Part shown: piece by piece, positions 1-64,000 of the stretch
Layout of the letters: each line of letters opens with the position of its first letter
How positions within the stretch are numbered: the stretch's first letter is position 1
Virus record (IMG/VR): IMGVR_UViG_3300046804_003469
Location: 62,001-126,000 of that record
Direction: 5' to 3' (one strand)
Source: a virus
DNA: 64,000 nucleotides
Program-made: the position numbers and the translations under genes
The notes under the pieces: model-generated
What the model saw: the letters and a program-made list of their open reading frames with translations, nothing else
What the model was told of the DNA's origin: nothing
Databases searched by the model: none

Positions 1-3000
1 TACGTTGTAAGTAGAGTATCTGATAAAAATTCTGGAGATTATGGTCATCCAGTTCAATGGGATGCTACAAATAACAACTGGTACATTAATGTAAGTACTG
101 TTGCGGAAAATGAAATTTATTCCTTAATCACTAATTTGGGAGTTGCAAACTTAGGTAACGCAACACCTAGAACTTATATTAAAAGAGTACCTGATAGTAG
201 AGGATTAATTGATACAATTTATAGATTGAGATATGTTATACCAAAAGATTCTTCGGTAACTGCAAGACCACCTCTTGATGGATATATCTTACAGGTATCT
301 AATAATGTTATTGGTGCTGGCACGTCAGAAATACAAAAATATTTTAATCCAAATAATGCAACATTATCTAGATCAACAGACTTAAGAAATCCTAGTTTTA
401 TTTCTGGAGCATTCTGGTATGGTGGTTATGCATTTATCAATACAGAGTTACCACATAGATTATCATTAGGATCTATTGTTCAGATATCAAATGTAAAGAG
501 TACAGGAAATCCAACTGGAACTTATGGTCTTGGTTTTAATAATGTATTCCAAGTTGTTCAAATTTCAAACGCTAAGCAATTTACAGTTATTCTTACGATA
601 CCTCCAGGTACTTTTACAAATAATACTTCTTCTAGAGATTCAAGTCTTCCATATTTCCAGAGAAAATCAACTTATGGAACTTATCAAATTTATAGAAGTT
701 CTGAAATTAAAAAATATATTCCTTCCATTCAAGATGGTGTTTATCATTTAATTATTACAAATTCTTCAAACTCACCAACTGTTACACCATTCAATAACTT
801 AAAATTCTCACAACCAATTCAAAATCTTTATCCACAAACAAATAGAGATAATCCATCATCAGATCCAAATCCATCACAATGTTATGCAGTATCTGATCAA
901 ATTGGTAGAGTTGTTATTAATGATCCTCAAAATAGCATCAGTAAGGAATCTCTTGCAAGAGGATTATATGATGTAAATGTTGCTTTTGCTATCACGGACA
1001 TTTCCACAAAAACCACATATAATGATCATATATTTTACACAGCGATTGATCATGGACTTTCTGGTATTACATCAGTAAGTATTTTATCTGGAGGAAGTAG
1101 TTATGTTCCAGGAACTTATTATAATGCAAGCCTTGTTGGTATTGGAACTTCTGTAACTGGCTCAAATGCATCTGCATTAGTTGTAGTTAATGCTTCTGGA
1201 AATGTTTCAAACGTCCAAATTATGGATGGTGGTAGTGCTTATGGCATAGGAAATACTTTATCAGTTACAGGTATAGGAACTGCAGGTTCTCCAGGATCTG
1301 GTGCAGTTGTACAAGTAACTAGTATTATAGATCCAACTAATGATACCTTGTCCATTCTTGGTATTAGTAGTTTTGCATTCTTAAATTATAATACTCTGTA
1401 TAGAATTACAGGAGTAGATGTTGGAAAACCAAAAGAAATTAATGTAAAATCATCTGAAATAATTACTGGAATTACGACTTTAGTTCTTGGTACTGGAGTT
1501 GTACAAACTGCGGGTGTTTCTAATGCTGGAAAATCCATAGGAGTATCTTCATTAACTTATGATAGAATAACAGGAATTTCTACATTAAACTTTACAAATG
1601 CTCATGGATTTAAAGTTGATAATAAGATTAGACTTTCTGGATGTGATGATACATTCTTTGAGTCTAAAGATTATATTGTTAAGAGAGTAAATAATTTATC
1701 ATCTATTTCTATTAATACTGGTATTACTACAGTTGCAGTTTCTACTGGTGGAACTTCAATTTATGCTTTAAGACATTCATTCTCATCGTATGGAGGTGAT
1801 GTTGATACTGATAATGAAAATACTTCTGGTCGTATTATTCCTGCATATGGTGGATCTACAACATTATTAACTCAAACAGTTCTTTCGACAACATCAGATA
1901 GCGTTGCATTTGTAATTACTGATGCTGTACAATCAGGATTAAAAATTGGTGATTATCTATCAATTAATGATGAAATTGTTAGAATTAGACAAAACGTTAC
2001 TGGAGATGCAGTATATGTCTTCCGTGCAGTTCTTGGTTCGTTGAGACAAACGCATCAAGCAGGATCTGTTGTAAGAAGAATATATGTTCCTCCATTTGAA
2101 TTTAGAAGAAATTCAATTATTAGAGCATCTGGTCATACTTTTGAATACATGGGATTTGGTCCTGGAAACTATTCAACAGCATTCCCAGAAAAACAAAATA
2201 GAATTCTTTCTGCTCAAGAAGAATTACTTGCTCAGTCTTCTAAAATTAATGGTGGTATCAGTATCTATACTGGAATGGACAGTAAAGGAAACTTCTTTAC
2301 TGGAAATAAGAAAATTAACTCTGCAACAGGACAAGAAGAAGTATATGATTCACCAATTCCAACTGTTACTGGAGAAGATCCAGGACAGAAAAACCTTAAT
2401 GTTGGATTTGATGTTTTAACACCTCTCGAAATCAGTGTTAGTCGTTCATTAAGAGTTGAAGGAGGACCTAATAAAAACTTAATTTCACAATTTGATGGAC
2501 CTGTAATTTTCAATGAAAAAATTACTTCAAACGCAGCGAAAGGAATTGAAGCAACCTCTTTACTATTACAAGGAAATGCAACTATTTCTCGTAAGTATAC
2601 AGTAGGAATTTCCACTCCAATATTCTCTGGTAACTCTGGAGACGTTGTTTATACTGCATCTCCAGATTCTGGTGGAACATTAGGATGGGTTTATACACGT
2701 CAAAATAGATGGGAAAAATTTGGAAGAATATTTAATAATGGTATTGATGGAGTAGGAGTATCGAGTGCTGGTATTAATACAAATACATCAAGTTTAATTG
2801 ATTTTGTTGGAATTGGACTTTCAGTTAGTACAATAGCAACTCCAACAGGAGTTACTACAGTTGTTATCAATGGAGCACTTCCTTTTGGAAATGTTCTTGG
2901 AATTGGAACTGGATCAGTTGAGTCTGGAATTACCACATATATTGGAATTGCAACTCAAATTAACTTTGTGGGATCTGGAATGACCGTTACTGCTTCACCT

Positions 3001-4386
3001 GCAGTTAATGGAATTGCTACCGTTACTTTCGAAAGATCTCTTCCAGATATTTTTGCTGCTTCAAAATTCATTAAGGTTGGTGCTGCAGCAACAAACTTCT
3101 TGAAAGCAGACGGATCCGATGCTCTCATTACCTTTGCCGAAGTTACAGACGCTCTTGGATTTATTCCAGCAAACGCATCTTCAATTCCTTCTGGCAATTA
3201 TCCTCAAGGAAATTCATTAGTTCTCGATGATTTTAATCTTCCTGCTCAAGGAGGTCCTTTCAACGGAAATAAAACTGATTTTAGTGTTAACATTAATGGT
3301 ATTGCATATACAACACCAGGAACTGCAGCAAATCTCATTATTTCCATTGGTGGTGTTATACAAAAACCAGGAACTGATTACTTAATTGTTCCATCTGGAA
3401 CTGGAGCAAATACAAACACTATTCGCTTCACTACAGCACCAGCAACTGGAACACAAAACTTTGGTGTTGCTTTAGGTGGTCAAGGTTCACTGGTAAGTGA
3501 TCCTATTTGGGATAATAAAGGTGATTTAATTGTTGGTATTTCAAATAATTTATCAGCATCACTTCCATTAGGAACTAATAATCAAATTTTAACAGTTGAT
3601 ACATCTACTACTAGAGGAATTAGATGGAGTAGTGCATTAAATATCACAACTGTTAATGTTGGCACTTCATTAACAGTTGGAAGTGCGGCAACATTTACAT
3701 CTACTGGATTAAACTTTAATACTGGTATAATCACGGCTAGAACGTTTATTGGTAACTTAACTGGAACTGCTTCTACTGCAAGTATTGCAACAACTTCCTT
3801 TGGATTAACTGGTAACCCAATTATTAACGTAAGTGGTGTTACTTGCACAAATGGTAGTGGTATTATAACTGCAACAAGTTATAGAGTTGGTACATCATTA
3901 ACAATTACATCTTCTGGTATTAATGTTAATACTGGTGTAGTTACTGCCAGAACATTTATTGGAAATGGCACAATTCCAGTTGGTGGAATTATCATGTGGT
4001 CTGGAACAATTGCAGGCATTCCAACAGGATGGGCCTTGTGCGATGGAACAAATTCAACTCCAGATTTGAGAAATAGATTTATTGTTGGTGCTGGTTCAGA
4101 TACTGATACTTATTCAATAGGTATTGGATCTGCAATTTCACCTTCTGGACAAATTGGTGTAGGTTCTACAGGTGGTTATGATTCTACAATATTAGATGTT
4201 GAAAATCTCCCACCACACAATCATGGAATTAATTATGCTCAAGGATATAATATTGCGTTTGGTTCAAACGTCGGAATTCCATTAGAAATCAATGATGGTA
4301 CATCATTACCATTGCAGGGAAGTGGAAATGCATTTGACACTAGACCTCCATATTATGCACTCGCATTCATCATGAGAACTATATAA
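1..4386 (+). CDS. Giant tail fibre / virion structural protein, C-terminal part (5' end outside window), with tail-collar domain
   Basis: The reading frame is open from base 1, so this is the last 1461 residues of a larger protein. Most of it is Gly/Ser/Thr/Asn-rich with beta-type repeats and no catalytic motif. The final ~135 residues form a phage tail-collar domain of the kind found in T4 short tail fibre gp12 and microcystin-dependent proteins: VGGIIMWSG, then PTGWALCDGT, PDLRNRFIVGAG, ENLPPHNHGI and the terminal RPPYYALAFIMR. The trimeric collar domain ends many fibres and can contribute to attachment. An AAGGAG ribosome site for the next gene follows the stop directly. The role in host adsorption is inferred from family and context. 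The open frame and the collar signature are read directly. Confidence 0.9.
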   Translation, partial: YVVSRVSDKNSGDYGHPVQWDATNNNWYINVSTVAENEIYSLITNLGVANLGNATPRTYIKRVPDSRGLIDTIYRLRYVIPKDSSVTARPPLDGYILQVSNNVIGAGTSEIQKYFNPNNATLSRSTDLRNPSFISGAFWYGGYAFINTELPHRLSLGSIVQISNVKSTGNPTGTYGLGFNNVFQVVQISNAKQFTVILTIPPGTFTNNTSSRDSSLPYFQRKSTYGTYQIYRSSEIKKYIPSIQDGVYHLIITNSSNSPTVTPFNNLKFSQPIQNLYPQTNRDNPSSDPNPSQCYAVSDQIGRVVINDPQNSISKESLARGLYDVNVAFAITDISTKTTYNDHIFYTAIDHGLSGITSVSILSGGSSYVPGTYYNASLVGIGTSVTGSNASALVVVNASGNVSNVQIMDGGSAYGIGNTLSVTGIGTAGSPGSGAVVQVTSIIDPTNDTLSILGISSFAFLNYNTLYRITGVDVGKPKEINVKSSEIITGITTLVLGTGVVQTAGVSNAGKSIGVSSLTYDRITGISTLNFTNAHGFKVDNKIRLSGCDDTFFESKDYIVKRVNNLSSISINTGITTVAVSTGGTSIYALRHSFSSYGGDVDTDNENTSGRIIPAYGGSTTLLTQTVLSTTSDSVAFVITDAVQSGLKIGDYLSINDEIVRIRQNVTGDAVYVFRAVLGSLRQTHQAGSVVRRIYVPPFEFRRNSIIRASGHTFEYMGFGPGNYSTAFPEKQNRILSAQEELLAQSSKINGGISIYTGMDSKGNFFTGNKKINSATGQEEVYDSPIPTVTGEDPGQKNLNVGFDVLTPLEISVSRSLRVEGGPNKNLISQFDGPVIFNEKITSNAAKGIEATSLLLQGNATISRKYTVGISTPIFSGNSGDVVYTASPDSGGTLGWVYTRQNRWEKFGRIFNNGIDGVGVSSAGINTNTSSLIDFVGIGLSVSTIATPTGVTTVVINGALPFGNVLGIGTGSVESGITTYIGIATQINFVGSGMTVTASPAVNGIATVTFERSLPDIFAASKFIKVGAAATNFLKADGSDALITFAEVTDALGFIPANASSIPSGNYPQGNSLVLDDFNLPAQGGPFNGNKTDFSVNINGIAYTTPGTAANLIISIGGVIQKPGTDYLIVPSGTGANTNTIRFTTAPATGTQNFGVALGGQGSLVSDPIWDNKGDLIVGISNNLSASLPLGTNNQILTVDTSTTRGIRWSSALNITTVNVGTSLTVGSAATFTSTGLNFNTGIITARTFIGNLTGTASTASIATTSFGLTGNPIINVSGVTCTNGSGIITATSYRVGTSLTITSSGINVNTGVVTARTFIGNGTIPVGGIIMWSGTIAGIPTGWALCDGTNSTPDLRNRFIVGAGSDTDTYSIGIGSAISPSGQIGVGSTGGYDSTILDVENLPPHNHGINYAQGYNIAFGSNVGIPLEINDGTSLPLQGSGNAFDTRPPYYALAFIMRTI

Positions 4387-4406
4387 AAAAATAAAGGAGA
4401 ACTAAA

Positions 4407-4580
4407 ATGTCACAAACACAAGTAGAACTTTATAAAGATCTTACAATTACAACTCCTGATATTGTAGACTTATCAGTTACGACACCAAAAATCGCGGATC
4501 GTTCGGTTACAAGACAAAAATTAGCACTCGATGCTCAAAATTATCCGTTTACGACCCGTGGATTTAGTATGCCACTTTGA
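4407..4580 (+). CDS. Small 57-aa fibre-associated protein
   Basis: ATG at 4407 follows a good AAGGAGA ribosome site at 4394-4400, 20 bases after the giant fibre gene. The product contains two tandem 'SVT..KI/KLA' units (DLSVTTPKIADRSVTRQKLA), a short repeat common in phage tail-fibre stalks. It ends in an aromatic, basic tail (YPFTTRGFSMPL). It may be a short stalk piece or the remnant of a longer fibre. The function is unknown. The gene is convergent with a minus-strand gene whose stop lies two bases beyond its own stop. Confidence 0.7.
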   Translation: MSQTQVELYKDLTITTPDIVDLSVTTPKIADRSVTRQKLALDAQNYPFTTRGFSMPL

Positions 4581-4591
4581 AATTAAGTGGC
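4571..4591. terminator. Hairpin at convergent gene ends
   Basis: GCCACTT (4571-4577) and AAGTGGC (4585-4591) form a perfect 7-bp stem with a 7-base loop. The structure contains the stop codons of both converging genes (TGA at 4578, minus-strand TAA at 4583-4585). It probably acts as a bidirectional terminator. There is no long T run on either side, so this is inferred from position and symmetry. Confidence 0.5.
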
Positions 4592-5035
4592 AAGTTCTGT
4601 AATTGCTAATATATTATAAGCACCACATACGGCACTAAATGATTGATTTGGTGCCAACATTATTTCTGAAGGAAGTTCTGAAACTGAAGTGGTTGGTACT
4701 TGATGCCAACCCCAATATGTAGACCAATATGGATAATAAGCATAATAGTCATAATAATACCAATACCCATAATAAAAACCATAGTAATAGTAATAGTAGT
4801 AGTAAGTGTAAGGATAGTACCAATACCTATAAAACCAGCGATAACTACGATAGTATACTAAATTAGCATCATACGTTTTAACTACTTCATTGCCATAAAA
4901 TGTACTTACTTGCGTTATTCCTGCCCATGTTATTGAAAATGGGTTTTGCATGAAGTTGATTATAAGTCTTACATTTTGCCCTGTGGTATTTGTGTAAGAT
5001 GGATTGCTGATTCCGCTTAATACTTGTGATGCCAT
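4583..5035 (-). CDS. Minus-strand small adhesin-like protein with extreme Tyr-rich centre
   Basis: The product is 150 aa, starting at the ATG of MASQVLSG. An AAGGAGG ribosome site lies 12 bases upstream, inside the last codons of the neighbouring gene. Both ends are homologous to that neighbour: the N-terminus reads 'LSG.SNP.Y.N.TGQNVRL.INFM' and the C-terminus 'PSEIMLA...FSA..GAYNI'. Between them lies a block of about 50 residues containing roughly 28 tyrosines plus Trp, Phe and Gly, including a run of eight Tyr. The codons are TAC/TAT triplet repeats. This looks like conserved shoulders carrying a variable aromatic binding surface, perhaps a fibre-tip or capsid-decoration adhesin. No known family was recognised. 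It is one of only two minus-strand genes in the window. Confidence 0.75.
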   Translation of the reverse strand: MASQVLSGISNPSYTNTTGQNVRLIINFMQNPFSITWAGITQVSTFYGNEVVKTYDANLVYYRSYRWFYRYWYYPYTYYYYYYYYGFYYGYWYYYDYYAYYPYWSTYWGWHQVPTTSVSELPSEIMLAPNQSFSAVCGAYNILAITELAT

Positions 5036-5036
5036 A

Positions 5037-5594
5037 TCAAGTCCCATCCTCCTTAATTATTATAATATTGTATGCTCCAGATGTAGCACTAAAAAGATCA
5101 CCATTAGCGAGCATTATTTCAGTTGGAAAATTTCCACCACGAGAAATAGATAAAGGAATATAAAAAATATTTGATCCTTCTCCCCACCAAGAGTTAAATC
5201 CCCACCACCAGTGATACCATCCCCACCAATATCTTGAGTTACTTGTGATTGGATGAGAATCTGGGTTTCCAGTATTTGTGCTAGAAAAATGAGGAGGATG
5301 GTAAGCATTAGTATATGGAAAGTATGTCATAGTAACTCTACTTCCAGGCACTGCTTGACCACTATGTATTGTGTTTGGAGAAGCTTGATTATGCCCCTGG
5401 GGAATTGCGTATCTAAATTCACCATAGATATTTTGAATATCCTTTCCAATTGTTGTAGAAGCATTACTAATACTAACTCCAGACCAACTCATTCTCGTGA
5501 CATTCGACATATAATTAATAAGTAATCTTACATTCTGTCCAGTACTATTGACATAAGTAGGATTGCTTGCTCCACTTAATACTGTAGATGCCAT
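5037..5594 (-). CDS. Minus-strand small adhesin-like protein with Trp/Tyr/His-rich centre (paralogue)
   Basis: The product is 185 aa, starting at MASTVLSG (ATG at 5594-5592 on the minus strand). Its N-terminal ~35 and C-terminal ~35 residues match the downstream gene at 4583-5035. The middle is different: about 80 residues rich in Asn, His, Pro and Thr, then a Trp/Gly/Tyr-rich stretch (RYWWGWYHWWWGFNSWWG). Its TGA is two bases from the next start, so the two genes are translationally linked. Divergent transcription from the 1805-aa fibre gene starts in the 76-base gap. Function unknown. Position among fibre genes and the aromatic-rich insert suggest ligand or surface binding. Confidence 0.75.
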   Translation of the reverse strand: MASTVLSGASNPTYVNSTGQNVRLLINYMSNVTRMSWSGVSISNASTTIGKDIQNIYGEFRYAIPQGHNQASPNTIHSGQAVPGSRVTMTYFPYTNAYHPPHFSSTNTGNPDSHPITSNSRYWWGWYHWWWGFNSWWGEGSNIFYIPLSISRGGNFPTEIMLANGDLFSATSGAYNIIIIKEDGT

Positions 5595-5632
5595 ATTATT
5601 TTTAGCTAACAATTTATATTATTTAGTTTCTT

Positions 5633-5640
5633 TATAAATA
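5633..5640 (+). promoter_or_regulatory. T4-type late promoter TATAAATA
   Basis: This is an exact TATAAATA octamer 31 bases before the start of the 1805-aa fibre gene, in the divergent gap between + and - strand genes. T4-like phages transcribe late structural genes from this sequence with a phage sigma factor and sliding clamp. The minus strand of the same gap holds a near match (ATATAAAT) that could serve the two minus-strand genes. Confidence 0.65.
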
Positions 5641-5670
5641 ATATAAAAGCAGGGTGGAGAGTGAAACCCA

Positions 5671-8600
5671 ATGGCAATTAACAAGAATTTTGTAGTCAAG
5701 AACGGACTAGAAATTGCCACCAAACTGATCTTTGCAGATCCCGTAACTAATAAGGTAGGAATTGGAAATAGTGTTCCTTCTTATACACTCGATGTCACTG
5801 GAAACGCTAATATATCACAAGATATAAGAATAAGCGGCGCCGCAACATTTCCAACGGCAACAGGATCAAATTTATATTATAGTAATTCATTCTTCAACAA
5901 TTCATTTACAACAAGTGCATATGTAGTAAGTGGAGTTGTTACTACAATCACTGGTACTTCTTTAAATTATTCTGGAATAGGAACTGTTCAAACACAGTTA
6001 GATGTTGGAGTTGGAGGAGCAACACTTACTGCAAACGCAGTATCTTCAAATATTGGTATTGCGAATACAAATCCAACACAAAGATTTCAAATCAATACAG
6101 GAACAAATCTTGTTTCTGTAACTTCTATAGGAAATGTTGGTATTAATTCCGCAATTCCAACATCTAAGTTATATGTTGTAGGAGATCAATTTGTCACTGG
6201 TGTTATTACAGCATCGACATATAATGGACAAATTCAATCTGGTTTAGCAACAATATCTTCAGTTATTGGTACTTCTTTATATTTTGTTGGAGTATCAACG
6301 TTTACAAATAGTTCAACAGTTCTGATTGGTACAGGATCTTCAACAGGAACTGCTGGTCAAATTCTCCAAATTGCTGGAATTAATAGTAGCGTTTATATTG
6401 GTGGAAATCTTGGAATTGGTAACACAAATCCAGGAAGTAGATTTGATGTTATGTCAGTTGCTGCATCATCAGCAACTGGTGCAAGAATTGGTTTATTGAC
6501 ATCTTTTGTTGCTATTGGAACTGATATTGGAAGATCAATTGAGATTGGAGTTGGACAATCAACTCTCAATACTTATTTGGATTTCCATGGTGCTGATGAT
6601 ACTTACTCAGACTATGCAGCGAGATTGCTCCGTAATACTGGAGCAAATAGTAACTTTGATATCATCAATAGAGGAACTGGAAATATTAGATTAATTTCTA
6701 ATGAAGCAGGAAACATTGACGTTTATACAACTAATACTCAAAGAGCAAGAGTAGATAAAGACGGATATTTCATTGTAGGTGCTGCCCAAACATCAGGTAC
6801 TCAATTATTCCAAGTACAAGGTGGCGCTTATATTACTGGAACTGTTGGAATTGGTAGTTCTGCTCCTGGAGCAAAATTAAATGTTGTTCCATCTTCTGCA
6901 GCAATTGCTGGTCTATTCTCTGGAACTACAACAGCAGATCTTGTAAGACTCACCCAAACTGGTGCTGGTAACATTTTTGTTGCTCAGAATGCAGATTCAA
7001 GCACTACTCCATTCATAATCAACAACTCTGGTAATACTGGAATTGGAACTTCACTTCCTGGTGCAAAACTCCACGTATTACCAACTTCAACTGGAATTGC
7101 TGGATTGTTCTCTGGAAGCACTTCAGCAGACATGGTTCGTATTACCCAAGCAGGCTCGGGTAATGCTTTTGTCGTAGAAGATTCATCAAATCCAGATTCA
7201 AACCCATTTGTAATTGATACGAATGGTAATGTTGGTATTCTTTCCGCAACTCCAACAACCAATTTAGATGTTATTGGAACTTTAGGTGCAAGAATAGGTT
7301 TAACAACATCATATATTGCAATTGGAACAGATTTAGGTAGAAATATTGAAATTGGTCTTGGCAATTCTACTGGAGCAACATATATTGATTTCCATGGTGC
7401 TTATAATCTTTATCCAGACTATTCTGCAAGATTATTCAGTGATACTGGAGCATTAGGTAATTTTGATATTGTTAATCGTGGTGGAAGTATTCGTTTAATC
7501 GCTACTGATTCAACTGGAAATATTGATTTCTTAACAAATAATATTTTAAGAGGTAGAATTGATAAAGATGGAACAGTTTCTGTAGGAACTGCAACCTCAA
7601 CAGGAACTGCAAATCAAGTATTCCAAGTTGCTGGTGTAAGTAGCAATGCTTATATTGGTGGTCAGTTAGCAATTGGTAATACAACTGCTGGTTCTAGAGT
7701 TTATGTTGTTCCAACCAGTTCAGAAATTGCTGGTGTATTTTCTGGAACTACATCTGCAGATATGGTTCGCATTACTCAGATGGGATCTGGTAATGCATTT
7801 GTAATACAAGATTCTGCCGACCCTGATACTTCTCCTTTTGTAATTGATACGTTTGGTAGAGTAATTGTTGGAACAACTACTGGAATCACAATGCGTGGTT
7901 TCAATGGATGGATACAAGAACATGGAACCGATGATAATACTACTAGACATCAAATTGTTCGTTGGTCCAATGATGCACTTGGTCCTGTCCATTCATTCCT
8001 CAAATCAAAGGGAACCTCTGTAGGTTCAAATGTTATTGCTGCATATAATGATTCAACTGGTGAACTTCATTTCTTAGCAAATGATGGAACCGATTTTGTA
8101 AGAACTGGTATCATTAGTGCTGCTGTAGATGGAACAGCAGGACTTGGTTCAATGCCAGGTAGATTGGCATTTTATACAGTTTCTGCAGGTAGTTCAATTC
8201 CAATTGAAGCAATGCGTGTCAATTCGGGACAAGTTGTTCTGATTGGTACTGCAACTTCTACTGGAACTGCAAATCAAAAACTTCAAATTGGAACTGCAAC
8301 TACAACATTAGGTGCTTATATTTCTGGTTTTGTTGGAATTGCTTCAACCAATCCATCATCAAATTTAACAGTTGGTGGTAATGTTTTAATCACTGGAGTT
8401 ACAACATCATTAGTATTCAATGGTAATATTAATGCAACTGGTGTTTCTACATTCAGTGCCTCAGCAGGACCAGTATTAATTGGTACTGGCACATCGACAG
8501 GAACTGCAGGTCAAGTTCTTCAAGTTGCTGGTGTTAATAGTAGTGTATATGTCGGTGGAACAGTTGCTCTTGGCGCAACAATTGCTGGAGCAAGATTATA

Positions 8601-11088
8601 TGTTGTTCCTACTGGTAGTCAGATTGCTGGTGTATTCTCGGGAACCACTTCGGACGATATGGTTCGTATTACCCAAATGGGTACTGGTAATGCTCTTAGG
8701 ATAGAAGATGCCGCAAATCCTGATACATCTGCATTTGTAATTGATCAATCTGGTAATACTGGTATTGGTACAACAGCACCAAATACTGAATTACAAATTA
8801 ACTCAGTATCCCCAACAATTACACTTGTTGAAACTGATGCGACTACAGGAAACAGAACATGGATATTCGATGTTGATAACCAAGAATTATTATGGAAAGC
8901 ACAATCAGATACTTATGTATCTGGTACAAACTTCTTCAGATTAACAAGAAATTCTTCAAGTGTTGAATCATTTGAGGGTGTAAATGCAAGTTCTACTTGG
9001 TTTAAAGTTGATAACGCAAACCAGAAAGTTGGTATTGGTTCTACAACAATTTCAACTCAATTAGATGTTATTGGATCTGGTGGAGCAAGATTTGGTCTTA
9101 CAACATCTTTTGTTATAGTTGGTAGCGATTTAGGAAGAAATATTGAAATTGGTGTAGGACAATCTAATACCGCAACGTACTTAGATTTCCATGGTTCAGA
9201 TGATTCATTCCCAGATTTTGCAGCAAGATTAATTAACAATCCTAGTTCAAGTGGAACTTTTGATATTATTACCAGAGGAACTGGTAACTTTAGATTTATT
9301 ACTTCAGATGCTGCTGCAATTGATACATTCACAAATAATATTTTACGTGGAAGAATCACTTCAGATGGAACATATCTTGTAGGAACTGGAACCTCAACAG
9401 GAACTTCAAACCAAGTATTCCAAGTTGCTGGAGTCAGCAGTAATGCTTATATTGGTGGTCAAGTTGCAATTGGTTTAACTTTACCAGGAGCAAGATTGCA
9501 TGTAGTTCCAACTTCTGCTGAAATTGCTGGTTTATTCTCTGGTTCATCTTCATCAGATCTTGTAAGAATTACTCAAACTGGTTCTGGTAATGCATTAGTT
9601 GTTGAAGATGAAACAAATCCAGATACAACTCCGTTTGTAATTAATACCTCAGGTGATACTGGTATTGGTACAAATACCGTTGGTGCCAAACTTCATGTAT
9701 TACCAACCACAACAGGTATTGCTGGATTATTCTCAGGAACCACATCAAATGATATGGTTCGTATTACTCAACTTGGTTCTGGTAATGCATTTGTTGTTGA
9801 AGATTCTACAAATCCTGATTCAACACCTTTTGTAATTGATCAGAATGGTAGTGTTGGTATCAATACTCTTACACCATCACAATTATTCCAAGTTGGCGCT
9901 GGAACTTCAATAGTTGTTACGACTGGAATTGGTTCTATTGGTATTGGAACTGTAAATCCAGTAAGACCTTTATCAATCTTTAAAGATTCTTCAGCATCCA
10001 ACCTTTCACAAATTAATATTCAACCACTTACTTCATCAAATGCTTCTGGTGTTCAATTCATAAACGGTAGTGCATCAAACCTTAATATTGGATTACTGAA
10101 TACTAGTGGTGCAATTGCTGGATTTAGCAATGCTCCTGCTCTTGCTGGATTTATTGGATTAAGTGGATTAAATCCACTTCTGGTTGCCACAAATAATATT
10201 GAAAGATTAAGAATTGATCCACATGGAGTTATTTTAGCAGGTGTTGCTAACTCGACAGGAACTGCAAACCAGTTGGTACAGGTTGGTTCTTCAACTACTG
10301 TACGTGGTGCTTATGTTTCTGGTGATATTGGAGTTGGAGTCACTAATCCTGGTGCTAAGGTTCATATAGTTCCAAATGCATCTTCAATTGCTGGATTGTT
10401 CTCTGGAAGCACTTCAGCAGATATGGTTCGTATTACCCAATCGGGTACTGGAAATGCATTAGTTGTTGAAGATGCTGCAAATCCAGATTCAACACCATTT
10501 GTAGTTACAACTACTGGTTTTGTTGGAATTGGAACGACAAATCCAGTTGCACCTTTAACCGTTACTGATGGCAACGTATCAATTGCACCTCTTTATCCAA
10601 CTGATGTTGCTGCATTCTTAACCAATAACAATACTTATACCCAAGTTAATTTCACAAATACGAATAGTGGAGACAGTGCTTCTGGCGATTATGTTGTAAC
10701 AGCAGATAATGGCACTGATACAACCAACTATATTGATATGGGTATCAATAATAGTGGGTTTACAACAGGTCCTTCTTGGTCAATTAATGGTGCATTAGAT
10801 GGATATCTTTACACATCTGATGGAAACCTTTCGGTTGGTGCTGCATCTGCTAAGTATGTCTCATTCTTTACTGGTGGTTTATCATTACTCAATGAAAGAT
10901 TAAGAATTACTCCATCTGGATTAATTGGTGTTGCAACAACAAATCCATTATTCCAACTCGATGTTGCTGCAGGTGATATACGTGTTCAGAACACAAATAA
11001 GATGAGGTTTGGTGGAAATTCTTCTACAACTAATTTCTACATTCAATATAATTCTACATCTAACAGTTTAGATTTCGTAGCAGGATAA
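5671..11088 (+). CDS. Long repetitive tail fibre / virion structural protein, 1805 aa
   Basis: It begins MAINKNFVVKNGLEI..LIFADP, the start of a recurrent cyanophage structural protein type. It then consists of tandem modules: a hinge unit (GTSTGTANQ..QVAG..S.AYIGG), a 'GIG.TNPGAKLHV' unit, and a globular unit containing SGTTSADMVRITQ.GSGNA..VED..NPD..PFVID. The MVRIT unit occurs seven times. Residues near 1625-1735 are almost identical to part of the 638-aa protein at 15276-17192. There is no collar or S74 chaperone domain at the C-terminus. It is a probable trimeric beta-structured fibre shaft or adhesin. The ribosome site is weak (GGTGGAG at 5652-5658). A TATAAATA late promoter precedes it. 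Confidence 0.88.
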   Translation: MAINKNFVVKNGLEIATKLIFADPVTNKVGIGNSVPSYTLDVTGNANISQDIRISGAATFPTATGSNLYYSNSFFNNSFTTSAYVVSGVVTTITGTSLNYSGIGTVQTQLDVGVGGATLTANAVSSNIGIANTNPTQRFQINTGTNLVSVTSIGNVGINSAIPTSKLYVVGDQFVTGVITASTYNGQIQSGLATISSVIGTSLYFVGVSTFTNSSTVLIGTGSSTGTAGQILQIAGINSSVYIGGNLGIGNTNPGSRFDVMSVAASSATGARIGLLTSFVAIGTDIGRSIEIGVGQSTLNTYLDFHGADDTYSDYAARLLRNTGANSNFDIINRGTGNIRLISNEAGNIDVYTTNTQRARVDKDGYFIVGAAQTSGTQLFQVQGGAYITGTVGIGSSAPGAKLNVVPSSAAIAGLFSGTTTADLVRLTQTGAGNIFVAQNADSSTTPFIINNSGNTGIGTSLPGAKLHVLPTSTGIAGLFSGSTSADMVRITQAGSGNAFVVEDSSNPDSNPFVIDTNGNVGILSATPTTNLDVIGTLGARIGLTTSYIAIGTDLGRNIEIGLGNSTGATYIDFHGAYNLYPDYSARLFSDTGALGNFDIVNRGGSIRLIATDSTGNIDFLTNNILRGRIDKDGTVSVGTATSTGTANQVFQVAGVSSNAYIGGQLAIGNTTAGSRVYVVPTSSEIAGVFSGTTSADMVRITQMGSGNAFVIQDSADPDTSPFVIDTFGRVIVGTTTGITMRGFNGWIQEHGTDDNTTRHQIVRWSNDALGPVHSFLKSKGTSVGSNVIAAYNDSTGELHFLANDGTDFVRTGIISAAVDGTAGLGSMPGRLAFYTVSAGSSIPIEAMRVNSGQVVLIGTATSTGTANQKLQIGTATTTLGAYISGFVGIASTNPSSNLTVGGNVLITGVTTSLVFNGNINATGVSTFSASAGPVLIGTGTSTGTAGQVLQVAGVNSSVYVGGTVALGATIAGARLYVVPTGSQIAGVFSGTTSDDMVRITQMGTGNALRIEDAANPDTSAFVIDQSGNTGIGTTAPNTELQINSVSPTITLVETDATTGNRTWIFDVDNQELLWKAQSDTYVSGTNFFRLTRNSSSVESFEGVNASSTWFKVDNANQKVGIGSTTISTQLDVIGSGGARFGLTTSFVIVGSDLGRNIEIGVGQSNTATYLDFHGSDDSFPDFAARLINNPSSSGTFDIITRGTGNFRFITSDAAAIDTFTNNILRGRITSDGTYLVGTGTSTGTSNQVFQVAGVSSNAYIGGQVAIGLTLPGARLHVVPTSAEIAGLFSGSSSSDLVRITQTGSGNALVVEDETNPDTTPFVINTSGDTGIGTNTVGAKLHVLPTTTGIAGLFSGTTSNDMVRITQLGSGNAFVVEDSTNPDSTPFVIDQNGSVGINTLTPSQLFQVGAGTSIVVTTGIGSIGIGTVNPVRPLSIFKDSSASNLSQINIQPLTSSNASGVQFINGSASNLNIGLLNTSGAIAGFSNAPALAGFIGLSGLNPLLVATNNIERLRIDPHGVILAGVANSTGTANQLVQVGSSTTVRGAYVSGDIGVGVTNPGAKVHIVPNASSIAGLFSGSTSADMVRITQSGTGNALVVEDAANPDSTPFVVTTTGFVGIGTTNPVAPLTVTDGNVSIAPLYPTDVAAFLTNNNTYTQVNFTNTNSGDSASGDYVVTADNGTDTTNYIDMGINNSGFTTGPSWSINGALDGYLYTSDGNLSVGAASAKYVSFFTGGLSLLNERLRITPSGLIGVATTNPLFQLDVAAGDIRVQNTNKMRFGGNSSTTNFYIQYNSTSNSLDFVAG

Positions 11089-11092
11089 TATT

Positions 11093-12070
11093 ATGCCAGT
11101 AGTAGCAAGATTAGATCAGTATTCGGCAACTTTATCTAGAGAATTTGATGAAGTAACATTAAATTCTGTGAAAATGACTGACATTGGTACATATTATTCT
11201 CAAGGATTTAATGAAAATGTTGGAATTACAACCACATTAACATCTAATATCTTTAAACCTTATGATCCTTTAAATGATTTAGTTGCAGAAGTTCCTTTCG
11301 GTGTTGGACAGGGAACTTACATGAGACAAAATAATGATAAAAATGTTGATGTATATGATGAAATTGATGAAGTAACTTTATATGGAATGTATGTTAAAAA
11401 AGGTTTAGTATTAAATTTGGATGCTGGAACTACACTTTCATACTCTGGAGTTGGAACTCAAAGTGCATGGATAGATATTAGTCCAACAAAAACAACTGCT
11501 AGTTTAGCTTCAACAACAACTTCTTATCCAACATATTCAACAGATAATTTTGGCAATTTTACTCTTAATGGTTCATCACATTATGTACAAGTTAATAGTT
11601 CAGTTTTACCAATAACGACTAGTTTTACAATATCTGTAATTTTTAAATTTACATCTCCTACTGGAACCAAATATATATTTGATAACCGTGATAGTGGAAA
11701 TGATGGATTTTCACTTAAAATTTCAAATCAAAGTTTAACATGCGATTTAAACTCAATCAGCACAACAATTGGAATTAGCAACAATTTAAATACTGGACAA
11801 ATTTATTTTATTGATTTTGTTGTTGATGGATCGGGTGGAAGAACAAAAATTAATAGTTATTTGAATGGAACTTTCAATGATGGTCCATCAACTAGTCCAA
11901 CACTTTCTTTTAATACTACAGTTTCCCCAAGAATAGGAGCAACAAGTTATTCTCCTATTACTAATTTTTTTGGAGGAACTATTTACTCTGTGAAACTTTA
12001 TAATCGTGCTCTTACCTCAGATGAAATCAAACAAAATTTCAACATTTTAAAGGGGATTTATAATTTATAA
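11093..12070 (+). CDS. Structural protein with LamG-like jelly-roll domain
   Basis: The product is 325 aa, starting 4 bases after the 1805-aa gene stop. Residues 1-100 resemble a virion-attachment segment. Residues ~105-325 look like a concanavalin/LamG-type jelly roll: 'GLVLNLDAGT', 'WIDIS', 'LNGSSHYVQV', 'FTISVIFKF', 'DNRDSGNDGFSLKI', ending with the typical 'GTIYSVKLYNRALTSDEIKQNF' strand and helix. Such domains bind carbohydrates or glycoproteins, so a host-surface binding role in the fibre complex is likely. Fold assignment is from motif reading only. Confidence 0.8.
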   Translation: MPVVARLDQYSATLSREFDEVTLNSVKMTDIGTYYSQGFNENVGITTTLTSNIFKPYDPLNDLVAEVPFGVGQGTYMRQNNDKNVDVYDEIDEVTLYGMYVKKGLVLNLDAGTTLSYSGVGTQSAWIDISPTKTTASLASTTTSYPTYSTDNFGNFTLNGSSHYVQVNSSVLPITTSFTISVIFKFTSPTGTKYIFDNRDSGNDGFSLKISNQSLTCDLNSISTTIGISNNLNTGQIYFIDFVVDGSGGRTKINSYLNGTFNDGPSTSPTLSFNTTVSPRIGATSYSPITNFFGGTIYSVKLYNRALTSDEIKQNFNILKGIYNL

Positions 12071-12087
12071 ACCTATCCTTACAATTC

Positions 12088-12095
12088 TATAAATA
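12088..12095 (+). promoter_or_regulatory. T4-type late promoter TATAAATA
   Basis: This is an exact TATAAATA in the 41-base gap before the 1054-aa structural gene, 17 bases before its ATG. Initiation about six bases downstream would give a very short leader containing only the AAGGGAAAA ribosome-binding region. Confidence 0.65.
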
Positions 12096-12111
12096 AAAAA
12101 AAGGGAAAATC

Positions 12112-15100
12112 ATGGCAAGGAAAGTTGTATTAGATACCTACTATACGTTTACTCCTGGAGCAAGTGGAGTAGGTAGTGTTGTAATTAATAAAGCAATTCC
12201 TAGAGAAAGATTGATCCTGATTACTAATGTGTCAAGTAATCAGGTAATATACAATTTTTCCGATCCTAATTTAAAGGCAAGTTCATATACGATTGCGACA
12301 GATTCAAATAATAATACGACAACAACTGTTGTATTAAATTATGATACTTCTGCAATGGGTAGTGGAGATAAATTGCAGATTGTTGCAGATGAATTTGAAG
12401 AATCTTTTAAACCAGCAGAAACTTTTCAAGATCCTGTAAATAAACTTAGAGTATCAACTCCACAAGCACTGATTGATACTGACTTTGAATATGGAACTCA
12501 ACCAACAAAATGGGAAAATCTCTCTACAGTTAACTATAGACCATTTGCATATTTCAACGCAGGTAATGCTGGAATACCTCACATTAAATCAATTAATATT
12601 CCAACAGGATCTAAAACTGTAACTGTCAATCTTGCGATTTCATCAGATCCTTTAGTTACTCAAGCAGGTCTTACAACAACTTCTGCACCTCCTGTCGGAA
12701 CACCAATCAACGTTCAAGATTGTATTTTAAACATTGCGAATGGAAACTTTATTGTTGAATCTGTAAGTGGTGCTGGAAATACTATTTTCACTTATACAGC
12801 AAAGGCAGTAAACGCTTCAACAACAATTACAAATGTATATGATGTAAATAAAACGGGAATTTATACAGGAACTCTTTATACAGGTGCAGCAATCGGAACA
12901 GTAACTGGTCTTGCATACACTTCATTTGGTGTTGCAGCAGGAGCAGCAATTACTGTTACAACTTCAGTTGCTCACGGTTTAACAGTTGGAACAGAAATTG
13001 CAATTACTGGTATTACGGGAGGAACTAATCCTCCAAACGGAAACTTTGTTGTAACTGGTATTTCATCTAATCAAAACTTCACATATTATTCACCAAATAC
13101 AGTTTCTGGAACACTAGTATCAACTGCTGCCTCTGTTTTTGTGAGACCACAATCTCAATATTTACATAGACCAGCAGATGGTGGTGTAATATTCTCCGCA
13201 AACGCAACATCTACATACAATAGCGCAATTCGTCAAACAAGAAGATATTTCCGTTATCAGTCAGGAAAAGGTATTCAAATCAGTTCTGGAACAATTTTAA
13301 AACCAACATTCCAGATTGATTCTTTATCTGCCAATCAAATTGGAGTAGGAACTGTCACAGTTATTACAAAAGAGCAGCATAATATTCAAGCAGGTATTTT
13401 TGGAACTCAGATTAATTTAGTTGGGTCAAGTGATCCTGCATATGATGGAACATTTACTGTCACAAAAGTTACAGGTCCAAACTCATTCCAATATAATACA
13501 TCTGGTATCACAACTACAAATCCAACAGGAAACTATTTAATCAATGTTACTGGATGGTATGGTGCAACAAGTAGATTGGGAGCGTTTGATTTCCAAAATG
13601 GTATTTTCTTTGAATTTGATGGTCAAACACTTTATGCAGTTCGTAGAAGTTCAACTTTCCAAATTGCAGGAAGAATAAGTGTAACAAATGGTTCACATGC
13701 AGTTACAAGATCTGATGCACAATTCCCAACAGCATTTACTAGACAATTAAATGTTGGAGACAGAATTGTAATTCGCGGTCAATCGTATCGTGTTTTAAAT
13801 ATTACTGATGATAATAATCTAGCGATTACACCAGCATATCGTGGACAATCTATAACTTATGCTATTTGTTCTAAGACAATTGATTTAAGAATTCCACAAT
13901 CTCAATGGAATATTGATCGTTGCGATGGAACAGGACCATCTGGATTTAATATCAATCTTTCCAGGATGCAAATGTTCTATATGGACTATTCTTGGTATGG
14001 TGCTGGATTTATTCGTTGGGGATTCCGTGGTACAGATGGTAATGTCATTTACTGCCATAAGTTGCCAAACAATAACTTCAATACTGAAGCGTATATGAGA
14101 TCTGGTAACTTACCAGCACGTTATGAAACAATGACTGATCCCCCAATTACAAGTATTGCTTCTACTGTAGGATCATCCGATGATTATATTTCTGTTGCCT
14201 CAACTGCAGGATTCCCATCTTCTGGTGTTTTACTCTTAAGAAATTCTGATGCTGGACAGAATGAATATGTAAGTTATACTGGAATTGCAGCAACTTCTGC
14301 ATTTATTGGAATTACAAGAGGTAAAGTAGGAATTGGAACAACTTTATCTCTGTCAGGATTGACTACAAATACAAATGCTGCATCTGTTTCTATAGCATCA
14401 ACTCAATTCTTACAAATTGGTCAAAGAATTGTTGGAACTAATATTCCAGATAACACTTATATTGGATCAATAGGTGTTGGAACAATTACATTGAGTCAAG
14501 CGGTGGTTGGAGTTGCAACGACTGCATCAGTTGCAGCAATGGCAGCAGCATCACAAACATTCTCATATGTACCAGGAGCACCAAAATCTGTTGAACTTGC
14601 ACTTCCTTCATACTCTCCAACAATATCTCACTGGGGAACATCCGCAATTATGGATGGAAGATTTGATGATGATAAATCACTAATCTTTACATATGGACAA
14701 GTCGGACTTACAACAGTATCTCAAGGACCAACTGGAAATACAAGAGCACTTTTAGCAATTCGTATTGCACCTTCTGTCGATAATGGAGTTGCAGGTGGAT
14801 TTGGAACCAGAGAACTTGTAAATAGAATGCAATTAGTTCTTAGACAACTTGATATTACTGCAAGAAATGCTGGTGGTGGTGGTGGAACACCAAACGTTCT
14901 GATTCGTGCATATTTAAATTCAACTCCTTCAACTGGCATTACATGGTCTAATGCAGTTTCAAACATTGGTTATACTCCTAATTCAAGTTTGGCACAAATT
15001 GCTGATTATTCAACTACTGGATCTGCTGCATCTCCAGTTACAGTTACTGGTGGTGAAGTAACGGCAGGATTTTTCGTTGGATCTGGTGCAAATAGTATTG

Positions 15101-15276
15101 ATCTTTCAAACGTTCGTGATCTTGGTAATTCAATTCTTGGTGGTGGTGATAGTGTCACAACTAGAGGAGTTTATCCTGATGGACCAGATACTCTTACAAT
15201 TGTTGCTACTAATTTAAGTACAACAACTTCTGTTGAATTGTATGGAAGACTTTCCTGGACGGAGGCACAAGCATAA
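12112..15276 (+). CDS. Virion structural protein, 1054 aa (cyanophage tail/fibre type)
   Basis: The product starts MARKVVLDTYYTFTPGASGVGSVVINKAIPRE. The next ~120 residues end in DPVNKLRVSTPQALIDTDFEYGTQPTKWE, a pattern I associate with large structural proteins of T4-like cyanophages. The middle contains repeated small beta domains (for example 'VTTSVAHGLTVGTEIAITGITGG' near residue 285). The last third is Gly/Ser/Thr-rich. No enzyme motif is visible. It probably belongs to the tail or distal baseplate-fibre complex. A late promoter lies just upstream, and its TAA overlaps the next ATG by one base, so translation of the next gene is coupled. Confidence 0.85.
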   Translation: MARKVVLDTYYTFTPGASGVGSVVINKAIPRERLILITNVSSNQVIYNFSDPNLKASSYTIATDSNNNTTTTVVLNYDTSAMGSGDKLQIVADEFEESFKPAETFQDPVNKLRVSTPQALIDTDFEYGTQPTKWENLSTVNYRPFAYFNAGNAGIPHIKSINIPTGSKTVTVNLAISSDPLVTQAGLTTTSAPPVGTPINVQDCILNIANGNFIVESVSGAGNTIFTYTAKAVNASTTITNVYDVNKTGIYTGTLYTGAAIGTVTGLAYTSFGVAAGAAITVTTSVAHGLTVGTEIAITGITGGTNPPNGNFVVTGISSNQNFTYYSPNTVSGTLVSTAASVFVRPQSQYLHRPADGGVIFSANATSTYNSAIRQTRRYFRYQSGKGIQISSGTILKPTFQIDSLSANQIGVGTVTVITKEQHNIQAGIFGTQINLVGSSDPAYDGTFTVTKVTGPNSFQYNTSGITTTNPTGNYLINVTGWYGATSRLGAFDFQNGIFFEFDGQTLYAVRRSSTFQIAGRISVTNGSHAVTRSDAQFPTAFTRQLNVGDRIVIRGQSYRVLNITDDNNLAITPAYRGQSITYAICSKTIDLRIPQSQWNIDRCDGTGPSGFNINLSRMQMFYMDYSWYGAGFIRWGFRGTDGNVIYCHKLPNNNFNTEAYMRSGNLPARYETMTDPPITSIASTVGSSDDYISVASTAGFPSSGVLLLRNSDAGQNEYVSYTGIAATSAFIGITRGKVGIGTTLSLSGLTTNTNAASVSIASTQFLQIGQRIVGTNIPDNTYIGSIGVGTITLSQAVVGVATTASVAAMAAASQTFSYVPGAPKSVELALPSYSPTISHWGTSAIMDGRFDDDKSLIFTYGQVGLTTVSQGPTGNTRALLAIRIAPSVDNGVAGGFGTRELVNRMQLVLRQLDITARNAGGGGGTPNVLIRAYLNSTPSTGITWSNAVSNIGYTPNSSLAQIADYSTTGSAASPVTVTGGEVTAGFFVGSGANSIDLSNVRDLGNSILGGGDSVTTRGVYPDGPDTLTIVATNLSTTTSVELYGRLSWTEAQA

Positions 15277-17192
15277 TGGCAAAACTTAGAGACGGCACAA
15301 GAGTTTACGGTTCTCTCACAGTTGATAATAACATAACAGCATCAAATGTTTCTGCTTCTGGATTAAATGCTTCTGGATTAACCAGTACTACATCATTGCT
15401 TGTTGGTGGTGGAACTTCATCAGGAACTACTGCAACATCTCTTCAAGTTGTTGGTGTTAATAGTAGTGTTTATGTTGGTGGAAATATTGGTATTGGAGTA
15501 ACAAATCCATCTACAAAACTTTCATTAATTGGTGATTCTGTTTTTAATGGAACTGCAATTTTCACTGGAAATAGAACAACAACTTTATTTCGCATTACTC
15601 AGACTGGTACTGGAAACGCATTAGTTGTTGAAGATGATACAAATCCAGATGCAACTCCATTTGTTGTAGGTGCTGCTGGATCTGTTGGTATTGGAATCAC
15701 AAATCCAGTTGCACCTTTAACCGTTACAGATGGTAATGTAGGAACTCCACCACAATATCCAAGTGATGTTGCTGCATTTTTAACCAATCAGAATACTTAT
15801 ACTCAAATTAACTTCACAAATACGAATAGTGGAGATGCTGCATCAGGTGATTATGTAGTAACTGCTGATGTTGGAACTGATACCACTGAATATATTGATA
15901 TGGGTATCAATAATAGTGGGTTTACAACAGGTGCTTCTTGGTCAATTAATGGTGCATTAGATGGATATCTTTATACTGCTACTGGTAATCTTTCAATTGG
16001 TGCTGCTTCTTCAAAATATCTTTCACTTTTTACTGGTGGACTTGCATTAGAAAATGAAAGATTGAGAATTGATCCTAATGGAGTAGTTGGAATTGGAGTT
16101 ACAGTATTCACTTCAGGAACTGCTCAAAAATTGCAAGTTGGTTCGACATCGGTATCTGCTAATGCCTATGTTTCTGGTCAAGTTGGTATTGGTTCAACAA
16201 TTCCATTTGCAAAACTTGCCGTTCATGATGATTCTGCTAGCCCTGTTGCTCAACCAGTTGTTTATATCCAAAGAACCGCAAGTATTGTCTCTGCTGGAAT
16301 AACAAACTCTGATTTAAGAATTAAAGGACATTCTGCAACTAACAAACTTTATATTGATGATCAGAACTCAAATCCATTAATGATTGTTACGGGTATTGGT
16401 TCTGTTGGTATTGGAACCACAAATCCACAATCAACAAAACTTTGGGTTGAAGGTAATACCAATATTGTTGGATTACTTACAGTAACTTCAAATGCTACAG
16501 TTACTGGAAACCTTACAGTTTCTGGTGGAACCATTACCGCAGGTAACGTTGCAACTAATTTATTGAGTGGTAATACAACAACTGGTGTTACCTTGATGGG
16601 ATCACAAACATCAGGAACATTTATATTAGGTGGAACTTCTGGAACTGGAACAATTACATTAGGTCGTGCTACGACTTCTCAGCAAACTGATATTCAAGCA
16701 GGTGCATCAGGCATTGGAACCACCAAAACTATTAACTTAGGAACTGGTGGTCTTTCTGGTTCAATTACTAGAATTAATATTGGACCTACTGCTGGTGTTG
16801 GAACAGTTACAATTAACTCTGGAACTAACTTAGGAATCAACTCCACAACTCCAACATCTTCTCTTTCTATTGTTGGTGATGCAGTTATTTCTGGTGTCGT
16901 TACAGCAACTGACTTTAATGCATTATCTGATGAAACATTAAAAACTAATGTACAATTAATTGAAAGTCCAATTCAAAAAGTAATGCAATTAAATGGTGTT
17001 ACATTTAACTGGAGAGATAATAATGAACCATCAGTCGGTGTCATTGCACAAGACGTTGAGAAAGTATTCCCAGAACTTGTTCATGGATTACAACCAAGAA
17101 CGGTTAGTTACAATGGATTAGTTGGTCTTTTAATTGAGTGTGTTAAAGAGCAACAAAAAGAAATCGAAGAATTAAAGAAGAAACTTAAGTAA
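15276..17192 (+). CDS. Tail fibre with C-terminal S74 intramolecular chaperone domain
   Basis: The product is 638 aa. The shaft repeats resemble the 1805-aa protein, including one RITQTGTGNALVVEDD unit and a segment almost identical to residues ~1625-1735 of that protein. The last ~90 residues are a peptidase S74 / endosialidase chaperone domain: LSDETLKTNV (catalytic Ser551 and Lys556 of the family's Ser-Lys dyad), FNWRDNN, VGVIAQDVEKVFPELV, YNGLVGLLIECVKEQQKEIEELKKKLK. These domains trimerise fibres through a coiled coil and then cut themselves off. The protein therefore probably matures as a trimeric fibre tip. TAATG overlaps join it to both neighbours. Confidence 0.9.
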   Translation: MAKLRDGTRVYGSLTVDNNITASNVSASGLNASGLTSTTSLLVGGGTSSGTTATSLQVVGVNSSVYVGGNIGIGVTNPSTKLSLIGDSVFNGTAIFTGNRTTTLFRITQTGTGNALVVEDDTNPDATPFVVGAAGSVGIGITNPVAPLTVTDGNVGTPPQYPSDVAAFLTNQNTYTQINFTNTNSGDAASGDYVVTADVGTDTTEYIDMGINNSGFTTGASWSINGALDGYLYTATGNLSIGAASSKYLSLFTGGLALENERLRIDPNGVVGIGVTVFTSGTAQKLQVGSTSVSANAYVSGQVGIGSTIPFAKLAVHDDSASPVAQPVVYIQRTASIVSAGITNSDLRIKGHSATNKLYIDDQNSNPLMIVTGIGSVGIGTTNPQSTKLWVEGNTNIVGLLTVTSNATVTGNLTVSGGTITAGNVATNLLSGNTTTGVTLMGSQTSGTFILGGTSGTGTITLGRATTSQQTDIQAGASGIGTTKTINLGTGGLSGSITRINIGPTAGVGTVTINSGTNLGINSTTPTSSLSIVGDAVISGVVTATDFNALSDETLKTNVQLIESPIQKVMQLNGVTFNWRDNNEPSVGVIAQDVEKVFPELVHGLQPRTVSYNGLVGLLIECVKEQQKEIEELKKKLK

Positions 17193-18484
17193 TGTCAATA
17201 TCTCAGAAATTTCCTGGAGAACCATCACTTTATTTAAATTTTGCAGGATCTAAAAAATTAGATCCTCGCATTACTTTCACTCGTAGCGAAACTGTTCCCA
17301 CTGCAACATTTGTAGATAAAAATAAATTGGTTGTTACTGCACAAGCAGATCAACCAAGATTTGATCATGACCCAACAACTGGTGTTTGTAATGGATTGTT
17401 GATTGAAGATACTAGGACTAATTTATTAAAATATAGTAATTCATTTAGCACAGGTGGTGCTGGAAATTGGACTTCAGTTGGTGCAACATGTGTTTTTACA
17501 CAAAATATAACAGGTCCAGATGGAATTGCCAATGGTTCTTGGACAATAGACGATCAATCAACTGGTGCTGATGCTGCTGGAGTAGAACAAGCACTTACAA
17601 TTACACCAAGTTCATCAACCAATTACTGCCTATCAATTTTTGCAAAACAAGGAACAGCAACATATTTTGATTTTTATTCATTCTTTACGGGAAATAGTGT
17701 AAAAGGTAGTTATTTTAGATATAATTTTTCTACAGACACAATTAATGTTAGTAGTTCAGATGGTGGTGGAATTACTCCAACAATTTTTGGAAAAATACAA
17801 TATCCTAATGGATGGTATAGATTATATTTTGTTGTCAATGATGCTAATAATGGATTAAACAACACATTACAATATAGAATTTATCCTGGTTCAAGAGATA
17901 CTGGAGTTACTGGAACGACTCTATTTTATGGAGCACAATGCGAGATTGGTCCTTTTCCAACTTCTTATATTCCCACAACAGCATCTTCAGTTCAAAGAAT
18001 TGGAGATTTAGCATATATTGATTTACCTTCAGATGGTTGGTATAACTATTCACAAGGTTCATTGGTGTTCCAACATACTGCAGTTGGTTTTTCAACATTA
18101 TCCACTGCTGGAAATCCAGTAGTTGGTTTTGCTCAAACTGATGGATCTTTTGCCAATTCTGCTCAATATACTTTTGATAAAACTACTGGTAATGCTCAAT
18201 ATCGTGTAAGAATTGGTAATGTAGATCAAGCAGCTATAGATTCTAATGATTCATCATCGGCATCAAAAGTTGGATTTTCTTATGCAACAAACTCATTTTC
18301 TCTTGCGAGAAATGGAAGTTTAGTAGGAACTGATAGTTCAGGATCAATACCACAATCAATTGGAACTCTTCTTTTTGGTGCAAATGTTAAAGATCCAAAT
18401 TCTAATTTAAATGCTTGTATAAGTAGTTTAACATATTATCCAGTTGATCTTTCAGATTCTCAGTTGGTAGCACTTACACGATAA
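17192..18484 (+). CDS. Fibre-associated adhesin-like protein, copy 1 of 3
   Basis: The product is 430 aa and the first of three tandem paralogues. The shared N-terminus is 'PSLYLNFAGSKKLDPRITFTRS', then PRFDHDPTTGVCNGLLIEDTRTNL. The shared middle (YGAQCEIGPFPTSYIPTTASSVQRIGD) matches the WGAQLE..PTSYIPT signature of carbohydrate-binding modules on many phage spikes. The C-terminus ends 'SLTYYPVDLSDSQLVALT', a LamG-like closing strand. I infer a sugar-binding structural protein. It starts within the stop of the S74 fibre (TAATG) and its own stop overlaps the next start. Confidence 0.82.
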   Translation: MSISQKFPGEPSLYLNFAGSKKLDPRITFTRSETVPTATFVDKNKLVVTAQADQPRFDHDPTTGVCNGLLIEDTRTNLLKYSNSFSTGGAGNWTSVGATCVFTQNITGPDGIANGSWTIDDQSTGADAAGVEQALTITPSSSTNYCLSIFAKQGTATYFDFYSFFTGNSVKGSYFRYNFSTDTINVSSSDGGGITPTIFGKIQYPNGWYRLYFVVNDANNGLNNTLQYRIYPGSRDTGVTGTTLFYGAQCEIGPFPTSYIPTTASSVQRIGDLAYIDLPSDGWYNYSQGSLVFQHTAVGFSTLSTAGNPVVGFAQTDGSFANSAQYTFDKTTGNAQYRVRIGNVDQAAIDSNDSSSASKVGFSYATNSFSLARNGSLVGTDSSGSIPQSIGTLLFGANVKDPNSNLNACISSLTYYPVDLSDSQLVALTR

Positions 18485-19782
18485 TGCCAATATCTCATCT
18501 CTATCCAAATTCAAATCCATCAATAAGATTAAACTTTGCAAAAGCAAAGAAATTAGATCCTCGGATTACTTTCTCACGAAATTCTACAGGTACGGTATTA
18601 AACTCTCAAGGATATGTTGAGACTGTAGGAATTGATGCCCCAAGATTTGATCATTCATATGATAGAGTCAGCAATTCTGTGGTTTCTCTTGGTCTTTTGA
18701 TTGAAGATGCAAAAGTAAATTTATTTACTTTTAGTGATCAATTTTCAAATGCTGCTTGGACAAAAACAAATACGACAATTGGAGCAAATTCTTTAATTTC
18801 TCCTCCAACTGGAATTGGATCAGTTCTTTCAATTATTGATAATACAACAAACGCTGCTCATACCATTTCACGATCAGTATCTTCTACACTTACAAATACA
18901 TATTCTTTCAGTTGTTTTGCTAGATCAGGTATAAACAGTACTGGATATGCGATTCAATTAACATCAACAATATCTGGACTTTCTCAAAAATTAGTTTTTG
19001 ATTTAGATAATGGAGTTGCAATTTCATCATATACTTCAGGAATATATACATCTTTCATTCAACCATATCCTAATGGATGGTATAGAGTTGGTTATGCTGC
19101 AACAGCAACTTCAACCACAGCATCATCATTTACAATTGGAATTGCATTAAAATCTGGTGCTGGAATTACAACAAACTATGTTGGATCTGGAGGATCAATT
19201 TGTGTATGGGGTGCTCAATTAGAGACCTCTCCAATACCATCATCTTATATACAATCTGATGCATCTTCTGGTATTCGTTCAGGTGATATTGCATACATGG
19301 ATCTTGGACAATCATCTTGGTTTAATTCCACACAAGGATCGTTAGTATTTGAACATAGACCTGTTGGATTTAGTACAACAACACTTGCTGGATATCCTGC
19401 GATTGGTTTTGCTAATACTGCGGGAAGTTCTACATATGCGTTTCAATACTTCTTTGATAGATCTGCCAATAAAACATCACAATATTTGGCAAGAAATAAT
19501 GGATTGGATATCTCCACAATTAATTATTTTGCAACAACTTATTCAGAATTCCCAGCAGCAAAAGTTGGATTTGCATATACTTCCAACTTATTCACACTTG
19601 CAAGAAATGGATCAGTTGTTGGAACTGGTGCTGGAACAACAGTTCCTTCAGTGGCAACTTTATTGATTGGAAATAATGCAAAAGTTGACTCTCAAACCAT
19701 AAATTCTACTATATCATATATCCATTATTATCCTCAAGCATTGACAAGCACTCAACTTCAAAACTTAACGAAGAGAGCATAA
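18484..19782 (+). CDS. Fibre-associated adhesin-like protein, copy 2 of 3
   Basis: The product is 432 aa, paralogous to both neighbours: IRLNFAKAKKLDPRITFSRNSTG, PRFDHSYDRV, GLLIEDAKVNL, then 'VWGAQLETSPIPSSYIQSD' and a closing 'ISYIHYYPQALTSTQLQNLTKRA'. The usual DHDPTTGVCNG motif is altered to a longer DHSYDRVSNSVVSLG, so this copy has diverged most near the first conserved block. It probably binds glycans through the same module. It is coupled to the flanking genes by one-base TAATG overlaps, implying near-stoichiometric synthesis of the three proteins. Confidence 0.82.
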   Translation: MPISHLYPNSNPSIRLNFAKAKKLDPRITFSRNSTGTVLNSQGYVETVGIDAPRFDHSYDRVSNSVVSLGLLIEDAKVNLFTFSDQFSNAAWTKTNTTIGANSLISPPTGIGSVLSIIDNTTNAAHTISRSVSSTLTNTYSFSCFARSGINSTGYAIQLTSTISGLSQKLVFDLDNGVAISSYTSGIYTSFIQPYPNGWYRVGYAATATSTTASSFTIGIALKSGAGITTNYVGSGGSICVWGAQLETSPIPSSYIQSDASSGIRSGDIAYMDLGQSSWFNSTQGSLVFEHRPVGFSTTTLAGYPAIGFANTAGSSTYAFQYFFDRSANKTSQYLARNNGLDISTINYFATTYSEFPAAKVGFAYTSNLFTLARNGSVVGTGAGTTVPSVATLLIGNNAKVDSQTINSTISYIHYYPQALTSTQLQNLTKRA

Positions 19783-20996
19783 TGATAAACACTAGTATTC
19801 TTCCATATATTGATGTTACATCTAAACCATCATTGGTTTTAGATTTTGCTAACTCTAAAAGATTAGATCCTCGGATCACTTTTACAAGATCGAGTGGCGG
19901 AACTTGTGTTGGTCCAAATGGATTGATTACTCTTGTTTCTGCAGATCAACCAAGATTTGATCATGATCCAACAACTGGTGTTTGTAATGGATTGTTGATT
20001 GAGGAGAGTAGGACTAATTTACAACTACAATCGGGAAATATAGATAATACAATTTCTCCTTGGAATAGTAACACTGCATTTAATACAACTAAAATTGGAC
20101 CAACAACTGCTCCCGATGGCACAAATACTGCTATCATTTATGCTGGGAATGGTGCAGGAAATAATGAGTTTGTATGCCAATCAAATAACCTATCTTCAAA
20201 TACAACATATACTGCTTCAATATGGGCAAGAATAGTAAGTGGAACATTACCAACAAGTGGACAAATAATTTCTGCAGAGTATAATAATGGAGTTGCAACA
20301 ACTAGAGCAAATGTTTCTTATTCTAATAATTTAACGACTAGTTGGAAGAGATTTTCAGTCACATTTACTAATGTAAATGCTCTCAATGGTGCATTTTTAT
20401 TTTTTATTGCTGATCAAAATAATACAGCACAAATAGCAGTGTGGGGAGCACAATTAGAAGTAGGATCATTCCCAACCTCTTACATTCCCACAACATCAGC
20501 AACAGTCACAAGATCTCAAGATAATGCAAGTATAGTAGGACCTAATTTTTCAAGTTGGTATAATCCAAATGAATGGACACTTTTTGCTGATATGTCAACT
20601 CCAAGTGCAAACTTAATTGCCGCAGCATCACAAGCACAATATGTTTCAATAGATGATGGAACTATGAACAATACTTATGCAATTAGGTGTGTAACAGATC
20701 CTTCAACACCTTATATCGATGGTTATGCACAATTTAATAATAATCCAATTGCAGATTATACTGGAAGTGATGGATCATCTTTCCCATCAAGAGTTAAAGC
20801 AGCATTTGTAGCAAAAAATAGTGATTCGGCATTTTGTTATAATGGAAATACCGTAGAAACAGATACTGCATTTACATTGGCATCAACTGTAGATAGAATG
20901 AGAATTGGTGTTAATCCTAAAGCAGGCACTATTGCAAAAATACTTTATTATCCATCTCGTTTGAGTAATACTCAAATCAAACAATTAACCACATAA
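19782..20996 (+). CDS. Fibre-associated adhesin-like protein, copy 3 of 3
   Basis: The product is 404 aa. It keeps both signatures of the trio: LVLDFANSKRLDPRITFTRSSGG with RFDHDPTTGVCNGLLIEESRTNL near the N-terminus, and WGAQLEVGSFPTSYIPTTSATVTRSQD in the middle. The C-terminus (KILYYPSRLSNTQIKQLTT) is LamG-like. The domain between (residues ~265-380) differs from the other two copies, suggesting exchange of binding domains on a common frame. It is coupled by TAATG to copy 2. Confidence 0.82.
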   Translation: MINTSILPYIDVTSKPSLVLDFANSKRLDPRITFTRSSGGTCVGPNGLITLVSADQPRFDHDPTTGVCNGLLIEESRTNLQLQSGNIDNTISPWNSNTAFNTTKIGPTTAPDGTNTAIIYAGNGAGNNEFVCQSNNLSSNTTYTASIWARIVSGTLPTSGQIISAEYNNGVATTRANVSYSNNLTTSWKRFSVTFTNVNALNGAFLFFIADQNNTAQIAVWGAQLEVGSFPTSYIPTTSATVTRSQDNASIVGPNFSSWYNPNEWTLFADMSTPSANLIAAASQAQYVSIDDGTMNNTYAIRCVTDPSTPYIDGYAQFNNNPIADYTGSDGSSFPSRVKAAFVAKNSDSAFCYNGNTVETDTAFTLASTVDRMRIGVNPKAGTIAKILYYPSRLSNTQIKQLTT

Positions 20997-21001
20997 AGTT
21001 T

Positions 21002-21328
21002 ATGGAATATACAACGTATTTTCTTCGTTTTTCTTCAGAAAAAGAAGCAAACGATACTTTAAGAGAAGTTGGTTATCGAAAATATAATCGTAGAACAAAA
21101 CAATATGATTTTTCAACATTAAACCAACCTGGAGATGTTGATGTGATTGGTGAGATTTATAATGATGATGAGGTTTTTCGTTTAGGTAAAAAAGGATATC
21201 ATATTACAATTACTCCTGCAACAAAAAAAGATGGTTATCATGTAAATATTACATTAAAAGGTGAATTACCAGAAGCGTTGAAGGAATTTTGTGTAATACC
21301 TCAAAATCCACATAGAGTTTTCTTATAA
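21002..21328 (+). CDS. Conserved small protein in fibre cluster
   Basis: The product is 108 aa, starting 6 bases after adhesin copy 3. It begins MEYTTYFLRFSSEKEANDTLREVGYRKY and is a mixed alpha/beta, charged, soluble protein with a central 'RTKQYDFSTLNQPGDVDVIGEIYNDDEV' region. There is no signal peptide, membrane segment or repeat. Its position between fibre genes suggests a fibre chaperone or small structural part. I do not recognise a named family. Confidence 0.72.
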   Translation: MEYTTYFLRFSSEKEANDTLREVGYRKYNRRTKQYDFSTLNQPGDVDVIGEIYNDDEVFRLGKKGYHITITPATKKDGYHVNITLKGELPEALKEFCVIPQNPHRVFL

Positions 21329-21336
21329 CTAAATAT
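21329..21336 (+). promoter_or_regulatory. Possible late promoter CTAAATAT
   Basis: CTAAATAT starts at the last base of the preceding stop codon and lies 28 bases before the 1750-aa fibre gene. It deviates from TATAAATA but has the position of the better late motifs in this block. This is a weak call. Confidence 0.3.
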
Positions 21337-21363
21337 TAAAAAAAGCCGAGTGGAGACACGAAG

Positions 21364-24300
21364 ATGGCAATTAAGATTGCTGGTGTAACAGTTATTGGTG
21401 ATACTAGATCACTCTCAAGCATTACATCATTAGACGCGCAAACAATAAACACGATTGAAACTGCAATTGCTGTCGGTCCCAATACAATGACCGATCTTCA
21501 GGTTGCTGGTATCACTACATTTCTCAGCGGACCTGTTTTTATTGGATCTGGAACAAGCACAGGAACTGCTGGTCAAATTCTCCAAGTTGCTGGTGTATCT
21601 TCAAGTGCATATATTGGTGGAAATTTAGGTTTAGGTAATACCAATCCATCGTCTAAACTTACAGTAGTTGGTGATCAATTAATTACAGGTGTTTCAACAG
21701 CAGTCACATATAATGGTCAAATTAACCATCCAACTGGTGTTAGTACATTTAATATTATTACCACTTCTGTAGGTGCTGCTGGAACTATACTTATCAATAG
21801 TAATCTGTATGTTGTTGGTAATATAACTGCAGGTGGAACAAGTTTTATAGTAAATGCTCAACAATTACAGATTTCAGATAAAGACATTGTTCTTGGATTT
21901 ACAACTAATACACTAGGTAATGATGTTTCCACTGATGCTACAGCAAACCATGGTGGTATTTCTATAGCATCAACAGTTGGATCACCACTGATTAATATTC
22001 CATTACAAGCAGGTATTAATAGTAATCCATCCACATATAAGCAATTCATGTGGATTCAGGCAGGAAACTATACTGGATTAGGAACTGATAGTTGGATTTC
22101 AAACTATCCAATTTCAATTGGTAACACTTCAAGAGTTCTTGTCAATAGTAGATTTACTGTAGGTACAGGATTTACTGTTTTTGATTCACTTTTAGATGCA
22201 ACAGATATTAGAGCAAGACATATTAGTGCCTATGGTATTTCAACAGTATCTTCTGGTCTTTTTGTAGGAACTGGTAATACTACAGGAACTGTTGGACAAA
22301 TCTTCCAAGTTGTTGGTGTTAACTCTAGTGTCTTTATTGGTGGTTCTGTTGGTATTGGTTCAACAATTCCAGCAACAACTTTAGATATTATTGGTACTGG
22401 TAAATTTACTGGTATTGTAACTGCTCCAGTATTCAATGGTAACTTAAACGCAACTGGCGTATCTACATTTAACCCAGGTGCAACTGTTTTAATTGGTACT
22501 GCAACTTCAACAGGAACTGCTGCTCAAGTTCTTCAGGTTGCTGGTGTTTCTTCAAGTGCTTATATTGGCGGTAGAACTGGTATTGGTAATACAAATCCAG
22601 GTGCTCAGTTGCATGTATCTCCAGCAGCAACTTCAATTGCTGGTTTATTCTCTGGTTCTACATCTACTGATATGGTTCGTATCACTCAAAGTGGTACAGG
22701 TAATCCTTTATATGTAAACAATCCAAACAGAGCACCATTATTTGTAGATAATAATGGAAGAGTTGCAATTGGAACTACAGCAATTGTACCTGGAGTTCAA
22801 CTTACAGTTCTTGATGGTAATGCTTCAATTTCCAACCCAGCAATTTCGGCGGGTATTGGAACTACATCTGCTCCTGGAGGTTACAGTCCTCTTGCCGCTT
22901 TCGTTGGATTTGCTGGAAGTACATCAGAAGTTATAATTCAAAATACAAATAATCAAGTATCATCTTCTGCTGATATTTGTCTATTATCCGATACAGCAAA
23001 CTGGGTAACTAATTATATTGACTTAGGTATTAATGGTAGTACTTATAATCAATCATTCTGGCAAGTTGGTGGTCCAAATGATGGTTATCTTTATACTTCC
23101 GATGGAAGTTTATCGATTGGTGCTAATTGGAATAATGCTTCTTCAACAAAATATATCAACTTCTTTATTAATGGCACTGGATCATTAGATGCCAACGAAA
23201 TCATGAGGATGACCTCAAATAGAAGAGTTGGTATAGGAACTACAATTCCAAATGGATTATTCCAAGTCAGTGCAGGTACAAGTTCTTTCTATGTATCAGG
23301 AACTGGACTTGTTGGTATTGCAAGTACTCAACCAGTAGCAAACCTTGATGTCACAGGAACTGCAAGAGTTTCAAGTGGCGCAACATTTAATGGTGCAGTA
23401 ACACTTAGTAATACTTTAACCCAAGGAAACTTTGCTGCAACATTTAACCAAACAACTTCAAACTTTACTGTAGGTTCCCAAACAACAGGTTCATTGATTT
23501 TAGGTGGTCCTCAACAATCTGCAGTACAAACTTTAGGTTTATCTACAGTATCTCATACTGTTGGTATTTCTACAGGTGCTTCTGGTGTTGGTGTAACAAA
23601 AACAATCAATATTGGAACTGGTGGTTTATCTGGATCATTTGCATATATTACACTTGGTCCTTCTGCAGGACTTGGAACAGTTTTTATTAATACTAATGAT
23701 CCTCTTGGAATTGGTAGTGCAACTCCAACTTCTATTCTTGATGTAGTTGGTGATGCAAAACTGACTGGTGTAGTTACAGCAACAACATTCAGTGGTAACT
23801 ATAATAGTGGTTCTACTGGTATTGCAACAATTACAACTTTAACAGGAACAACATTAAATTATACTGGTGTTGGTACTGTCAACTTTATTAATGGAACTGG
23901 TTTAAGATATACTGGTGTTTCTACGTTTACTACTGCTGCAGGTCCAGTTCTGATTGGTGGTGGTACATCAACAGGTACTGCAGGTCAGGTTCTTCAGGTT
24001 ACTGGTGTTTCATCTAGTGTTTATATTGGTGGTCAGTTGGGAGTTGGTGTAACAAACCCAGGTGCTCCATTGCAGGTTAATACTAATGCATCTAACTTAA
24101 CTGCAATTCGTGCGTTCTCTGGTGCAACAGCAAACAATGTAAGTTATGCTTTAGGTCGTACAACAGAAGAAATCTTCTTAGGTATTGCAGCAAACACAAA
24201 TGATTTCATCACTGGTTCTGCCGCTGGTGACTTTACATTGAAGAATAATAGTGGAAAATTAATGCTTGGTGCCTCTGGATCCAACGCATTAACAATTGAT

Positions 24301-26616
24301 ACCTCAAATAACGTTTTAATTAACGTAGCATCTGGAACAGGAACTTTAAACCAAGCACTTCAAGTTGGTTCTTCAGGAACAGTTCGTGGTGCTTATATTT
24401 CTGGTAACGTCGGTATTGCGTCCACAAACCCAACATCTGCATTATTTGTTGTTGGAGAAGCAAGATTTACTGGAGTAATAACTGCTCCAGTATTCAATGG
24501 TAATATAAATGCAACTGGCGTATCCTCATTCACTGCTGCTACAGGGCCAGTTTTAATCGGTGGTGGCACATCAACAGGAGTAACTCAAACAGTTCTTCAA
24601 GTTGTTGGTGTCAACTCCAGTGTCTTTATTGGTGGTAACTTGGGAATTGGTTCCACAAACCCAGCAGTAAAACTATTAGTTTCTGGTAACGCAATTATTA
24701 CTGGTGTTACAACTGTCGGAACTACAACATCAGGAACCGTTCTTAATCCAACTGCTGATATTTACAGCATTTCAATGGGTCAGGGTGCTTTAGCAGGAAT
24801 TAATACAACAACTGCTGGAAACATTGCAATTGGATATTCAGCATTACGTTTTAATACTTATGGACCAGCAGGTGGCGGATATAGAAATAATGCTGTTGGT
24901 GTATATGCATTACAAAATAACACTACAGGATATACTAATAATGTATTTGGTGCATATGCTGGTCTTGGTGCTACTACTGGTGGTACTGGATCAAGTAATT
25001 CTGCATTTGGTGACTTTGCTTTAACATCTTTCAGTTCGGGTAGTTCCAATTCTTTCTTTGGTTCTAATGCAGGATATGCAGTTACTTCAGGATCTTTCAA
25101 TAGTGGTGTAGGTGTAAATGCATTAACATACTTAACTTCAGGTGGTCAAAATACTGCTATTGGAAACAACTCGTTATACAGTGCCACAACAGGTAATAAT
25201 AATAGTGCTGTTGGATTTGCTGCATTATACAGTGTTACAACAGGAAATAATAATAACGGTATTGGACGTGATTCATTATCTGGAGTTTCTATTGGAAGCA
25301 GCAATAATTCTCTTGGTAATAGCGCACTTTATAATGCAACTGGTAACTATAACGTAGCAATCGGTGAATCAACTGGCGTAAACCAAACTTCTGGTGATTT
25401 TAACTTAATCATAGGTTCTTTACAAAATGTTCCAAACTTAAGTGGATCTAACCAGTTAGTAATTGGTTCTGGAAATACTTCTTGGATTTCTGGTAGTAGT
25501 GCTTATAATGTTGGTATTGGTTCTACAATTCCAACATCAAAACTTTGGGTTGAAGGAACAGCAAGAGTATCAGGTGCTGCTACTTTTGATAATACTTTAA
25601 CTGCAAATTCTAATGTTTTCTTTAATACGGCAACAGGTAATATAAGTTTTGCTTCACAAACAACAGGATTAGTGACTATTGGAGGAACATTACAAACTGG
25701 CACAATTACATTAGGACAAGCATCGACATCTCAAATACTTAATCTTGCTACTGGTGCATCAGGTGTTGGAACTACTAAAACCATTAACTTAGGTACTGGT
25801 GGTTTATCAGGTTCCTTTACAAATATCAACATCGGTCCTGTTGCTGGCGTTGGTACTGTTGCAATTAATTCTGGAACTAATCTTGGAGTGGGTCATTCAA
25901 GTCCAACGTCTAAACTTGATGTGGTAGGTGACGCAAGGGTTTCTGGAGTAATTACTGCTAGCTCATTTAATGGTAATGTCAACTCAACAGGTATTTCTAC
26001 ATTCTCAACTGTACTGATTGGTACTGCAACTTCAACAGGAACAGCATTACAAGGTCTCCAAGTTGGTTCTGCTACATCAACAATTGGTGCATTTATTTCT
26101 GGTAACGTTGGTGTTGGTACAACAGTCACTACCACTGGAGTTAAATTAAATGTTGTTGGTGCAACTGCAATTTCAGGTGTTAACACAACATTCTCAGCAA
26201 TTACTCAAAATATTGTTAAGATCCTGATTCTTTCAACACAGACAACTGCAGGTACGGCAACAACATTAACAAGTGATGGTTCAAATATTCCATCTGCAAC
26301 AGGAAACGTTCATCTGATTCCTGCAAACGCAGCGATTGCATTTAAAGGAACTGTGGTTGCAAACGTAACTGGTGGTGGTAACACTCGTGCATGGGAATTT
26401 AAAGGTCTCATCAAACGTGGTGCTGCTGCTTCATCTACAGTATTAGTTGGAACTCCAGCAATTAGTGATATTGCTTTCGATGCTGGTGCTTCTGGTTGGG
26501 CAATCTCAGTTGGTGCTGATACAAACCTCGGTGCAATTGCAATAAACGTAACTGGACAAGCAGCAACAACCATTCGTTGGGTCTGTAAGATGGAATCTAC
26601 TGAGGTTACATACTAA
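21364..26616 (+). CDS. Long repetitive tail fibre with YadA-like head repeats, 1750 aa
   Basis: The modular fibre is built from the same hinge unit as the 1805-aa protein (FIGSGTSTGTAGQILQVAG.SSSAYIGG..GIG.TNPS), with one DMVRITQSGTGN unit near residue 440. Residues ~1140-1350 form a distinct run of about ten short repeats of the form N.A.G..AL...T.G..N: NNAVGVYALQNNTTGYTNN, NSAFGDFALTSFSSG, NTAIGNNSLYSATTG. These resemble the left-handed beta-roll head of trimeric autotransporter adhesins such as YadA. The last ~130 residues are non-repetitive and have no chaperone motif. This is a probable receptor-contacting fibre. Confidence 0.87.
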   Translation: MAIKIAGVTVIGDTRSLSSITSLDAQTINTIETAIAVGPNTMTDLQVAGITTFLSGPVFIGSGTSTGTAGQILQVAGVSSSAYIGGNLGLGNTNPSSKLTVVGDQLITGVSTAVTYNGQINHPTGVSTFNIITTSVGAAGTILINSNLYVVGNITAGGTSFIVNAQQLQISDKDIVLGFTTNTLGNDVSTDATANHGGISIASTVGSPLINIPLQAGINSNPSTYKQFMWIQAGNYTGLGTDSWISNYPISIGNTSRVLVNSRFTVGTGFTVFDSLLDATDIRARHISAYGISTVSSGLFVGTGNTTGTVGQIFQVVGVNSSVFIGGSVGIGSTIPATTLDIIGTGKFTGIVTAPVFNGNLNATGVSTFNPGATVLIGTATSTGTAAQVLQVAGVSSSAYIGGRTGIGNTNPGAQLHVSPAATSIAGLFSGSTSTDMVRITQSGTGNPLYVNNPNRAPLFVDNNGRVAIGTTAIVPGVQLTVLDGNASISNPAISAGIGTTSAPGGYSPLAAFVGFAGSTSEVIIQNTNNQVSSSADICLLSDTANWVTNYIDLGINGSTYNQSFWQVGGPNDGYLYTSDGSLSIGANWNNASSTKYINFFINGTGSLDANEIMRMTSNRRVGIGTTIPNGLFQVSAGTSSFYVSGTGLVGIASTQPVANLDVTGTARVSSGATFNGAVTLSNTLTQGNFAATFNQTTSNFTVGSQTTGSLILGGPQQSAVQTLGLSTVSHTVGISTGASGVGVTKTINIGTGGLSGSFAYITLGPSAGLGTVFINTNDPLGIGSATPTSILDVVGDAKLTGVVTATTFSGNYNSGSTGIATITTLTGTTLNYTGVGTVNFINGTGLRYTGVSTFTTAAGPVLIGGGTSTGTAGQVLQVTGVSSSVYIGGQLGVGVTNPGAPLQVNTNASNLTAIRAFSGATANNVSYALGRTTEEIFLGIAANTNDFITGSAAGDFTLKNNSGKLMLGASGSNALTIDTSNNVLINVASGTGTLNQALQVGSSGTVRGAYISGNVGIASTNPTSALFVVGEARFTGVITAPVFNGNINATGVSSFTAATGPVLIGGGTSTGVTQTVLQVVGVNSSVFIGGNLGIGSTNPAVKLLVSGNAIITGVTTVGTTTSGTVLNPTADIYSISMGQGALAGINTTTAGNIAIGYSALRFNTYGPAGGGYRNNAVGVYALQNNTTGYTNNVFGAYAGLGATTGGTGSSNSAFGDFALTSFSSGSSNSFFGSNAGYAVTSGSFNSGVGVNALTYLTSGGQNTAIGNNSLYSATTGNNNSAVGFAALYSVTTGNNNNGIGRDSLSGVSIGSSNNSLGNSALYNATGNYNVAIGESTGVNQTSGDFNLIIGSLQNVPNLSGSNQLVIGSGNTSWISGSSAYNVGIGSTIPTSKLWVEGTARVSGAATFDNTLTANSNVFFNTATGNISFASQTTGLVTIGGTLQTGTITLGQASTSQILNLATGASGVGTTKTINLGTGGLSGSFTNINIGPVAGVGTVAINSGTNLGVGHSSPTSKLDVVGDARVSGVITASSFNGNVNSTGISTFSTVLIGTATSTGTALQGLQVGSATSTIGAFISGNVGVGTTVTTTGVKLNVVGATAISGVNTTFSAITQNIVKILILSTQTTAGTATTLTSDGSNIPSATGNVHLIPANAAIAFKGTVVANVTGGGNTRAWEFKGLIKRGAAASSTVLVGTPAISDIAFDAGASGWAISVGADTNLGAIAINVTGQAATTIRWVCKMESTEVTY

Positions 26617-26622
26617 TAAATA
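26615..26622 (+). promoter_or_regulatory. Late promoter AATAAATA within a small palindrome
   Basis: AATAAATA begins at the second base of the TAA stop of the 1750-aa gene, 23 bases before the next start. It lies in the inverted repeat ACTAATA-aat-ATTAGT, so promoter and hairpin coincide. The downstream gene has a GGAAGG ribosome site. Confidence 0.5.
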
Positions 26623-26644
26623 TTAGTTAGGAAGGTAGGTACAA

Positions 26645-28417
26645 ATGTCAATTTCAATCCTAAACCAAGGTAATTCCTTTGGTATTTCAAGTTCATCAAG
26701 TAGTGGAATTGTAACCACATTTGTTTTTGATAGTACTGGTTTAGGTAATATTGGTATCGGAACGACTATATTCACTGGAACTGCAAACCAAAACTTACAA
26801 GTTGGTGGTGGTGCTTATGTTGCTGGTGCTGTTGGAGTTGGAACAACCAATCCAACAGGTGTTAAACTTGACGTTGTAGGAAATGCAAGAGTAAGTGGAA
26901 CTGTTACATTTACTCAATCTGCTACTGATTCATTTTTAGTTACAGTAAGATCATCTCCAACTACAGATATGGTTAACATATCTAACCTTGGATTTCCTGT
27001 TACTACTGCTGGAGTAAATAATCTTCAAGTTGATTTTAGTGGAGGATCTGCTGCTGTTGAAGCAGGTGCAGTCAGAGTTGGAATGACCCCAGGAGGAACT
27101 TCTGGTGGTATTTGGAATGCATTTAGAATTTTACCAACAGCATCTGCAGGTGCTGGAGTTACGGTAAATGCATTAAAATGTGACTCAATTACTCCTGGTA
27201 GTGGTAATGATAATGCATTATTTGTTGGTTCTGGTTGGGATCAGATTATTAATTTCAACTTTACTCCAATTATTAATGGTGTTGGAGAATTTGTTAGTAG
27301 AATAAATTCTCTCTCAGGTGTTTCAACTTTTGGATCTGGGTCTACTGTATTGATTGGAGGTGGTACATCAACAGGAACTGCATCACAACCACTTCAAGTT
27401 ACTGGTAATGCTTATGTAAGTGGTAATCTTGGAATTGGAACCACAATTCCATCAGTAACGGGATCCACATTAGGTGTTGCTGGAACAATCACAGAATTTT
27501 ATGGCGGAACTTATTGGAACTTAGTATCTCAGTATGATGTTGGTATTGGTGCATCACAGGTTCCATTGAACCAATTTTTTGGTCAATTAGCATATATGGA
27601 TGCATATTCACCATCAGGTCTTAGAAGAGATGGTGGTGGTTCTGATGATCTTACCATAGATTCCAGTGGTTTTGTTGGAATCGGCACAACAAATGCACAA
27701 GGATTATTTCAAGTTGGTTCTTCATTTACTACACCTTTTATTGTTACTCAAAGTGGAACTACTGTTTCTGTTGGCATAGGAACCACAAATCCAAAAACAT
27801 CTTTAGACGTAGTTGGTGCTGGTAATTTTACAGGTATTGTTACAGCATCCGTATTTAATGGTAACTTAAATTCCACTGGTGTTTCTACTGCATCAAACAT
27901 TGGAGGTACTACTTTAAACTATCCTTCAGGATTCATTAATGTTGGTGTAGTAACCAATATTAGTGGTACTACCTTAAACTATCCTTCAGGGTTCATTAAT
28001 ATTGGTGTTGTTACTGCAATTTCTGGAACTAACTTAAATTATACTGGTATTGGTACAATAAAAACAGTTGGACTTGGTACAGTTGGCGTAACCACAGCAT
28101 CAAACGTCTCAACAGTTAATATTAGTACTGGAACTCTTTCTCAAGTAGTTCTTTCTAGCACTGTGGGTGTTGCTACAGTTAATCTTACAAATCCAACATC
28201 TGGACAAATTGCCAAATTATATGTTCAAAATCCATCAGCAGCAGGAAGTAGAGTTGTAAATATTCAAGTTACTGGAGTTAATATACCAGCAGCTGGTATT
28301 AGTAGTGGTTCTATCGTAGCAAATGGAGCAGCATGGCCTGCTGGTGCTAACTATATTGTTGATTTAATGTTTATTGGTGGAAATGCAGCAGCAAACGCCT
28401 TTGGAATGATCAGATGA
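26645..28417 (+). CDS. Repetitive tail fibre / virion structural protein, 590 aa
   Basis: The product begins MSISILNQGNSFGISSSSSSGIVTTFVFDSTGLGNIGIGT and continues with the hinge modules of the fibre family (IGGGTSTGTASQPLQVTGNAYVSGNLGIGTTIPS; VGIGTTNPKTSLDVVG). Residues ~420-460 hold a near-perfect internal duplication (LNYPSGFINVGVVTNISGTT followed by LNYPSGFINIGVVTAISGTN). The last ~110 residues are a non-repetitive domain ending NAAANAFGMIR. A late promoter lies upstream and a strong terminator follows. It is the last gene of the fibre block. Confidence 0.85.
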   Translation: MSISILNQGNSFGISSSSSSGIVTTFVFDSTGLGNIGIGTTIFTGTANQNLQVGGGAYVAGAVGVGTTNPTGVKLDVVGNARVSGTVTFTQSATDSFLVTVRSSPTTDMVNISNLGFPVTTAGVNNLQVDFSGGSAAVEAGAVRVGMTPGGTSGGIWNAFRILPTASAGAGVTVNALKCDSITPGSGNDNALFVGSGWDQIINFNFTPIINGVGEFVSRINSLSGVSTFGSGSTVLIGGGTSTGTASQPLQVTGNAYVSGNLGIGTTIPSVTGSTLGVAGTITEFYGGTYWNLVSQYDVGIGASQVPLNQFFGQLAYMDAYSPSGLRRDGGGSDDLTIDSSGFVGIGTTNAQGLFQVGSSFTTPFIVTQSGTTVSVGIGTTNPKTSLDVVGAGNFTGIVTASVFNGNLNSTGVSTASNIGGTTLNYPSGFINVGVVTNISGTTLNYPSGFINIGVVTAISGTNLNYTGIGTIKTVGLGTVGVTTASNVSTVNISTGTLSQVVLSSTVGVATVNLTNPTSGQIAKLYVQNPSAAGSRVVNIQVTGVNIPAAGISSGSIVANGAAWPAGANYIVDLMFIGGNAAANAFGMIR

Positions 28418-28420
28418 TAT

Positions 28421-28477
28421 GACAGTTCAAAAACTGTCCTAGAGACCTCTCAGATCGCCTCTGAGAGGTTTTATAGT
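28421..28477 (+). promoter_or_regulatory. ACTG-box promoter fused to terminator (member 1)
   Basis: A dyad GACAGTT-caaa-AACTGTC (28421-28438) is followed 15 bases after its ACTG by TCTCAG as a poor -35. An 18-base spacer leads to TATAGT at 28472-28477. The -35 region lies inside the terminator hairpin of the fibre gene. It would drive the metalloprotease gene at 28595. Recognition rests on the shared architecture with other members at 30673, 33153, 45291 and elsewhere. Confidence 0.45.
28445..28475 (+). terminator. Rho-independent terminator of the fibre block
   Basis: ACCTCTCAGA and TCTGAGAGGT form a perfect 10-bp stem with loop TCGCC, followed by TTTATA. It lies 27 bases after the last fibre gene and ends the 28-kb structural region. 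Confidence 0.8.
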
Positions 28478-28594
28478 ATGTTCATGTCCATAACCTCATT
28501 TACATGAGATTTTCAAATCTAGACCGATTTCTATTTGTTTTTTCATTCATTTGGGTTTCTCACTGGGCGTTCAAAGTATCTGAGGTGATTTTCG

Positions 28595-29014
28595 ATGCTT
28601 TATTTTGAATCTAACGGATATGGTTACAGCAAACGTCTTTGTGAAGACGTTGTGTGCTGGTTTGTTGAAAGTTATCTTCCAAAACATAAACTCGATATTA
28701 CTGTAAATCATCGAGGATTGTCAAGAGAACTTGTAACTGGATGGGCAAACATTGAGGATAATGATTATCGTCCTCGTTGTTTTCTGATTGAAGTTCATAG
28801 TCGTTTAAATCAAGAAGATTATATCACAACATTGCTACATGAGTTGTGGCATGTATACCAATGGGTCAAAGGTGATCTGAAAGAACGTAGAACTCGTCGT
28901 TTATGGGATGGTATTGATTATTCTGAAGCAGATTATGAAGACCAACCGTGGGAACAAGAAGCAAAGAGTATGGAATCTATCTTATTTGATGAATATAAGA
29001 CTCAAAAGGCTTGA
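28595..29014 (+). CDS. SprT-like zinc metalloprotease
   Basis: The product is 139 aa. It contains HELWHVYQW with the HExxH zinc site at His82-Glu83 and His86. A downstream acidic stretch (PWEQEAKSME, residues 118-127) could provide the third ligand. Length, the isolated HExxH and the preceding TLL resemble phage SprT/WSS1-type minimal metallopeptidases. The substrate is unknown; SprT relatives cut DNA-bound proteins. A promoter precedes it at 28421-28477, and the -35 of the next promoter overlaps its stop codon. Confidence 0.75.
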   Translation: MLYFESNGYGYSKRLCEDVVCWFVESYLPKHKLDITVNHRGLSRELVTGWANIEDNDYRPRCFLIEVHSRLNQEDYITTLLHELWHVYQWVKGDLKERRTRRLWDGIDYSEADYEDQPWEQEAKSMESILFDEYKTQKA

Positions 29015-29040
29015 CATAAGAACTTGAATGAATCTAAAAT
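29011..29040 (+). promoter_or_regulatory. Sigma70-like promoter TTGACA-N18-TAAAAT
   Basis: A perfect TTGACA at 29011-29016 overlaps the stop of the metalloprotease gene. TAAAAT follows after 18 bases. It would transcribe the 40-aa ribbon-helix-helix gene. A late motif lies 27 bases downstream, so the gene may be expressed both early and late. Confidence 0.6.
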
Positions 29041-29066
29041 AGGTTTGTCTGGTTTGATGAGATTCA

Positions 29067-29074
29067 TATAAATA
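29067..29074 (+). promoter_or_regulatory. T4-type late promoter TATAAATA
   Basis: This is an exact TATAAATA, 20 bases before the 40-aa ribbon-helix-helix gene. Confidence 0.6.
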
Positions 29075-29093
29075 ACTTTAAAGTGATTTAGAG

Positions 29094-29216
29094 ATGGCAC
29101 AAACAAAGACTATAAAGGTATCTGCTCTTCTTGCTGATATGATTGAGCAACTTGCAAAGAAAAAAAGAAAGAGTGTGGAACAATATCTTTCTGAATTAGT
29201 TACAAAAGATATGTGA
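29094..29216 (+). CDS. Small ribbon-helix-helix-like protein, 40 aa
   Basis: The product has a short beta segment (TKTIKVSALL), helix ADMIEQLAKKKRK and helix SVEQYLSELVTKDM, the layout of Arc/CopG-type DNA-binding dimers. It has its own sigma70-like promoter, a late promoter and a strong terminator, making it an independent unit. A role as a small transcription regulator is likely from fold alone. The target is unknown. It is one candidate for the protein that reads the ACTG-box operators in this genome, though nothing here proves that. Confidence 0.72.
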   Translation: MAQTKTIKVSALLADMIEQLAKKKRKSVEQYLSELVTKDM

Positions 29217-29229
29217 AGACACTTTGTAA

Positions 29230-29275
29230 TCTGTCATAAGGGACTCTCGCAGGAGTCCTTTTTTCATGGTATACT
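29230..29275 (+). promoter_or_regulatory. ACTG-box-like promoter (divergent member 2)
   Basis: TCTGTCATAAGGG (29230 on) occupies the box position. CTCGCA 16 bases on is a poor -35, and TATACT at 29270-29275 follows after 18 bases. The terminator hairpin of the upstream gene spans the -35. If used, transcription starts near 29282, downstream of the ATG at 29266. Confidence 0.35.
29238..29264 (+). terminator. Rho-independent terminator
   Basis: AAGGGACTC pairs with GAGTCCTTT around the loop TCGCAG and is followed by a T run. It ends the ribbon-helix-helix transcript 22 bases after its stop. Confidence 0.8.
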
Positions 29276-29298
29276 ATGAGGACAGACAAAAACAATTC

Positions 29299-30531
29299 AT
29301 GCAACTGCGTCCTCAACAGAAAGAAGCAAACCAAGCAATGTCTGAGAATGATCTCGGAATCATTGTGGCACCTACTGGTTCTGGAAAATCTTTCATGCAG
29401 GTTAAGTATACCATGGATCTGTTTGCAGAATCTAGTGGTAAAACTGTTGTAGTGGTTGCTCCGCGCATTCTTTTGGCAAGTCAGTTAAGTTCGGAGTTTC
29501 TTGAACATATTGTAGATGCTGCTGTAATGCATGTGCATACGGGTGAGACTCATCACTACAGTACAACCAAACCTGATATTATTCGTAAGTGGCATTTTCA
29601 TACTGCTCATTGTAATCGTCTCATCTTTACGACCTATCATTCTTTGAAGCAGGTTCTTGCTTCTGATATTCGTATTGATTGTGTTCTCTTTGATGAAGCA
29701 CATAATGCTGTGAAGAAGAACTTTTATGCTGCTGTAGAACCCATTGTGCAACGTGCAAATAAAGCATTTTTCTTTACTGCGACTCCTAAGTATTCTCATG
29801 CTTCCAACAAACCTGGCATGAATTGGCAGGAGACTTTTGGTAAGATCATCTACAACGTTGCTGCTCCTGATCTGATTGCTAATGGAAGCATTCTGCCTCC
29901 GAAGGTGAATGTGATTCGTATTGATGGTGTTCGCACTAAGGATAACAATCCTGCTGAGCGTGACTGCATGACGCTTCTGGATTCAATTCTGAATGAGGAT
30001 CACATGGAAAAGGTTCTTGTGTGTGCTCCGAACACTCAGGTTCTGATTCGTATGCTTGCTGAGACTGACTTCATGAAAGAGGTTCAGTCTTATGGATACG
30101 ACGTATTTTGGATCACTGCAAAGTACGGTGCATTCTATAACAATCAGAAGATTAGTCGTGAGAAGTTCTTTGATATGATTGCTGAGTTCGGCAAAGATGA
30201 TACCAAAAAGTTCATTGTTCTGCATTACAGCATTCTATCTGAAGGTATTTCAGTTCCAGGTTTGACATCTTGTGTTATGATGCGTCAGATGAACATTATT
30301 GAAATGACTCAATCTATTGGTCGTGTACTGCGTCTGCATCTGGACGATATCAAACGAATTGAATCTGGTGAGATCATTGCTGGTGATGTTGCATCTTATA
30401 AGAAGCAGTTTGGTTTCATTCATCTTCCTGTCTACAGCAACGTTGGTATTGCAACTGTTCGTCGTCTGGAATCGATTGTTCAAACTGTATTTGAAGATGG
30501 TCAACCTGCAATAACAGTGATTAAGAAATGA
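29299..30531 (+). CDS. Superfamily 2 DEAH-box helicase
   Basis: The product is 410 aa from ATG 29299. It carries the Q-like MQLRPQQKEANQAM, Walker A APTGSGKS (24-31), motif II DEAH (132-135), motif III TATP (160-163) and motif VI QSIGRVLR (338-345). This is a two-RecA-domain ATP-dependent nucleic-acid helicase similar in layout to T4 UvsW and type III restriction-like helicases. I cannot tell which from sequence reading, so no symbol is given. An upstream in-frame ATG at 29266 adds 11 residues. It is disfavoured because the apparent -10 (TATACT, 29270-29275) lies inside that extension. The stop overlaps the next start (ATGA). Confidence 0.85.
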   Translation: MQLRPQQKEANQAMSENDLGIIVAPTGSGKSFMQVKYTMDLFAESSGKTVVVVAPRILLASQLSSEFLEHIVDAAVMHVHTGETHHYSTTKPDIIRKWHFHTAHCNRLIFTTYHSLKQVLASDIRIDCVLFDEAHNAVKKNFYAAVEPIVQRANKAFFFTATPKYSHASNKPGMNWQETFGKIIYNVAAPDLIANGSILPPKVNVIRIDGVRTKDNNPAERDCMTLLDSILNEDHMEKVLVCAPNTQVLIRMLAETDFMKEVQSYGYDVFWITAKYGAFYNNQKISREKFFDMIAEFGKDDTKKFIVLHYSILSEGISVPGLTSCVMMRQMNIIEMTQSIGRVLRLHLDDIKRIESGEIIAGDVASYKKQFGFIHLPVYSNVGIATVRRLESIVQTVFEDGQPAITVIKK

Positions 30532-30707
30532 AAGAAGGATTTATTACTCAAGATTTTTATGCTGCTGTTCCATTTGGAAAGAAACAATTGATGATTATTT
30601 TTAATGGACAACAACTTGAAGTTGTTAATACTGTTAAACAAGCACATACGTTCATTAAGAAACACCGTGAGTCCAGTTCTCAAACTGGCACAGTCTTCCT
30701 CCAATAG
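30528..30707 (+). CDS. Small conserved-looking protein, 59 aa
   Basis: ATG overlaps the helicase TGA. The product (MKEGFITQDFYAAVPFGKKQLM...) is a small alpha/beta protein ending in SSSQTGTVFLQ. Its last codons contain the ACTG-box dyad of the next promoter, so coding and control sequence overlap. No family recognised. Confidence 0.65.
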   Translation: MKEGFITQDFYAAVPFGKKQLMIIFNGQQLEVVNTVKQAHTFIKKHRESSSQTGTVFLQ

Positions 30708-30727
30708 CACATTATTGACTCTATAAT
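30673..30727 (+). promoter_or_regulatory. ACTG-box promoter (member 3)
   Basis: The dyad CCAGTTctcaAACTGG lies at 30673-30688. ACTG at 30684 is 15 bases before CTCCAA (poor -35), with a 17-base spacer to a perfect TATAAT at 30722-30727. The next gene starts at 30749 behind an AAAGG ribosome site. Confidence 0.55.
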
Positions 30728-30748
30728 TAAAAGGAATTCACATTCACC

Positions 30749-30943
30749 ATGAAACCTGAAATCATTTACGTCCAACCAAAGTCCGTTTGTGCAAAGATAG
30801 ACTTTGAAGAACTTATGCACTTTCTTCACGCATGTAAGGTTGAAAAGCGTTTGGATGGACGTATGCTCGTCTCATCGATCAGTGGAAATCTTGATTTCTG
30901 GATTTCTGAAAAAGACGACTGCCACTGGGAAATCATCAAATGA
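30749..30943 (+). CDS. Hypothetical protein, 64 aa
   Basis: MKPEIIYVQPKSVCAKIDFEELMHFLHACKVEKRLDG..., a small soluble alpha/beta protein. It has its own promoter at 30673-30727 and an ATGA overlap with the next gene, so it heads a short operon. No family recognised. Confidence 0.68.
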   Translation: MKPEIIYVQPKSVCAKIDFEELMHFLHACKVEKRLDGRMLVSSISGNLDFWISEKDDCHWEIIK

Positions 30944-31128
30944 GCATTCTTCTTGCTGCAGTGATTGCTACGCAACAAAGTAATCCTGAACTACTCACAA
31001 TTAATGTCAATCGTTATTGTGCTGCAATCGTTGGAATTCCTTATCGATCTGATAATTTTACAGATAAAGAGTGGGAACAATTTCAGGATTGTATCTTTGT
31101 AATGAAACAATTTGAACAGTCAAACTAA
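30940..31128 (+). CDS. Hypothetical protein, 62 aa
   Basis: The start overlaps the upstream stop (ATGA). The first 13 residues are hydrophobic (MSILLAAVIATQQ). The remainder (NRYCAAIVGIPYRSDNFTDKEWEQFQDCIFVMKQF) is helical, with two Cys. It could be a secreted or membrane-anchored peptide. Function unknown. Confidence 0.65.
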   Translation: MSILLAAVIATQQSNPELLTINVNRYCAAIVGIPYRSDNFTDKEWEQFQDCIFVMKQFEQSN

Positions 31129-31161
31129 ATATCAGTAATTAAATTGCAAAACACACTGCAT

Positions 31162-31488
31162 ATGCTTTCCACACAGTATCGTCTTCGCCTGCAATCTATC
31201 TGTGAAAAAATTGAAAAGGGAGAAGCAGTAGAATTAAGTGATATGATTTGGGCAGAGAAACTTGCTGCTGCAAATCGTTCTGCTGGTACAATGCTTCGTC
31301 AAGCACGTAGAAAAGCAGAAAATCCTAACATGCAAGAAGGAGACATGGATGATTTTCTAAATCAACTTGATATTGGGGGAACAGGACACGAATCCAAAGG
31401 TATCAGTAGATTCAATTCTGTAGATGAAATTGTTGATTTCTTTACTGAAGGTAGAGACAAACCAGAAGATTGGAGACAACGTGATTAA
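31162..31488 (+). CDS. Conserved cyanophage hypothetical protein, 108 aa
   Basis: The ATG at 31162 gives MLSTQYRLRLQSICEKIEKGEAVELSDMIWAEKLAAANRSAGTMLRQARRKAENP. I recall this protein type, with the same MIWAEKL and QARRKA motifs, from T4-like cyanophages. A TTG at 31144 would add six residues without support. The body is helical and the tail acidic (VDEIVDFFTEGRDKPEDWRQRD). Function unknown. Confidence 0.75.
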   Translation: MLSTQYRLRLQSICEKIEKGEAVELSDMIWAEKLAAANRSAGTMLRQARRKAENPNMQEGDMDDFLNQLDIGGTGHESKGISRFNSVDEIVDFFTEGRDKPEDWRQRD

Positions 31489-31534
31489 TTAAGAAATATT
31501 AAGTGTAAATAGTTTTAGAATTTGGAGAACCAAC

Positions 31535-31729
31535 ATGGTTGTTTTACTATCGACAACCATCATCTCTTGCTCTCAAGCAGTTTCAATTATAAGTAGAATC
31601 CAGCAAGTAGTTGGATTAACTTATCAACAAAGAACTGAAATAATCAAAGAACTGCGTGATTTTATTCCATCCTGCCCCGTTAAAATCGAAACCACCAAGA
31701 ATGACAAATCCTCACGTCCAGGCAATTGA
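31535..31729 (+). CDS. Small exported-looking protein, 64 aa
   Basis: It starts behind a TTTGGAGAA ribosome site. The N-terminus MVVLLSTTIISCSQAVSIISRIQ is hydrophobic and may be a signal or membrane segment. It is followed by YQQRTEIIKELRDFIPSCP, a pattern I recall from cyanophage small proteins. The 3' end overlaps the next start by 29 bases. Confidence 0.65.
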   Translation: MVVLLSTTIISCSQAVSIISRIQQVVGLTYQQRTEIIKELRDFIPSCPVKIETTKNDKSSRPGN

Positions 31730-31874
31730 TCTTCTTGTTGAAGATCTTCATACTGCACACTGCGACATTCGAAGTAATGCGATGACTCTTGGGTGCAATC
31801 AAGAACTTGATCTTATCCGAGATAAGGTGTTAGAATACCTTTCTGTTCTTAGAAAAAATCATGAAGTCGTTTGA
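31701..31874 (+). CDS. Hypothetical helical protein, 57 aa
   Basis: The ATG at 31701 gives MTNPHVQAIDLLVEDLHTAHCDIRSNAMTLGCNQELDLIRDKVLEYLSVLRKNHEVV, two amphipathic helices. A longer frame from 31656 would overlap the previous gene further and lacks a ribosome site. No family recognised. Confidence 0.6.
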   Translation: MTNPHVQAIDLLVEDLHTAHCDIRSNAMTLGCNQELDLIRDKVLEYLSVLRKNHEVV

Positions 31875-32412
31875 GATACTTCATTTCTCGTATCGTAAAT
31901 GGAATTCTTATCACGAACAAGGTTGTTATAAAATCAACCTTGTTTTTCGTGCATTTGAAGTTGAAGAATATTCTTATATAAAAGAAAGGTTTTTAAATGA
32001 AACTCGTGAGTGGCAGGAAGGAGAAATTGTTCAAGACCTAGATCTTCATGAGAAATACATGAGTGGTATTAGAATGTTTGATGGAGATACTGGAAGAGAT
32101 CTTCTAACAATTAGAACTGAAGAAGAAAAAGAACAGGATGATAGGAAATATATTCCAATCACAATTACAAATGATAATAATATAGAAAGAGAAGAAGTTT
32201 ATACTAAAGGATATAAGGAAAACTGGAACAGCATGTTTGAATACATTGAAAAGTTTGACTGTTTCCGTTTTCATGAGTATTTTAAGATTAATCCTGTTAC
32301 GAAAGGTATCATTCAGTACATTGAAGAATTAAAAGAACTGGATGATACAGATACATATTACGCAGAGCAGTTATATTGTGCTCTGAAATCCTTAGAATAC
32401 TGGTGGGATTAA
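31861..32412 (+). CDS. Hypothetical protein, 183 aa
   Basis: The product is acidic and aromatic: MKSFEILHFSYRKWNSYHEQGCYKINLVFRAFEVEEYSYIKERF..., ending YCALKSLEYWWD. It overlaps the previous gene by 14 bases and is coupled to the next by TAATG. There are no transmembrane or catalytic motifs that I can identify. Confidence 0.68.
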   Translation: MKSFEILHFSYRKWNSYHEQGCYKINLVFRAFEVEEYSYIKERFLNETREWQEGEIVQDLDLHEKYMSGIRMFDGDTGRDLLTIRTEEEKEQDDRKYIPITITNDNNIEREEVYTKGYKENWNSMFEYIEKFDCFRFHEYFKINPVTKGIIQYIEELKELDDTDTYYAEQLYCALKSLEYWWD

Positions 32413-32654
32413 TGCAAACCTATTACTACTCTCTATTTTTGGTTTTTATTGTGATCGCATTGATGATCGTGATTGACCAAAATGTCGGAGATTATATTAT
32501 CTTATTAACTAAGATAATTAAATTAAATATAGAAAGATTTTTTTGGATGGTACGCTTGCATCCTAAAAATCCAATTACTAATTTGATTAAGCGATGGGAA
32601 TATGATAAACTTGCAAAAGAATTAGAAGAAGAATTTAAAAACAAAGATAGATAA
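32412..32654 (+). CDS. Small single-pass membrane protein, 80 aa
   Basis: The ATG in TAATG at 32412 gives MQTYYYSLFLVFIVIALMIVIDQNVGDYIILLTKIIK, a strong N-terminal membrane segment (residues ~6-23). A basic then acidic cytoplasmic-type tail (RWEYDKLAKELEEEFKNKDR) follows. A longer frame from 32376 would ignore the coupling site. Function unknown. Confidence 0.66.
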   Translation: MQTYYYSLFLVFIVIALMIVIDQNVGDYIILLTKIIKLNIERFFWMVRLHPKNPITNLIKRWEYDKLAKELEEEFKNKDR

Positions 32655-32676
32655 TGTGAACCTTAGGAAGTAAGGT

Positions 32677-33153
32677 ATGAAAGGAATTACAATCCAACCG
32701 AATACAACGGTTTTAGTATTAAACAGTACTTATGAACCGATTAATTTAGCATCAGGTAAAAGAGCGATCGTTCTTTTACTCAAGGAGAAAGCACAACAAC
32801 TTTCGAGTCGTGTGATTCGCTTGTTGAATTATGTAAGAATTCCTTTTTCAAAAATTGTAGCGCACAGACCATCGAAGAGTGCCATCTACAAAAGAGATGG
32901 TAATAAATGTCAATATTGTGGTTCTACAAGGCATTTAACCATTGATCATATTATTCCAAGATCAAAAGGTGGTGGTGATAATTGGTTTAATCTTGTAGTT
33001 GCTTGTTCAGCATGTAATACTAAAAAAGGTAATAAACTTCTTGAGCATAGTGGACTTAAATTGCAACGGCAACCACGAGCACCTATGAATAAGATGCAGT
33101 TTACACTGCTTGAAACAAATAACAAAGAGTGGGATCAGTATGCGGTTATCTAA
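32677..33153 (+). CDS. HNH endonuclease with zinc ribbon, 158 aa
   Basis: The C-terminal half has a complete HNH signature: YKRDGNKCQYCG (Cys78, Cys81), LTIDHIIPRSKGGGDNWFNLVVACSACN (Asp90, His91, Asn105, Cys110, Cys113). The N-terminal part (TVLVLNSTYEPINLASGKRAIVLLLKEKA) matches the HNH proteins common in cyanobacteria and their phages. Its role may be a homing-type or repair nuclease. The gene is free-standing, not inside an intron or intein that I can see. The GGAAG ribosome site at 32665-32669 fits ATG 32677. Confidence 0.85.
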   Translation: MKGITIQPNTTVLVLNSTYEPINLASGKRAIVLLLKEKAQQLSSRVIRLLNYVRIPFSKIVAHRPSKSAIYKRDGNKCQYCGSTRHLTIDHIIPRSKGGGDNWFNLVVACSACNTKKGNKLLEHSGLKLQRQPRAPMNKMQFTLLETNNKEWDQYAVI

Positions 33154-33196
33154 CTGTCCACTGCCTCTTGACAAGACGTTTAAATTGGGGTATTCT
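33153..33196 (+). promoter_or_regulatory. ACTG-box promoter (member 4)
   Basis: ACTGTCCA at 33153 lies 15 bases before a perfect TTGACA (33168-33173). A 17-base spacer leads to TATTCT (33191-33196). Its position fits the HNH-like gene at 33220. It begins at the last base of the upstream stop codon. Confidence 0.65.
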
Positions 33197-33219
33197 ACTC
33201 ATAGATAAAAAAATTCACC

Positions 33220-33549
33220 ATGCCATCCTTCAAAACCTCTGGGTATAAGGACATTGTAAAATTTAAAGCGTATCGTAAAAGACAGAAACAAAAAGACTCC
33301 GCAAAACTTAAACATTATATTGAGTCTAAAAAACAACCATGTCTATTTTGTGGAACAACGGAAAACATAGAGTTTCACCACGTTAATCCAACAAAAAAAG
33401 AATATACTGTTACAAGTCTTGCAAGATTTTCCTTTAAAAAAATTGATGAAGAGACTGCAAAATGTTGGTGTCTTTGTCAAGAGTGTCATAAAAAGTTTCA
33501 TCAAGGTCTTTGTAGTGCTTTAGTTTGTTGTTATGAATCATACATATGA
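33220..33549 (+). CDS. Small HNH/zinc-finger-like protein, 109 aa
   Basis: It contains CLFCG (Cys41, Cys44), IEFHHVNP (His53-His54) and CWCLCQECHKKFH (Cys86, Cys89, His90, His94), the spacing of a compact HNH nuclease zinc site. The N-terminus is Lys/Arg-rich and likely binds nucleic acid. It is preceded by a good sigma70-like promoter. It differs from the 158-aa HNH protein just upstream, so the pair are not simple duplicates. Confidence 0.72.
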   Translation: MPSFKTSGYKDIVKFKAYRKRQKQKDSAKLKHYIESKKQPCLFCGTTENIEFHHVNPTKKEYTVTSLARFSFKKIDEETAKCWCLCQECHKKFHQGLCSALVCCYESYI

Positions 33550-33725
33550 AACCTAAATTTAGAGTTATTCTTGAGCAAGCGATTGCAGAAGGTGTAAGGT
33601 ATGGTTATAGTAGAGCACATAAACATATAGAAAATCCTACAGAGGGTGCTATTATTGAACAGATTGAGGAAGCAGTAATGTCTTCCATTTACGAATACTT
33701 TGATTTTGATGATGAAACTACCTGA
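33546..33725 (+). CDS. Hypothetical helical protein, 59 aa
   Basis: The start overlaps the upstream TGA (ATGA). MKPKFRVILEQAIAEGVRYGYSRAHKHIENPTEGAIIEQIEEAVMSSIYEYFDFDDETT is one long helix pair with an acidic end. The pattern of a basic helix followed by an acidic tail resembles several small cyanophage proteins. Function unknown. Confidence 0.62.
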   Translation: MKPKFRVILEQAIAEGVRYGYSRAHKHIENPTEGAIIEQIEEAVMSSIYEYFDFDDETT

Positions 33726-33876
33726 CGACAACACACTGAATATCATGTGGTCTGTAGCAACCAGTTCCGCTATTGAAAGTGACACACGACCTCATATTAT
33801 TTTTGCTAAACTGTTGTATAATAAACTTTCAAAAGAAAAACCAATTGTAGGACTTGATAATGGCACCAAAAACTAA
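33712..33876 (+). CDS. Hypothetical protein, 54 aa
   Basis: It starts 14 bases inside the previous gene and ends 17 bases inside the next. MKLPDDNTLNIMWSVATSSAIESDTRPHIIFAKLLYNKLSKEK... No family recognised. Retained because it bridges its neighbours in the overlapping style of this operon. Confidence 0.5.
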   Translation: MKLPDDNTLNIMWSVATSSAIESDTRPHIIFAKLLYNKLSKEKPIVGLDNGTKN

Positions 33877-34096
33877 TAGAGCACTGATTAAAAAATTGAA
33901 GAATGCTCACAATACCTGTTTTGATTGTGGCAAAAAGTATGGAGTGTATTCCGTAGGTTGCTCCTCTGTTTATGAGTCTAAGTGCGATGTATGTGGTGAA
34001 ATCAAACCTATCACAGAAACCCGTGACTTCGCTTACTTCATTACGGGCATCCGTCAACTTACTTTAGAAGATGAACAACGTAAGCAACAATCATGA
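33860..34096 (+). CDS. Zinc-ribbon protein, 78 aa
   Basis: The ATG at 33860 gives MAPKTNRALIKKLKNAHNTCFDCGKKYGVYSVGCSSVYESKCDVCGEIKPITETRD. The CxxC pairs (CFDCG and CDVCG) form a likely four-Cys zinc ribbon. Such proteins commonly bind nucleic acid or partner proteins. The stop overlaps the next start. Confidence 0.68.
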   Translation: MAPKTNRALIKKLKNAHNTCFDCGKKYGVYSVGCSSVYESKCDVCGEIKPITETRDFAYFITGIRQLTLEDEQRKQQS

Positions 34097-34230
34097 GCGA
34101 TACTGATCCTACAGCACCTTGGTATGAATTTATTTCTTACTTGAGGTGCTGTGAAAGTTTAAGTGTTACTCCATCACTTCAACGCTTTATGGCATATAGA
34201 AATTATTTGAAATCTGTAGGTATATTATGA
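34093..34230 (+). CDS. Hypothetical protein, 45 aa
   Basis: ATGA overlaps on both sides. [45 protein letters not shown]. Short, helical, with a CC pair. No function assigned. Confidence 0.55.
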   Translation: MSDTDPTAPWYEFISYLRCCESLSVTPSLQRFMAYRNYLKSVGIL

Positions 34231-34454
34231 TAGACACAAGTTGGTTCCAAAGAAAATGGGGAATACACGAACCTCCAATTGAATTGTTGTACAAAAAAAT
34301 ACAAGAACTTGAAGATCGTATTAAAGTATTAGAAGAAGAAAATATTAGTACTACAAACTCAATATATGAAATTGCTAATAGTCTGGAAGCAAGAATTGAC
34401 ATGATTGCAGAAGAGATATATACTTCGAAACATAAACAAAATGGAGAATTTTAA
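34227..34454 (+). CDS. Coiled-coil protein, 75 aa
   Basis: A short N-terminal motif ([21 protein letters not shown]) is followed by a heptad-repeat coiled coil ([40 protein letters not shown]). It overlaps the previous stop by four bases and the ferredoxin start by one base (TAATG). Confidence 0.65.
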
Positions 34455-34747
34455 TGGCAACCTACGACATCACTTTTGTAAGTCCTGATGGAACTGAAAC
34501 AGTTGTTCAGTGTGAAGATGACCAGTATATTCTTGAGGCAGGTCAAGAAGCGGGATTGGAACTTCCTTATTCTTGTCGTGCTGGTGCTTGTTCTGCGTGT
34601 GCTGGTAAAGTAATTGAGGGTGAAGTTGATAATGAGGAACAAACATTCCTCGATGATGATCAACTTGAAGCAGGATTTTCACTGCTTTGTGTAGCATATC
34701 CTCAATCTGATTGTAAAATTCTTATTGAACAAGAGGAAAATCTTTGA
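34454..34747 (+). CDS. petF: [2Fe-2S] plant-type ferredoxin
   Basis: The product is 97 aa with the complete plant-type ferredoxin signature: [16 protein letters not shown] with Cys41, Cys46 and Cys49, and the fourth ligand Cys79 in [13 protein letters not shown]. It carries one electron between photosystem I or host reductases and acceptors in the cytoplasm. Cyanophages use such copies to feed reductases such as PcyA or nitrogen and sulfur enzymes. No reductase or bilin gene is visible nearby. Length is normal. It lies in a tightly overlapped operon (TAATG start, TGATG end). This is the clearest indicator of a cyanobacterial host. Confidence 0.93.
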
Positions 34748-34947
34748 TGTACGAAGATTTGACTGCTTTCGAAAGAGCACTTGCTCGTTTTGGTGATAAA
34801 GTTCAATTGATTGTGGGTCTTGAGATTTCAAATAAAATGCAACCCGAAGATGCTTATCGAGAAATCAAAGACATGATGAAAGAACTTAAAAAACTTCGTA
34901 AAAAAGAAAAAGAAGATTGGCAAACCGACATTCACATTGATCTCTAA
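34747..34947 (+). CDS. Conserved cyanophage small protein, 66 aa
   Basis: The ATG overlaps the ferredoxin stop (TGATG). [66 protein letters not shown] is a helical protein with a strongly basic middle. The 'AFERALARFGDKV' start is familiar from cyanophage genomes. Function unknown. It ends in a TAATG junction with the AbrB-like gene. Confidence 0.7.
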   Translation: MYEDLTAFERALARFGDKVQLIVGLEISNKMQPEDAYREIKDMMKELKKLRKKEKEDWQTDIHIDL

Positions 34948-35480
34948 TGGACTATAAAAAATATTCTTTGGAACAACTTGAGAATTGGATGCATGATGCA
35001 CTTTCTTGCACTGAGGCATCTCCTCAAGAAATCTATGATATCATCAAAAATGTAGTTAGTGAAAATTATTACATTTATAAAGATCATACAAGAAGGTGTT
35101 ATGAACTTCTTTCACTTCTGAATAATGATGGTAACACTTCTGACATGCCTTGGGTAGAAAATAAACTGACTTGTGATAAAAATAATTTATCACCAGAATG
35201 TCAAAATGCATGGAATGATTTCTGGGAGGAACACTATTATCCTGAAGAACACTCCAAATACTATTATGATTACACTAGGAACGATCCTAATCGAAAAAAT
35301 CCATTTGAAAAGAAAAAATGGGTTCTTCCTGTTGAACCTGATCCAAGTGGTGAATACTTTGTAACTTTCCCAGATGATTTGCTAGAGGCAGCAGATTTGA
35401 AAGAAGGTGATAGTATTGAATGGGTGGATCAAGGTGATGGTTCTTATCTTCTTCATAAGATATCTAAGAATAGTGATTGA
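34947..35480 (+). CDS. AbrB/MazE-like domain protein, 177 aa
   Basis: The N-terminal ~110 residues are acidic and aromatic with no known motif. Residues ~120-172 (WVLPVEPDPSGEYFVTFPDDLLEAADLKEGDSIEWVDQGDGSYLLHKI) have the swapped-hairpin AbrB pattern 'F.P..LL...L..GD.I.W', used for DNA binding or dimerisation by transition-state regulators and MazE antitoxins. It may be a regulator. No toxin partner is evident next to it. Confidence 0.72.
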   Translation: MDYKKYSLEQLENWMHDALSCTEASPQEIYDIIKNVVSENYYIYKDHTRRCYELLSLLNNDGNTSDMPWVENKLTCDKNNLSPECQNAWNDFWEEHYYPEEHSKYYYDYTRNDPNRKNPFEKKKWVLPVEPDPSGEYFVTFPDDLLEAADLKEGDSIEWVDQGDGSYLLHKISKNSD

Positions 35481-35482
35481 TT

Positions 35483-35677
35483 ATGCTTGAAATTTTATTA
35501 TGTGGTTACAATATTACTTGTGGATTTAAAGCAATTCATGATATGATAAGTGAACCAAAATATCCACCCGATGTTGCACAAATTTGTCAGTATTTTGAAG
35601 ATCAAAAATCAGAACTTCCAGAATATTGCAAGTGGAAAAAACAATCATTTACACCAAGAAGAAGGAGTGAATTCTAA
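35483..35677 (+). CDS. Hypothetical protein, 64 aa
   Basis: ATG 35483 follows the AbrB-like gene by two bases. MLEILLCGYNITCGFKAIHDMISEPKYPPDVAQICQYFEDQKSELPEYCKWKKQSFTPRRRSEF has four Cys and a basic C-terminus. No family recognised. TAATG junction with the next gene. Confidence 0.6.
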   Translation: MLEILLCGYNITCGFKAIHDMISEPKYPPDVAQICQYFEDQKSELPEYCKWKKQSFTPRRRSEF

Positions 35678-35904
35678 TGGCCTTATCAAAATCAGTTGAA
35701 GAATCTTTAAAGGATGCTGAAGCATCTTTGCGTAATGCATTAGCATATGCTGCTCGTCAAGAACGTCCTATGGTAGTTTCTGTAATTGCAGATCTTATTA
35801 GTCGTATTGATAATGTAATGCATACTGATGCTCTTTTGGATAAACTTGAAAATCGCAAATCAGGAGATTCTGGTTTCTTTGGTACATTTTTGAAGGATGA
35901 CTGA
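35677..35904 (+). CDS. Conserved cyanophage helical protein, 75 aa
   Basis: The product is all helical: MALSKSVEESLKDAEASLRNALAYAARQERPMVVSVIADLISRIDNVMHTDALLDKLENRKSGDSGFFGTFLKDD. The same 'SVEESLK.AE..LRNAL..AAR.ERP' opening and 'LDKLENRK.GDSG' ending are familiar from T4-like cyanophages. Function unknown. Confidence 0.75.
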   Translation: MALSKSVEESLKDAEASLRNALAYAARQERPMVVSVIADLISRIDNVMHTDALLDKLENRKSGDSGFFGTFLKDD

Positions 35905-36253
35905 ACCTAATGAATTTGGCAAATCCCTACAAGAATGGTGGGATTCTGATGCGTTTAAAGAACTGCAAAAAAGTCTTGAAGAAGATCGACAACGTGCGGT
36001 AGGAAAGTATTTTATGCTTTCTGAACAAGACAAACTTGATATGGTTCAGGCAATCTGTATTATTATGTGTAATGCAGAAAAAGAAGGAACATCTCATCGT
36101 GGATTGATGGATAAACTTGGAATTTATCCAACTGGTTTCTGGGTAGATCATCTTATGGATGTTCATAATGCCCTTTGGTCTTTCTATCATGACAAAAAGA
36201 AAGAAAAAGAACTTAAAGATGACTTAGATACTCTTGATAATTTCATTAAGTAA
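35897..36253 (+). CDS. Conserved cyanophage protein, 118 aa
   Basis: It overlaps the previous gene by 8 bases. The acidic helical N-terminus MTEPNEFGKSLQEWWDSDAFKELQKSLEEDRQRAVGKYFMLSEQDKLDMVQAICIIMCNAEKEG is followed by SHRGLMDKLGIYPTGFWVDHLMDVHNALWSFYHDKKKE. I recall similar hypothetical proteins in cyanophages. No catalytic motif seen. It is the last gene of the petF operon before an 87-base gap. Confidence 0.7.
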   Translation: MTEPNEFGKSLQEWWDSDAFKELQKSLEEDRQRAVGKYFMLSEQDKLDMVQAICIIMCNAEKEGTSHRGLMDKLGIYPTGFWVDHLMDVHNALWSFYHDKKKEKELKDDLDTLDNFIK

Positions 36254-36340
36254 TGTAACGTGATCCCAAAGAAAACATTAAGTTTATAGATAATCATGTA
36301 TTAGAATGCTAACATTGATGGGACACATCGCAAGAACACT

Positions 36341-36547
36341 ATGACTCTTTCAAAAACTGGATCTGAAACTTTAACAGAGGAAGAATGGAATGAATTGGTT
36401 GCTCTTAAAGATGCAATCACTTATTCTCCACAGACGGTTTCTGCAGAGAAAATGGAAAAGTTTACAGAGTTGATGGTTCGTTCACTTGAAGGTAAGTGTG
36501 ATCCTCCGCCTCCAAAAAACTGGAGAGGTGGACCATTAAGTGAATAG
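36341..36547 (+). CDS. Hypothetical acidic protein, 68 aa
   Basis: MTLSKTGSETLTEEEWNELVALKDAITYSPQTVSAEKMEKFTELMVRSLEGKCDPPPPKNWRGGPLSE: helical with a proline-rich C-terminus. The 87-base gap upstream contains TATAGAT and TTAGAAT but no convincing -35. Function unknown. Confidence 0.65.
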   Translation: MTLSKTGSETLTEEEWNELVALKDAITYSPQTVSAEKMEKFTELMVRSLEGKCDPPPPKNWRGGPLSE

Positions 36548-36555
36548 GTGTGTGC

Positions 36556-36608
36556 CAGTTTTTAAACTGTCCATTGAGTCCTAGTCGCGGCAAAAAGTGC
36601 CGTATAAT
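36556..36608 (+). promoter_or_regulatory. ACTG-box promoter (member 5)
   Basis: The dyad CAGTTT-tt-AAACTG lies at 36556-36569. ACTG at 36566 is 15 bases before CTAGTC. A 16-base spacer forms the hairpin CGGCA-aaaag-TGCCG, and TATAAT follows directly at 36603-36608. It drives the 42-aa membrane protein gene. Confidence 0.55.
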
Positions 36609-36628
36609 ACACAAGTCATCTGAAAACC

Positions 36629-36757
36629 ATGATCACAGGCATTTTTGCATTTGTTGGAGCAATGATTGGTTCCATTTTCATCAATTATGTTCTTCATGCC
36701 AACAATCCAAATTGGGAAGAACCTATTGAAACTAACAAAAAATTGACAAATCTTTGA
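36629..36757 (+). CDS. Small membrane protein, 42 aa
   Basis: MITGIFAFVGAMIGSIFINYVLHANNPNWEEPIETNKKLTNL: residues 3-22 are a glycine-containing transmembrane helix, followed by a short acidic tail. It sits directly downstream of promoter member 5. Function unknown. Confidence 0.6.
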   Translation: MITGIFAFVGAMIGSIFINYVLHANNPNWEEPIETNKKLTNL

Positions 36758-36794
36758 TTATTTTTTAGACTAAAGGAGTAATTTACTAAAACAA

Positions 36795-37040
36795 ATGAAG
36801 TACATCTATCTTGTTGACTACTGGGTTCCTTTCCCCTCTTCCGAATATGGTGGAATGATCAGTGTCATTGCCGAAGATGATCAAGAATGTTTTGATCTTT
36901 TGACTGATCCAAATGCTGAAGCAACATCTGGATTTGACACAAACTATGAAGATCGTGTCATGCCAAATATTGCTAAAGCACCACGATTTGCTCTATTAGA
37001 TGAAGAAGAATCTCGTATTCTTGATGCATTTTTGACCTGA
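36795..37040 (+). CDS. Hypothetical protein, 81 aa
   Basis: A good AAAGGAG ribosome site (36772-36778) precedes the ATG. MKYIYLVDYWVPFPSSEYGGMISVIAEDDQECFDLLTDPNAEATSGFDTNYEDRVMPNIAKAPRFALLDEEESRILDAFLT is an alpha/beta acidic protein whose start reads like a small ferredoxin-like fold. No family recognised. ATGA overlap with the next gene. Confidence 0.68.
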   Translation: MKYIYLVDYWVPFPSSEYGGMISVIAEDDQECFDLLTDPNAEATSGFDTNYEDRVMPNIAKAPRFALLDEEESRILDAFLT

Positions 37041-37195
37041 TGACTACAACAAATGTAACTCATTTAAATTCAATGCTTAGTCAATTAAAAGAACAACATA
37101 AAAATCATGTTGATGCATTGAAAGAAAAAATTAAAGAACTTGAGTATCAAATTAAATTGCTTGAAGACTTCACTAATCGCTTGGATGATCTTTGA
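37040..37195 (+). CDS. Coiled-coil protein, 51 aa
   Basis: MTTTNVTHLNSMLSQLKEQHKNHVDALKEKIKELEYQIKLLEDFTNRLDDL: almost entirely a heptad coiled coil. ATGA overlap upstream and TGATG overlap downstream place it in a coupled series of five small genes (36795-37689). Confidence 0.6.
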   Translation: MTTTNVTHLNSMLSQLKEQHKNHVDALKEKIKELEYQIKLLEDFTNRLDDL

Positions 37196-37371
37196 TGGAT
37201 GATAAAGAATATATCATAATTGAAGTTGAAGCATTCTGGAATCATAGAATGTGTGAACTTGTCACTGAAGATCGATTAGATGATGCAGATGCTCTCTATC
37301 TTGAATACTGTGTTGATGGTGAAGAACCTGAGCATTGGTTGTTCTTAGAGGATCTGCAAGATGTTTGCTGA
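37195..37371 (+). CDS. Hypothetical acidic protein, 58 aa
   Basis: MDDKEYIIIEVEAFWNHRMCELVTEDRLDDADALYLEYCVDGEEPEHWLFLEDLQDVC: strongly acidic alpha/beta. The start shares bases with the upstream stop (TGATG). No family recognised. Confidence 0.6.
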   Translation: MDDKEYIIIEVEAFWNHRMCELVTEDRLDDADALYLEYCVDGEEPEHWLFLEDLQDVC

Positions 37372-37540
37372 AGGTACTGAAGTTTACTACAAACAATTTC
37401 ATGGTTACATTTCGTTTATATGTGACCATTCAGTATCTATTTTAATCAGAAAAGGAAAGCATCCTTCTCAAGATGTAAACCTTGTTGTCTACAAATCTGA
37501 TTGGAAACAAATTCGACTGTTTAAAGAATCTGACAAATGA
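37361..37540 (+). CDS. Hypothetical protein, 59 aa
   Basis: MFAEGTEVYYKQFHGYISFICDHSVSILIRKGKHPSQDVNLVVYKSDWKQIRLFKESDK: all-beta SH3-like appearance (VYYKQFHGYISFI, SILIRKG, NLVVYKSDW). It overlaps the previous gene by 11 bases and the next by four. Reminiscent of small cyanophage proteins. Function unknown. Confidence 0.6.
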   Translation: MFAEGTEVYYKQFHGYISFICDHSVSILIRKGKHPSQDVNLVVYKSDWKQIRLFKESDK

Positions 37541-37689
37541 AATTCTCTGTGACCTACGAACAACCAAAGAAAAAAGGATTTGCTAAGCAAACTGCTGTGT
37601 TTTACAAAATTGAAGATGCCCATTTTTGGCAAGAATATATAAAGAACCAAGGATGCAAAAATATCCAAGTTCTTGCTAATTTTAACTAA
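37537..37689 (+). CDS. Hypothetical basic protein, 50 aa
   Basis: MKFSVTYEQPKKKGFAKQTAVFYKIEDAHFWQEYIKNQGCKNIQVLANFN: basic alpha/beta. ATGA overlap upstream and TAATG overlap with the 342-aa gene. Function unknown. Confidence 0.6.
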   Translation: MKFSVTYEQPKKKGFAKQTAVFYKIEDAHFWQEYIKNQGCKNIQVLANFN

Positions 37690-38717
37690 TGAACTACTCA
37701 AGAATCGTCAAAAACTTTCAAACATTAAATCTTTTTCTGACAGAATTGCAAAACAACATGAATTCTGCAATTCCAGAGATTTATTTAAAACTTCAAGAAT
37801 CGGATAATCAAGATGTTGGACAAGGATTTCTTTCTGACCTTTTTTGGAGTGCATTCAATTTAATTACAACAATCGAAACACTTGAAGGAAAGGAAGTAAT
37901 TGCTTGGTTCTTGGGTGCAATTGTTCAAGATGTTCATGATCATATTGATCAATATCCAAATTTAAATCAATCGATCGAAAGTCTGTATGAGAGGATGGGA
38001 ACTACCATCACTTATTTAAAGGATGATAAGATTTCACCAGTTGTAGATAATCCATCAGCACATTTGGATGATACTTATACTTACAATGGTAAGACATTAA
38101 AAGTATCGGAATTTAATAACTTTGACTTTGTGTATGCATCAAGTGGTTACAATCTTGCTCTCACTGCAGTCAGTAAAGAATGTCAAGCACAAGCACTTAA
38201 AAAGTGTTTCCCATATTGGAAATGGAAGGTTGGATTTTGGTTTGGAGAGAATCCAATGACTAATCCTTGCAAACAATGTAACTGGGGATGTGATGAATGG
38301 GCAGATACGAGGGAGTTTTATGAAGACATGAATCAACCACTCGTTGATTATAATGGAAATAGACTTGCTGATAACATTTACGATTGGGTAAAGAAACTTT
38401 ATGGTAGTCAACCAGCAAGGTTTTATGTAATTGAACCAGTAATGGATGTTAATGCAAGATTTGCATCGCATCAATATCCAGATCAAATTAGAAAGAATAC
38501 ACCCAATGCAGCATTTATTAATGAGTATTGTATGGTTTGGGGAAGAGATGATTTCTTTAATGATTGGAAAGACTTTCCCGATGATGTAGCACAATGGATG
38601 TTTAATGATGTCAATCCAGATGGATTTGTAGATCGTAATGACTTCTATTATAAATGGGGTCTGGATGCTGCTGAATGTATTTGGAGGATTACTCCTCGTC
38701 CTCCTGATCCTAATTGA
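37689..38717 (+). CDS. Unrecognised 342-aa soluble protein
   Basis: A large protein for this block. The N-terminal ~130 residues are helical (FQTLNLFLTELQNNMNSAIPEIYLKLQESDN). A central segment holds a Cys cluster, WFGENPMTNPCKQCNWGCDEWADTREF, that could bind metal. The C-terminal half is Asp/Asn/Trp-rich (WGRDDFFNDWKDFPDDVAQWMFNDVNPDGFVDRNDFYYKWGLDAAECIW). No signal peptide or known catalytic motif. Starting in TAATG, it is translated with the preceding small genes. It could be a structural or host-interaction protein. I do not recognise a family. Confidence 0.7.
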   Translation: MNYSRIVKNFQTLNLFLTELQNNMNSAIPEIYLKLQESDNQDVGQGFLSDLFWSAFNLITTIETLEGKEVIAWFLGAIVQDVHDHIDQYPNLNQSIESLYERMGTTITYLKDDKISPVVDNPSAHLDDTYTYNGKTLKVSEFNNFDFVYASSGYNLALTAVSKECQAQALKKCFPYWKWKVGFWFGENPMTNPCKQCNWGCDEWADTREFYEDMNQPLVDYNGNRLADNIYDWVKKLYGSQPARFYVIEPVMDVNARFASHQYPDQIRKNTPNAAFINEYCMVWGRDDFFNDWKDFPDDVAQWMFNDVNPDGFVDRNDFYYKWGLDAAECIWRITPRPPDPN

Positions 38718-38720
38718 TGT

Positions 38721-38954
38721 ATGAAAAATAAAAATGCTTGGAGATGGTGGGCAAAAGCACTTGGAGAAAAAGCATCAAAAAATGACAGAGAATCAGATCA
38801 CATTGCTCTTATACGGACTATTATATTCAGTACTTATCTCATTACCAATATTTTTATTTGTGCGGGCGTCATAAGGCATTGGAACGATAAATACATAAAA
38901 AACGAAATAAATGAGAACGTTTCAAGAGTTTCAAGAACAAATCCAGAAAGGTAG
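38721..38954 (+). CDS. Conserved cyanophage membrane protein, 77 aa
   Basis: MKNKNAWRWWAKALGEKASKNDRESDHIALIRTIIFSTYLITNIFICAGVIRHWNDKYIK: an amphipathic N-terminus with Trp, then a transmembrane helix (residues ~30-51). The 'NAWRWWAKALGEKAS..DRE.DHIALIRT' sequence is familiar from T4-like cyanophages. Its end overlaps the next gene by 44 bases and contains that gene's late promoter. Confidence 0.72.
   Translation: MKNKNAWRWWAKALGEKASKNDRESDHIALIRTIIFSTYLITNIFICAGVIRHWNDKYIKNEINENVSRVSRTNPER
38886..38893 (+). promoter_or_regulatory. Late promoter GATAAATA
   Basis: This seven-of-eight match to TATAAATA lies 18 bases before the start of the 166-aa basic protein, within the 3' end of the membrane protein gene. 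It suggests that the 166-aa protein is a late product, perhaps virion-associated. Confidence 0.5.
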
Positions 38955-39411
38955 AGTTATTTCTCCAGAGATACTATCTCCAGAGCAAAATCGTGCCAAA
39001 AGAGAAGCAGCAGCAAATAAGCAAAGAAAATTAACACATAAGAAATTAGCAAGAATTGGTACTCAAGGAACTAATCGTCATATTAAGACGATGAAAAAGG
39101 TTGTGTCACCATACCATAGTCATGGTACACAAGATTCTGAACATAGTAGTTATCATTACAATTCACCAGTTTATGAAGATCTTACAGCACAAGAGTTTGG
39201 TACTGCTCAACAAAGATTCCAACAATCTTCACAAGCAAAATTAGCAGCAAAAAGACAATCAGCACAAAAAGATCCAAAACAAAGATCTGCACAGTATGCT
39301 GACATACAAAGAAGTAAAATTGAACAACAAAAGGCAAAATCAGCATCTTTAAGTAAAAGATCAATGCGTTCGGGAAATACTCCAGATGAAGAGGAAACTG
39401 AAAACAATTGA
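38911..39411 (+). CDS. Basic, Gln/Lys/Ser-rich protein, 166 aa (possible virion protein)
   Basis: It begins MRTFQEFQEQIQKGRVISPEILSPEQNRAKREAAANKQRKLTHKKLARIGTQGTNRHIKTMKKVV, very basic. A Gln/Ala/Lys-rich middle and an acidic end (PDEEETENN) follow. The MRTFQEF start is typical of small structural or host-DNA-associated proteins in cyanophages. A late promoter supports late expression. No enzymatic motif. The -35 of the next promoter overlaps its stop codon. Confidence 0.68.
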   Translation: MRTFQEFQEQIQKGRVISPEILSPEQNRAKREAAANKQRKLTHKKLARIGTQGTNRHIKTMKKVVSPYHSHGTQDSEHSSYHYNSPVYEDLTAQEFGTAQQRFQQSSQAKLAAKRQSAQKDPKQRSAQYADIQRSKIEQQKAKSASLSKRSMRSGNTPDEEETENN

Positions 39412-39436
39412 CATTCTAAATACCACATACTATAAT
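39408..39436 (+). promoter_or_regulatory. Consensus sigma70 promoter TTGACA-N17-TATAAT
   Basis: Both hexamers are perfect with an exact 17-base spacer (39408-39413 and 39431-39436). It lacks the ACTG box found at other promoters. It should be a strong early promoter for the gene at 39459. Confidence 0.85.
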
Positions 39437-39458
39437 ATTCTTAATTGAAAGTAAAACC

Positions 39459-39599
39459 ATGACATTGAGAACTTATGTTACCAAATCAGGAACCACTTTT
39501 GAGTGGGAAGAAACTGAAGAAGTAATTCAAGCAGTCAAAGAACTTCATTCACATAAAAACAAAACAGTGATACAAAATGAAAAAACTGAGACTTTTTAA
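39459..39599 (+). CDS. Hypothetical protein, 46 aa
   Basis: MTLRTYVTKSGTTFEWEETEEVIQAVKELHSHKNKTVIQNEKTETF: small beta hairpin then helix. It lies directly behind the best promoter in the window and overlaps the next gene by 23 bases. A strongly expressed early peptide of unknown function. Confidence 0.62.
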   Translation: MTLRTYVTKSGTTFEWEETEEVIQAVKELHSHKNKTVIQNEKTETF

Positions 39600-39963
39600 T
39601 TTTACATTTTGGCAAGTTGTAGTTGGACTTCTTGTTTATTATACAACAGTAAAAAATGTCTTTTGGGTTTCAATTTTATTGAGCGTTTATGCATGGATGT
39701 TTTTTATATCTGCTGTGTTGGTTACAATTAAAAAAAATCAACACAAAATGCATTATGATTATTTAAAGATTCTTGGTCGGGTACTACAACCACTTGAAAT
39801 TTTATTCTCCATCTTTTATGGTGCAGTTTGTATTTCCTGGGGTTACCCAATCATTGGATCACTTTTAATTCTTGGTAATGTACTCAGTGCTTATGTTGTG
39901 TGGAGTGGAAAGAAACTTTCACTCAAACATAACGAACAAAATCAAAAATTGTCGTCTATCTAG
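39577..39963 (+). CDS. Polytopic membrane protein, 128 aa
   Basis: Three to four hydrophobic helices: LFNFTFWQVVVGLLVYYTT, VFWVSILLSVYAWMFFISAVLVTI, IFYGAVCISWGYPIIGSLLILGNVLSAYVVWSG. The C-terminal tail is basic and polar (KKLSLKHNEQNQKLSSI). It overlaps the upstream gene. It may be an inner-membrane effector. No family recognised. Confidence 0.68.
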   Translation: MKKLRLFNFTFWQVVVGLLVYYTTVKNVFWVSILLSVYAWMFFISAVLVTIKKNQHKMHYDYLKILGRVLQPLEILFSIFYGAVCISWGYPIIGSLLILGNVLSAYVVWSGKKLSLKHNEQNQKLSSI

Positions 39964-39972
39964 GTAAAAATT

Positions 39973-40173
39973 ATGCAATTTGTTCCAGGTCAAAGACTCT
40001 ACAAGTTAAACCCTGATACGGTTAAAACTTTAGATGATATGAAAAAAGTGCTCGCAGGTATGGATATTATCATGCACGAGTCTGCTCCAAACTATCAAGC
40101 ATTAAAGGAATATTTTACGATTGAATTTAATCCTCCACAAAATGCAATGCATATTCCCATGAATCCTCAATGA
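39973..40173 (+). CDS. Hypothetical protein, 66 aa
   Basis: MQFVPGQRLYKLNPDTVKTLDDMKKVLAGMDIIMHESAPNYQALKEYFTIEFNPPQNAMHIPMNPQ: alpha/beta soluble. ATGA overlap with the next gene. Function unknown. Confidence 0.62.
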   Translation: MQFVPGQRLYKLNPDTVKTLDDMKKVLAGMDIIMHESAPNYQALKEYFTIEFNPPQNAMHIPMNPQ

Positions 40174-40358
40174 CTGATAAGGAATTTGATGCTTGGTTTG
40201 AAGAATTGGAAGGTTATTCTTTCCGTTCTGAAAGGTTTTATGATGACTTCGATTATGCATCAAAAACAAAGGATTACAAAATAATCATTCAGTGGTTGAA
40301 AACTGCATTTGAAACGGGTTATGAGGTAGGGCAACAAATTTATGGTGGAACAGAATGA
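40170..40358 (+). CDS. Hypothetical acidic aromatic protein, 62 aa
   Basis: MTDKEFDAWFEELEGYSFRSERFYDDFDYASKTKDYKIIIQWLKTAFETGYEVGQQIYGGTE. The motif FRSE.FY.D...(A/V)...D......WL..AF.TGY..G recurs in the gene at 42224-42451 (FRSEWFYGDCAVEDLKTREDLLRKWLHSAFLTGYNTGR). The two are therefore paralogues about 2 kb apart. Function unknown. Confidence 0.66.
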   Translation: MTDKEFDAWFEELEGYSFRSERFYDDFDYASKTKDYKIIIQWLKTAFETGYEVGQQIYGGTE

Positions 40359-40573
40359 ATACATGTGATAGGTTTCCCTACCAAAACTTTCCCATTCGAT
40401 TAGAATATAAAGAAATAAAAGATAAAAAATTGTGCTTTTTTGAATGCGAAGAACATTTAAAAAAGTACATTAATAGGCATAAATTAAAAACAAAAGATTT
40501 AACAATTGAATATAAGAGTGATAAAGTTAAATCTAAGTCTGTAAGAAAAACTAAAAAAGCAGACACTTTATGA
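40355..40573 (+). CDS. Hypothetical basic protein, 72 aa
   Basis: MNTCDRFPYQNFPIRLEYKEIKDKKLCFFECEEHLKKYINRHKLKTKDLTIEYKSDKVKSKSVRKTKKADTL. It has a Lys-rich C-terminus and two Cys near the middle. It may bind nucleic acid through charge alone. The stop adjoins promoter member 6. Confidence 0.62.
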   Translation: MNTCDRFPYQNFPIRLEYKEIKDKKLCFFECEEHLKKYINRHKLKTKDLTIEYKSDKVKSKSVRKTKKADTL

Positions 40574-40617
40574 ACTGGCACAACACAGTTGCCAATCAAT
40601 CAATTCTCAAGTAAAAT
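40574..40617 (+). promoter_or_regulatory. ACTG-box promoter (member 6)
   Basis: ACTGGCACA at 40574 lies 15 bases before TTGCCA (40589-40594). A 17-base spacer leads to TAAAAT (40612-40617). It starts immediately after the preceding stop codon. It would transcribe the long overlapping operon beginning at 40645. Confidence 0.6.
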
Positions 40618-40644
40618 TTATTTGTAGTCAACCCTTGCATTGAC

Positions 40645-40821
40645 ATGACACCATCAAAGCTTAATTTTCCAGAACGTTCTGGATGGGTATGCTACCTGTT
40701 CGGTAATCGTCCTGGTGGAGGAGGAATTACTTACTACCCCAATAAAGGTAGAGTTCCTAATCGATTTGTTCGATTCATGATGCGTATTTGTTTTGATTGT
40801 GTGTGGGTGCGCGAACGATGA
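40645..40821 (+). CDS. Hypothetical basic protein, 58 aa
   Basis: MTPSKLNFPERSGWVCYLFGNRPGGGGITYYPNKGRVPNRFVRFMMRICFDCVWVRER: glycine- and arginine-rich with a CFDC pair. First gene of an operon of about 17 coupled genes (40645-45289) behind promoter member 6. ATGA overlap with the next gene. Confidence 0.6.
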   Translation: MTPSKLNFPERSGWVCYLFGNRPGGGGITYYPNKGRVPNRFVRFMMRICFDCVWVRER

Positions 40822-40982
40822 AAATCATTCGTATGACGACGGTTTTCTTGTTTGCAACTCTTATCGGATTCGTTGTTAGATATAATTTAAGCGAAGAAAA
40901 GACACCGCAACATACTTCAACGGTGTCTGGATCTTCTGGAGAACTTATTTGTAACTCTTCTTGCACCGTAAAACAACAATGA
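40818..40982 (+). CDS. Small membrane-anchored protein, 54 aa
   Basis: MKIIRMTTVFLFATLIGFVVRYNLSEEKTPQHTSTVSGSSGELICNSSCTVKQQ: an N-terminal transmembrane or signal segment (residues 5-20), then a short exported-type domain with a Cys pair. No lipobox. It overlaps the next, also membrane-anchored, gene. The pair could act together in the periplasm. Confidence 0.6.
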   Translation: MKIIRMTTVFLFATLIGFVVRYNLSEEKTPQHTSTVSGSSGELICNSSCTVKQQ

Positions 40983-41272
40983 GTTTTTCTAAAACTGTCT
41001 CTGTTTGTGCTGCACTCGCAAGCATTTTCGCTGCAGGTACTGCTGGTTGGAAATTGGCGCAAGAAAGTCAAATGAAACCAGAACAAGACACTACAATAAA
41101 ATACGAAGAACGTATTAATGAACTTCAGCAGCAAGTTTCGAATCTTCAACAGCAAGCAATTAATAATACTACCACATCATTACCTCAACTTCAACCTCAA
41201 CCTCAAATTCAAACACAAATTCTTCCTCCACCACCCCCAGTACAACAACCTTCAGAACCACAACAACCATGA
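40979..41272 (+). CDS. Membrane-anchored coiled-coil, Pro/Gln-rich protein, 97 aa
   Basis: ATG 40979 gives an N-terminal hydrophobic segment (VSVCAALASIFAAGTAGWKLA), a coiled coil (YEERINELQQQVSNLQQQA) and a Pro/Gln-rich tail (LPQLQPQPQ..., PPPPPVQQPSEPQQP). The anchor-coil-proline layout resembles spanin or cell-envelope spanning proteins, but no lipoprotein partner motif is present, so this is only a suggestion. ATGA overlaps on both sides. Confidence 0.63.
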   Translation: MSFSKTVSVCAALASIFAAGTAGWKLAQESQMKPEQDTTIKYEERINELQQQVSNLQQQAINNTTTSLPQLQPQPQIQTQILPPPPPVQQPSEPQQP

Positions 41273-41556
41273 AATTGATTAAATTATCACATCGTTATGA
41301 TTTTGGACATGATTGGTATGCTCAAATATTAAAAGGTAAAAACTGGTCATTATTTCAAGTATCGGTAGGATGGTGTGATTATCCTATGTGGCCTTTTATT
41401 CAAATTAAGACGGGAACTGGTCATGGTTTGAGTATTTTATTTTGGGCATATAGGTTTGGTTTGGACATTGATGTTTTCTCACGTACTTGGAATTGGGACA
41501 ATTGTGTAGACATTGAAGAGTATGATGCTATGTTCCCTGTGGAGGAAGAAGAATGA
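41269..41556 (+). CDS. Aromatic-rich hypothetical protein, 95 aa
   Basis: MKLIKLSHRYDFGHDWYAQILKGKNWSLFQVSVGWCDYPMWPFIQIKTGTGHGLSILFWAYRFGLDIDVFSRTWNWDNCVDIEEYDAMFPVEEEE. It has about eight Trp, a beta-rich body and a Glu tail. Similar Trp/Tyr-rich proteins recur along this operon (44171, 44790). Function unknown. Confidence 0.62.
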   Translation: MKLIKLSHRYDFGHDWYAQILKGKNWSLFQVSVGWCDYPMWPFIQIKTGTGHGLSILFWAYRFGLDIDVFSRTWNWDNCVDIEEYDAMFPVEEEE

Positions 41557-41807
41557 GATTTCGTAACATAGAGTTCCGTTGGAGCAAACACAACAACAAG
41601 TATGAACTCGTCAAGTGGAATGAATCTCCAAATAGTGACACTTGTTATGTGATTGCCTTCTTTGATAAAGACAAAGAGGGTTATGATATGAGAACCGTAG
41701 GTGATAGGTTCTTTGAGGATAAAGATGCGTGGGTCGTGGGTAAGTATGCTCTGGAATTTCTAAATGCTATCTTTGATATTGAGAAAGAAGAAGAGGAACT
41801 GCGATGA
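41553..41807 (+). CDS. Hypothetical protein, 84 aa
   Basis: MRFRNIEFRWSKHNNKYELVKWNESPNSDTCYVIAFFDKDKEGYDMRTVGDRFFEDKDAWVVGKYALEFLNAIFDIEKEEEELR: beta strands then a helix with an acidic end, the general layout of a small single-domain protein. ATGA overlaps on both sides. Confidence 0.62.
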   Translation: MRFRNIEFRWSKHNNKYELVKWNESPNSDTCYVIAFFDKDKEGYDMRTVGDRFFEDKDAWVVGKYALEFLNAIFDIEKEEEELR

Positions 41808-41989
41808 CTGAACGAGTAAAATTCGCACAAGTATCCAGAGTAATCTGCCCCAAGACAGGTATTCATTATCTTGATGCGATTGATGTAAATGGTATTCACT
41901 GGTTAGCACAGATGGAAACTGATGTGGAAAAGTGGATTACATATAAAGAGTTCTGGTATCAAGACCCACAGCAACCTTTGGACTTATGA
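41804..41989 (+). CDS. Hypothetical protein, 61 aa
   Basis: MTERVKFAQVSRVICPKTGIHYLDAIDVNGIHWLAQMETDVEKWITYKEFWYQDPQQPLDL: all-beta N-terminus with 'GIHYLDAIDVNGIHWLAQM'. Unknown family. Coupled by ATGA overlaps. Confidence 0.6.
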   Translation: MTERVKFAQVSRVICPKTGIHYLDAIDVNGIHWLAQMETDVEKWITYKEFWYQDPQQPLDL

Positions 41990-42231
41990 ATAACGATTGG
42001 AAACCAATTGGAATCAACGAAGGGCAGGGTTCCAATACAATATCTTCATATTCTACTTGGGATTTTATGAGAATTGAACAACCAAAACGCATTTGTCGTT
42101 GTGATTTGTTTGGACAGGGACAAATGGTAATCAGTTTTTATGATGACCAATCTAGCCCTGTTCCCAATCGTTGGGTTAGATTTTGGACACGAGTATTCTT
42201 CAATAGTAAATGGAACTTTGAAAATGACTAA
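41986..42231 (+). CDS. Hypothetical protein, 81 aa
   Basis: MNNDWKPIGINEGQGSNTISSYSTWDFMRIEQPKRICRCDLFGQGQMVISFYDDQSSPVPNRWVRFWTRVFFNSKWNFEND: beta-rich with a CRC motif and many aromatics. It overlaps the following gene by 8 bases. Confidence 0.6.
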   Translation: MNNDWKPIGINEGQGSNTISSYSTWDFMRIEQPKRICRCDLFGQGQMVISFYDDQSSPVPNRWVRFWTRVFFNSKWNFEND

Positions 42232-42451
42232 ACATCCTACATCAGAATGGGAGTGGGAAGATACTGCCGAAGTCGCATTTCAGGAATGGTTCAACGACCT
42301 TTATACTCCTTATACCTTTCGTTCAGAATGGTTTTATGGAGATTGTGCCGTAGAAGACCTGAAAACTCGTGAGGATTTGTTGAGAAAGTGGTTGCATTCT
42401 GCCTTCCTTACAGGTTATAATACTGGGAGATGTTCCAAGATCGATGACTGA
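42224..42451 (+). CDS. Hypothetical protein, 75 aa (paralogue of 40170-40358)
   Basis: ATG 42224 is preferred over a far-upstream start that would bury it in the previous gene. MTKHPTSEWEWEDTAEVAFQEWFNDLYTPYTFRSEWFYGDC...LRKWLHSAFLTGYNTGRCSKIDD. It shares the FRSE.FY.D and WL..AF.TGY..G motifs with the 62-aa protein at 40170-40358. Function unknown. Confidence 0.62.
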   Translation: MTKHPTSEWEWEDTAEVAFQEWFNDLYTPYTFRSEWFYGDCAVEDLKTREDLLRKWLHSAFLTGYNTGRCSKIDD

Positions 42452-42683
42452 AAAACCAGATTACATAAAGATCATAGAAGAGTGGGCAGAGAAGAATAAA
42501 CCACCAAGTCTTTATGAGTTAATTTGGGAAGAAGTTGGAAAGAAAGTAGGATATGGTATTGACTGTGATGTGATGTCTGATAGACTTGTAGATATTGTTG
42601 CTGGATGGTTGCCTCCATCTCACGATACAAACTCTTATGAATGGGAAAAGTGTCTGAAACTTATGCAGGAGAAACTGCGATGA
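42444..42683 (+). CDS. Hypothetical acidic protein, 79 aa
   Basis: MTEKPDYIKIIEEWAEKNKPPSLYELIWEEVGKKVGYGIDCDVMSDRLVDIVAGWLPPSHDTNSYEWEKCLKLMQEKLR: helical, ending in a Trp-containing acidic segment. ATGA coupling to the 207-aa gene. Confidence 0.6.
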   Translation: MTEKPDYIKIIEEWAEKNKPPSLYELIWEEVGKKVGYGIDCDVMSDRLVDIVAGWLPPSHDTNSYEWEKCLKLMQEKLR

Positions 42684-43303
42684 GTGAAGAATACGGGCAC
42701 ATTCCTGATGGATTCTTTCTTTCTGGTAAGGAAGTAGAAGACCTTCGCAAATCTAAAAAAGAACTCACAGAATACGCAAAACAAAAACTGAGGAAACTGA
42801 TGTCCGACTTTCAACCAACTCCACAAACACCAGAACAAGTTGCTGATGGATTGCGTGCTGCTATGAAACAAGCAAAGGAAGATGGTGTGTTTGACGAACC
42901 CATCCAAGCAAAAGTATCTGACGAAGACTTCCAGAAGATTGTAGACCTTATGAATAATCAAGAACCATACCCTGATGAGATGTTTGAGGAAGCTGAGCGT
43001 CGTGAGTTAGCAAACCGAGAACTTCAAAAAGAAGAATGGGAACGCAAAAATCGTAGTGATGTTGTGCTAGCACGATACAATCACTTCTATAATGAAGAGT
43101 GTTCTGGTATGCCTCACGGGACACCAATCACACCAGAACATCAACAAGCCATGGCACTTGAATGTATGGTGGATGCTCTCATCTGCGAGAATATGAATGT
43201 AGAGTATAATGCGATTGCGATTGATGATATCAAAGATTTGATCGCACGATTGTATCAACAGAGTGATGAGTTTCTGGAACGAGTGAGGAAAAACAATGAG
43301 TGA
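42680..43303 (+). CDS. Hypothetical helical protein, 207 aa
   Basis: ATG 42680 overlaps the upstream TGA. The product is highly charged and helical: MSEEYGHIPDGFFLSGKEVEDLRKSKKELTEYAKQKLRKLM..., a middle KVSDEDFQKIVDLMNNQEPYPDEMFEEAERRELANRELQKEEWERK, and a C-terminal domain with Cys and His residues (YNHFYNEECSGMPHGTPITPEHQQAMALECMVDALICENMN). Largest protein of this operon. No family recognised. Confidence 0.66.
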   Translation: MSEEYGHIPDGFFLSGKEVEDLRKSKKELTEYAKQKLRKLMSDFQPTPQTPEQVADGLRAAMKQAKEDGVFDEPIQAKVSDEDFQKIVDLMNNQEPYPDEMFEEAERRELANRELQKEEWERKNRSDVVLARYNHFYNEECSGMPHGTPITPEHQQAMALECMVDALICENMNVEYNAIAIDDIKDLIARLYQQSDEFLERVRKNNE

Positions 43304-43604
43304 TAAACCATTTTATCGTTTCTTTGTAATTGATTACTTTGCTACTGGTGAGGGTAGGTCTTTCTGGTTGATGATTTGTAACAACTATCCATTTATCGGT
43401 GATAAAGATCGTCAAAAAGAGAAGTTTGTAAATTTTGTTGGTATGGGTGCAGATTATTATATGCAAGGATTTGAGGAACTCACAGAAAGGGAGTTTTTAG
43501 ACAAATATACAAGGTTTATTCCTTACTTTGTCGCAGAAATGATGCAACGAAGAGATCAACCAGCATTTACTTGGCAAACACATTTACACTTTAATTATTC
43601 ATAA
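43296..43604 (+). CDS. Hypothetical protein, 102 aa
   Basis: MSDKPFYRFFVIDYFATGEGRSFWLMICNNYPFIGDKDRQKEKFVNFVGMGADYYMQGFEELTEREFLDKYTRFIPYFVAEMMQRRDQPAFTWQTHLHFNYS: alpha/beta, aromatic. It overlaps the previous gene by 8 bases and the next by one (TAATG). Confidence 0.62.
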   Translation: MSDKPFYRFFVIDYFATGEGRSFWLMICNNYPFIGDKDRQKEKFVNFVGMGADYYMQGFEELTEREFLDKYTRFIPYFVAEMMQRRDQPAFTWQTHLHFNYS

Positions 43605-43774
43605 TGGAAGTCACTGAACACAACGTAGATGCTGACCTGAATCATGCTGAGATTGAAGCACTTATGTCCTTAGTTAAAGGTCAATTGTCACAAGAAGGCA
43701 ATAGTCAATATGTTAACTTGTTTTATGCTAAAATCTATGGTAAACTAATGGGAATGAAACACCAGTTACTATGA
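43604..43774 (+). CDS. Hypothetical helical protein, 56 aa
   Basis: MEVTEHNVDADLNHAEIEALMSLVKGQLSQEGNSQYVNLFYAKIYGKLMGMKHQLL: two predicted helices. TAATG start and ATGA end couple it to both neighbours. Confidence 0.58.
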   Translation: MEVTEHNVDADLNHAEIEALMSLVKGQLSQEGNSQYVNLFYAKIYGKLMGMKHQLL

Positions 43775-43965
43775 CTAAATTAGTAAGATGGGAAGAAAAC
43801 CCTGATGAAATCGTGCTGGAAGAGGTGGAGTTGTTTCACCTGGAAAGTATGAATGAACGCAGCCTGTGGGTGGGCATTTACACACAAAACAAGAAGATTT
43901 ACCACTTGAATATTCACGCCGATGGTGATAGACTGAGATACTACTGGAGTGATGAAACCCCGTGA
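43771..43965 (+). CDS. Hypothetical protein, 64 aa
   Basis: MTKLVRWEENPDEIVLEEVELFHLESMNERSLWVGIYTQNKKIYHLNIHADGDRLRYYWSDETP: all-beta, acidic. The stop overlaps a GTG start. Function unknown. Confidence 0.6.
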   Translation: MTKLVRWEENPDEIVLEEVELFHLESMNERSLWVGIYTQNKKIYHLNIHADGDRLRYYWSDETP

Positions 43966-44174
43966 CTTACGATGAACTCTACGACCACATCGTTCATTAT
44001 GTTGCCATGCCCCATACTACCATCACGGTGCATGATCAGCGTCGTGCTCTATTGATTCTTGGTGCATTCATGGAGTTTATTCTTGATTGTCAAGATCAAG
44101 GTATCGATTTAAATAAGATTGATATTACGAATTTTACAAGTGATAAACTTGATGAAATAGAGGCAAAGAAATGA
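43962..44174 (+). CDS. Hypothetical protein, 70 aa (GTG start)
   Basis: The GTG in GTGA at 43962 is the only start consistent with coupling to the previous stop. MTYDELYDHIVHYVAMPHTTITVHDQRRALLILGAFMEFILDCQDQGIDLNKIDITNFTSDKLDEIEAKK: helical. ATGA junction downstream. Confidence 0.58.
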   Translation: MTYDELYDHIVHYVAMPHTTITVHDQRRALLILGAFMEFILDCQDQGIDLNKIDITNFTSDKLDEIEAKK

Positions 44175-44476
44175 AAGTTTCTACTTTCAAAAAACTATTA
44201 GAAGAGATTGGAGACAATCAATTCAGTACAATACTGATACATCCATCTATTATGAAAGAATACTGGCAAATGACCAAATGGGAATGGTTCTGTGAAGGAT
44301 TCCGCATCATCCCATATATCATAGATTGTTACACCACACAATATCCTTATGGAGATGATGACTTTTGGGAAGCATTATCGTGGGGATGGTGTTGCGAATA
44401 CATCTATCCTTATGATGATCCTTATGATAATCGTATGTCACCAGAACGCAAACTACGACTAGGGAGATGGAGTTAA
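44171..44476 (+). CDS. Trp/Tyr-rich hypothetical protein, 101 aa
   Basis: MKVSTFKKLLEEIGDNQFSTILIHPSIMKEYWQMTKWEWFCEGFRIIPYIIDCYTTQYPYGDDDFWEALSWGWCCEYIYPYDDPYDNRMSPERKLRLGRWS: very rich in Trp, Tyr and Asp, with a CC pair. Its end contains a possible ribosome site (GGGAGATGGAG) for the RlpA-like gene. Function unknown. Confidence 0.6.
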   Translation: MKVSTFKKLLEEIGDNQFSTILIHPSIMKEYWQMTKWEWFCEGFRIIPYIIDCYTTQYPYGDDDFWEALSWGWCCEYIYPYDDPYDNRMSPERKLRLGRWS

Positions 44477-44478
44477 TT

Positions 44479-44793
44479 ATGATTACAACTTTGATTGCTG
44501 GTTTGACTTGTGGTATTGCTACATTCTATGGAATGGGTGATGGTTTTCATGGACAACGCACTGCAAACGGAGAAACATTTGATGCTTATCGTTGGACTGC
44601 TGCTCACCCTTACTTGCCTATGGGAAGTAAAATTAGAATTACAAACCAAGACAACGGCAAACAAGTCATTGTGAGAGTAAATGACCGTGGACCTTATTCT
44701 CATGCTGATTTGGATTTGAGTTATGCTGCATTTGCTCACATTGAATCTACTCGCAAAGGTAATGCTGTAGTGTGTTGGAGAGTAATTGCATGA
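44479..44793 (+). CDS. RlpA-like double-psi beta-barrel protein
   Basis: The product is 104 aa from ATG 44479. The short hydrophobic N-terminus (MITTLIAGLTCGIA) leads into the RlpA signature: ATFYGMGDGFHG, RTANGETFDAYRWTAAHPYLPMGSKIRITNQDNGKQVIVRVNDRGPY, DLDLSYAAFAHI. His43 and Asp69 are at the positions of the catalytic His and Asp of RlpA lytic transglycosylases. These act on denuded glycan strands of peptidoglycan, so the phage protein may help lysis or wall remodelling. It lacks the SPOR domain of bacterial RlpA. An in-frame ATG at 44467 is possible. Confidence 0.85.
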   Translation: MITTLIAGLTCGIATFYGMGDGFHGQRTANGETFDAYRWTAAHPYLPMGSKIRITNQDNGKQVIVRVNDRGPYSHADLDLSYAAFAHIESTRKGNAVVCWRVIA

Positions 44794-45131
44794 ACTTTCC
44801 TGTGTTCTTAAACAAGTGGATAATCGGATTTAAACCGATTAAGCACACAAGTTTTTGGTGGTGGTATCGTTTGATTTCTCACGAAGGATTTCGTTTTGAT
44901 GATTATCATGTATGGGGAGAGTTTTGGCATTCTCTCAATGGTGGATGGTTGGATATGAACTATCAGTGGGAGTTTGAAAAGTTCTGGGGTAAGGGTGCAA
45001 AACCTGAAAGGATTGTATTACCACAAAAAGACTTTGATGCTCTTGTAGAACGCTTGAATGAACCACCAGACCCTGCTATAATAGAGAGATTCAAAGAGAT
45101 TATGAATCGTAAAGCACCGTGGGACAAATGA
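44790..45131 (+). CDS. Trp-rich protein with DUF1778-antitoxin-like C-terminus, 113 aa
   Basis: ATGA overlap with the RlpA-like gene. Residues 1-70 are aromatic (FLNKWIIGFKPIKHTSFWWWYRLISHEGFRFDDYHVWGEFWHSLNGGWLDMNYQWEFEKF). Residues ~75-113 (ERIVLPQKDFDALVERLNEPPDPAIIERFKEIMNRKAPW) closely follow the pattern of the C-terminal segment of DUF1778 antitoxins, 'L...DFD.L...L..PP.P......L....APW'. There is no ribbon-helix-helix domain in front. The similarity is read by eye and the role is unknown. Confidence 0.68.
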   Translation: MNFPVFLNKWIIGFKPIKHTSFWWWYRLISHEGFRFDDYHVWGEFWHSLNGGWLDMNYQWEFEKFWGKGAKPERIVLPQKDFDALVERLNEPPDPAIIERFKEIMNRKAPWDK

Positions 45132-45289
45132 ATTTTACACAACAACAATATAAACTGATTTACAATTCTGTTCGTAGGTATCAACTTGAAAAAACTATTT
45201 TGAACAGTGATGAGTATCATCATTGTAATGAAGTTCTTGATGAATTGTTTGATAAGGTCTATACGCAACAACATGAGCAACCAACCTAA
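45128..45289 (+). CDS. Hypothetical protein, 53 aa
   Basis: MNFTQQQYKLIYNSVRRYQLEKTILNSDEYHHCNEVLDELFDKVYTQQHEQPT: helical, ending just before the dyad of promoter member 7. Last gene of the 40645-45289 coupled series. The sequence type (QYKLIYNAVRRYQ..K) is familiar from cyanophages. Function unknown. Confidence 0.62.
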   Translation: MNFTQQQYKLIYNSVRRYQLEKTILNSDEYHHCNEVLDELFDKVYTQQHEQPT

Positions 45290-45290
45290 A

Positions 45291-45349
45291 TTGGACAGTT
45301 CTGCAACTGTCCAATTGCTCTTGACGGCACCACAGTTTTCAAGTATATT
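45291..45349 (+). promoter_or_regulatory. ACTG-box promoter with longest dyad (member 7)
   Basis: Perfect 10-bp arms TTGGACAGTT (45291-45300) and AACTGTCCAA (45305-45314) are separated by ctgc. TTGACG (45321-45326) follows 15 bases after the ACTG. A 17-base spacer leads to TATATT (45344-45349). It drives the 45375-46412 genes. It is the clearest operator-like dyad of the family. Confidence 0.68.
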
Positions 45350-45374
45350 ACGAGAGTTCAATGAATGATTCATT

Positions 45375-45461
45375 ATGATTACTGCAGCGATGGCAGCATT
45401 TGCCTTTGGTTATTGTATTACTGATCTTGCAATCACTGTTTATCACAAAATTAAAAAATGA
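45375..45461 (+). CDS. Very small membrane peptide, 28 aa
   Basis: MITAAMAAFAFGYCITDLAITVYHKIKK: one hydrophobic helix and a basic end. It is the first reading frame after promoter member 7, and its stop overlaps the next start (ATGA). Tentative because of its length. Confidence 0.45.
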   Translation: MITAAMAAFAFGYCITDLAITVYHKIKK

Positions 45462-45637
45462 AACCCTACCCTCTTGGTATTGATAATCCCTACGTCATTC
45501 GTGCTACGATTGGTACAACACGATGGGGATTGTATCGTCGTGAACCATTTCAAAAAATTGCTGAGTTTGCATCACAGACTGATGCTTATTCTGCTCGTCG
45601 TGCTCTAATTGATTTCGAAGAAACTAATTGTTTATGA
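45458..45637 (+). CDS. Hypothetical protein, 59 aa
   Basis: MKPYPLGIDNPYVIRATIGTTRWGLYRREPFQKIAEFASQTDAYSARRALIDFEETNCL: basic alpha/beta. ATGA overlaps on both sides. Function unknown. Confidence 0.6.
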   Translation: MKPYPLGIDNPYVIRATIGTTRWGLYRREPFQKIAEFASQTDAYSARRALIDFEETNCL

Positions 45638-45822
45638 AAACTTCCACTGCTCTTGGTGTTGTATTTGGTCTAATTGTTCTTGCAACTGCTGGTCTTCTAT
45701 TTGAAGCATGGTTGCTTGGATTGATTCTGTCTTGGTTTAGTGTAGCATTGTCTTTCTGGCAAAACTTTGCTATCGTATTTCTTGCCAATCTTATTTTTAA
45801 ATCTAACGTATCTTCAAAATGA
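45634..45822 (+). CDS. Two-helix membrane protein, 62 aa
   Basis: ATG 45634 gives MKTSTALGVVFGLIVLATAGLLFEAWLLGLILSWFSVALSFWQNFAIVFLANLIFKSNVSSK: two to three hydrophobic helices. It is coupled to the downstream SPFH-like gene, so the two may form a membrane complex. Confidence 0.62.
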   Translation: MKTSTALGVVFGLIVLATAGLLFEAWLLGLILSWFSVALSFWQNFAIVFLANLIFKSNVSSK

Positions 45823-46226
45823 AAAATCAAAACGGATTTATTGACACTGGCGTTGTTGTTATTGTTGCTGGTGTTGTTGTGATTGGTAGTCTCATCTTTA
45901 TTGGTGGTCCACAATATAATGTGTGGCAACAATCTCTTGCTGGTAAAGCAGAACTACAAAAAGCAGAATATACTCGCCAAGTTGCTGTTCTTGAAGCACA
46001 AGCAAAGAAAGATAGTGCTCAACAACTTGCTGATGCTGAAATCATTCGTGCTACTGGTGTTGCTAAGGCAAACCAAATCATCGGTGATTCACTGAAAGAT
46101 AACCGTGAGTATCTTCAGTATCTGTATATCACTGGACTTGAAGAAGGATCGAACAAAGGTAACGTGACCATTTATGTGCCCACCGAAGGTGGAATGCCCG
46201 TTCCGACTCTACAAATGAACAAATAA
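45819..46226 (+). CDS. Minimal SPFH/Band-7-like membrane protein, 135 aa
   Basis: N-terminal transmembrane helix (VVVIVAGVVVIGSLIFIGG, residues ~12-30), then a charged helix (AELQKAEYTRQVAVLEAQAKKDSAQQLADAEIIRATGVAKANQIIGDSL). The end matches the C-terminal part of SPFH proteins: 'A.EI..A.G.AKAN.II..SL......YLQYLYITGLE' and 'IYVPTEGGMPV'. The core SPFH beta domain appears shortened or missing. SPFH proteins oligomerise into membrane scaffolds and control proteases such as FtsH. A phage use is a guess. Recurrent in cyanophages to my memory. Confidence 0.72.
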   Translation: MKNQNGFIDTGVVVIVAGVVVIGSLIFIGGPQYNVWQQSLAGKAELQKAEYTRQVAVLEAQAKKDSAQQLADAEIIRATGVAKANQIIGDSLKDNREYLQYLYITGLEEGSNKGNVTIYVPTEGGMPVPTLQMNK

Positions 46227-46229
46227 AAC

Positions 46230-46412
46230 ATGATTGATGTAAAAGAAGAAAGTGATGGTTCGTTTACCATCACTTGGGATGAAAATGATCCTCAGGAACG
46301 TGTATTGAATACGTGGACTGAGCAGGATTTTATTGATTGTATTATGAATCGTATCAATGAACTGACCAGTTCAGAAACTGGCACAGTGGATCTTCCAGAC
46401 ATCCCGAATTGA
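46230..46412 (+). CDS. Hypothetical acidic protein, 60 aa
   Basis: MIDVKEESDGSFTITWDENDPQERVLNTWTEQDFIDCIMNRINELTSSETGTVDLPDIPN. The opening 'VKE.SDGSFTI.WDENDP.E..LN.WTE.DF' is familiar from cyanophage small proteins. Its last codons (SSETGT) contain the CCAGTT/AACTGG dyad of the next promoter, as also happens at 30528-30707 (SSSQTGT). Confidence 0.68.
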   Translation: MIDVKEESDGSFTITWDENDPQERVLNTWTEQDFIDCIMNRINELTSSETGTVDLPDIPN

Positions 46413-46420
46413 TGTATTCT
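46366..46420 (+). promoter_or_regulatory. ACTG-box promoter (member 8)
   Basis: The dyad CCAGTTcagaAACTGG (46366-46381) lies inside the 3' coding end of the upstream gene. CTTCCA follows 15 bases after ACTG, and TATTCT (46415-46420) follows after 17 more. It would transcribe the 46444 gene and probably the FeoA-like and oxygenase genes beyond. Confidence 0.5.
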
Positions 46421-46443
46421 ATAGAAGTTCAAGGGATTTCACC

Positions 46444-46887
46444 ATGACCACCGCATTCGCTGATTACGTCGCCACACAGGATGCTCGCAACACACTTCAT
46501 CTGAACATCAGGAAATGGTGTCTGATGCTGATTGATGCACTTAAGGGCAATTATTGTCAGTATTCGATTAGTGGTCATAAGCATTATGTTGAGAAAGGTG
46601 AAAATGCTCAATATCATATTGCATGTATTGAAAAACTTCGTAAGGGTGATTGCCCGATTGATTATGAAATTGAAACAGGACGTAAGTATCACAAAATCAT
46701 TTTTATTGATGGTGGGGGTTCTCGTAGTGTCCACTGTTTTGTTGACAGGAGCACAGGAGAAGTTTACAAATCAGCATCATGGAAATCCCCAGCGAAGGAT
46801 GTACGTTACGACCTTCGTTTGATCACAGATCGTGAATGGTTGTATGAACATGCAGATTGGGCAGGAGGTTATCTTTACAAGAAATAA
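46444..46887 (+). CDS. Conserved cyanophage hypothetical protein, 147 aa
   Basis: Starts MTTAFADYVATQDARNTLHLNIRKWCLMLIDALKGNYCQYSISGHKHYVEKGENAQYHIACIEKLRKGDC and ends KSASWKSPAKDVRYDLRLITDREWLYEHADWAGGYLYKK. The GGGSRSVHCFVD..TGEVYKSASWK..AK.VRYDLR section is a pattern I recall from T4-like cyanophage proteins. Alpha/beta soluble. Function unknown. Confidence 0.74.
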   Translation: MTTAFADYVATQDARNTLHLNIRKWCLMLIDALKGNYCQYSISGHKHYVEKGENAQYHIACIEKLRKGDCPIDYEIETGRKYHKIIFIDGGGSRSVHCFVDRSTGEVYKSASWKSPAKDVRYDLRLITDREWLYEHADWAGGYLYKK

Positions 46888-46928
46888 TTTAATATCCTAC
46901 ATATTAAATGTCCTTTACCTTTCTTACC

Positions 46929-47162
46929 ATGGTAAAGAAACTCAACGAACTTTTAGTTGGTGAGAAAGGTAAAGTGATTGCAATCTTCTGTCCACCTGAC
47001 ATGCCAGGATTTCGCGGAAGACTTGAAGCAATGGGACTATCAATAAATTGTGAAGTGATTGTATTGAGAAAGCATTGGTTTTCACCAATACATGTACAAG
47101 TAGGAATGACTGAATTAATGATTCGAAAAGTGGATGCAGGACACATATGGATCAAGTTGTAA
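46929..47162 (+). CDS. FeoA-like SH3-domain protein, 77 aa
   Basis: MVKKLNELLVGEKGKVIAI..., then FRGRLEAMGLSINCEVIVLRKHWFSPIHVQVGMTELMIRKVDAGHIWI. This follows the FeoA pattern closely: L..G..G.V..I......R.RL..MGL..G..V.VLR....P..V.VG.T.L.IR...A..I.V. FeoA is a small cytosolic partner of the FeoB ferrous-iron transporter. An alternative ATG at 46908 adds seven residues. The chosen start sits in a near-perfect inverted repeat (TTTCTTACC-at-GGTAAAGAAA) that could control initiation. It overlaps the oxygenase gene by 16 bases. Confidence 0.72.
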   Translation: MVKKLNELLVGEKGKVIAIFCPPDMPGFRGRLEAMGLSINCEVIVLRKHWFSPIHVQVGMTELMIRKVDAGHIWIKL

Positions 47163-47662
47163 TACGTGATGATTTCTTTTCAAATCCTGATGAAATAAGA
47201 AACATTGCACTGAATGCAGTTTACTATGAACCACTGCCATCACAAGGATGGAAAGGTTATCGTACTCATGAGTTATTGAGGGAAGAATATTCATTTCTCT
47301 ATGAATCAATTGAGAATGAAATTAACTCCTATTATCCACTTTATGAGGGCAAAGTACCTTATGAAGTGGAATGTTATTTTCATTATACAACAAAGGATTC
47401 AGAACTGAATCTTCATAAAGATTGGGGATATTTCGCTGCAGGTATTGTGTATTTGCATTCAAATCCACCAGAACACTCAGGTACAAAAGTATTGGAAGAA
47501 GAAGTTGAGAATGTGTATAATCGTATAGTGTATTATGATGCAAATTCAAAACATGGTATTGTATCAGCATTTGGTGATTGTGTAACCAATGCAAGACTCA
47601 CATTGACATTTTTTGTACCTTATCCACCTTATTGGAAATTACAAGAAATAAATAATTCTTAA
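47147..47662 (+). CDS. 2OG-Fe(II) dioxygenase-like protein, 171 aa
   Basis: It has the HxD...H iron-binding triad and the 2-oxoglutarate Arg: LHKDWGYFAAGIVYL (His90, Asp92), SKHGIVSAFG (His136), ARLTLTFFV (Arg150). The N-terminus (VVIRDDFFSNPDEIRNIALNAVYYEP) matches the prolyl-hydroxylase-like family often annotated as DUF6445. Such phage enzymes may hydroxylate proteins or other small targets. The substrate is unknown. It overlaps the FeoA-like gene by 16 bases, so an iron protein and an iron enzyme are translated together. Confidence 0.82.
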   Translation: MDQVVIRDDFFSNPDEIRNIALNAVYYEPLPSQGWKGYRTHELLREEYSFLYESIENEINSYYPLYEGKVPYEVECYFHYTTKDSELNLHKDWGYFAAGIVYLHSNPPEHSGTKVLEEEVENVYNRIVYYDANSKHGIVSAFGDCVTNARLTLTFFVPYPPYWKLQEINNS

Positions 47663-47676
47663 ACGCAATTCCATTC

Positions 47677-48477
47677 ATGGCAAAAGACGAAACAGAGATT
47701 GGTATCACTGGTCTTCCTATTCCTAAGAAGAAAAGATCACCTAAAAAGCAACATGAGTTTGAGAAGGAAAGAAGAGCAAATCTTGGAACAAATATAGGTG
47801 GACAAAGGTATAGTTCTGGTGCAAAGAAGTATTATGCAGAATCAAGAGGTGGTGAAGCAAGTCCTGGAACACCAGAAAGTTTTCATAAACTGAGTCGTGG
47901 AAAGAAAAAGGAAAAAGGTGTAAAGACATCTTATGATACTCAAGGTAATATGATTCGTAAGTATGCAACAATGCAACTTCAAAAGAGAAAGCAAGCACCT
48001 TATAGTGAAGAAGTAGATATGTATGATATTCTTATCTCACATCTTCTTGATGAAGGATATGCTGATACTGAATCAGCAGCAGAAATTATGATGAATCATA
48101 TGAGTGAAGAGTGGGTGGATAGTATTATTATCTCTGAAGTTAAAGGTTTCGGTGGTCATGTTGATCCAAATACTGGTAAATCATCAGGTTTAAGATCATC
48201 ATCACAACAAGCACATACTACATATTGGAGCAACAGACAACAGGGTAAGGATGTACCTGATCCAAGAAGATCAAAGTTTAAATATGGTGGAGCAAAAGGA
48301 TCAACCACTGGTGCTCATGAAGGTGATACTCCAGAAGGATTTGCAAGGAAACAGGATCCACAACTTGCAATGACACCTAAGAAGAGAATGGAAGTTCGAG
48401 CAAAGTCATTGGAAGCAAAAGGTAAGGCAAAACAAGCAAATAAGATTCGTGGTGTCATGAATCGTCCTAATATGTGA
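47677..48477 (+). CDS. Basic 266-aa protein, possible virion or DNA-associated protein
   Basis: Lys/Arg/Gly/Ser-rich ends (ITGLPIPKKKRSPKKQHEFEKERRANLG; AKSLEAKGKAKQANKIRGVMNRP) surround a structured acidic helix pair, MYDILISHLLDEGYADTESAAEIMMNHMSEEWVDSII (residues ~109-145). That central motif (hLLDEGYA.T...AE.IM.NMSE.W..SI) recurs in cyanophage proteins of unknown role, to my recollection. Its composition suggests packaging with DNA or structural use. A terminator-promoter element follows. Confidence 0.72.
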   Translation: MAKDETEIGITGLPIPKKKRSPKKQHEFEKERRANLGTNIGGQRYSSGAKKYYAESRGGEASPGTPESFHKLSRGKKKEKGVKTSYDTQGNMIRKYATMQLQKRKQAPYSEEVDMYDILISHLLDEGYADTESAAEIMMNHMSEEWVDSIIISEVKGFGGHVDPNTGKSSGLRSSSQQAHTTYWSNRQQGKDVPDPRRSKFKYGGAKGSTTGAHEGDTPEGFARKQDPQLAMTPKKRMEVRAKSLEAKGKAKQANKIRGVMNRPNM

Positions 48478-48489
48478 TCCACTTTCCAA

Positions 48490-48534
48490 ACTGGCACAAG
48501 GGGCATTTACGTGCCTCTTTTTTTATGCAATAAT
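48490..48534 (+). promoter_or_regulatory. ACTG-box promoter (member 9) overlapping a terminator
   Basis: ACTGGCACAAGGGGCA from 48490 leads into TTTACG (48506-48511). A 17-base spacer leads to AATAAT (48529-48534). The -35 is the loop of the terminator hairpin described at 48499. It would drive the 52-aa gene at 48560. Confidence 0.5.
48499..48525 (+). terminator. Rho-independent terminator
   Basis: AGGGGCA (48499-48505) pairs with TGCCTCT (48512-48518, one G-U pair) around the loop TTTACG, followed by a run of T. It ends the transcript of the 266-aa gene. Confidence 0.75.
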
Positions 48535-48559
48535 ACAAAGGTAATCAGTTCCAGATCTC

Positions 48560-48718
48560 ATGATCACTGACACTGTTCAAGACAAACAGATTCGTCGTTC
48601 TATCATTCAAAGTGTAGAATCAATGGATCTAAGACTTCTACAACGTATTGCATACGAATGTCGTTGTGAAGAACAGGGTCTTTACCCTGATGGTTGGAAA
48701 CTTTATCCTGAGGAATGA
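48560..48718 (+). CDS. Hypothetical protein, 52 aa
   Basis: MITDTVQDKQIRRSIIQSVESMDLRLLQRIAYECRCEEQGLYPDGWKLYPEE: helical with a CRC motif. It lies behind promoter member 9 and overlaps the next start (ATGATGATG). Confidence 0.6.
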   Translation: MITDTVQDKQIRRSIIQSVESMDLRLLQRIAYECRCEEQGLYPDGWKLYPEE

Positions 48719-48951
48719 TGATGACTCAGTATCGTATTATCTCACAACCTTCTCCAATTTATCCTGAATACAATTGGTATCAGGCACAATATAAACTCTT
48801 CAATCTGATTTGGAGAGATTGTTGGTGGGAACCGAATCGTCCTGGTAAATGCTATAGTATGGAACTGAAGAAGGTAGAAGAGTATATTGAGGCATTGATT
48901 CATAATCAATGGATTGACAATTCTCCAAAAGTCGTAAAGGTGTATGAATAA
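48715..48951 (+). CDS. Hypothetical protein, 78 aa
   Basis: Three consecutive ATG codons (48715, 48718, 48721) make the exact start uncertain. The body (MTQYRIISQPSPIYPEYNWYQAQYKLFNLIWRDCWWEPNRPGKCYSMELKKVEEYIEALIHNQWIDNSPKVVKVYE) is aromatic alpha/beta. Function unknown. Confidence 0.6.
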   Translation: MMMTQYRIISQPSPIYPEYNWYQAQYKLFNLIWRDCWWEPNRPGKCYSMELKKVEEYIEALIHNQWIDNSPKVVKVYE

Positions 48952-48990
48952 AATAAATGAATCACTAGTGACAATTAATTCTAAAAACTC

Positions 48991-49191
48991 ATGACACAAG
49001 AAGAACTGATTCGCACAATTGAACAACGATTGGAAGATCTGATGGTTTTTGATGAGGAACTTGTTTATCAATATGAATGTGATTTGTATTATTTTGATGA
49101 GAATGATGGTCCAATAGAACCAATTAAAGAAATGTTTACACCAGAATTACTGAAAGAAATCGAAAAGCATATTGAGGAACTTGATCAATGA
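48991..49191 (+). CDS. Hypothetical acidic protein, 66 aa
   Basis: MTQEELIRTIEQRLEDLMVFDEELVYQYECDLYYFDENDGPIEPIKEMFTPELLKEIEKHIEELDQ: about one third Asp/Glu, helical. Highly acidic small phage proteins sometimes mimic DNA or bind host proteins; that is only a possibility here. ATGA overlap with the next gene. Confidence 0.6.
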   Translation: MTQEELIRTIEQRLEDLMVFDEELVYQYECDLYYFDENDGPIEPIKEMFTPELLKEIEKHIEELDQ

Positions 49192-49358
49192 ATGATTCAC
49201 ATTATGGTTATGTTATTAACACTCATTATGATTGGTTGAACATGCTTACTCGAATGGAAGAACGTAAACCCAATCGTTTCAAAGACTTTTCTTATTCGAA
49301 AGCAACAATTTATCATTACTTGGATAGATTGCAACATGAACAAAATATACATGATTGA
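49188..49358 (+). CDS. Hypothetical protein, 56 aa
   Basis: MNDSHYGYVINTHYDWLNMLTRMEERKPNRFKDFSYSKATIYHYLDRLQHEQNIHD: His/Tyr-rich, helical. Last gene before the 587-base non-coding region. Confidence 0.58.
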   Translation: MNDSHYGYVINTHYDWLNMLTRMEERKPNRFKDFSYSKATIYHYLDRLQHEQNIHD

Positions 49359-49478
49359 ATTAATTTTATATTAAATAAATGTTATTTTAAATATAAATGC
49401 GTTGTTTATTTCTTTATATGTTTTTATGTTTTATGTGACTATATGCGTATAAGAGCATAGAATATATCGAGATCTTAT
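49359..49478. other. AT-rich non-coding segment (possible origin or promoter region)
   Basis: This 120-base stretch is almost all A/T (TTAATTTTATATTAAATAAATG and so on) with no reading frame. It runs directly into a tandem array of 21-bp units. An AT-rich element beside iteron-like repeats is the usual form of a replication origin. No initiator gene or transcript evidence is visible, so origin is only a hypothesis. Confidence 0.35.
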
Positions 49479-49573
49479 GATCTTATGAGTCCTGTTCTAG
49501 ATCTTATGAGTCCTGTTCTAGATCTTATGAGTCCTGTTCTAGATCTTATGAGTCCTGTTCTAGATCTTATGAG
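49479..49573. repeat. 21-bp tandem repeat, four perfect copies plus a partial fifth
   Basis: Units start at 49479, 49500, 49521 and 49542 and are identical. Each begins GATCTTATGAGTCC and ends TGTTCTA. A partial fifth begins at 49563. The junctions create TCTAGA, and each unit contains GATCTTATGA, half of the 16-bp palindrome at 50111. There are no spacers between units, so this is not a CRISPR array. Confidence 0.9.
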
Positions 49574-49677
49574 GTCTTATAAATGCTCCGAGGTCTTGTG
49601 ATCTTGGCGTGCATTCTACCATAAGACCTCAAAAATGTCAAGCCCCCACAAAAAACTTCACAGGGGACACAAAAAAA

Positions 49678-49722
49678 TCTGGCACAAGGGCACTTGACAA
49701 ATCTCATAAGACCAACTAGATT
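49678..49722 (+). promoter_or_regulatory. ACTG-box promoter (member 10)
   Basis: TCTGGCACAAGGGCAC (box with T in place of A) leads into a perfect TTGACA (49694-49699). A 17-base spacer leads to TAGATT (49717-49722). It faces the CTAG-repeat segment. A second promoter at 49893 is closer to the next gene, so any transcript from here would include the repeats. Confidence 0.5.
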
Positions 49723-49908
49723 CTTGGAGTCATCGAGATCTTATGCAACTAGATTCTCAACTAGACTCAACTAGATTATCACAGTATGCTTATACACGCA
49801 TAAGCACATAAAACACAACTAGATTATCAGCATATCATCATAATTCATCTAGATCATCATATATACTGATACATCTAGATTCGCATAAGCACTTGACATG
49901 CCATCTAG
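49715..49908. repeat. Cluster of (A)ACTAGATT and ATCTAGAT repeats
   Basis: At least nine short copies of ACTAGATT, TCTAGAT or CTAGACT lie in about 190 non-coding bases, an unusual density of CTAG. The cluster also holds the hairpin TGCTTAT-acacgc-ATAAGCA (49787-49806). The same words recur at 52525-52620 and 53722-53800. No coding frame was found. Confidence 0.75.
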
Positions 49909-49921
49909 AATCACATACAAT
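49893..49921 (+). promoter_or_regulatory. Sigma70-like promoter TTGACA-N17-TACAAT
   Basis: A perfect -35 at 49893-49898, a 17-base spacer containing TCTAGA, and TACAAT at 49916-49921. It fixes the start of the next gene at ATG 49946 rather than the longer upstream frame. Confidence 0.75.
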
Positions 49922-49945
49922 ACACACAGTTACTCAAGGAATCCT

Positions 49946-50107
49946 ATGGTCTACGCACAAAAGCACAAGTACCGTATCACATTGGAACTGGATGTTTTGG
50001 AAGACTTCAATCCCCGTGATATTAACTGGGAGAAACTCTTTGATCTTGGTGGTGATGAGACTGTTGATGCATACATTGAGGATCTCAGTTTAGATCGCAT
50101 TTGGTGA
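49946..50107 (+). CDS. Hypothetical protein, 53 aa
   Basis: ATG 49946 lies 7 bases after AAGGA. MVYAQKHKYRITLELDVLEDFNPRDINWEKLFDLGGDETVDAYIEDLSLDRIW: a beta strand then acidic helices. The 'YRI.LEL.VL.DF.P..INWEKLF.L...E.VDAYIEDL' pattern is familiar from cyanophages. Monocistronic, behind its own promoter. Function unknown. Confidence 0.66.
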   Translation: MVYAQKHKYRITLELDVLEDFNPRDINWEKLFDLGGDETVDAYIEDLSLDRIW

Positions 50108-50110
50108 TTC

Positions 50111-50126
50111 TCATAAGATCTTATGA
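50111..50126. repeat. 16-bp perfect palindrome TCATAAGATCTTATGA
   Basis: TCATAAGATCTTATGA is self-complementary and lies four bases after a stop codon. Half-sites (GATCTTATGA or its complement) occur in each 21-bp unit near 49.5 kb, within the promoter spacer at 50160-50170, and in each 51-bp unit at 55.3 kb. It could be a binding site for a phage dimeric protein. Confidence 0.6.
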
Positions 50127-50181
50127 CAGTTCAATAAGTGTCACAAGGGTACTTGCATTCTCATAAGATCTCTGCCATACT
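50125..50181 (+). promoter_or_regulatory. ACTG-box promoter (member 11)
   Basis: The near-perfect dyad GACAGTTcaatAAGTGTC lies at 50125-50142. The AGTGTCACAAGGG box leads to TTGCAT (50153-50158), then a 17-base spacer containing TCATAAGATC, then CATACT (50176-50181). The leader (GTTCAACACCTGAA) is shared with member 12, so the two are duplicates. Confidence 0.6.
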
Positions 50182-50206
50182 TAGATCGTTCAACACCTGA
50201 ACTTCA

Positions 50207-50389
50207 ATGTTTGTTTACACTGACAATGGTTACGCTAATCGTCAAGAATATCTTGATGAACTGCGTGAGGAATATGGTGAGTTGGTTGACATTCTTACTG
50301 GTATTCTACCATCTTCTGAGGACTTTGATGGTCTCATCACGGCGCTGGAAGATGCCATGGATTCTGGTGAGTATGACGATCTGATGTGA
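50207..50389 (+). CDS. Hypothetical acidic protein, 60 aa
   Basis: MFVYTDNGYANRQEYLDELREEYGELVDILTGILPSSEDFDGLITALEDAMDSGEYDDLM: helical, strongly acidic, single gene between two related promoters. I recall similar short proteins from cyanophages. Function unknown. Confidence 0.65.
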   Translation: MFVYTDNGYANRQEYLDELREEYGELVDILTGILPSSEDFDGLITALEDAMDSGEYDDLM

Positions 50390-50399
50390 CACTTTGAAA

Positions 50400-50444
50400 A
50401 CTGGCACAAGGGGTCTTGTGTTTTCATGAGATCCCTGCCATACT
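50400..50444 (+). promoter_or_regulatory. ACTG-box promoter (member 12)
   Basis: ACTGGCACAAGGGGTC (50400-50415) leads into TTGTGT (50416-50421). A 17-base spacer leads to CATACT (50439-50444). The -10 and leader (TCGTTCAACACCTGAA) are nearly identical to member 11, evidence of duplication of the whole promoter-leader cassette. Confidence 0.6.
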
Positions 50445-50469
50445 GAACTCGTTCAACACCTGAAACACC

Positions 50470-50940
50470 ATGGGCACACGTTCCCGCATCGGTTATGAAC
50501 TCCCTGATCATTCTGTGGTGAGTGTTTACTGCCACTGGGATGGTTATGTTGAGCACAATGGTAAGATTCTTGTTCAACATTATCAGAATCGTGATGATGT
50601 TCAAGAACTCATTGATGGTGGTTCTATGAGTACTCTAAGAACTCGTGGAACTTGGGATCATTCTTCTCCTCTTCGTGATGAGAATGGTGAGTATATCTGC
50701 GATGCTGCAGGTTATCTCACTTATGAGAATGATCGTGAACCTCAACCACTCTATCACACAGAACGTGGTGAGGAACTTGACATTCAACACACCAGTTTCG
50801 ATAAGTTTGTCTCAGGAGATCTTGGTGGTGAAGAGTATGCTTACCTGTTTGACCTCAATGGTAACTGGAAAGCGTTTAAGATTAACTGGAAAGGTCCAGT
50901 GGAACGTGTAGAGATTCCTAACTATGTGACAGCAGCGTAA
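50470..50940 (+). CDS. Conserved phage protein, 156 aa
   Basis: MGTRSRIGYELPDHSVVSVYCHWDGYVEHNGKILVQHYQNRDDVQELIDGGSMSTLRTRGTWD. The 'MGTRSRIG.EL.DGSV.S.YCHWDGY...NG..L..HY..R..V..LI..G..S.L' pattern is widespread in phages as a protein of unknown function. The C-terminal half is beta-rich with 'EEYAYLFDLNGNWKAFKI'. Single gene between promoters. Confidence 0.78.
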   Translation: MGTRSRIGYELPDHSVVSVYCHWDGYVEHNGKILVQHYQNRDDVQELIDGGSMSTLRTRGTWDHSSPLRDENGEYICDAAGYLTYENDREPQPLYHTERGEELDIQHTSFDKFVSGDLGGEEYAYLFDLNGNWKAFKINWKGPVERVEIPNYVTAA

Positions 50941-50985
50941 CTGTCACACGGGGCACTGGACAAAACGGATTCAGTGCCCTATAAT
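50940..50985 (+). promoter_or_regulatory. ACTG-box promoter (member 13) for tRNA-Leu
   Basis: ACTGTCACACGGGGCAC, then TGGACA (50957-50962), a 17-base spacer and a perfect TATAAT (50980-50985). An outer dyad GTGACAG/CTGTCAC spans 50926-50947. An inner inverted repeat GGGCACTG/CAGTGCCC (50951-50958 and 50972-50979) encloses the -35 and abuts the -10. Confidence 0.68.
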
Positions 50986-50998
50986 GACAATGAACCAC

Positions 50999-51082
50999 GG
51001 GGCGGTGGTGGAAGTGGTAGACACACCAGACTTAAAATCTGTTGGGAGTAATCCCGTGGGGGTTCAAGTCCCCCTCGCCCTA
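50999..51082 (+). tRNA. tRNA-Leu (UAA)
   Basis: Class II tRNA, 84 bases. The acceptor is GGGGCGG (50999-51005) with TCGCCCT (51075-51081), including two G-U pairs. The anticodon loop is CTTAAAA with anticodon TAA at 51033-51035. The long variable arm has stem GGGA/TCCC. The T arm is GGGGG-TTCAAGT-CCCCC (51058-51074). CCA is not encoded. The first pair of the anticodon stem appears mismatched (C-T). It reads UUA codons, which the AT-rich phage genes use heavily while a GC-richer host would use them less. It has its own sigma70-like promoter 14 bases upstream. Confidence 0.92.
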
Positions 51083-51124
51083 TTGGCACAATCCAGTGCC
51101 ATTTGTCCCTGATTATTATTCAAA

Positions 51125-51355
51125 ATGACTCGTCAAATCACTGTTAACTCTTCTGCTGTGAAGTCGCCTATCACCATTGACGGTGATCTGGTCAACATTC
51201 AGTATGTCAGCAGCGACAAGGTGTACACCTATCGCGCACAAGATTCTGGCAGTTTCGTGACTGCACTGGAGCAAGTGAACGCTGATCCTGAAGGTTCGGT
51301 GGGTCGGTTCCTGAACCGCTCCATCCGCACTGAGAAAACCCTCACCGAAGTGTGA
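51125..51355 (+). CDS. Conserved small protein, 76 aa
   Basis: MTRQITVNSSAVKSPITIDGDLVNIQYVSSDKVYTYRAQDSGSFVTALEQVNADPEGSVGRFLNRSIRTEKTLTEV: a beta-rich domain then a helix. Codons are more G/C-ended than in the fibre genes. It follows the tRNA and is probably co-transcribed with it. A strong terminator follows. Function unknown. Confidence 0.68.
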   Translation: MTRQITVNSSAVKSPITIDGDLVNIQYVSSDKVYTYRAQDSGSFVTALEQVNADPEGSVGRFLNRSIRTEKTLTEV

Positions 51356-51363
51356 AGATCTGT

Positions 51364-51389
51364 AAGGGGAGTTGACCCTCCCCTTTTTT
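51364..51389 (+). terminator. Rho-independent terminator with embedded -35
   Basis: AAGGGGAG (51364-51371) pairs with CTCCCCTT (51378-51385) around the loop TTGACC, followed by T residues. The loop sequence itself serves as the -35 of the next promoter. Confidence 0.85.
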
Positions 51390-51400
51390 CTTGATAAGAT
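51372..51400 (+). promoter_or_regulatory. Sigma70-like promoter inside a terminator
   Basis: TTGACC (51372-51377, terminator loop), a 17-base spacer covering the hairpin's right arm and T run, then TAAGAT (51395-51400). It would drive the 45-aa gene at 51427. No ACTG box here. Confidence 0.5.
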
Positions 51401-51426
51401 TTCTTTGTTCCCCCTCAGAGGTTCTT

Positions 51427-51564
51427 ATGGAATTCGACACCGATTTCTGGTCTGAAATTCAAGATGCTCCAGGTGAGATCTTTGACATTGAAATGTTCGA
51501 GTCCTGGGATGATGATTCTGACAAGACATGGAAAGATTTCATCAATAGCGATGTGACACAATAA
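51427..51564 (+). CDS. Hypothetical acidic peptide, 45 aa
   Basis: MEFDTDFWSEIQDAPGEIFDIEMFESWDDDSDKTWKDFINSDVTQ: over one third Asp/Glu with four aromatic positions. A very acidic free-standing gene with its own promoter and a following terminator-promoter element. Function unknown; DNA-mimic-like composition only. Confidence 0.58.
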   Translation: MEFDTDFWSEIQDAPGEIFDIEMFESWDDDSDKTWKDFINSDVTQ

Positions 51565-51566
51565 CA

Positions 51567-51611
51567 ACTGGCACAAGGGCACTGGACTTTCCTCTGGTGC
51601 CCTGTTACATT
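51567..51611 (+). promoter_or_regulatory. ACTG-box promoter (member 14)
   Basis: ACTGGCACAAGGGCAC, then TGGACT (51583-51588), a 17-base spacer and TACATT (51606-51611). GGGCAC (51578-51583) and GTGCCC (51597-51602) form a hairpin around the -35, as at member 13. It drives the gene at 51634. Confidence 0.6.
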
Positions 51612-51633
51612 ACATTTGTTCTTGAGACACACC

Positions 51634-51789
51634 ATGAACATCACAACTCACCCAATCAAAGAGTTTTTCACAGATTCTGAATGGGATCTGATTTACAACT
51701 TCATCGGTCACGCACTCGATGATGATCTTTTCGATCCTGATGAAGTTTATAGTGTTCGCAATAAGATTCATCAACTCTTTGGAGACTGA
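51634..51789 (+). CDS. Hypothetical acidic protein, 51 aa
   Basis: MNITTHPIKEFFTDSEWDLIYNFIGHALDDDLFDPDEVYSVRNKIHQLFGD. A helical protein, first of a run of five small genes to 52521. The 'FTDSEWDLIYNFI...' motif is familiar from cyanophages. Function unknown. Confidence 0.64.
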   Translation: MNITTHPIKEFFTDSEWDLIYNFIGHALDDDLFDPDEVYSVRNKIHQLFGD

Positions 51790-51791
51790 TT

Positions 51792-51995
51792 ATGTTGTTT
51801 CAAGTCACCGACATTCAGTTTGATTTTGAGACTGATGAAGATTATGAACTTCATCCTGAAGAAAAACAAGACATCATTGATGATACTGTAGGTCAAATCT
51901 GGGAAGCAGATGATGAAGATGATCTCGTAGAAGAAATCACCTGTGCCACTGGTTGGTGCATCAAATCCATTGATTATCGTCACGTTCTTTCCTGA
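51792..51995 (+). CDS. Hypothetical acidic protein, 67 aa
   Basis: MLFQVTDIQFDFETDEDYELHPEEKQDIIDDTVGQIWEADDEDDLVEEITCATGWCIKSIDYRHVLS. The 'F.V..IQFDFE.D......E...I...T.GQIWEADDEDDLVEEITC.TGWCIKSIDYRH' pattern recurs in cyanophage genomes as far as I recall. Two beta strands flank a helix and acidic segment. Function unknown. Confidence 0.72.
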   Translation: MLFQVTDIQFDFETDEDYELHPEEKQDIIDDTVGQIWEADDEDDLVEEITCATGWCIKSIDYRHVLS

Positions 51996-51998
51996 ATC

Positions 51999-52274
51999 AT
52001 GTACCGAACTCTTTCTGAACTCAAAAAATCTGTTGAGAATCTGATTGATCAACAGGGTGGAGATGCTCCTTGTGCAGCATTTGTATTCACCAAAGAGGAT
52101 GTGTTTTACTATTCCATTGGTGAGGATGGATTCGAGAATCTTGATGAACAAGTGAAACTCAGTGACTTTGACACTGATGATGTTCTCACTGAACTTGGTG
52201 GATGTGATTACATCTACGAACAAGTCTTTGAGATCATTGATGATGAAGTTAAGCGAGTACGAAACAAACAATGA
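51999..52274 (+). CDS. Hypothetical protein, 91 aa
   Basis: MYRTLSELKKSVENLIDQQGGDAPCAAFVFTKEDVFYYSIGEDGFENLDEQVKLSDFDTDDVLTELGGCDYIYEQVFEIIDDEVKRVRNKQ: alpha/beta; part of the same acidic small-gene series. The N-terminal helix plus 'GG...PCAAFV.TKEDVF' is cyanophage-like. ATGA junction with a 19-codon frame. Confidence 0.68.
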   Translation: MYRTLSELKKSVENLIDQQGGDAPCAAFVFTKEDVFYYSIGEDGFENLDEQVKLSDFDTDDVLTELGGCDYIYEQVFEIIDDEVKRVRNKQ

Positions 52275-52330
52275 TTGAACTTTTTGCCTCCATTGTTCTA
52301 CGTTACCACTTTCACCATTACTTCTCATGA
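52271..52330 (+). CDS. Possible 19-aa bridging peptide
   Basis: The ATG overlaps the upstream stop and the TGA overlaps the next ATG, so the frame exactly bridges two coupled genes. MIELFASIVLRYHFHHYFS is hydrophobic then His-rich. It may be a real micropeptide or only a translational relay. Confidence 0.35.
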   Translation: MIELFASIVLRYHFHHYFS

Positions 52331-52521
52331 ACCGTTCTGAACTTCAAGATCAACTCATTCAGCAAATGTTGGATGACATGGATCTTAAGACAATGACCCA
52401 ACTCTGTTATGATTACCTTGATGAAGGTTATTCTAAGTATTCTGATGAAGAATTGATCACTGAATGTGAAGAATACTATCCTGACCTGCTGACAGTTGAG
52501 GAAGTGGCACAAGACCACTAG
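52327..52521 (+). CDS. Hypothetical acidic protein, 64 aa
   Basis: MNRSELQDQLIQQMLDDMDLKTMTQLCYDYLDEGYSKYSDEELITECEEYYPDLLTVEEVAQDH: helical, acidic. The stop codon TAG is itself the start of the next -35 (TAGACA), and the last codons carry the box of promoter member 15. Confidence 0.63.
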   Translation: MNRSELQDQLIQQMLDDMDLKTMTQLCYDYLDEGYSKYSDEELITECEEYYPDLLTVEEVAQDH

Positions 52522-52547
52522 ACAGCAACTAGATTCTCAACTAGATT
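52503..52547 (+). promoter_or_regulatory. ACTG-box promoter (member 15)
   Basis: AGTGGCACAAGACCAC, then TAGACA (52519-52524), a 17-base spacer and TAGATT (52542-52547). It lies partly in coding sequence and reads into the CTAG-rich leader of the 52626 gene. Confidence 0.5.
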
Positions 52548-52620
52548 TCAATCAACTAGATTACACATCTAGATTCACACAAAACTCAACTAGATTCACA
52601 CAAAACTCAACTAGATTCAC
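52525..52620. repeat. ACTAGATT repeat cluster
   Basis: Six CTAGATT copies lie within about 95 bases. The sequence also contains the direct repeat CACAAAACTCAACTAGATT twice, at 19-base spacing. It forms the untranslated leader of the 45-aa gene. The same words occur at 49.7-49.9 kb and 53.7 kb. Confidence 0.75.
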
Positions 52621-52625
52621 ACATC

Positions 52626-52763
52626 ATGACCAAACAGATCATGCTCTCCATGCTCCGTCAAGGCACCACTGGTGAAGAAATCCTACAGATCCTGGATACC
52701 ATCACCACTGATGATGCTATGATGGAGGACGAAGGGGGAACCCTTGAACCCATCGATTTCTGA
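52626..52763 (+). CDS. Hypothetical protein, 45 aa
   Basis: MTKQIMLSMLRQGTTGEEILQILDTITTDDAMMEDEGGTLEPIDF. I recall 'MLR.G.TG.EILQILD.I' from several cyanophages. Codons are G/C-richer than average for the window. Function unknown. Confidence 0.66.
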   Translation: MTKQIMLSMLRQGTTGEEILQILDTITTDDAMMEDEGGTLEPIDF

Positions 52764-52765
52764 TC

Positions 52766-52954
52766 ATGGAACACGCCTTTGTTTTTCCCAAATCTAAGAA
52801 AGCAAAGAATCGCCTTGCAAATCTTATGGAAGGTGAGTCTGAGTGTATCGTAGAACAGCACAAGGGTGATCGTGTCTTTCTTGCTTCATTAAATCACAAA
52901 TACTTCTTCTGGGTAAATCTTATGAATGACCCAGATTGGCAAATAGATCTCTAG
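52766..52954 (+). CDS. Hypothetical protein, 62 aa
   Basis: MEHAFVFPKSKKAKNRLANLMEGESECIVEQHKGDRVFLASLNHKYFFWVNLMNDPDWQIDL: basic helix then beta strands. It lies two bases after the previous gene; a strong terminator follows. Cyanophage-like, unknown function. Confidence 0.66.
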   Translation: MEHAFVFPKSKKAKNRLANLMEGESECIVEQHKGDRVFLASLNHKYFFWVNLMNDPDWQIDL

Positions 52955-52965
52955 TATAACACACG

Positions 52966-52990
52966 GGGGAGCATCATCGCTCCCCTTTTT
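52966..52990 (+). terminator. Rho-independent terminator
   Basis: GGGGAGC (52966-52972) and GCTCCCC (52979-52985) form a perfect stem with loop ATCATC, followed by TTTTT. Preceded by ACACGG, as in several other terminators of this region. Confidence 0.9.
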
Positions 52991-53225
52991 CATAAAATGT
53001 TACAAATACTATAAGGCAGGGTGAGTTTCGACCGTTTTCATCTACAGTGCTACCCCGCACCTCTTTCGGTTGTGCCCTTATGATAACACTCCACCAGACC
53101 CTTCTGTGTGCCCCTGTGACACCTCTGAAACTGCCACAAGACCCATAGACCTACCCCGTTCCGCCATGGCATCATTTGCACATCGGACACAAACGATCCG
53201 ATCCACCCCAAACCAACATCCGATC
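52991..53225. other. GC-richer intergenic region
   Basis: No convincing gene. It contains a second TATAAG element (53010-53015), two C-rich stretches and a possible box promoter at 53130-53175. A frame open from TTG 53070 through this region is Pro/Thr/Arg-rich and lacks a ribosome site, so it is not called as coding. Confidence 0.4.
53130..53175 (+). promoter_or_regulatory. Possible ACTG-box promoter
   Basis: ACTGCCACAAGACCCA, then TAGACC (53146-53151) and, after 18 bases, CATCAT (53170-53175). A weak match to the family, but it lies 50 bases before the ATG at 53226, as expected for a promoter. Confidence 0.35.
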
Positions 53226-53672
53226 ATGTCCTCCATCACCACTCTTCAAAATCAGGTGATCGATCTGCAGAAAACCATGGTTGCTGTTCAGGAAACCATG
53301 AATCAACTGCAGGGGCAAATCAAAATCCTCACAGATGCAGAAGAGTTTGATGTATTTGTGCAGAAAGAGATTGCACCTTATTTTGGCGAATCTACTGCAG
53401 AAAACATTGTTACTATGCTGCAGAAATGCCGTAAGGAAGGCAACAACTATCAGTTGTTTAATCCTGTTTATCAGTGGAAAAACATTCACGGTGATCTGCA
53501 GAAGCGTCAACTTCTTAAACTGATCTCCGCTGTTTATCGTATCAAGTATCAGAAAATCAGCAGCAACATCTACTCTCTGCGTTCTGATGTAAAATACGCT
53601 AAAGCATGTCCCGAATGTGGTAAAATCGCAGAATCTTTCTACAATCGTCTGATGTCTGAAGGTCTCATCTGA
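53226..53672 (+). CDS. Coiled-coil and Cys-pair protein, 148 aa
   Basis: ATG 53226 is chosen over upstream frames. MSSITTLQNQVIDLQKTMVAVQETMNQLQGQIKILTDAEEFDVF is an N-terminal coiled coil. It is followed by a helical domain (YFGESTAENIVTMLQKCRKEGNNYQLFNPVYQWKNIHGDLQKRQLLKLISAVYRIKYQ) and an ending with CPECGKIAESFYNRLMSEG (half zinc-ribbon). Codons are more GC-rich than most of the window. Function unknown. Confidence 0.65.
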   Translation: MSSITTLQNQVIDLQKTMVAVQETMNQLQGQIKILTDAEEFDVFVQKEIAPYFGESTAENIVTMLQKCRKEGNNYQLFNPVYQWKNIHGDLQKRQLLKLISAVYRIKYQKISSNIYSLRSDVKYAKACPECGKIAESFYNRLMSEGLI

Positions 53673-53683
53673 CCAATTGTTTA

Positions 53684-53729
53684 AGTGGCACACGGGGGGT
53701 TGCATTGCCCCCCATTTCTGAACTAGATT
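53684..53729 (+). promoter_or_regulatory. ACTG-box promoter (member 16) with G/C hairpin
   Basis: AGTGGCACACGGGGGG, then TTGCAT (53700-53705) and, after 18 bases, TAGATT (53724-53729). GGGGGG (53694-53699) and CCCCCC (53708-53713) form a terminator-like stem around the -35. Confidence 0.5.
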
Positions 53730-53734
53730 CTCAT

Positions 53735-53806
53735 CTAGATTCAATCGAGAATCTAAAAACCCAACTAGATTCAATCGAGAATCTAAAAACCCAACTAGAT
53801 TCAATC
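53735..53806. repeat. 30-bp tandem repeat, two copies plus a partial third
   Basis: Units start at 53735 and 53765 and are identical; a 12-base partial third starts at 53795. Each begins CTAGATTCAATCGAGAATC. Also contains an inverted pair GATTC/GAATC. It is the leader of the 58-aa gene. An open frame through it (giving repeated LDSIENLKTQ) is a by-product of the 30-bp period. Confidence 0.88.
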
Positions 53807-53812
53807 ACGGAC

Positions 53813-53989
53813 ATGTATCCCGCATTTCTTAACAATCAGCAGATTGAAGAACTGGAGATTTTTGGTACAATCGAACTCACCGAAGATCTTATGGAACAGA
53901 TGTTCTCCTGGTTAGGCGAACCCGTTCCCACGTTCTCCAATGTTTCGGATTGTAACGGCAACGGCATCGGCGTCCCGCTGATCTGGTAG
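53813..53989 (+). CDS. Hypothetical protein, 58 aa
   Basis: ATG 53813 gives MYPAFLNNQQIEELEIFGTIELTEDLMEQMFSWLGEPVPTFSNVSDCNGNGIGVPLIW. A TTG start at 53705 would include the 30-bp repeats and is unlikely because promoter elements lie there. Function unknown. Confidence 0.55.
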   Translation: MYPAFLNNQQIEELEIFGTIELTEDLMEQMFSWLGEPVPTFSNVSDCNGNGIGVPLIW

Positions 53990-54018
53990 GATTCTCTCAA
54001 GTTCAAACCCGAACCTCC

Positions 54019-54279
54019 ATGAACTTCTCAACCATCATCCGCGCTGCGATCCGCACCCACCTGATTCAGGATGGTGCCCACACATGCTCCGAACTGGTAC
54101 GTGCCATGGGTCTTGATCCTAAGCGCCACAAGGGTACGATCCACGCCATCATGGTAGACATGGAGCGCGAGGGTATCCTATTCGCCACCACTCACCGCAA
54201 CGGCAAGCGTAACAAGTGGAGAATCTATCCTGCAGCGATCCGCAAGCGCGACCGCCTAGTGGCAGCGATCCTAGGTTGA
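54019..54279 (+). CDS. Winged-helix-like protein, 86 aa, GC-rich gene
   Basis: MNFSTIIRAAIRTHLIQDGAHTCSELVRAMGLDPKRHKGTIHAIMVDMEREGILFATTHRNGKRNKWRIYP: a helix-turn-helix pattern followed by a wing, like small transcription regulators. Most codons end in G or C (ATC, CGC, GCC, AAG, CTG), in sharp contrast to the fibre genes. This suggests recent transfer from a GC-rich genome. Possible -10 (TAGGAT) just upstream at 53986. Confidence 0.68.
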   Translation: MNFSTIIRAAIRTHLIQDGAHTCSELVRAMGLDPKRHKGTIHAIMVDMEREGILFATTHRNGKRNKWRIYPAAIRKRDRLVAAILG

Positions 54280-54318
54280 CTGCGGCAGACTGATCAGCGA
54301 CCTTATGGCAGTCTGACA

Positions 54319-54364
54319 AGTGGCACACGGGGCGGCAGCAGGGTCGCCCCCCATGCTGTAGGAT
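54319..54364 (+). promoter_or_regulatory. ACTG-box promoter (member 17) with GC hairpin
   Basis: AGTGGCACACGGGGCG, poor -35 GCAGCA, and an 18-base spacer to TAGGAT (54359-54364). GGGGCG (54329-54334) pairs with CGCCCC (54345-54350) as a probable terminator of the previous gene. It drives the gene at 54408. Confidence 0.4.
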
Positions 54365-54407
54365 AGTTTCAAGCGGGACAGAGATCCCGCCCCACCTTTC
54401 TAGGATC

Positions 54408-55079
54408 ATGCGAGTCTCTCTCACCGCAGTCTCAAGCAACGCCAAGACAGGACCGATCCCCACCACCACCTCTGAGCGTTCTTCCTGCTGGCAAGGTTGC
54501 GCCTTTTATGATAAAGGTTGCTACGCTAAGTCCGGCCCGCAAGCGTTACACTGGCGCAAGGTATCTGAGGGCGAGCGGGGTATGTTATGGGCAGAGTTTA
54601 TCACTGCGATCCGTAACATTCAACGCGGGCAGATCTGGCGCCACAATGTAAGCGGCGACCTGCCACATGATGGTTTCGGTGACATTAACGCCGAAATGTT
54701 GCAGGGTTTGGTTAATGCTAACCGTGGGCGCAAGGGTTACACTTACACTCACCACCCGCTTAACGCTCAGAACGTTAAGATTCTGCAGGATGCTAACGCT
54801 AACGGTTTCACCATTAACGCTAGCACAGAATCCGTAGAGTCTGCCGATCGTGTTATGTCAGAGCACGGAATCCCTGCGGTTGCTGTTGTTCACTCTGACA
54901 AAACCGATAGATTCTACAAAACAGAATCGGGTCGCAAGGTTATCACCTGCCCTGCAACTATTCACGACAATGTAACTTGCGCCACTTGTGGTTTGTGTCA
55001 AGTTGCAGACCGTGAGTTCATTATAGCGTTCCCTGCACATGGCACCGCTAAGAAAACAGTTAATGCCATTGTGAGTTAG
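54408..55079 (+). CDS. Cys-rich conserved phage protein, 223 aa, GC-rich gene
   Basis: Starts MRVSLTAVSSNAKTGPIPTTTSERSSCWQGCAFYDKGCYAKSGPQALHWRKVSEGERG, continues IWRHNVSGDLPHDGFGDINAEMLQGLVNANRGRKGYTYTHHPLN, GFTINASTESVESADRV, and ends TCPATIHDNVTCATCGLCQVADREFIIAFPAHGTAKK. I recall this Cys-cluster protein (CPxxC..GCYA; TCATCGLC) from many phages and plasmids, possibly DUF7227. Two Cys groups could bind metal or an Fe-S cluster. No reaction is known to me. Codon use is GC-rich, unlike the flanks. Terminator follows. Confidence 0.75.
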   Translation: MRVSLTAVSSNAKTGPIPTTTSERSSCWQGCAFYDKGCYAKSGPQALHWRKVSEGERGMLWAEFITAIRNIQRGQIWRHNVSGDLPHDGFGDINAEMLQGLVNANRGRKGYTYTHHPLNAQNVKILQDANANGFTINASTESVESADRVMSEHGIPAVAVVHSDKTDRFYKTESGRKVITCPATIHDNVTCATCGLCQVADREFIIAFPAHGTAKKTVNAIVS

Positions 55080-55089
55080 GTATACTTAG

Positions 55090-55113
55090 GGGGCAGACAT
55101 TCTGCCCCTCTTT
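55090..55113 (+). terminator. Rho-independent terminator
   Basis: GGGGCAGA (55090-55097) and TCTGCCCC (55101-55108) form a perfect 8-bp stem with loop CAT, then TCTTT. It ends the GC-rich segment. Confidence 0.9.
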
Positions 55114-55255
55114 ATACCTATCAGCAGTCCTTATCGTTCGTTAGGCGTCGATCAGCAGTTCTTATGTATAAGCGATTCTTATGGGCGGGCGTGTAACCCC
55201 GTTTATAATTTTAGGGTCCTTCCTAACCTACAGAGGTGACAATTCGACCGATAGA
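55114..55255. other. Non-coding spacer
   Basis: No reading frame. Contains the direct repeat 'ATCAGCAGT(C/T)CTTAT' (55119 and 55151) and a possible -10 TATAAT (55204-55209). Otherwise nothing recognised. Confidence 0.35.
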
Positions 55256-55384
55256 TATAAGACTCTAAAAAAATTCCCAGGGGATTCATAAGATCTCAAA
55301 GGGTTTTATAAGACTCTAAAAAAATTCCCAGGGGATTCATAAGATCTCAAAGGGTTTTATAAGACTCTAAAAAAATTTCCAGGG
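55256..55384. repeat. 51-bp tandem repeat, two copies plus about half a third
   Basis: Units begin at 55256, 55307 and 55358 with TATAAGACTCTAAAAAAATT. The first two are identical. Each contains TCATAAGATCT, the half-site of the palindrome at 50111. It lies in the 385-base non-coding region before a perfect promoter. It could be a regulatory array or origin-related. Confidence 0.9.
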
Positions 55385-55411
55385 ATTTCAAAACGTCTTA
55401 TAAGTTCCTCC

Positions 55412-55440
55412 TTGACAAAAAAATTTCCCCTTACTATAAT
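55412..55440 (+). promoter_or_regulatory. Consensus sigma70 promoter TTGACA-N17-TATAAT
   Basis: Perfect hexamers at 55412-55417 and 55435-55440 with a 17-base A/T-rich spacer. No ACTG box. It lies 25 bases before the zinc-ribbon membrane gene. Confidence 0.85.
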
Positions 55441-55464
55441 ACGTTCTATACCTCTTCAAATGAA

Positions 55465-55704
55465 ATGGCGCGACAAACCCCAATGAGACCTCTCAATCAA
55501 TGTCATGATTGTGGTTATACATGGTATCCAAGAGGAAAAGATGTTTCTCATCGGTGCCCTCGCTGTAGTAGCACAGATACTGGTATTGATTACACAGGTC
55601 TTTATGTAATCTTATTCTTGATGGGTGTGTTCCTCGCAGTTTCATATTGGTATATCGCAATTCCTCTTGGTATCTTATGTCTTCTATATTATATCGTAAA
55701 GTGA
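55465..55704 (+). CDS. Zinc-ribbon membrane protein, 79 aa
   Basis: MARQTPMRPLNQCHDCGYTWYPRGKDVSHRCPRCSS: a four-Cys zinc ribbon (C13, C16, C31, C34), then two membrane helices (YVILFLMGVFLAVSYWYIAIPLGILCLLYYIV). This is a common host and phage layout ('C..CGYTWYPRGK..S..CP.C'). Behind a perfect early promoter. The next gene overlaps by 28 bases. Confidence 0.74.
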   Translation: MARQTPMRPLNQCHDCGYTWYPRGKDVSHRCPRCSSTDTGIDYTGLYVILFLMGVFLAVSYWYIAIPLGILCLLYYIVK

Positions 55705-55841
55705 AAAGGCAAAGACCTTATTGGAATTTTTTTCGCGTAGTTCTTGCAGGATGGATGATACGTTATCCTCGTCCATTCTTTGTGGGATTTGGAATCTTAA
55801 TTGCAATGATATATAATGCAATTGTGCATTTATTCAAGTGA
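55677..55841 (+). CDS. Small membrane protein, 54 aa
   Basis: ATG 55677 gives MSSILYRKVKRQRPYWNFFRVVLAGWMIRYPRPFFVGFGILIAMIYNAIVHLFK: basic N-terminus, then one to two hydrophobic helices. Overlaps the zinc-ribbon gene by 28 bases and the next by 4 (GTGA). A longer start at 55647 is possible. Function unknown. Confidence 0.6.
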   Translation: MSSILYRKVKRQRPYWNFFRVVLAGWMIRYPRPFFVGFGILIAMIYNAIVHLFK

Positions 55842-56005
55842 ATAAGATCTATCACATATATGCAAAAGATAAGTGTTTATTTCATTCAATCCCAGAGGAT
55901 GACTTTGAGGTTACTTGGAATACACTGAATCACTTAGTATCCTTCTTAGATACAGAGTATCAGAAAGAAGACCTAAGTTATGAGGAATTGACAACGACTA
56001 AATAG
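55838..56005 (+). CDS. Conserved cyanophage small protein, 55 aa (GTG start)
   Basis: The GTG in GTGA at 55838 overlaps the upstream stop. MNKIYHIYAKDKCLFHSIPEDDFEVTWNTLNHLVSFLDTEYQKEDLSYEELTTTK. The 'IYHIYAKDKCL.H.....F..TW..L..LV' pattern is familiar from T4-like cyanophages. Its end contains the -35 of the next promoter. Confidence 0.68.
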   Translation: MNKIYHIYAKDKCLFHSIPEDDFEVTWNTLNHLVSFLDTEYQKEDLSYEELTTTK

Positions 56006-56016
56006 AACGATAAAAT
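55988..56016 (+). promoter_or_regulatory. Sigma70-like promoter TTGACA-N17-TAAAAT
   Basis: TTGACA at 55988-55993 lies within the previous gene; TAAAAT at 56011-56016 follows after 17 bases. It also overlaps a CTAAATAG late-like motif. It drives the glycosyltransferase-like gene. Confidence 0.65.
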
Positions 56017-56039
56017 TGACCTGAAGGTTATTATTTCTT

Positions 56040-56810
56040 ATGGCAAAAGGATTTACGATCAAAGCAAAAGCGCCGACTGCACAGCAAAAAGAAGATTGGG
56101 ACTATGATGCAATTCGTGAGAGAATGCGTGGAAAGTCAATTATTTTCTGTCTTCCTGGTCGTGGGTGTTCATATATTTTCTTAAAGAATTTTGTACAGAT
56201 GTGTTTTGATCTGGTACAAAATGGAATGAATATTCAGATTTCTCAAGATTATTCGTCAATGGTTAACTTTGCTCGCTGTAAAGTTCTTGGTGCAAATGTA
56301 CTGAGAGGACCGAAGCAAATTCCTTGGGATGGAAAACTTCAGTATGATTATCAACTCTGGATTGATAATGACATTGTGTTTAATACTGAAAAGTTTTGGC
56401 AACTTTGCGATCTTGCACTTCCTGCAGAAGGAGAAGAGAAAGAGATTGTTGCTGGATGGTATGCAACTGAAGATGGTCATACAACTTCCGTTGCTCACTG
56501 GTTAGAAGAAGATGATTTCCGTCGTAACGGTGGAGTCATGAATCATGAAACCGTTGATTCAATCTCAAAGCGTCGTAAGCCCTTTACAGTAGATTATACT
56601 GGTTTTGGTTGGGTTCTGATTAAGAAAGGAGTCTTTGAGAATCTTGAGTATCCTTGGTTTGCTCCTAAGATGCAAGTCTTTGAGTCTGGTGCAGTACAAG
56701 ACATGTGTGGCGAAGATGTTTCGTTCTGTCTTGATGCAAAAGATTCTGGATTTGATATCTGGTGTGATCCAAGAGTTCGAGTAGGACACGAAAAAACTAG
56801 AATTATCTGA
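56040..56810 (+). CDS. Glycosyltransferase-like protein, 256 aa
   Basis: It has a GT-A-type layout: an early strand IIFCLPGRGCSYIFLKNFV, then QISQDYSSMVNFARCKVLGANV, the acidic metal/sugar-nucleotide motif YQLWIDNDIVF (Asp109, Asp111) and, near the end, GEDVSFCLDAKDSGFDIWCDPRVRVGHEK. That GEDvsFc motif is the usual catalytic-base region of family 2 enzymes. It probably transfers a sugar to phage DNA, a structural protein or a host envelope component; the acceptor is unknown. Free-standing with its own promoter. I recall close relatives in cyanophages. Confidence 0.78.
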   Translation: MAKGFTIKAKAPTAQQKEDWDYDAIRERMRGKSIIFCLPGRGCSYIFLKNFVQMCFDLVQNGMNIQISQDYSSMVNFARCKVLGANVLRGPKQIPWDGKLQYDYQLWIDNDIVFNTEKFWQLCDLALPAEGEEKEIVAGWYATEDGHTTSVAHWLEEDDFRRNGGVMNHETVDSISKRRKPFTVDYTGFGWVLIKKGVFENLEYPWFAPKMQVFESGAVQDMCGEDVSFCLDAKDSGFDIWCDPRVRVGHEKTRII

Positions 56811-56815
56811 TTCAA

Positions 56816-56971
56816 ATGCAATATAACATTCTCTATCAAGGTAGAGCAATTTATAAAAACTTATCCGAAGAACAATGTACTGAGGTACTTGACGAATTAT
56901 CTCAGTACTATTATAATCATGGTGATTATGATCCATCTGAAATTGAACTTGAACAAATAGGAGTTGACTAA
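56816..56971 (+). CDS. Conserved cyanophage small acidic protein, 51 aa
   Basis: MQYNILYQGRAIYKNLSEEQCTEVLDELSQYYYNHGDYDPSEIELEQIGVD: alpha/beta with a helix over a strand. Four-base gap after the glycosyltransferase and TAATG overlap with the next gene. Cyanophage-type, unknown function. Confidence 0.68.
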   Translation: MQYNILYQGRAIYKNLSEEQCTEVLDELSQYYYNHGDYDPSEIELEQIGVD

Positions 56972-57114
56972 TGGCAAAAAGACCTTCATTTACTGGTGCA
57001 ACTAAAATTGAATCCAAACCCAAAAAGACTCGTCAGGGTCTTGGGAAGCACACAAAATACACTGCAAGTAGCAGGAATGGTGCAAAGAAAAGATATAGAG
57101 GTCAAGGTCACTGA
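56971..57114 (+). CDS. Very basic small protein, 47 aa
   Basis: MAKRPSFTGATKIESKPKKTRQGLGKHTKYTASSRNGAKKRYRGQGH: 14 Lys/Arg and many Gly, probably disordered and nucleic-acid binding. The 'KKTRQG.GKHTKY.ASSRNG.KKRYRGQG' end is a strongly conserved cyanophage sequence as I recall it. Start in TAATG. Confidence 0.75.
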   Translation: MAKRPSFTGATKIESKPKKTRQGLGKHTKYTASSRNGAKKRYRGQGH

Positions 57115-57120
57115 ATAATA

Positions 57121-57324
57121 ATGATTCAACTTAACCCCCAAATCCCAGTTCTGACTCCGAAAGGATCAGGCTGGGCATTTTTTTTAATTGATCGTTCTCA
57201 AGAGCACGACTTAGAGTGGGTAGTGTTCTTAGACAATGGAGGATACTGCTGGACTTTTAGAAATTCTGATATAAGAATCCAAAAAAATCTTACGTTCTCT
57301 CGTAATAATATTTCAGACTTTTAG
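57121..57324 (+). CDS. Conserved cyanophage protein, 67 aa
   Basis: MIQLNPQIPVLTPKGSGWAFFLIDRSQEHDLEWVVFLDNGGYCWTFRNSDIRIQKNLTFSRNNISDF: beta-rich. 'MIQLNP.IP..TPKG...A..LID...EHDL.WV.F.D..G.CWT.RN.DIR.QKN' recurs in cyanophages near the baseplate genes. Function unknown. Confidence 0.76.
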   Translation: MIQLNPQIPVLTPKGSGWAFFLIDRSQEHDLEWVVFLDNGGYCWTFRNSDIRIQKNLTFSRNNISDF

Positions 57325-57344
57325 CGGGCTCCGTATCTCTCTTA

Positions 57345-57434
57345 TAGATAATATAAAATCGCCCAAATCTCGCAAAACACGGGATAGCAACCCCGTTAAA
57401 AGTTCTGATTTAATAAAATCAGGAGAGCAACTCA
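57345..57434 (+). other. Structured 5' leader
   Basis: Between two genes lie a possible late-type element (TAATATAAAAT) and two hairpins. One is ACGGG/CCCGT around ATAGCAAC, followed by an A-rich TTAAAAG. The other is CTGATTT/AAATCAG, placed just before the ribosome site AGGAGAG. The arrangement suggests a structured translation-control leader for the 83-aa gene. It is not assigned to a known riboswitch class. Confidence 0.4.
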
Positions 57435-57686
57435 ATGGGTAAACAATCAGATCGAAATCGTGACTTCATGTATAAAATGTGGGGAACTGATAAGTTAGTT
57501 ACAGATTATGGTGCAGTAAAGTCCGAATCAATGCTTCGTGAAATTGCAAATGATGATTTAACGCCTAAAAAGCATAATTTTAAAGTTCAAAATGAGTTAC
57601 ATAGTCACATTCGTAATGATGATGACTATGATGATTGGGAATACGGTACTGAACCGTTGTATGAGTCCAAAAACACGAATAAATAA
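57435..57686 (+). CDS. Hypothetical protein, 83 aa
   Basis: MGKQSDRNRDFMYKMWGTDKLVTDYGAVKSESMLREIANDDLTPKKHNFKVQNELHSHIRNDDDYDDWEYGTEPLYESKNTNK: helical N-terminus and an Asp-rich disordered tail. It lies behind a structured leader, and its last codons contain the late promoter of gp25. It could be a baseplate-associated or regulatory protein; function unknown. Confidence 0.65.
   Translation: MGKQSDRNRDFMYKMWGTDKLVTDYGAVKSESMLREIANDDLTPKKHNFKVQNELHSHIRNDDDYDDWEYGTEPLYESKNTNK
57678..57685 (+). promoter_or_regulatory. Late promoter AATAAATA
   Basis: AATAAATA within GAATAAATAAG, 22 bases before the gp25 ATG and overlapping the stop of the previous gene. It is a probable start of the baseplate late transcript. 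Confidence 0.6.
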
Positions 57687-57706
57687 GATAGATTTTGTAG
57701 TTTTTA

Positions 57707-58108
57707 ATGCCTGCGGAACGAGTTAGTAAGTCGTTTAAAGATCTCAGTATGTCGTTTCAGATTAACCCTCTGAATCACGATTTGATTGCAATCAAAAATG
57801 AAACTGCTATTTCTCGTTCCATTCGCAATTTAATTCTTACAGTTCCTGGTGAAAGATTTTTTGATCCTAACTTAGGTTCAAATGTATCAAGAATTCTTTT
57901 CGAAAATATAGATGAAGCATCTTCTATATTCTTACAATCTGAAATTGAAAACACAATTAAACGTTATGAACCAAGAGTTGAATTGATAAATGTTACAGTT
58001 GATTCTCAATATGATGATTATACTTTTAATGTAGTTATTCAATATAATATCATAGGAATTGATGTACCACCGCAACAGTTATCATTTGCATTACAGCCGA
58101 CAAGATAA
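57707..58108 (+). CDS. 25: Baseplate wedge subunit gp25 (T4-like)
   Basis: The product is 133 aa, the normal length for gp25. Features of the gp25/lysozyme-like baseplate family are visible: 'RSIRNLILTVPGERFFDPNLGSNVSRILFEN' and the conserved EPR motif in RYEPRVELINVTV (residues ~91-103). gp25 is a sheath-platform wedge protein that joins the wedge to the tube initiator complex. It lies 1 base before gp6, the same order as in T4-like cyanophages. Confidence 0.92.
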   Translation: MPAERVSKSFKDLSMSFQINPLNHDLIAIKNETAISRSIRNLILTVPGERFFDPNLGSNVSRILFENIDEASSIFLQSEIENTIKRYEPRVELINVTVDSQYDDYTFNVVIQYNIIGIDVPPQQLSFALQPTR

Positions 58109-60016
58109 ATGGCATTAGTCAATTTTACAAATTTAGACTTCGATCAAATTAAAACATCGATTAAGGATTACCTTAGATCGAATTCGAATTTTACTGACTA
58201 CGATTTTGAGGGATCAAATCTTTCAGTATTAATTGATATTCTTGCTTATAATACATACATTTCCTCATACAACGCTAATATGATTAGCAATGAGGTTTTT
58301 ATTGATGGTGCTACTCTAAGAGAAAATGTAGTTTCTCTTGCAAGAAATATTGGATATGTACCAAGATCAAAGACTTCATCAAAAGCAAATATATCATTTT
58401 TCGTCGATACTACAGAGTTATCAAGTAAAGCACTCACTATAACTCTAAAGAAAGGAGTTGTTTGTACGACTTCAGTAACATTCAATCAATCCTATACATT
58501 TTCAATTTCAGACGATATTACTGTTCCAGTAGTTCAGAATAAAGCAATATTTGATAACATTGAAATTAGTGAAGGAACATACCTGATTGATACATTTACA
58601 GTTGATTCAAATAATCCAAATCAAAGATTTATCTTAGATAACTCGGATATTGATACTAAATCTATTCGTGTTACTGTTAGAAATACTCAAGGAAGTACTT
58701 TAGCAACTGCATTTAAACAAGCAGATAGTTTAATTGGAATTGATGGTAATTCAAATGTTTATTTCATTCAAGAAATTGACGATCAACGTTATGAATTGAT
58801 TTTTGGTGATGATCATTTCGGAAAAAAACTAGATAATTTAAACTATATTGAGGTATCTTATATTACAACAAATGGTGTAAGCGCAAATAAAATTAGTTCA
58901 TTTACATTTGCTGGAAGATTATTTGATAATAATGGTTTGGTGATTAATTCAGGAATTTCATTAATTACAACAAACCATTCATCTCATGGTGGAAATGATA
59001 TTGAGTCTATCAATTCTATTAAAAAATATGCTCCAAGAATATATGCTACACATAATAGAGCAGTAACTGCATTAGATTATGAATCAATAGTTCCCATGAT
59101 TTATCCAGATGCAGAATCTGTAACTGCATTTGGTGGAGAGGATTTAGATCCTCCACAATATGGGAAAGTTTTTATTGCAATTAAACCATTTGATGGTTCA
59201 TTTCTTCCAAACAAAATAAAAGATAATATTAAAAGTCAACTTAAAAAATATAATGTAGCAGGAATTGTTGTAGAAATATTAGATTTAAAATACTTGTATA
59301 TTGAATATGATTCTACAGTTTATTACAATAGTAATACTACTGTAGGTGCAAATAATCTTAAATCTATTATTCAGAATAATATTACGAATTTTGCTAATTC
59401 ACCTGACATGAATAAATATGGATCAAGATTTAAGTATAGTAAATTCTTAAGATTAATTGACAATAGTGATCCATCAATCACATCAAACATCACAAAAGTT
59501 AGAATTAGAAGGGATTTAGTACCACAGTTAAATAAATTTGCAGACTATGAGATTTGTTTTGGCAATCCATTTTATGTTAAGTGTACTAGTGGTTATAACA
59601 TTAGATCATCTGGATTTAAAATAAGTCAATATAATGATGTTTTATATTTGGGTGATCTGCCAAATACAAACCTTAAAAAAGGATCTTTATTCTTCTTTAG
59701 ATTAAATGCTAAACAACAACCAGAAATAATGAAGAAGAATGTTGGAACAATAGATTATGTAAAAGGAGAAATTAAATTATACCCAGTCAACTTTACAACA
59801 ACTACAAAATCTTTAGGAGGAGAAAGTATTATTAGTATTTCGACAATTCCATCATCTAATGATATTGTTAGTCTGCAAGATTTGTATATTCATTTGGATA
59901 TAAATCATAGTAATATAACAATGTTACCAGATTCTGTTTCTTCAGGTACTGACACTTCATCCTCAATTTACAAGATAACATCAAGTTATTCAACAGAAGA
60001 TTATACGATAAGATAA
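58109..60016 (+). CDS. 6: Baseplate wedge subunit gp6 (T4-like)
   Basis: The product is 635 aa. N-terminal 'MALVNFTNLDFDQIKTSIKDYLRSNSNFTDYDFEGSNLSVLIDILAYNTYISSYNANMISNEVFIDGATLRENVVSLARNIGYVPRS' is the hallmark start of gp6/J-like baseplate wedge proteins. The middle has 'RAVTALDYESIVPMIYPDAESVTAFGGEDLDPPQYGKVFIAIKP', also typical. gp6 dimers form the inner ring of the T4 baseplate with gp7 and gp53. Start directly after the gp25 stop. Length agrees with the family. Confidence 0.93.
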   Translation: MALVNFTNLDFDQIKTSIKDYLRSNSNFTDYDFEGSNLSVLIDILAYNTYISSYNANMISNEVFIDGATLRENVVSLARNIGYVPRSKTSSKANISFFVDTTELSSKALTITLKKGVVCTTSVTFNQSYTFSISDDITVPVVQNKAIFDNIEISEGTYLIDTFTVDSNNPNQRFILDNSDIDTKSIRVTVRNTQGSTLATAFKQADSLIGIDGNSNVYFIQEIDDQRYELIFGDDHFGKKLDNLNYIEVSYITTNGVSANKISSFTFAGRLFDNNGLVINSGISLITTNHSSHGGNDIESINSIKKYAPRIYATHNRAVTALDYESIVPMIYPDAESVTAFGGEDLDPPQYGKVFIAIKPFDGSFLPNKIKDNIKSQLKKYNVAGIVVEILDLKYLYIEYDSTVYYNSNTTVGANNLKSIIQNNITNFANSPDMNKYGSRFKYSKFLRLIDNSDPSITSNITKVRIRRDLVPQLNKFADYEICFGNPFYVKCTSGYNIRSSGFKISQYNDVLYLGDLPNTNLKKGSLFFFRLNAKQQPEIMKKNVGTIDYVKGEIKLYPVNFTTTTKSLGGESIISISTIPSSNDIVSLQDLYIHLDINHSNITMLPDSVSSGTDTSSSIYKITSSYSTEDYTIR

Positions 60017-60020
60017 TAAA

Positions 60021-63000
60021 ATGCAAAAAACAACCATCAAGATTAGTTCGATTGTAGAAAGTCAACTTCCTCAGTTTGTCAGGGAGGAATATCCTTTAGT
60101 TGGTGAATTATTATCACAGTATTATAGGGGAGAAGAATTCCAAGGAGGAACTCTTGATATTCTTAGAAATATATCTGATTATGTAAAAATTGATAATTTA
60201 TCAAATCTTGTTGGTTTTTGCACGTTAACAAATGATGTTTCAGTTTTAGATACAACAATCTATGTTGATTCTACAAATGGATTTCCAGAATCTTATGGAT
60301 TAATTAAAATTGATTCTGAAATCATAACATACACTAGTATTGGAAATACTTATTTTAGTGGTTGTGTAAGAGGATTTAGTGGAATCACATCTCATAGGTC
60401 TAATACAGAACCAGATTTATTAGTATTTTCATCATCAGAAATAGTAGGACATTCGAAGACATCTTCTGATGGTAACACTGCAACAAAAGTAGAAAATTTG
60501 AGTATTCTATTTTTGCAAGAATTTTTGAGAAAAATTAAGAAACAAATTACTCCAGGATTTGAAGATAGAGATTTTTATCCTGGTGTCAATGATAACATAA
60601 TAATCAAGCAAGCAAAAGATTTTTATTCTTCAAAAGGAACAGATTCTTCTTTTAAAATTTTATTCGAATCTCTCTATGGAGAAGATGTTAAGGTCATAAA
60701 ACCTAAAGAATTTTTATTCAAACCATCTGATGCACAGTATAGAATCAGTAAAGATCTTGTAGTTGAACCTATTGAAGGTGATCCATCAAATTTACTTAAT
60801 AAAACAATCTATCAAGATCAAACAGATATCTTCAATAAAGCGACAGGAACAGTTTTTCATGTCGAAAAGATTTTAAGAGGTACTAAAGAATATTATGTGA
60901 TAAGTGTAGATTATGATTATAATAAAGATATTAACGTATCTGGTTCTGTTTTTGGAAGTTTTCCAATACATCCTAAAACTCAACTAATTGAATCATTTGA
61001 TCTTGAACTTTTAGATAATACACTCAACGTAGAGTCTACTGCTGGTTTCCCCAATTCTGGTAAATTAGTGGTTGTTTTAAGTAATGGTGGTACATTTACA
61101 ATTACTTATGAAGGTAAATCTTTAACTCAGTTCTATAATTGTTCAGGAATTCTTGAAAATTTAAACGCAGGTCAAGAAATTAGACTTGATGTTTATTCAT
61201 ATGGTCATTCTAATCAAAATGATGGAGAAATTATTAAATTTAGAATAACTGGAGTATTATCTGATCTTAAAACAAATAATGACACGTTTTTATATGAAAA
61301 GGGTGATAGAATTAATGTTTATACATTAGGTTATGATGGACTTAATGATATTAAATCTGAAAATTGGTTTTTTAATACAGTTCAAAGATATGATATTAAA
61401 TCAATTGAATTGTTAGATCCAACAAATTATGTTTATAAGATTAATACTTATGATGAACATAAATTAAATATTGGAGACTCTGTTGCATTACAGTATAGAT
61501 CATTTAGTCAAACTTCAGAAATTTCACGCAATATCATTGTCCATTCTTATGAGAGTAAAAATTCATTTTTGATAAAATCATTATATTTGTTACCAAATTT
61601 GAATCAAATTTATGGTGTTAAAAGAAATTTATCAAAAGTAGATTGTGTAAAATATCCAAAACTAGTAAAATATACCTCTAATGTTCAGAATGTCTATAAA
61701 GATTCAAATAATAACTATTATGTTGCTTCTCCATCTTTACCCACATATTTAAATCAACAACTTTACATTAATGATAGATCTGTAACATTTTCTGGTTCTT
61801 TTGATAATGATGGTAATATATTATTACGAGATCCAATAAATCCTCGTGCTACAGTTAAGCATTATTTTTATACTGGAGATTCTATAGTATATACTCCCAA
61901 TTCTAGTAATCAGAATCTTAAAAAGGGAATATATTTTGTTAAAAGAGTAGATGAGTATACTATTAAACTATATTATAGTTCAACAAATATTGAAACAAAT
62001 AATCATATCTATTTTCCAGGCCCCATGGATGGAAAACTTGAATTTTCTTATTACACATATGAAAATACTTTAGAATCTCAAATACTTGATTCTCAAAGAT
62101 TAATTAGAAAAATATCTAATCCAGAACCTATTTCAAATCCAAAAGAAACCTATCCAGGAGCAACTGGAATTTTGGTTAATGGAGTTGAAATTTTAAATTA
62201 TAAATCTAGAGATAGTATCTATTATGGATCAATAGAAGATATTGAAGTATTAAGATCAGGTGAAGGATTTAATGTTATAAATCCACCAGTGTTACAAATT
62301 TCAGATTCCACAGGAACTGGTGCATCTGGACATTGCTGTGTAATTGGTTCATTGGATAGAATTGATATTGTTGATCCTGGTTTTGATTATTTGGATGAAC
62401 CAAATATTGTAATCAAGGGTGGAAATGGTAAAAATGCAGAAGCTAAAGCCAGATTAATAGAATTTGAGCATATTGTATACTTTAATTCTCAACCAACTGC
62501 GTTATGCGTAAACATATCTGATTCTTCCATAGTATTTCCAAAATATCATAAATTTAGAGATTTTGAATCTGTACTTTATAGATCATATGGTCAGCAAGAA
62601 ATAACTGGATTAATTTCTGGATCAATATACTATGTTAAAGTTATAAACGAATATAAAGTACAGTTTTATTCTTCATTTGAAGATGCAGTTAATCAGGTTA
62701 ATAAAATATCTTTAACTGGGCATGGGATTGGAAATCATAGTTTCCAGAGCACTAAAAATAAAAATAAAATAGGATCTATTGATATTATTGATCCTGGTTT
62801 TGATTATGCTAATCAAAAAATTATTGTATCTTCGTCTGGAATTAATACTGCTTCTAATACTATATTATTCAAAAATCATGGTTATCAAAGTGGTGAAATA
62901 GTAGTTTACAAACAGTCATCTGTAACTCCAATTTCAGGTTTAACCACACAAACTTCTTATTATGTAACTAAAGTTAATGATGATGAATTTAGACTATCAC

Positions 63001-64000
63001 GTATAAACAATCAAGCAGTAGGAATAAATTCTTCAAACTTAGAATTTTATTATACGACCAATCAATATGTAAATTTAACTTCAACTGGTGAAGGATTTCA
63101 TGAATTTAATTATGAACCAATTACTGTAGAAGTTATTGGAAATATTGGAGTTTCTTCTGTTTATAATCAAAATTTCAGTGCTATTCTTCAACCAATTTTT
63201 AAGGGAGGAATAAGCAAAGTATTTTTAGAAACTAATGGATCATCATACGGAAATGAAGAAATAATAAACTATGAAAAACAACCAACTTTATCTTTACTCA
63301 ATGGATCTGGTGCATTAGTAAGACCAGTAATTAACAATGGGTCTATAGTTGACATTTTAGTACAAAATCCTGGAATAAATTACAATTGTCCTCCAGATTT
63401 AGTAGTTAATGGTGATGGTTTTGGTGCTTTGTTAGTTCCTATAGTTGAAAATGGTTATTTAAAAAATATAAAAATAGTAGATGGTGGTTTTGGATATAAT
63501 GAAAGTAATACCACAATCAATGTTATCTCGACTGGTTATAATCAACAGTTAAAAGCAAACATTAAAAGTTGGAGAATTAATTTAGTTGAAAGAAGTATTC
63601 AAAATAATCAAATAACAGATGATGATGGATTTATTGATTCTGGTTTAAACGATAGTTATGGATTACAGTATACTCATGCTTACGCTGGAAGAAAATTCAG
63701 ATCTTCTACATTATCATCAAGATATGTTAATGGTGTTATTAGATATTATCCAGATTTACAAATGTCTGGAGGTATTGAAGTAGATTCTCCATCTCACTCT
63801 CCAATTATTGGTTGGGCATATGATGGAAATCCAATATATGGACCTTATGCATATTCATCCAAAGATGGAGGACCAATAAGATCATTAAAATCAAGTTATA
63901 TTTTACAAAACTCTTCAAATAGACCAAATATTTCTAATTATCCATTAGGAATATTTGTTGAAGACTATGTATATAATGCATCTGGTGATCTTGATGAATT
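60021..64000 (+). CDS. Giant YHYH-domain virion structural protein (3' end outside window)
   Basis: ATG 60021 lies 5 bases after gp6. The frame is open to the window end, so at least 1326 residues are present. It starts MQKTTIKISSIVESQLPQFVREEYPLVGELLSQYYRGEEFQGGTLDILRNISDYVKIDNL and includes several Ig- or beta-sandwich-like repeats ('GSGALVRPVINNGSIVDILVQNPG', 'GGNGKNAEAKARLIEF'). Near codon 1260 a YHYH-type motif appears: SPIIGWAYDGNPIYGPYAYSS. In cyanophages this protein follows gp6 and is a major baseplate or tail component. It may be the gp7-like position. Confidence 0.88.
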   Translation, partial: MQKTTIKISSIVESQLPQFVREEYPLVGELLSQYYRGEEFQGGTLDILRNISDYVKIDNLSNLVGFCTLTNDVSVLDTTIYVDSTNGFPESYGLIKIDSEIITYTSIGNTYFSGCVRGFSGITSHRSNTEPDLLVFSSSEIVGHSKTSSDGNTATKVENLSILFLQEFLRKIKKQITPGFEDRDFYPGVNDNIIIKQAKDFYSSKGTDSSFKILFESLYGEDVKVIKPKEFLFKPSDAQYRISKDLVVEPIEGDPSNLLNKTIYQDQTDIFNKATGTVFHVEKILRGTKEYYVISVDYDYNKDINVSGSVFGSFPIHPKTQLIESFDLELLDNTLNVESTAGFPNSGKLVVVLSNGGTFTITYEGKSLTQFYNCSGILENLNAGQEIRLDVYSYGHSNQNDGEIIKFRITGVLSDLKTNNDTFLYEKGDRINVYTLGYDGLNDIKSENWFFNTVQRYDIKSIELLDPTNYVYKINTYDEHKLNIGDSVALQYRSFSQTSEISRNIIVHSYESKNSFLIKSLYLLPNLNQIYGVKRNLSKVDCVKYPKLVKYTSNVQNVYKDSNNNYYVASPSLPTYLNQQLYINDRSVTFSGSFDNDGNILLRDPINPRATVKHYFYTGDSIVYTPNSSNQNLKKGIYFVKRVDEYTIKLYYSSTNIETNNHIYFPGPMDGKLEFSYYTYENTLESQILDSQRLIRKISNPEPISNPKETYPGATGILVNGVEILNYKSRDSIYYGSIEDIEVLRSGEGFNVINPPVLQISDSTGTGASGHCCVIGSLDRIDIVDPGFDYLDEPNIVIKGGNGKNAEAKARLIEFEHIVYFNSQPTALCVNISDSSIVFPKYHKFRDFESVLYRSYGQQEITGLISGSIYYVKVINEYKVQFYSSFEDAVNQVNKISLTGHGIGNHSFQSTKNKNKIGSIDIIDPGFDYANQKIIVSSSGINTASNTILFKNHGYQSGEIVVYKQSSVTPISGLTTQTSYYVTKVNDDEFRLSRINNQAVGINSSNLEFYYTTNQYVNLTSTGEGFHEFNYEPITVEVIGNIGVSSVYNQNFSAILQPIFKGGISKVFLETNGSSYGNEEIINYEKQPTLSLLNGSGALVRPVINNGSIVDILVQNPGINYNCPPDLVVNGDGFGALLVPIVENGYLKNIKIVDGGFGYNESNTTINVISTGYNQQLKANIKSWRINLVERSIQNNQITDDDGFIDSGLNDSYGLQYTHAYAGRKFRSSTLSSRYVNGVIRYYPDLQMSGGIEVDSPSHSPIIGWAYDGNPIYGPYAYSSKDGGPIRSLKSSYILQNSSNRPNISNYPLGIFVEDYVYNASGDLDE

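What the first reader, a model, noticed from the sequence alone, without database searches (positions are those of the whole stretch)
4583..5594. Minus-strand pair of paralogues with conserved shoulders and hypervariable Tyr/Trp-rich centres
These are the only two minus-strand genes in 64 kb, inserted between giant fibre genes. Both ends are homologous (LSG.SNP.Y; INxM; EIMLA...FSA..GAYNI) but the middles differ completely. One has about 28 Tyr in ~50 residues coded by TAC/TAT triplet runs; the other has Trp-Gly-Tyr-His repeats. Aromatic-rich variable patches between stable shoulders are typical of binding loops (antibody CDRs, DGR targets, synthetic Tyr/Ser binders). Triplet repeats can expand and contract by slippage, giving a possible diversification mechanism. 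Function is unknown.
Basis: partly seen in the sequence, partly recalled or inferred. Interest (0 to 1): 0.72.

Follow-up and report, generated by a model that had tools for sequence, protein, structure and literature searches.

The report
Cyanophage fibre-tip proteins with swappable loops
Two small reversed genes in a marine cyanobacterial virus belong to an undescribed protein family that always sits next to a tail fibre ending in one short, conserved peptide, which suggests that these proteins are plug-on fibre tips whose exposed loop is replaced from virus to virus.

Summary
The two genes run 4583-5035 (minus; first ATG at 5047) and 5037-5594 (minus). They share their ends and not their middles: one has 28 Tyr in 50 residues, the other 8 Trp in 30. 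They have no Pfam or PHROG match. I found 50-70 relatives in marine viral contigs, and the record carrying the window has psbA/psbD-type genes, so it is a cyanophage.

The shoulders form one predicted all-beta domain (pLDDT 91-98). The middle is a low-confidence insertion loop whose sequence is at shuffled-level identity between relatives with about 88% identical shoulders. The aromatic richness is peculiar to this window.

The main new result is genetic linkage. Family genes lie beside fibres, or beside 54-73-residue mini-proteins, that end in a conserved C-terminal peptide: PFTTRGFSxPI where the genes converge, FxSxxWxIPL where they share a strand. A blind scan of 2.9 million viral contigs for the first peptide gave 42 true C-termini, and all 42 abut a family gene. 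Fibre bodies differ while the tag stays.

Best explanation (0.6): a tag-docked fibre tip whose variable loop contacts the host. It works like T2/S16 gp38 but is not a gp38. Slippage- or DGR-driven diversification is not supported. Docking and receptor binding are inferred.

The parts
4407..4580 (+). 57-aa mini-protein MSQTQVELYKDLTITT...NYPFTTRGFSMPL: short fibre-like stalk ending in the C-terminal tag
   Evidence: Sequence; 54-73-residue proteins ending in the same kind of tag occupy the same place in L011, L039, L040, L107, L108, L112 and L163
4545..4577 (+). C-terminal tag PFTTRGFSMPL, the proposed docking peptide
   Evidence: Conserved at peptide level with synonymous codon variation; 42 of 42 true C-terminal occurrences in IMG/VR abut a family gene
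4583..5035 (-). Gene A, tip-family protein with Tyr-rich centre (ORF open from ATG 5047, likely start 5035)
   Evidence: tandem partner and orthologue of the 78-80-aa loop-less second genes of L005, L007, L008, L010, L016, L032
4676..4900 (-). Gene A variable centre (about 75 aa, 48% Tyr+Trp), inserted where the orthologous small paralogues have 3-12 residues
   Evidence: block pLDDT 40-58
5037..5594 (-). Gene B, tip-family protein with Trp-rich centre
5124..5444 (-). Gene B variable centre; its outer ~25 residues on each side still match L005/L008, the Trp-rich core does not
   Evidence: (block pLDDT mostly 44-60)
5595..5670 (.). Divergent intergenic region with a late-promoter element TATAAATA (5633-5640, plus, facing the next fibre) and weaker elements facing genes B/A (TATAAAGA 5636-5629, TATAAATT 5618-5611, minus)
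   Evidence: most relatives have the palindrome TATTTATAAATA (fibre strand 22/22, tip-gene strand 19/22); late-promoter consensus from PMC2984593
5671..11088 (+). Divergent large fibre (MAINKNFVVKNGLE...), constant neighbour of the family in the convergent class
   Evidence: (phrog_18345 tail fiber protein)

Best explanation
Genes A and B encode small fibre-tip proteins. The two shoulders fold together into one small beta domain that docks onto a conserved C-terminal peptide (here PFTTRGFSMPL on the 57-aa stalk protein; elsewhere on fibres of over 1,000 residues). The hypervariable centre projects as a loop and makes the host-specific contact. The tag/socket interface stays constant, so the fibre body and the loop can each be replaced without loss of assembly. 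Both genes are late genes, read in most relatives from a promoter palindrome shared with the next fibre. Shown here: the family, its shoulder/loop architecture (predicted), the variability, the tag linkage, the late-promoter sequence. Inferred: physical docking, presence in the virion, receptor binding.
For: (1) Tag linkage: a blind degenerate-DNA scan of 2.9 M viral contigs gave 43 stretches, 42 with the tag at a true C-terminus, and all 42 have a convergent family gene next door (the one truncated locus, L117, completed). (2) Independent arrangement: in Salacisavirus-like viruses the family genes lie on the same strand, usually about 28 nt downstream of quite different fibres, and 19 distinct fibre ends read F.[ST]..W.[IM]P-like, such as PFESKWHIPF, LFTTKYWNIPLS, AFQSNWRIPL. 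(3) The tag is conserved as peptide: its codons vary synonymously. (4) The tag is kept while the fibre body changes, including 54-73-aa mini-proteins; family shoulders covary with the tag after controlling for the fibre body (partial r 0.30, permutation p 0.004, 29 loci). (5) Shoulders predicted at pLDDT 91-98, centre mostly at or below 60. (6) Centres at shuffled-level identity while shoulders are 87-89% identical (L007/L008), yet under purifying selection between close relatives. (7) Flanking genes match tail fibre families and the promoter is of late type (PMC2984593).
Against: No fold match to any known adhesin: Foldseek against PDB and BFVD gave nothing at E<=0.001, only weak cupin/jelly-roll-like resemblance. 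No annotated cultured phage carries the family at the sensitivity used, so there is no proteomic or genetic support. Linkage could partly reflect inheritance of the locus as a block. In six relatives (L005, L007, L008, L010, L016, L032) the second protein has practically no loop, so the loop cannot be essential to every member's role.
Confidence: 0.6

Rival explanations
1. Fibre assembly chaperone or transient cap: the protein binds the C-terminal tag to trimerise or shield the fibre and then leaves; the variable loop matches the chaperone to its fibre.
For: Chaperone genes also follow their fibre genes; Alteromonas phage chaperones are proposed to act as transient caps (PMC10579305) and T4 gp38 is released after assembly (PMC12892980). 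The tag linkage fits a chaperone as well as a tip.
Against: A chaperone's variable part should track its fibre, but here the fibre tail is nearly constant while the centre is replaced wholesale. Loop-less 78-aa members exist. No chaperone family in Pfam or PHROGs matches.
Confidence: 0.2
2. Virion decoration or inter-fibre clamp in which the centre is a loosely constrained spacer and the aromatic blocks are low-complexity drift.
For: Centres are mostly Gly/Ser/Thr/Asn-rich and predicted with low confidence; the Tyr run is low-complexity.
Against: Between close relatives the centre is under purifying selection (dN/dS about 0.1-0.4), unlike free drift.
Confidence: 0.12
3. Actively diversified binding protein (codon-repeat slippage or a diversity-generating retroelement).
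For: Tyr codons form short imperfect repeats in gene A.
Against: No reverse transcriptase in the 215-kb record; no tandem repeats in gene B or most relatives; near-identical contigs show no centre-only change; purifying selection on centres.
Confidence: 0.05

Closest known systems
T2/S16/PP01-type gp38 tail fibre tip adhesin
   Same: Small separate gene product at the fibre tip; constant part that attaches to the fibre, hypervariable segments that contact the receptor (PMC12892980)
   Different: No glycine-rich/PGII motifs, no sequence match; one continuous loop inside a beta domain rather than several segments between Gly-rich motifs; often a reversed gene; linkage to a short C-terminal tag found on unrelated fibre bodies; genes often in tandem. 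Tip location is inferred here, shown there
Phage fibre chaperones and transient caps (Alteromonas A5/V22 chaperones)
   Same: Encoded next to the fibre and expected to act at its tip (PMC10579305)
   Different: The Alteromonas chaperones resemble intramolecular-chaperone domains with helical cores; here the predicted domain is all-beta with a hypervariable loop and no profile match
DGR variable proteins (Mtd type)
   Same: Variable surface on a stable scaffold in phage fibres
   Different: No reverse transcriptase in the record, variation in length as well as sequence, no short-term variation seen
Host recognition cluster of cyano- and pelagimyophages
   Different: That description is regional; the passages I searched do not name this protein family or the tag

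Membership tests
gp38-type tip adhesin | Gene adjacent to a fibre gene | tested here: met
gp38-type tip adhesin | Constant parts flanking hypervariable segments | tested here: met
gp38-type tip adhesin | Sequence or profile match to known tip/adhesin families | tested here: not met
   Pfam and PHROGs: no convincing family for window proteins or relatives
gp38-type tip adhesin | Glycine-rich motifs forming a PGII sandwich | tested here: not met
   Conserved parts of the sequences lack glycine-rich motifs; PDB sequence and fold searches give no such match
gp38-type tip adhesin | Bound at the fibre tip of mature virions and binds a receptor | not testable with these tools
   Needs virions, binding assays or a structure
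DGR variable protein | Reverse transcriptase in the same genome | tested here: not met
   PF00078 absent from the 215-kb record, controls positive; completeness of the record is unknown
DGR variable protein | Template repeat with adenine-specific differences | not tested
   No RT found, so not pursued
Fibre assembly chaperone | Match to a known chaperone family | tested here: not met
Fibre assembly chaperone | Needed for fibre folding and released afterwards | not testable with these tools
   Biochemistry needed
T4-type late gene | TATAAATA/NATAAATA promoter upstream | tested here: met
   Family as a whole: family strand 19/22, fibre strand 22/22. In the window itself the family-strand copy is degenerate (TATAAAGA/TATAAATT)

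The most novel reading that the evidence does not exclude
A tag-and-socket fibre system: one short C-terminal peptide, carried by unrelated fibres and by 54-73-residue stalks, accepts any member of a family of swappable tips. Tandem arrays of two or three tip genes behind a single tag (window, L170, L177, L179, L182) would let one virion population carry alternative or mixed tips on the same fibre.
Probability: 0.3. Interest if true: 0.78.

Novelty: new variant of a known kind. Interest (0 to 1): 0.6.

Why it matters
Host-recognition proteins of T4-like cyanophages are largely unassigned; a review of their genomes notes structural proteins of unknown function that may account for 'missing' tail fibre proteins (PMC2984593). 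A conserved peptide that marks fibre ends, and a family that goes with it, gives a simple sequence rule for finding candidate host-recognition tips in uncultured marine phages, and a testable two-part interaction.

Tried and rejected
DGR: no RT. Slippage as a general mechanism: TRF on all family genes finds only scattered short repeats. Aromatic block as a family trait: rejected. Known domain in the middle: none in Pfam, PHROGs or PDB sequences. Fold identification: only weak cupin/jelly-roll-like Foldseek hits, not used. Bacterial genomes: one scan found no relative. Relatives in cultured phages: only two single-cell marine virus records found. S-WAM1 fibre shares fibre-body sequence and has no family gene annotated downstream; I did not read its C-terminus in the right frame, so it was not used as a control. 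Single-protein pattern scan for gene A found nothing.

Full report
What is there. The window lies in a 215,027-base virus record with two photosystem reaction-centre genes (PF00124), so it is a cyanophage; the region codes for tail fibres and baseplate proteins. Two minus-strand genes, A (4583..5035, ORF open to 5047) and B (5037..5594), lie between a 57-aa plus-strand gene (4407..4580) and a large divergent fibre gene (5671..11088).

The family. Profile-based scans of IMG/VR brought 48, 57 and 22 loci, partly overlapping, and two single-cell marine virus records. The first 45 distinct members share MAxQVLSG..NxSYTNNTGQNVRxxINY at the start and PTExMLAxGQTFSAxxGAYNIVVIPE at the end, with 3 to about 114 residues between the segments I used as shoulders. 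Between L007 and L008 the shoulders are 89% and 87% identical while the centres are 27% identical against 26% after shuffling. Gene B's homology to L005 and L008 runs about 25 residues further into the centre on each side, so its truly variable core is the Trp-rich part. Gene A corresponds to the second, loop-less gene (78-80 aa) of the pairs in L005, L007, L008, L010, L016 and L032, so its Tyr-rich block is most simply an insertion gained in this lineage. No other measured member has more than 10% Tyr+Trp in the centre.

Selection and short-term change. For close relatives the centre evolves mostly by synonymous change (L025/L027 dN 0.11, dS 1.19; L004/L049 dN 0.10, dS 0.36), so it is functional. 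Groups of near-identical contigs show no centre-only change, and the record has no reverse transcriptase. The pattern is wholesale replacement over longer times, not a visible hypermutation process. The tools may leave out records very near the window, so this was not tested for the aromatic blocks themselves.

Structure. AlphaFold2 with a 41-sequence alignment gives the shoulders 91-98 pLDDT as one all-beta domain (B: strands 3-8, 13-15, 22-37, 40-50, 159-162, 167-171, 175-181) and leaves the centre mostly below 60. The centre is thus an insertion between two strands. Foldseek finds no confident relative.

The tag. In the convergent class the family gene's stop codon faces, a few bases away, the stop of a fibre that ends in P[FY]TT[RK]GF[SNG]xPI/L. 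Fibre length varies and the last residues stay; in L011, L039, L040, L107, L108, L112, L163 and the window a short protein carries the same kind of ending. Codons vary synonymously. I then scanned all viral contigs blindly for the degenerate DNA of this tag: 43 stretches, of which one (L113) is a chance match with an internal stop and 42 are true C-termini. Forty-one show a convergent family gene within the fetched DNA; for the last (L117, contig 63936-65411, tag at about 65300) the family gene lies at 65335-65673 on the other strand. So the association is 42 of 42. Many of these contigs were already known from the family searches; the scan itself used no family information beyond the peptide.

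An independent arrangement. In Salacisavirus-like viruses (L054, L168-L189) the family genes follow the fibre on the same strand, usually about 28 nt downstream and sometimes two or three in tandem. The fibres differ greatly (54 to 978 aa, collagen-like or not), but 19 distinct ends share a related tag F.[ST]..W.[IM]P. Among 183 other C-termini of ORFs of at least 150 aa from the same loci, a loose version of the motif hits six; one is the L168 fibre that does adjoin a family gene, and the other five lack the W.[IM]P core. The motif was defined after seeing the tags, so this control is descriptive. In the convergent class, distances between family shoulders correlate with tag distances after controlling for fibre body (partial r 0.30, permutation p 0.004, 29 loci); this is modest and phylogeny is not fully removed.

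Expression. The 62-76 bases between the family gene and the divergent fibre carry, in most relatives, the perfect palindrome TATTTATAAATA, which is two overlapping late promoters (TATAAATA) pointing both ways: fibre strand 22/22, family strand 19/22. NATAAATA is the reported late promoter of cyanophage S-PM2 (PMC2984593). This explains how a lone reversed gene can stay inside a one-directional late cluster. In the window the family-strand copy is degenerate.

Interpretation. Constant tag plus constant shoulders, variable loop, fibre neighbourhood and late promoter together fit a plug-on fibre tip. It works like gp38 of T2/S16/PP01, a tip protein with a fibre-binding constant part and hypervariable receptor-binding loops (PMC12892980), but it is not a member: no sequence or fold match and no glycine-rich motifs. 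The chief rival is a chaperone or cap (PMC10579305). Docking, virion location and receptor binding are inferred.

Limits. No cultured, annotated phage in the collection carries the family at the sensitivity used, and one scan of bacterial genomes found none. No complex could be predicted with the tools at hand.

Noticed in passing
L119 / G002:C1:20416-21210: Two family domains fused head to tail in a single 288-aa open frame, next to a fibre ending PYTTKGFSFPI.
   Followed up: partly
L170 3568-4753, L177 3135-4393, L179 3986-4797, L182 3518-4408: Two or three different tip-family genes in tandem behind a single tagged fibre (AFQSSWRIPL or AFQSNWRIPL), as if several tips share one docking tag.
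   Followed up: partly
L172 254-1210, L181 4381-5331, L187 3228-4349: A second recurrent fibre C-terminus, YYFSGSWRVA, on fibres near but not immediately upstream of tip-family genes; it may be the tag of another tip family.
   Followed up: no
window 49479-49573, 52569-52623, 53735-53806, 55256-55384: Perfect or near-perfect tandem repeats (21 bp x4.5, 21 bp x2.6, 30 bp x2.4, 51 bp x2.5), some built on CTAGATTC-like units, in the small-gene region.
   Followed up: no
window 17192-20996: Three consecutive paralogous tail proteins (404-432 aa), all best matched by phrog_5939.
   Followed up: no
G000:C1:30482-32660: Two photosystem II reaction-centre type genes (PF00124) about 30 kb upstream of the window, marking the record as a cyanophage.
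   Followed up: partly

Follow-up and report, generated by a model that had tools for sequence, protein, structure and literature searches.

Elements of a Common Layout in a Small-Gene Block of a Cyanophage

The window analyzed in this study, a stretch of 64,000 nt, comprises bases 62,001–126,000 of a 215-kb virus record, the closest named relatives of which are Synechococcus myophages, foremost the freshwater phage S-SRM01. A block of small genes, with large fibre genes on one side and baseplate genes (gp25 among them) on the other, holds the 18 sites for which the original prediction had proposed one shared promoter layout. The sites were aligned on their box and each was scored with a matrix built from all others (leave-one-out, LOO), with 430 kb of reversed or complemented sequence as control, in which the top score was 12.8–14.4 bits. 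Seventeen of the 18 sites scored 15.0–36.4 bits, higher than every control position, among them the site at 53130 that had been listed only as a "perhaps", so that the shared layout stands for all sites except 33153. This doubtful half-site element (plus strand, 33153–33203; LOO 2.8 bits, equalled or beaten by 153 control positions) fails because only the right half of the dyad is present; it keeps the register in its −35 (TTGACA, 33168), its −10 (TATTCT, 33191, at +38) and the ATG about 17 nt past the predicted start.

A matrix scan of the whole record gave 28 forward matches of ≥12 bits, compared with 1–2 in controls, and the strong minus-strand matches were mostly the same palindromes in reverse reading. 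Two additional sites, absent from the training set and located outside the window, were found at record positions 170580 (26.0 bits) and 172810 (26.9 bits), and this T4-like cyanophage carries about 19 copies in total. By position, the two outliers precede the counterparts of peptidase and MoxR/CobS genes; a weak element (127507) also lies ahead of the peptidase gene of Syn9, and an element (149835) ahead of the MoxR gene of S-SRM01. As predicted, no full-layout site was seen in the fibre/baseplate block in the record scan. The term "phage-wide" is nevertheless too broad, since the elements are restricted to a single small-gene block plus the two outliers.

The Dyad Keeps a Fixed Distance to the −10

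The box had been described as often being the right half of a dyad and as lying at a fixed distance before a −35. The dyad was confirmed and proved general to the sites, the box being the right half of the 24-bp dyad TGTG(A/C)CA(C/G)TT-N4-AA(C/G)TG(G/T)CACA, which is followed by AAGGGG. In detail, a logo built from 443 sites shows TGTG(A/C)CA(G/C)TT-N4-AACTGGCACAAGGGG, followed by a weak TTG at +16, a run rich in C, TATAATA and an initiator C-(A/G)-T, the purine of which lies 12 nt past the −10 start; with this purine counted as +1, the dyad is centred near −54. The fixed spacing is also real, but its partner is the −10 and not the −35: in this phage and S-SRM01 a TATAAT-like −10 begins 36–41 nt past the box (mode 39), and 224 of 538 IMG/VR sites have a near-consensus −10 at +36 to +42, vs. 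9.8 on average in other windows. The −35 was, as claimed, often poor, with a mean best match at 46 sites of this phage and S-SRM01 of 3.57 of 6, compared with 2.79 in shuffled spacers, and a match of 5–6 at 10 of the 46. Because the −35 is poor while the distance from the box to the −10 is kept, the tight constraint is that between box and −10. A host sigma-70 (SigA) consensus promoter, with a good −35 and −10 spaced by 16–18 nt, was rejected as a description of the sites, as the −10 is good and the −35 mostly poor.

All elements of the window are on the plus strand. Element 3 (30669–30734, box 30684; LOO 15.0) has a −10 TATAAT at 30722 and a predicted start 14 nt before an ATG, and element 5 (40559–40624, box 40574; LOO 19.7) has a −10 TAAAAT at 40612 without a hairpin. 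The longest dyad belongs to element 6 (45291–45356, box 45306; LOO 19.6), which carries a −35 TTGACG and a −10 TATATT at 45344. Element 7 (46362–46427, box 46377; LOO 24.5; −10 TATTCT at 46415) lies ahead of a DUF7717 gene at 46444 and is kept ahead of its orthologues. TTGACA and a −10 TAGATT at 49717 are found in element 9 (49663–49729, box 49678; LOO 24.9), with no clear gene downstream, and a −10 CATACT at 50176 in element 10 (50122–50188, box 50137; LOO 30.0), while element 14 (52488–52554, box 52503; LOO 26.5) combines TAGACA with a −10 TAGATT at 52542 that lies inside ACTAGATT repeats. Weak −10s occur in element 15, the "perhaps" site (53115–53182, box 53130; CATCAT at 53170; LOO 22.8), and in element 17 (54304–54371, box 54319; TAGGAT at 54359; LOO 22.8), which has a GC hairpin. 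As a contrast class, the host-like consensus promoters at 39408–39436 and 55412–55440 (plus strand) lack the dyad, the best upstream box scores being only −6.3 and −3.6 bits, respectively, as the original prediction had it. Boxless host-like consensus promoters and late-type boxes are mostly found in other parts of the record.

With this geometry, the dyad might also be the operator of a phage-made repressor that silences early genes at the onset of middle expression, host polymerase alone being sufficient for their transcription. The near-consensus TATAAT of many copies and the good −35 at the 10 sites are consistent with such a repressor, and so are the early transcripts of a related phage, which peak at 0.5 h, ahead of the middle and late ones (PMC5082946). 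However, the dyad centre lies upstream of the core promoter, and the −35 is poor in most copies. Repressors block poorly from such upstream sites, and by this argument from position repression is considered quite unlikely; the dyad binder would instead act as an activator. Some copies may need no activator, as the −35 is slightly above chance and good in about one in five.

Spacer Hairpins, Stop Codons and Gene Starts

In this phage and S-SRM01, 26 of 46 sites have an inverted repeat between the dyad and the −10 that folds with z < −1.5, and 54% of 176 sites of relatives have a spacer fold of z < −2. Several spacer hairpins reach −15 to −20 kcal/mol, and their stems differ. T-tailed hairpins were found in three elements: element 1 (28418–28484, dyad 28418–28441, box 28433; LOO 18.8), originally listed at 28421, in which a strong hairpin of −19.4 kcal/mol precedes the −10 TATAGT at 28472; element 2 (29215–29282, box 29230; −10 TATACT at 29270; LOO 22.0), ahead of a helicase gene; and element 8 (48475–48541, box 48490; −10 AATAAT at 48529; LOO 26.8). 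Without a T-run, the hairpins of element 12 (50925–50992, box 50940; LOO 26.8) and element 13 (51552–51618, box 51567; LOO 30.8) adjoin the −10s TATAAT at 50980 and TACATT at 51606, respectively. The hairpin of element 4 (36551–36615, box 36566; LOO 16.6) likewise adjoins its −10, TATAAT at 36603. A spacer hairpin is also present in the top match, element 11 (50385–50451, box 50400; −10 CATACT at 50439; LOO 36.4), and a GC hairpin in element 16 (53669–53736, box 53684; −10 TAGATT at 53724; LOO 17.6). Several dyads, such as those of elements 11 and 16, include the stop codon at which the preceding gene ends. The spacer hairpins may serve as terminators of the upstream transcript.

The inverted repeat or terminator between box and −10 and the initiator had both been overlooked in the original prediction.

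Nearly every site had been said to sit directly before a gene or the tRNA. This holds for 12 of the 20 sites examined, at which the predicted start lies 12–20 nt ahead of an ATG, and for element 12, with its predicted start about 7 nt ahead of tRNA-Leu (50999–51082), but not for exceptions including 49678, 28421 and 45291. A search against Rfam matched nothing beyond the tRNA.

Conservation of the Element in Cyanomyophages

A total of 120 IMG/VR loci (1.15 Mb) was retrieved with the 14-mer ACTGGCACAAGGGG, and the matrix scan yielded 594 matches, counted in both orientations of the palindrome and spread over 88 loci, vs. 2 in controls. As these loci had been selected with a part of the motif itself, three independent tests were run. 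First, a sequence model detected the element in all nine cyanomyophage (Kyanoviridae-type) genomes tested, including Syn9 and P-TIM40, the weakest matches in this list being uncertain at the limit used (E ≤ 5), and zero matches in T4. Second, annotated gene starts were found 8–30 nt past the predicted start at 18 of 25 sites in S-SRM01 (5% expected at random; p 1e-18) and at 9 of 12 in S-SSM7 (8%; p 2e-8). Third, relatives of the DUF7717 protein were collected on protein similarity alone; each of their 11 distinct upstream regions contained the element with an in-register −10, compared with none of the 15 upstream regions of baseplate gp25 genes. For helicase orthologues, 6 of 21 upstream regions carried the element above threshold, while in several others a perfect −10 keeps register with a degenerate box. 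The original prediction had staked itself on conservation of the box spacing in relatives, and this was indeed observed.

In this phage, S-SRM01, S-SSM7, S-PM2, Syn9 and P-TIM40, the elements cluster in small-gene blocks. The sites of Syn9 lie at 46.3–53 kb, with few clean matches to the present matrix, and the promoters there have TATTCT-type −10s.

A Putative Dimer-Binding Site and Its Candidate Binders

Since its arms are inverted repeats and a stop codon precedes many sites, the dyad could in principle work as RNA, forming a 3′-end hairpin of the upstream transcript for processing or protection, next to a promoter that is there incidentally. Across 541 sites, however, the mirror positions −8/+1 were complementary in 165 cases vs. 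248 expected, that is, more rarely than by chance, and −11/+4 in 207 vs. 228, no more commonly than by chance. This variation of the arms against base-pairing contradicts a selected RNA stem, and the −10, initiator and gene start all hold register; a function as RNA is hardly credible. The half-sites read GACA(C/G)TT, and two C-type halves in one dyad are avoided (19 of 541). Together with the arm variation, this avoidance is consistent with a dimeric protein for which one good half-site is the minimum, which lends indirect support to the dyad as a putative dimer-binding site, probably recognized by protein rather than RNA. Of the proposed promoter family with a dimeric activator, the family with its dyad is strongly supported, in relatives too, and the dimer site indirectly.

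A search for the regulator among the shared small proteins gave no recognized helix-turn-helix domain; HTH_3 had no match over the cut-off and RHH_1 no match at all. No Pfam match was obtained for the family phrog_385, labelled "transcriptional regulator", which does not read as a regulator and was rejected. The small AbrB-like protein phrog_661 (AbrB/MazE-type) is encoded within the element cluster or close to it in 8 of 10 phages, and was rejected as the binder because strict co-occurrence fails, with no match in P-HM2 and S-SSM7 even by the family alignment. AbrB binds a TGGNA pair (PMC8552724), to which the TGGCA of the right half is similar, whereas the arrangement differs.

The same promoter model could also be served by a host cyanobacterial regulator, the phage joining a host regulon, as the factor for an early switch must exist at time zero. 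Indeed, 44 contigs with similar dyads come from some filamentous cyanobacteria, a Synechococcales MAG and acidobacterial genomes, one Pyrinomonadaceae genome having 11 such places vs. 0 in the control, and many of these non-phage dyads lie shortly before gene starts. Among 84,980 species genomes, however, the strict dyad turned up a single time in a Cyanobium MAG, within an ORF, and never under the name Synechococcus, the strict pattern being insensitive enough for degenerate host sites to escape. That Synechococcus and Cyanobium genomes are essentially without the strict dyad favors, without proving, a phage or virion protein, and a host regulator is regarded as unlikely. The neighbouring genes examined in the acidobacterium with 11 dyads encode outer-membrane barrels, enzymes and unknowns, and no regulator.

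Comparison With Known Phage Promoters and Cassettes

In 2016, Doron et al. reportedly described a novel early-gene regulatory element in the T4-like cyanophages Syn9 and P-TIM40, which is said to be conserved among T4-like cyanophages, the middle genes having host-like promoters. The present element belongs to the same phage group, is found in both Syn9 and P-TIM40, and is clustered in small-gene blocks; to judge by its description, the reported element is probably the same. The view that no description of it was known is thus probably wrong, also in light of the PeSL cassettes below; the observation itself is confirmed, and its interpretation is partly supported, holding in outline apart from novelty.

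Late promoters activated by P2 Ogr or P4 Delta have a dyad at about −55 before a promoter without a good −35. The likeness can be no closer than a mechanistic analogy, as those phages are unrelated and the sequence and timing differ. Similar to the present element, the MotA/AsiA middle promoters of T4 are phage promoters with a conserved box replacing a good −35. The MotA box, however, lies near −30 and has another sequence. A MotA-type promoter was rejected on account of the dyad near −54, the lack of matches in T4 and the absence of motA and asiA from cyanomyophages (PMC2984593).

T4-like phages are known to carry promoter-early stem-loop (PeSL) cassettes (Arbiol et al., 2010; Comeau et al., 2014; as cited in PMC4503421). 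Like these cassettes, the element joins a promoter to a stem-loop in the intergenic space of hyperplastic regions with small genes; it differs in that its stem-loop lies within the promoter, between −45 and −13, and is absent from about half of the copies, and in the additional upstream 24-bp dyad. In S-PM2, where PeSL density was judged low, a stem-loop is given at 11369–11391 (PMC4503421), and this sits within an element with its box at 11362. By analogy with the PeSL role, the modules might mainly be recombination sites for gene-cassette shuffling, with promoter activity secondary. They do punctuate the hypervariable small-gene block, and close within-genome copies share 47 of 60 bases (two sites in this phage and two in S-SRM01). 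Outside the core, however, most copies differ, and in S-PM2d, with the only large deletion known from such a block, the breakpoints lie away from elements and share 1 nt microhomology. A primary role in recombination is considered quite unlikely.

A Proposed Early Promoter Module

We consider it probable, at about 70%, that the sites are compact early-gene promoter elements serving as punctuation in T4-like cyanophages, at which a dimeric protein on the dyad helps host polymerase at a weak −35. The dyad, spacing, initiator, gene starts, hairpins and conservation emerge from sequence statistics, and the starts, timing and termination are predicted. From 5′ to 3′, a module would consist of the dyad, holding a stop codon in several copies, AAGGGG, an inverted repeat in about half, the −10, a purine start and often an ATG. 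The −10 would be used by the host RNA polymerase carrying its primary sigma factor. As the −35 is weak and the hairpin occupies part of it, the polymerase would be recruited or steadied by a dimeric DNA-binding protein positioned around −54. In this way, the genes of the hypervariable block would share one switch, and the hairpin, sometimes T-tailed, would end the upstream transcript and insulate neighbours. The clustering in the small-gene block, the location of host-like promoters and late-type boxes mostly elsewhere and the element reportedly described by Doron et al. together suggest that the downstream genes are early.

In a 2010 review, early and middle control of T4-like cyanophages was considered unclear (PMC2984593). 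With an operator of fixed geometry, it becomes testable which protein binds a 24-bp dyad located some 54 bp ahead of the start, and the element allows the prediction of early genes, of transcription starts and of unannotated small genes in cyanophage genomes and metagenome contigs.

A bolder version, put forward tentatively and rather doubtful, is that the sites form a composite operator–terminator–promoter module not described as such, that one dimeric protein switches on the whole hypervariable block, and that dyads of some Acidobacteria and filamentous cyanobacteria follow the same half-site logic. If so, any gene newly inserted between modules would gain insulation and early expression at once, and the dyads of those bacteria could reveal the protein family of the binder. 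The dyads of the Pyrinomonadaceae genome consist mostly of one C-type and one G-type half.

An AbrB/MazE-like Gene and the Surroundings of the Element

The AbrB/MazE-type small protein family phrog_661, which as a candidate binder of the dyad fails strict co-occurrence with the element, is represented in the window by a gene at 34947-35480 that carries the AbrB/MazE-like domain at its C-terminus (about 35310-35474). Homologues were found in or near the element cluster, the small-gene block where the copies gather, in seven further cyanophages, while searches of P-HM2 and S-SSM7 found none in either genome.

At 51364-51400 lies a T-tailed hairpin whose loop holds TTGACC; after it come a -10-like hexamer and the start of a gene. 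The hairpin-in-promoter layout is the same as in the element, but the dyad is absent.

Five short tandem repeats lie at 49479-49573 and 52526-52623 (21 bp units), 49746-49781 (12-13 bp), 53735-53806 (30 bp), and 55256-55384 (51 bp). Several of them are built from ACTAGATT, which also provides the -10 hexamers of the element copies at 49678, 52503, and 53684.

The Element and Similar Dyads in Other Genomes

Compared with S-PM2, S-PM2d carries a 9,541-bp ORFanage deletion (S-PM2 breakpoints 5798/15339), which begins immediately past the T4-GC 66 gene and has a 1 nt microhomology at its junction. The element was sought at both ends of this deletion and was absent from each.

Many copies of the element were present on contigs of the bacterial MAG 'Flavobacteriales bacterium TMED113', and these contigs look like misbinned cyanophage DNA. 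Further, the Pyrinomonadaceae bacterium SSF56 MAG contains eleven dyad copies with the same half-sites as the phage element, many of them directly 5′ of gene starts, including those of outer-membrane barrel genes; these dyads possibly represent a cellular regulon with an operator similar to that of the phage element.
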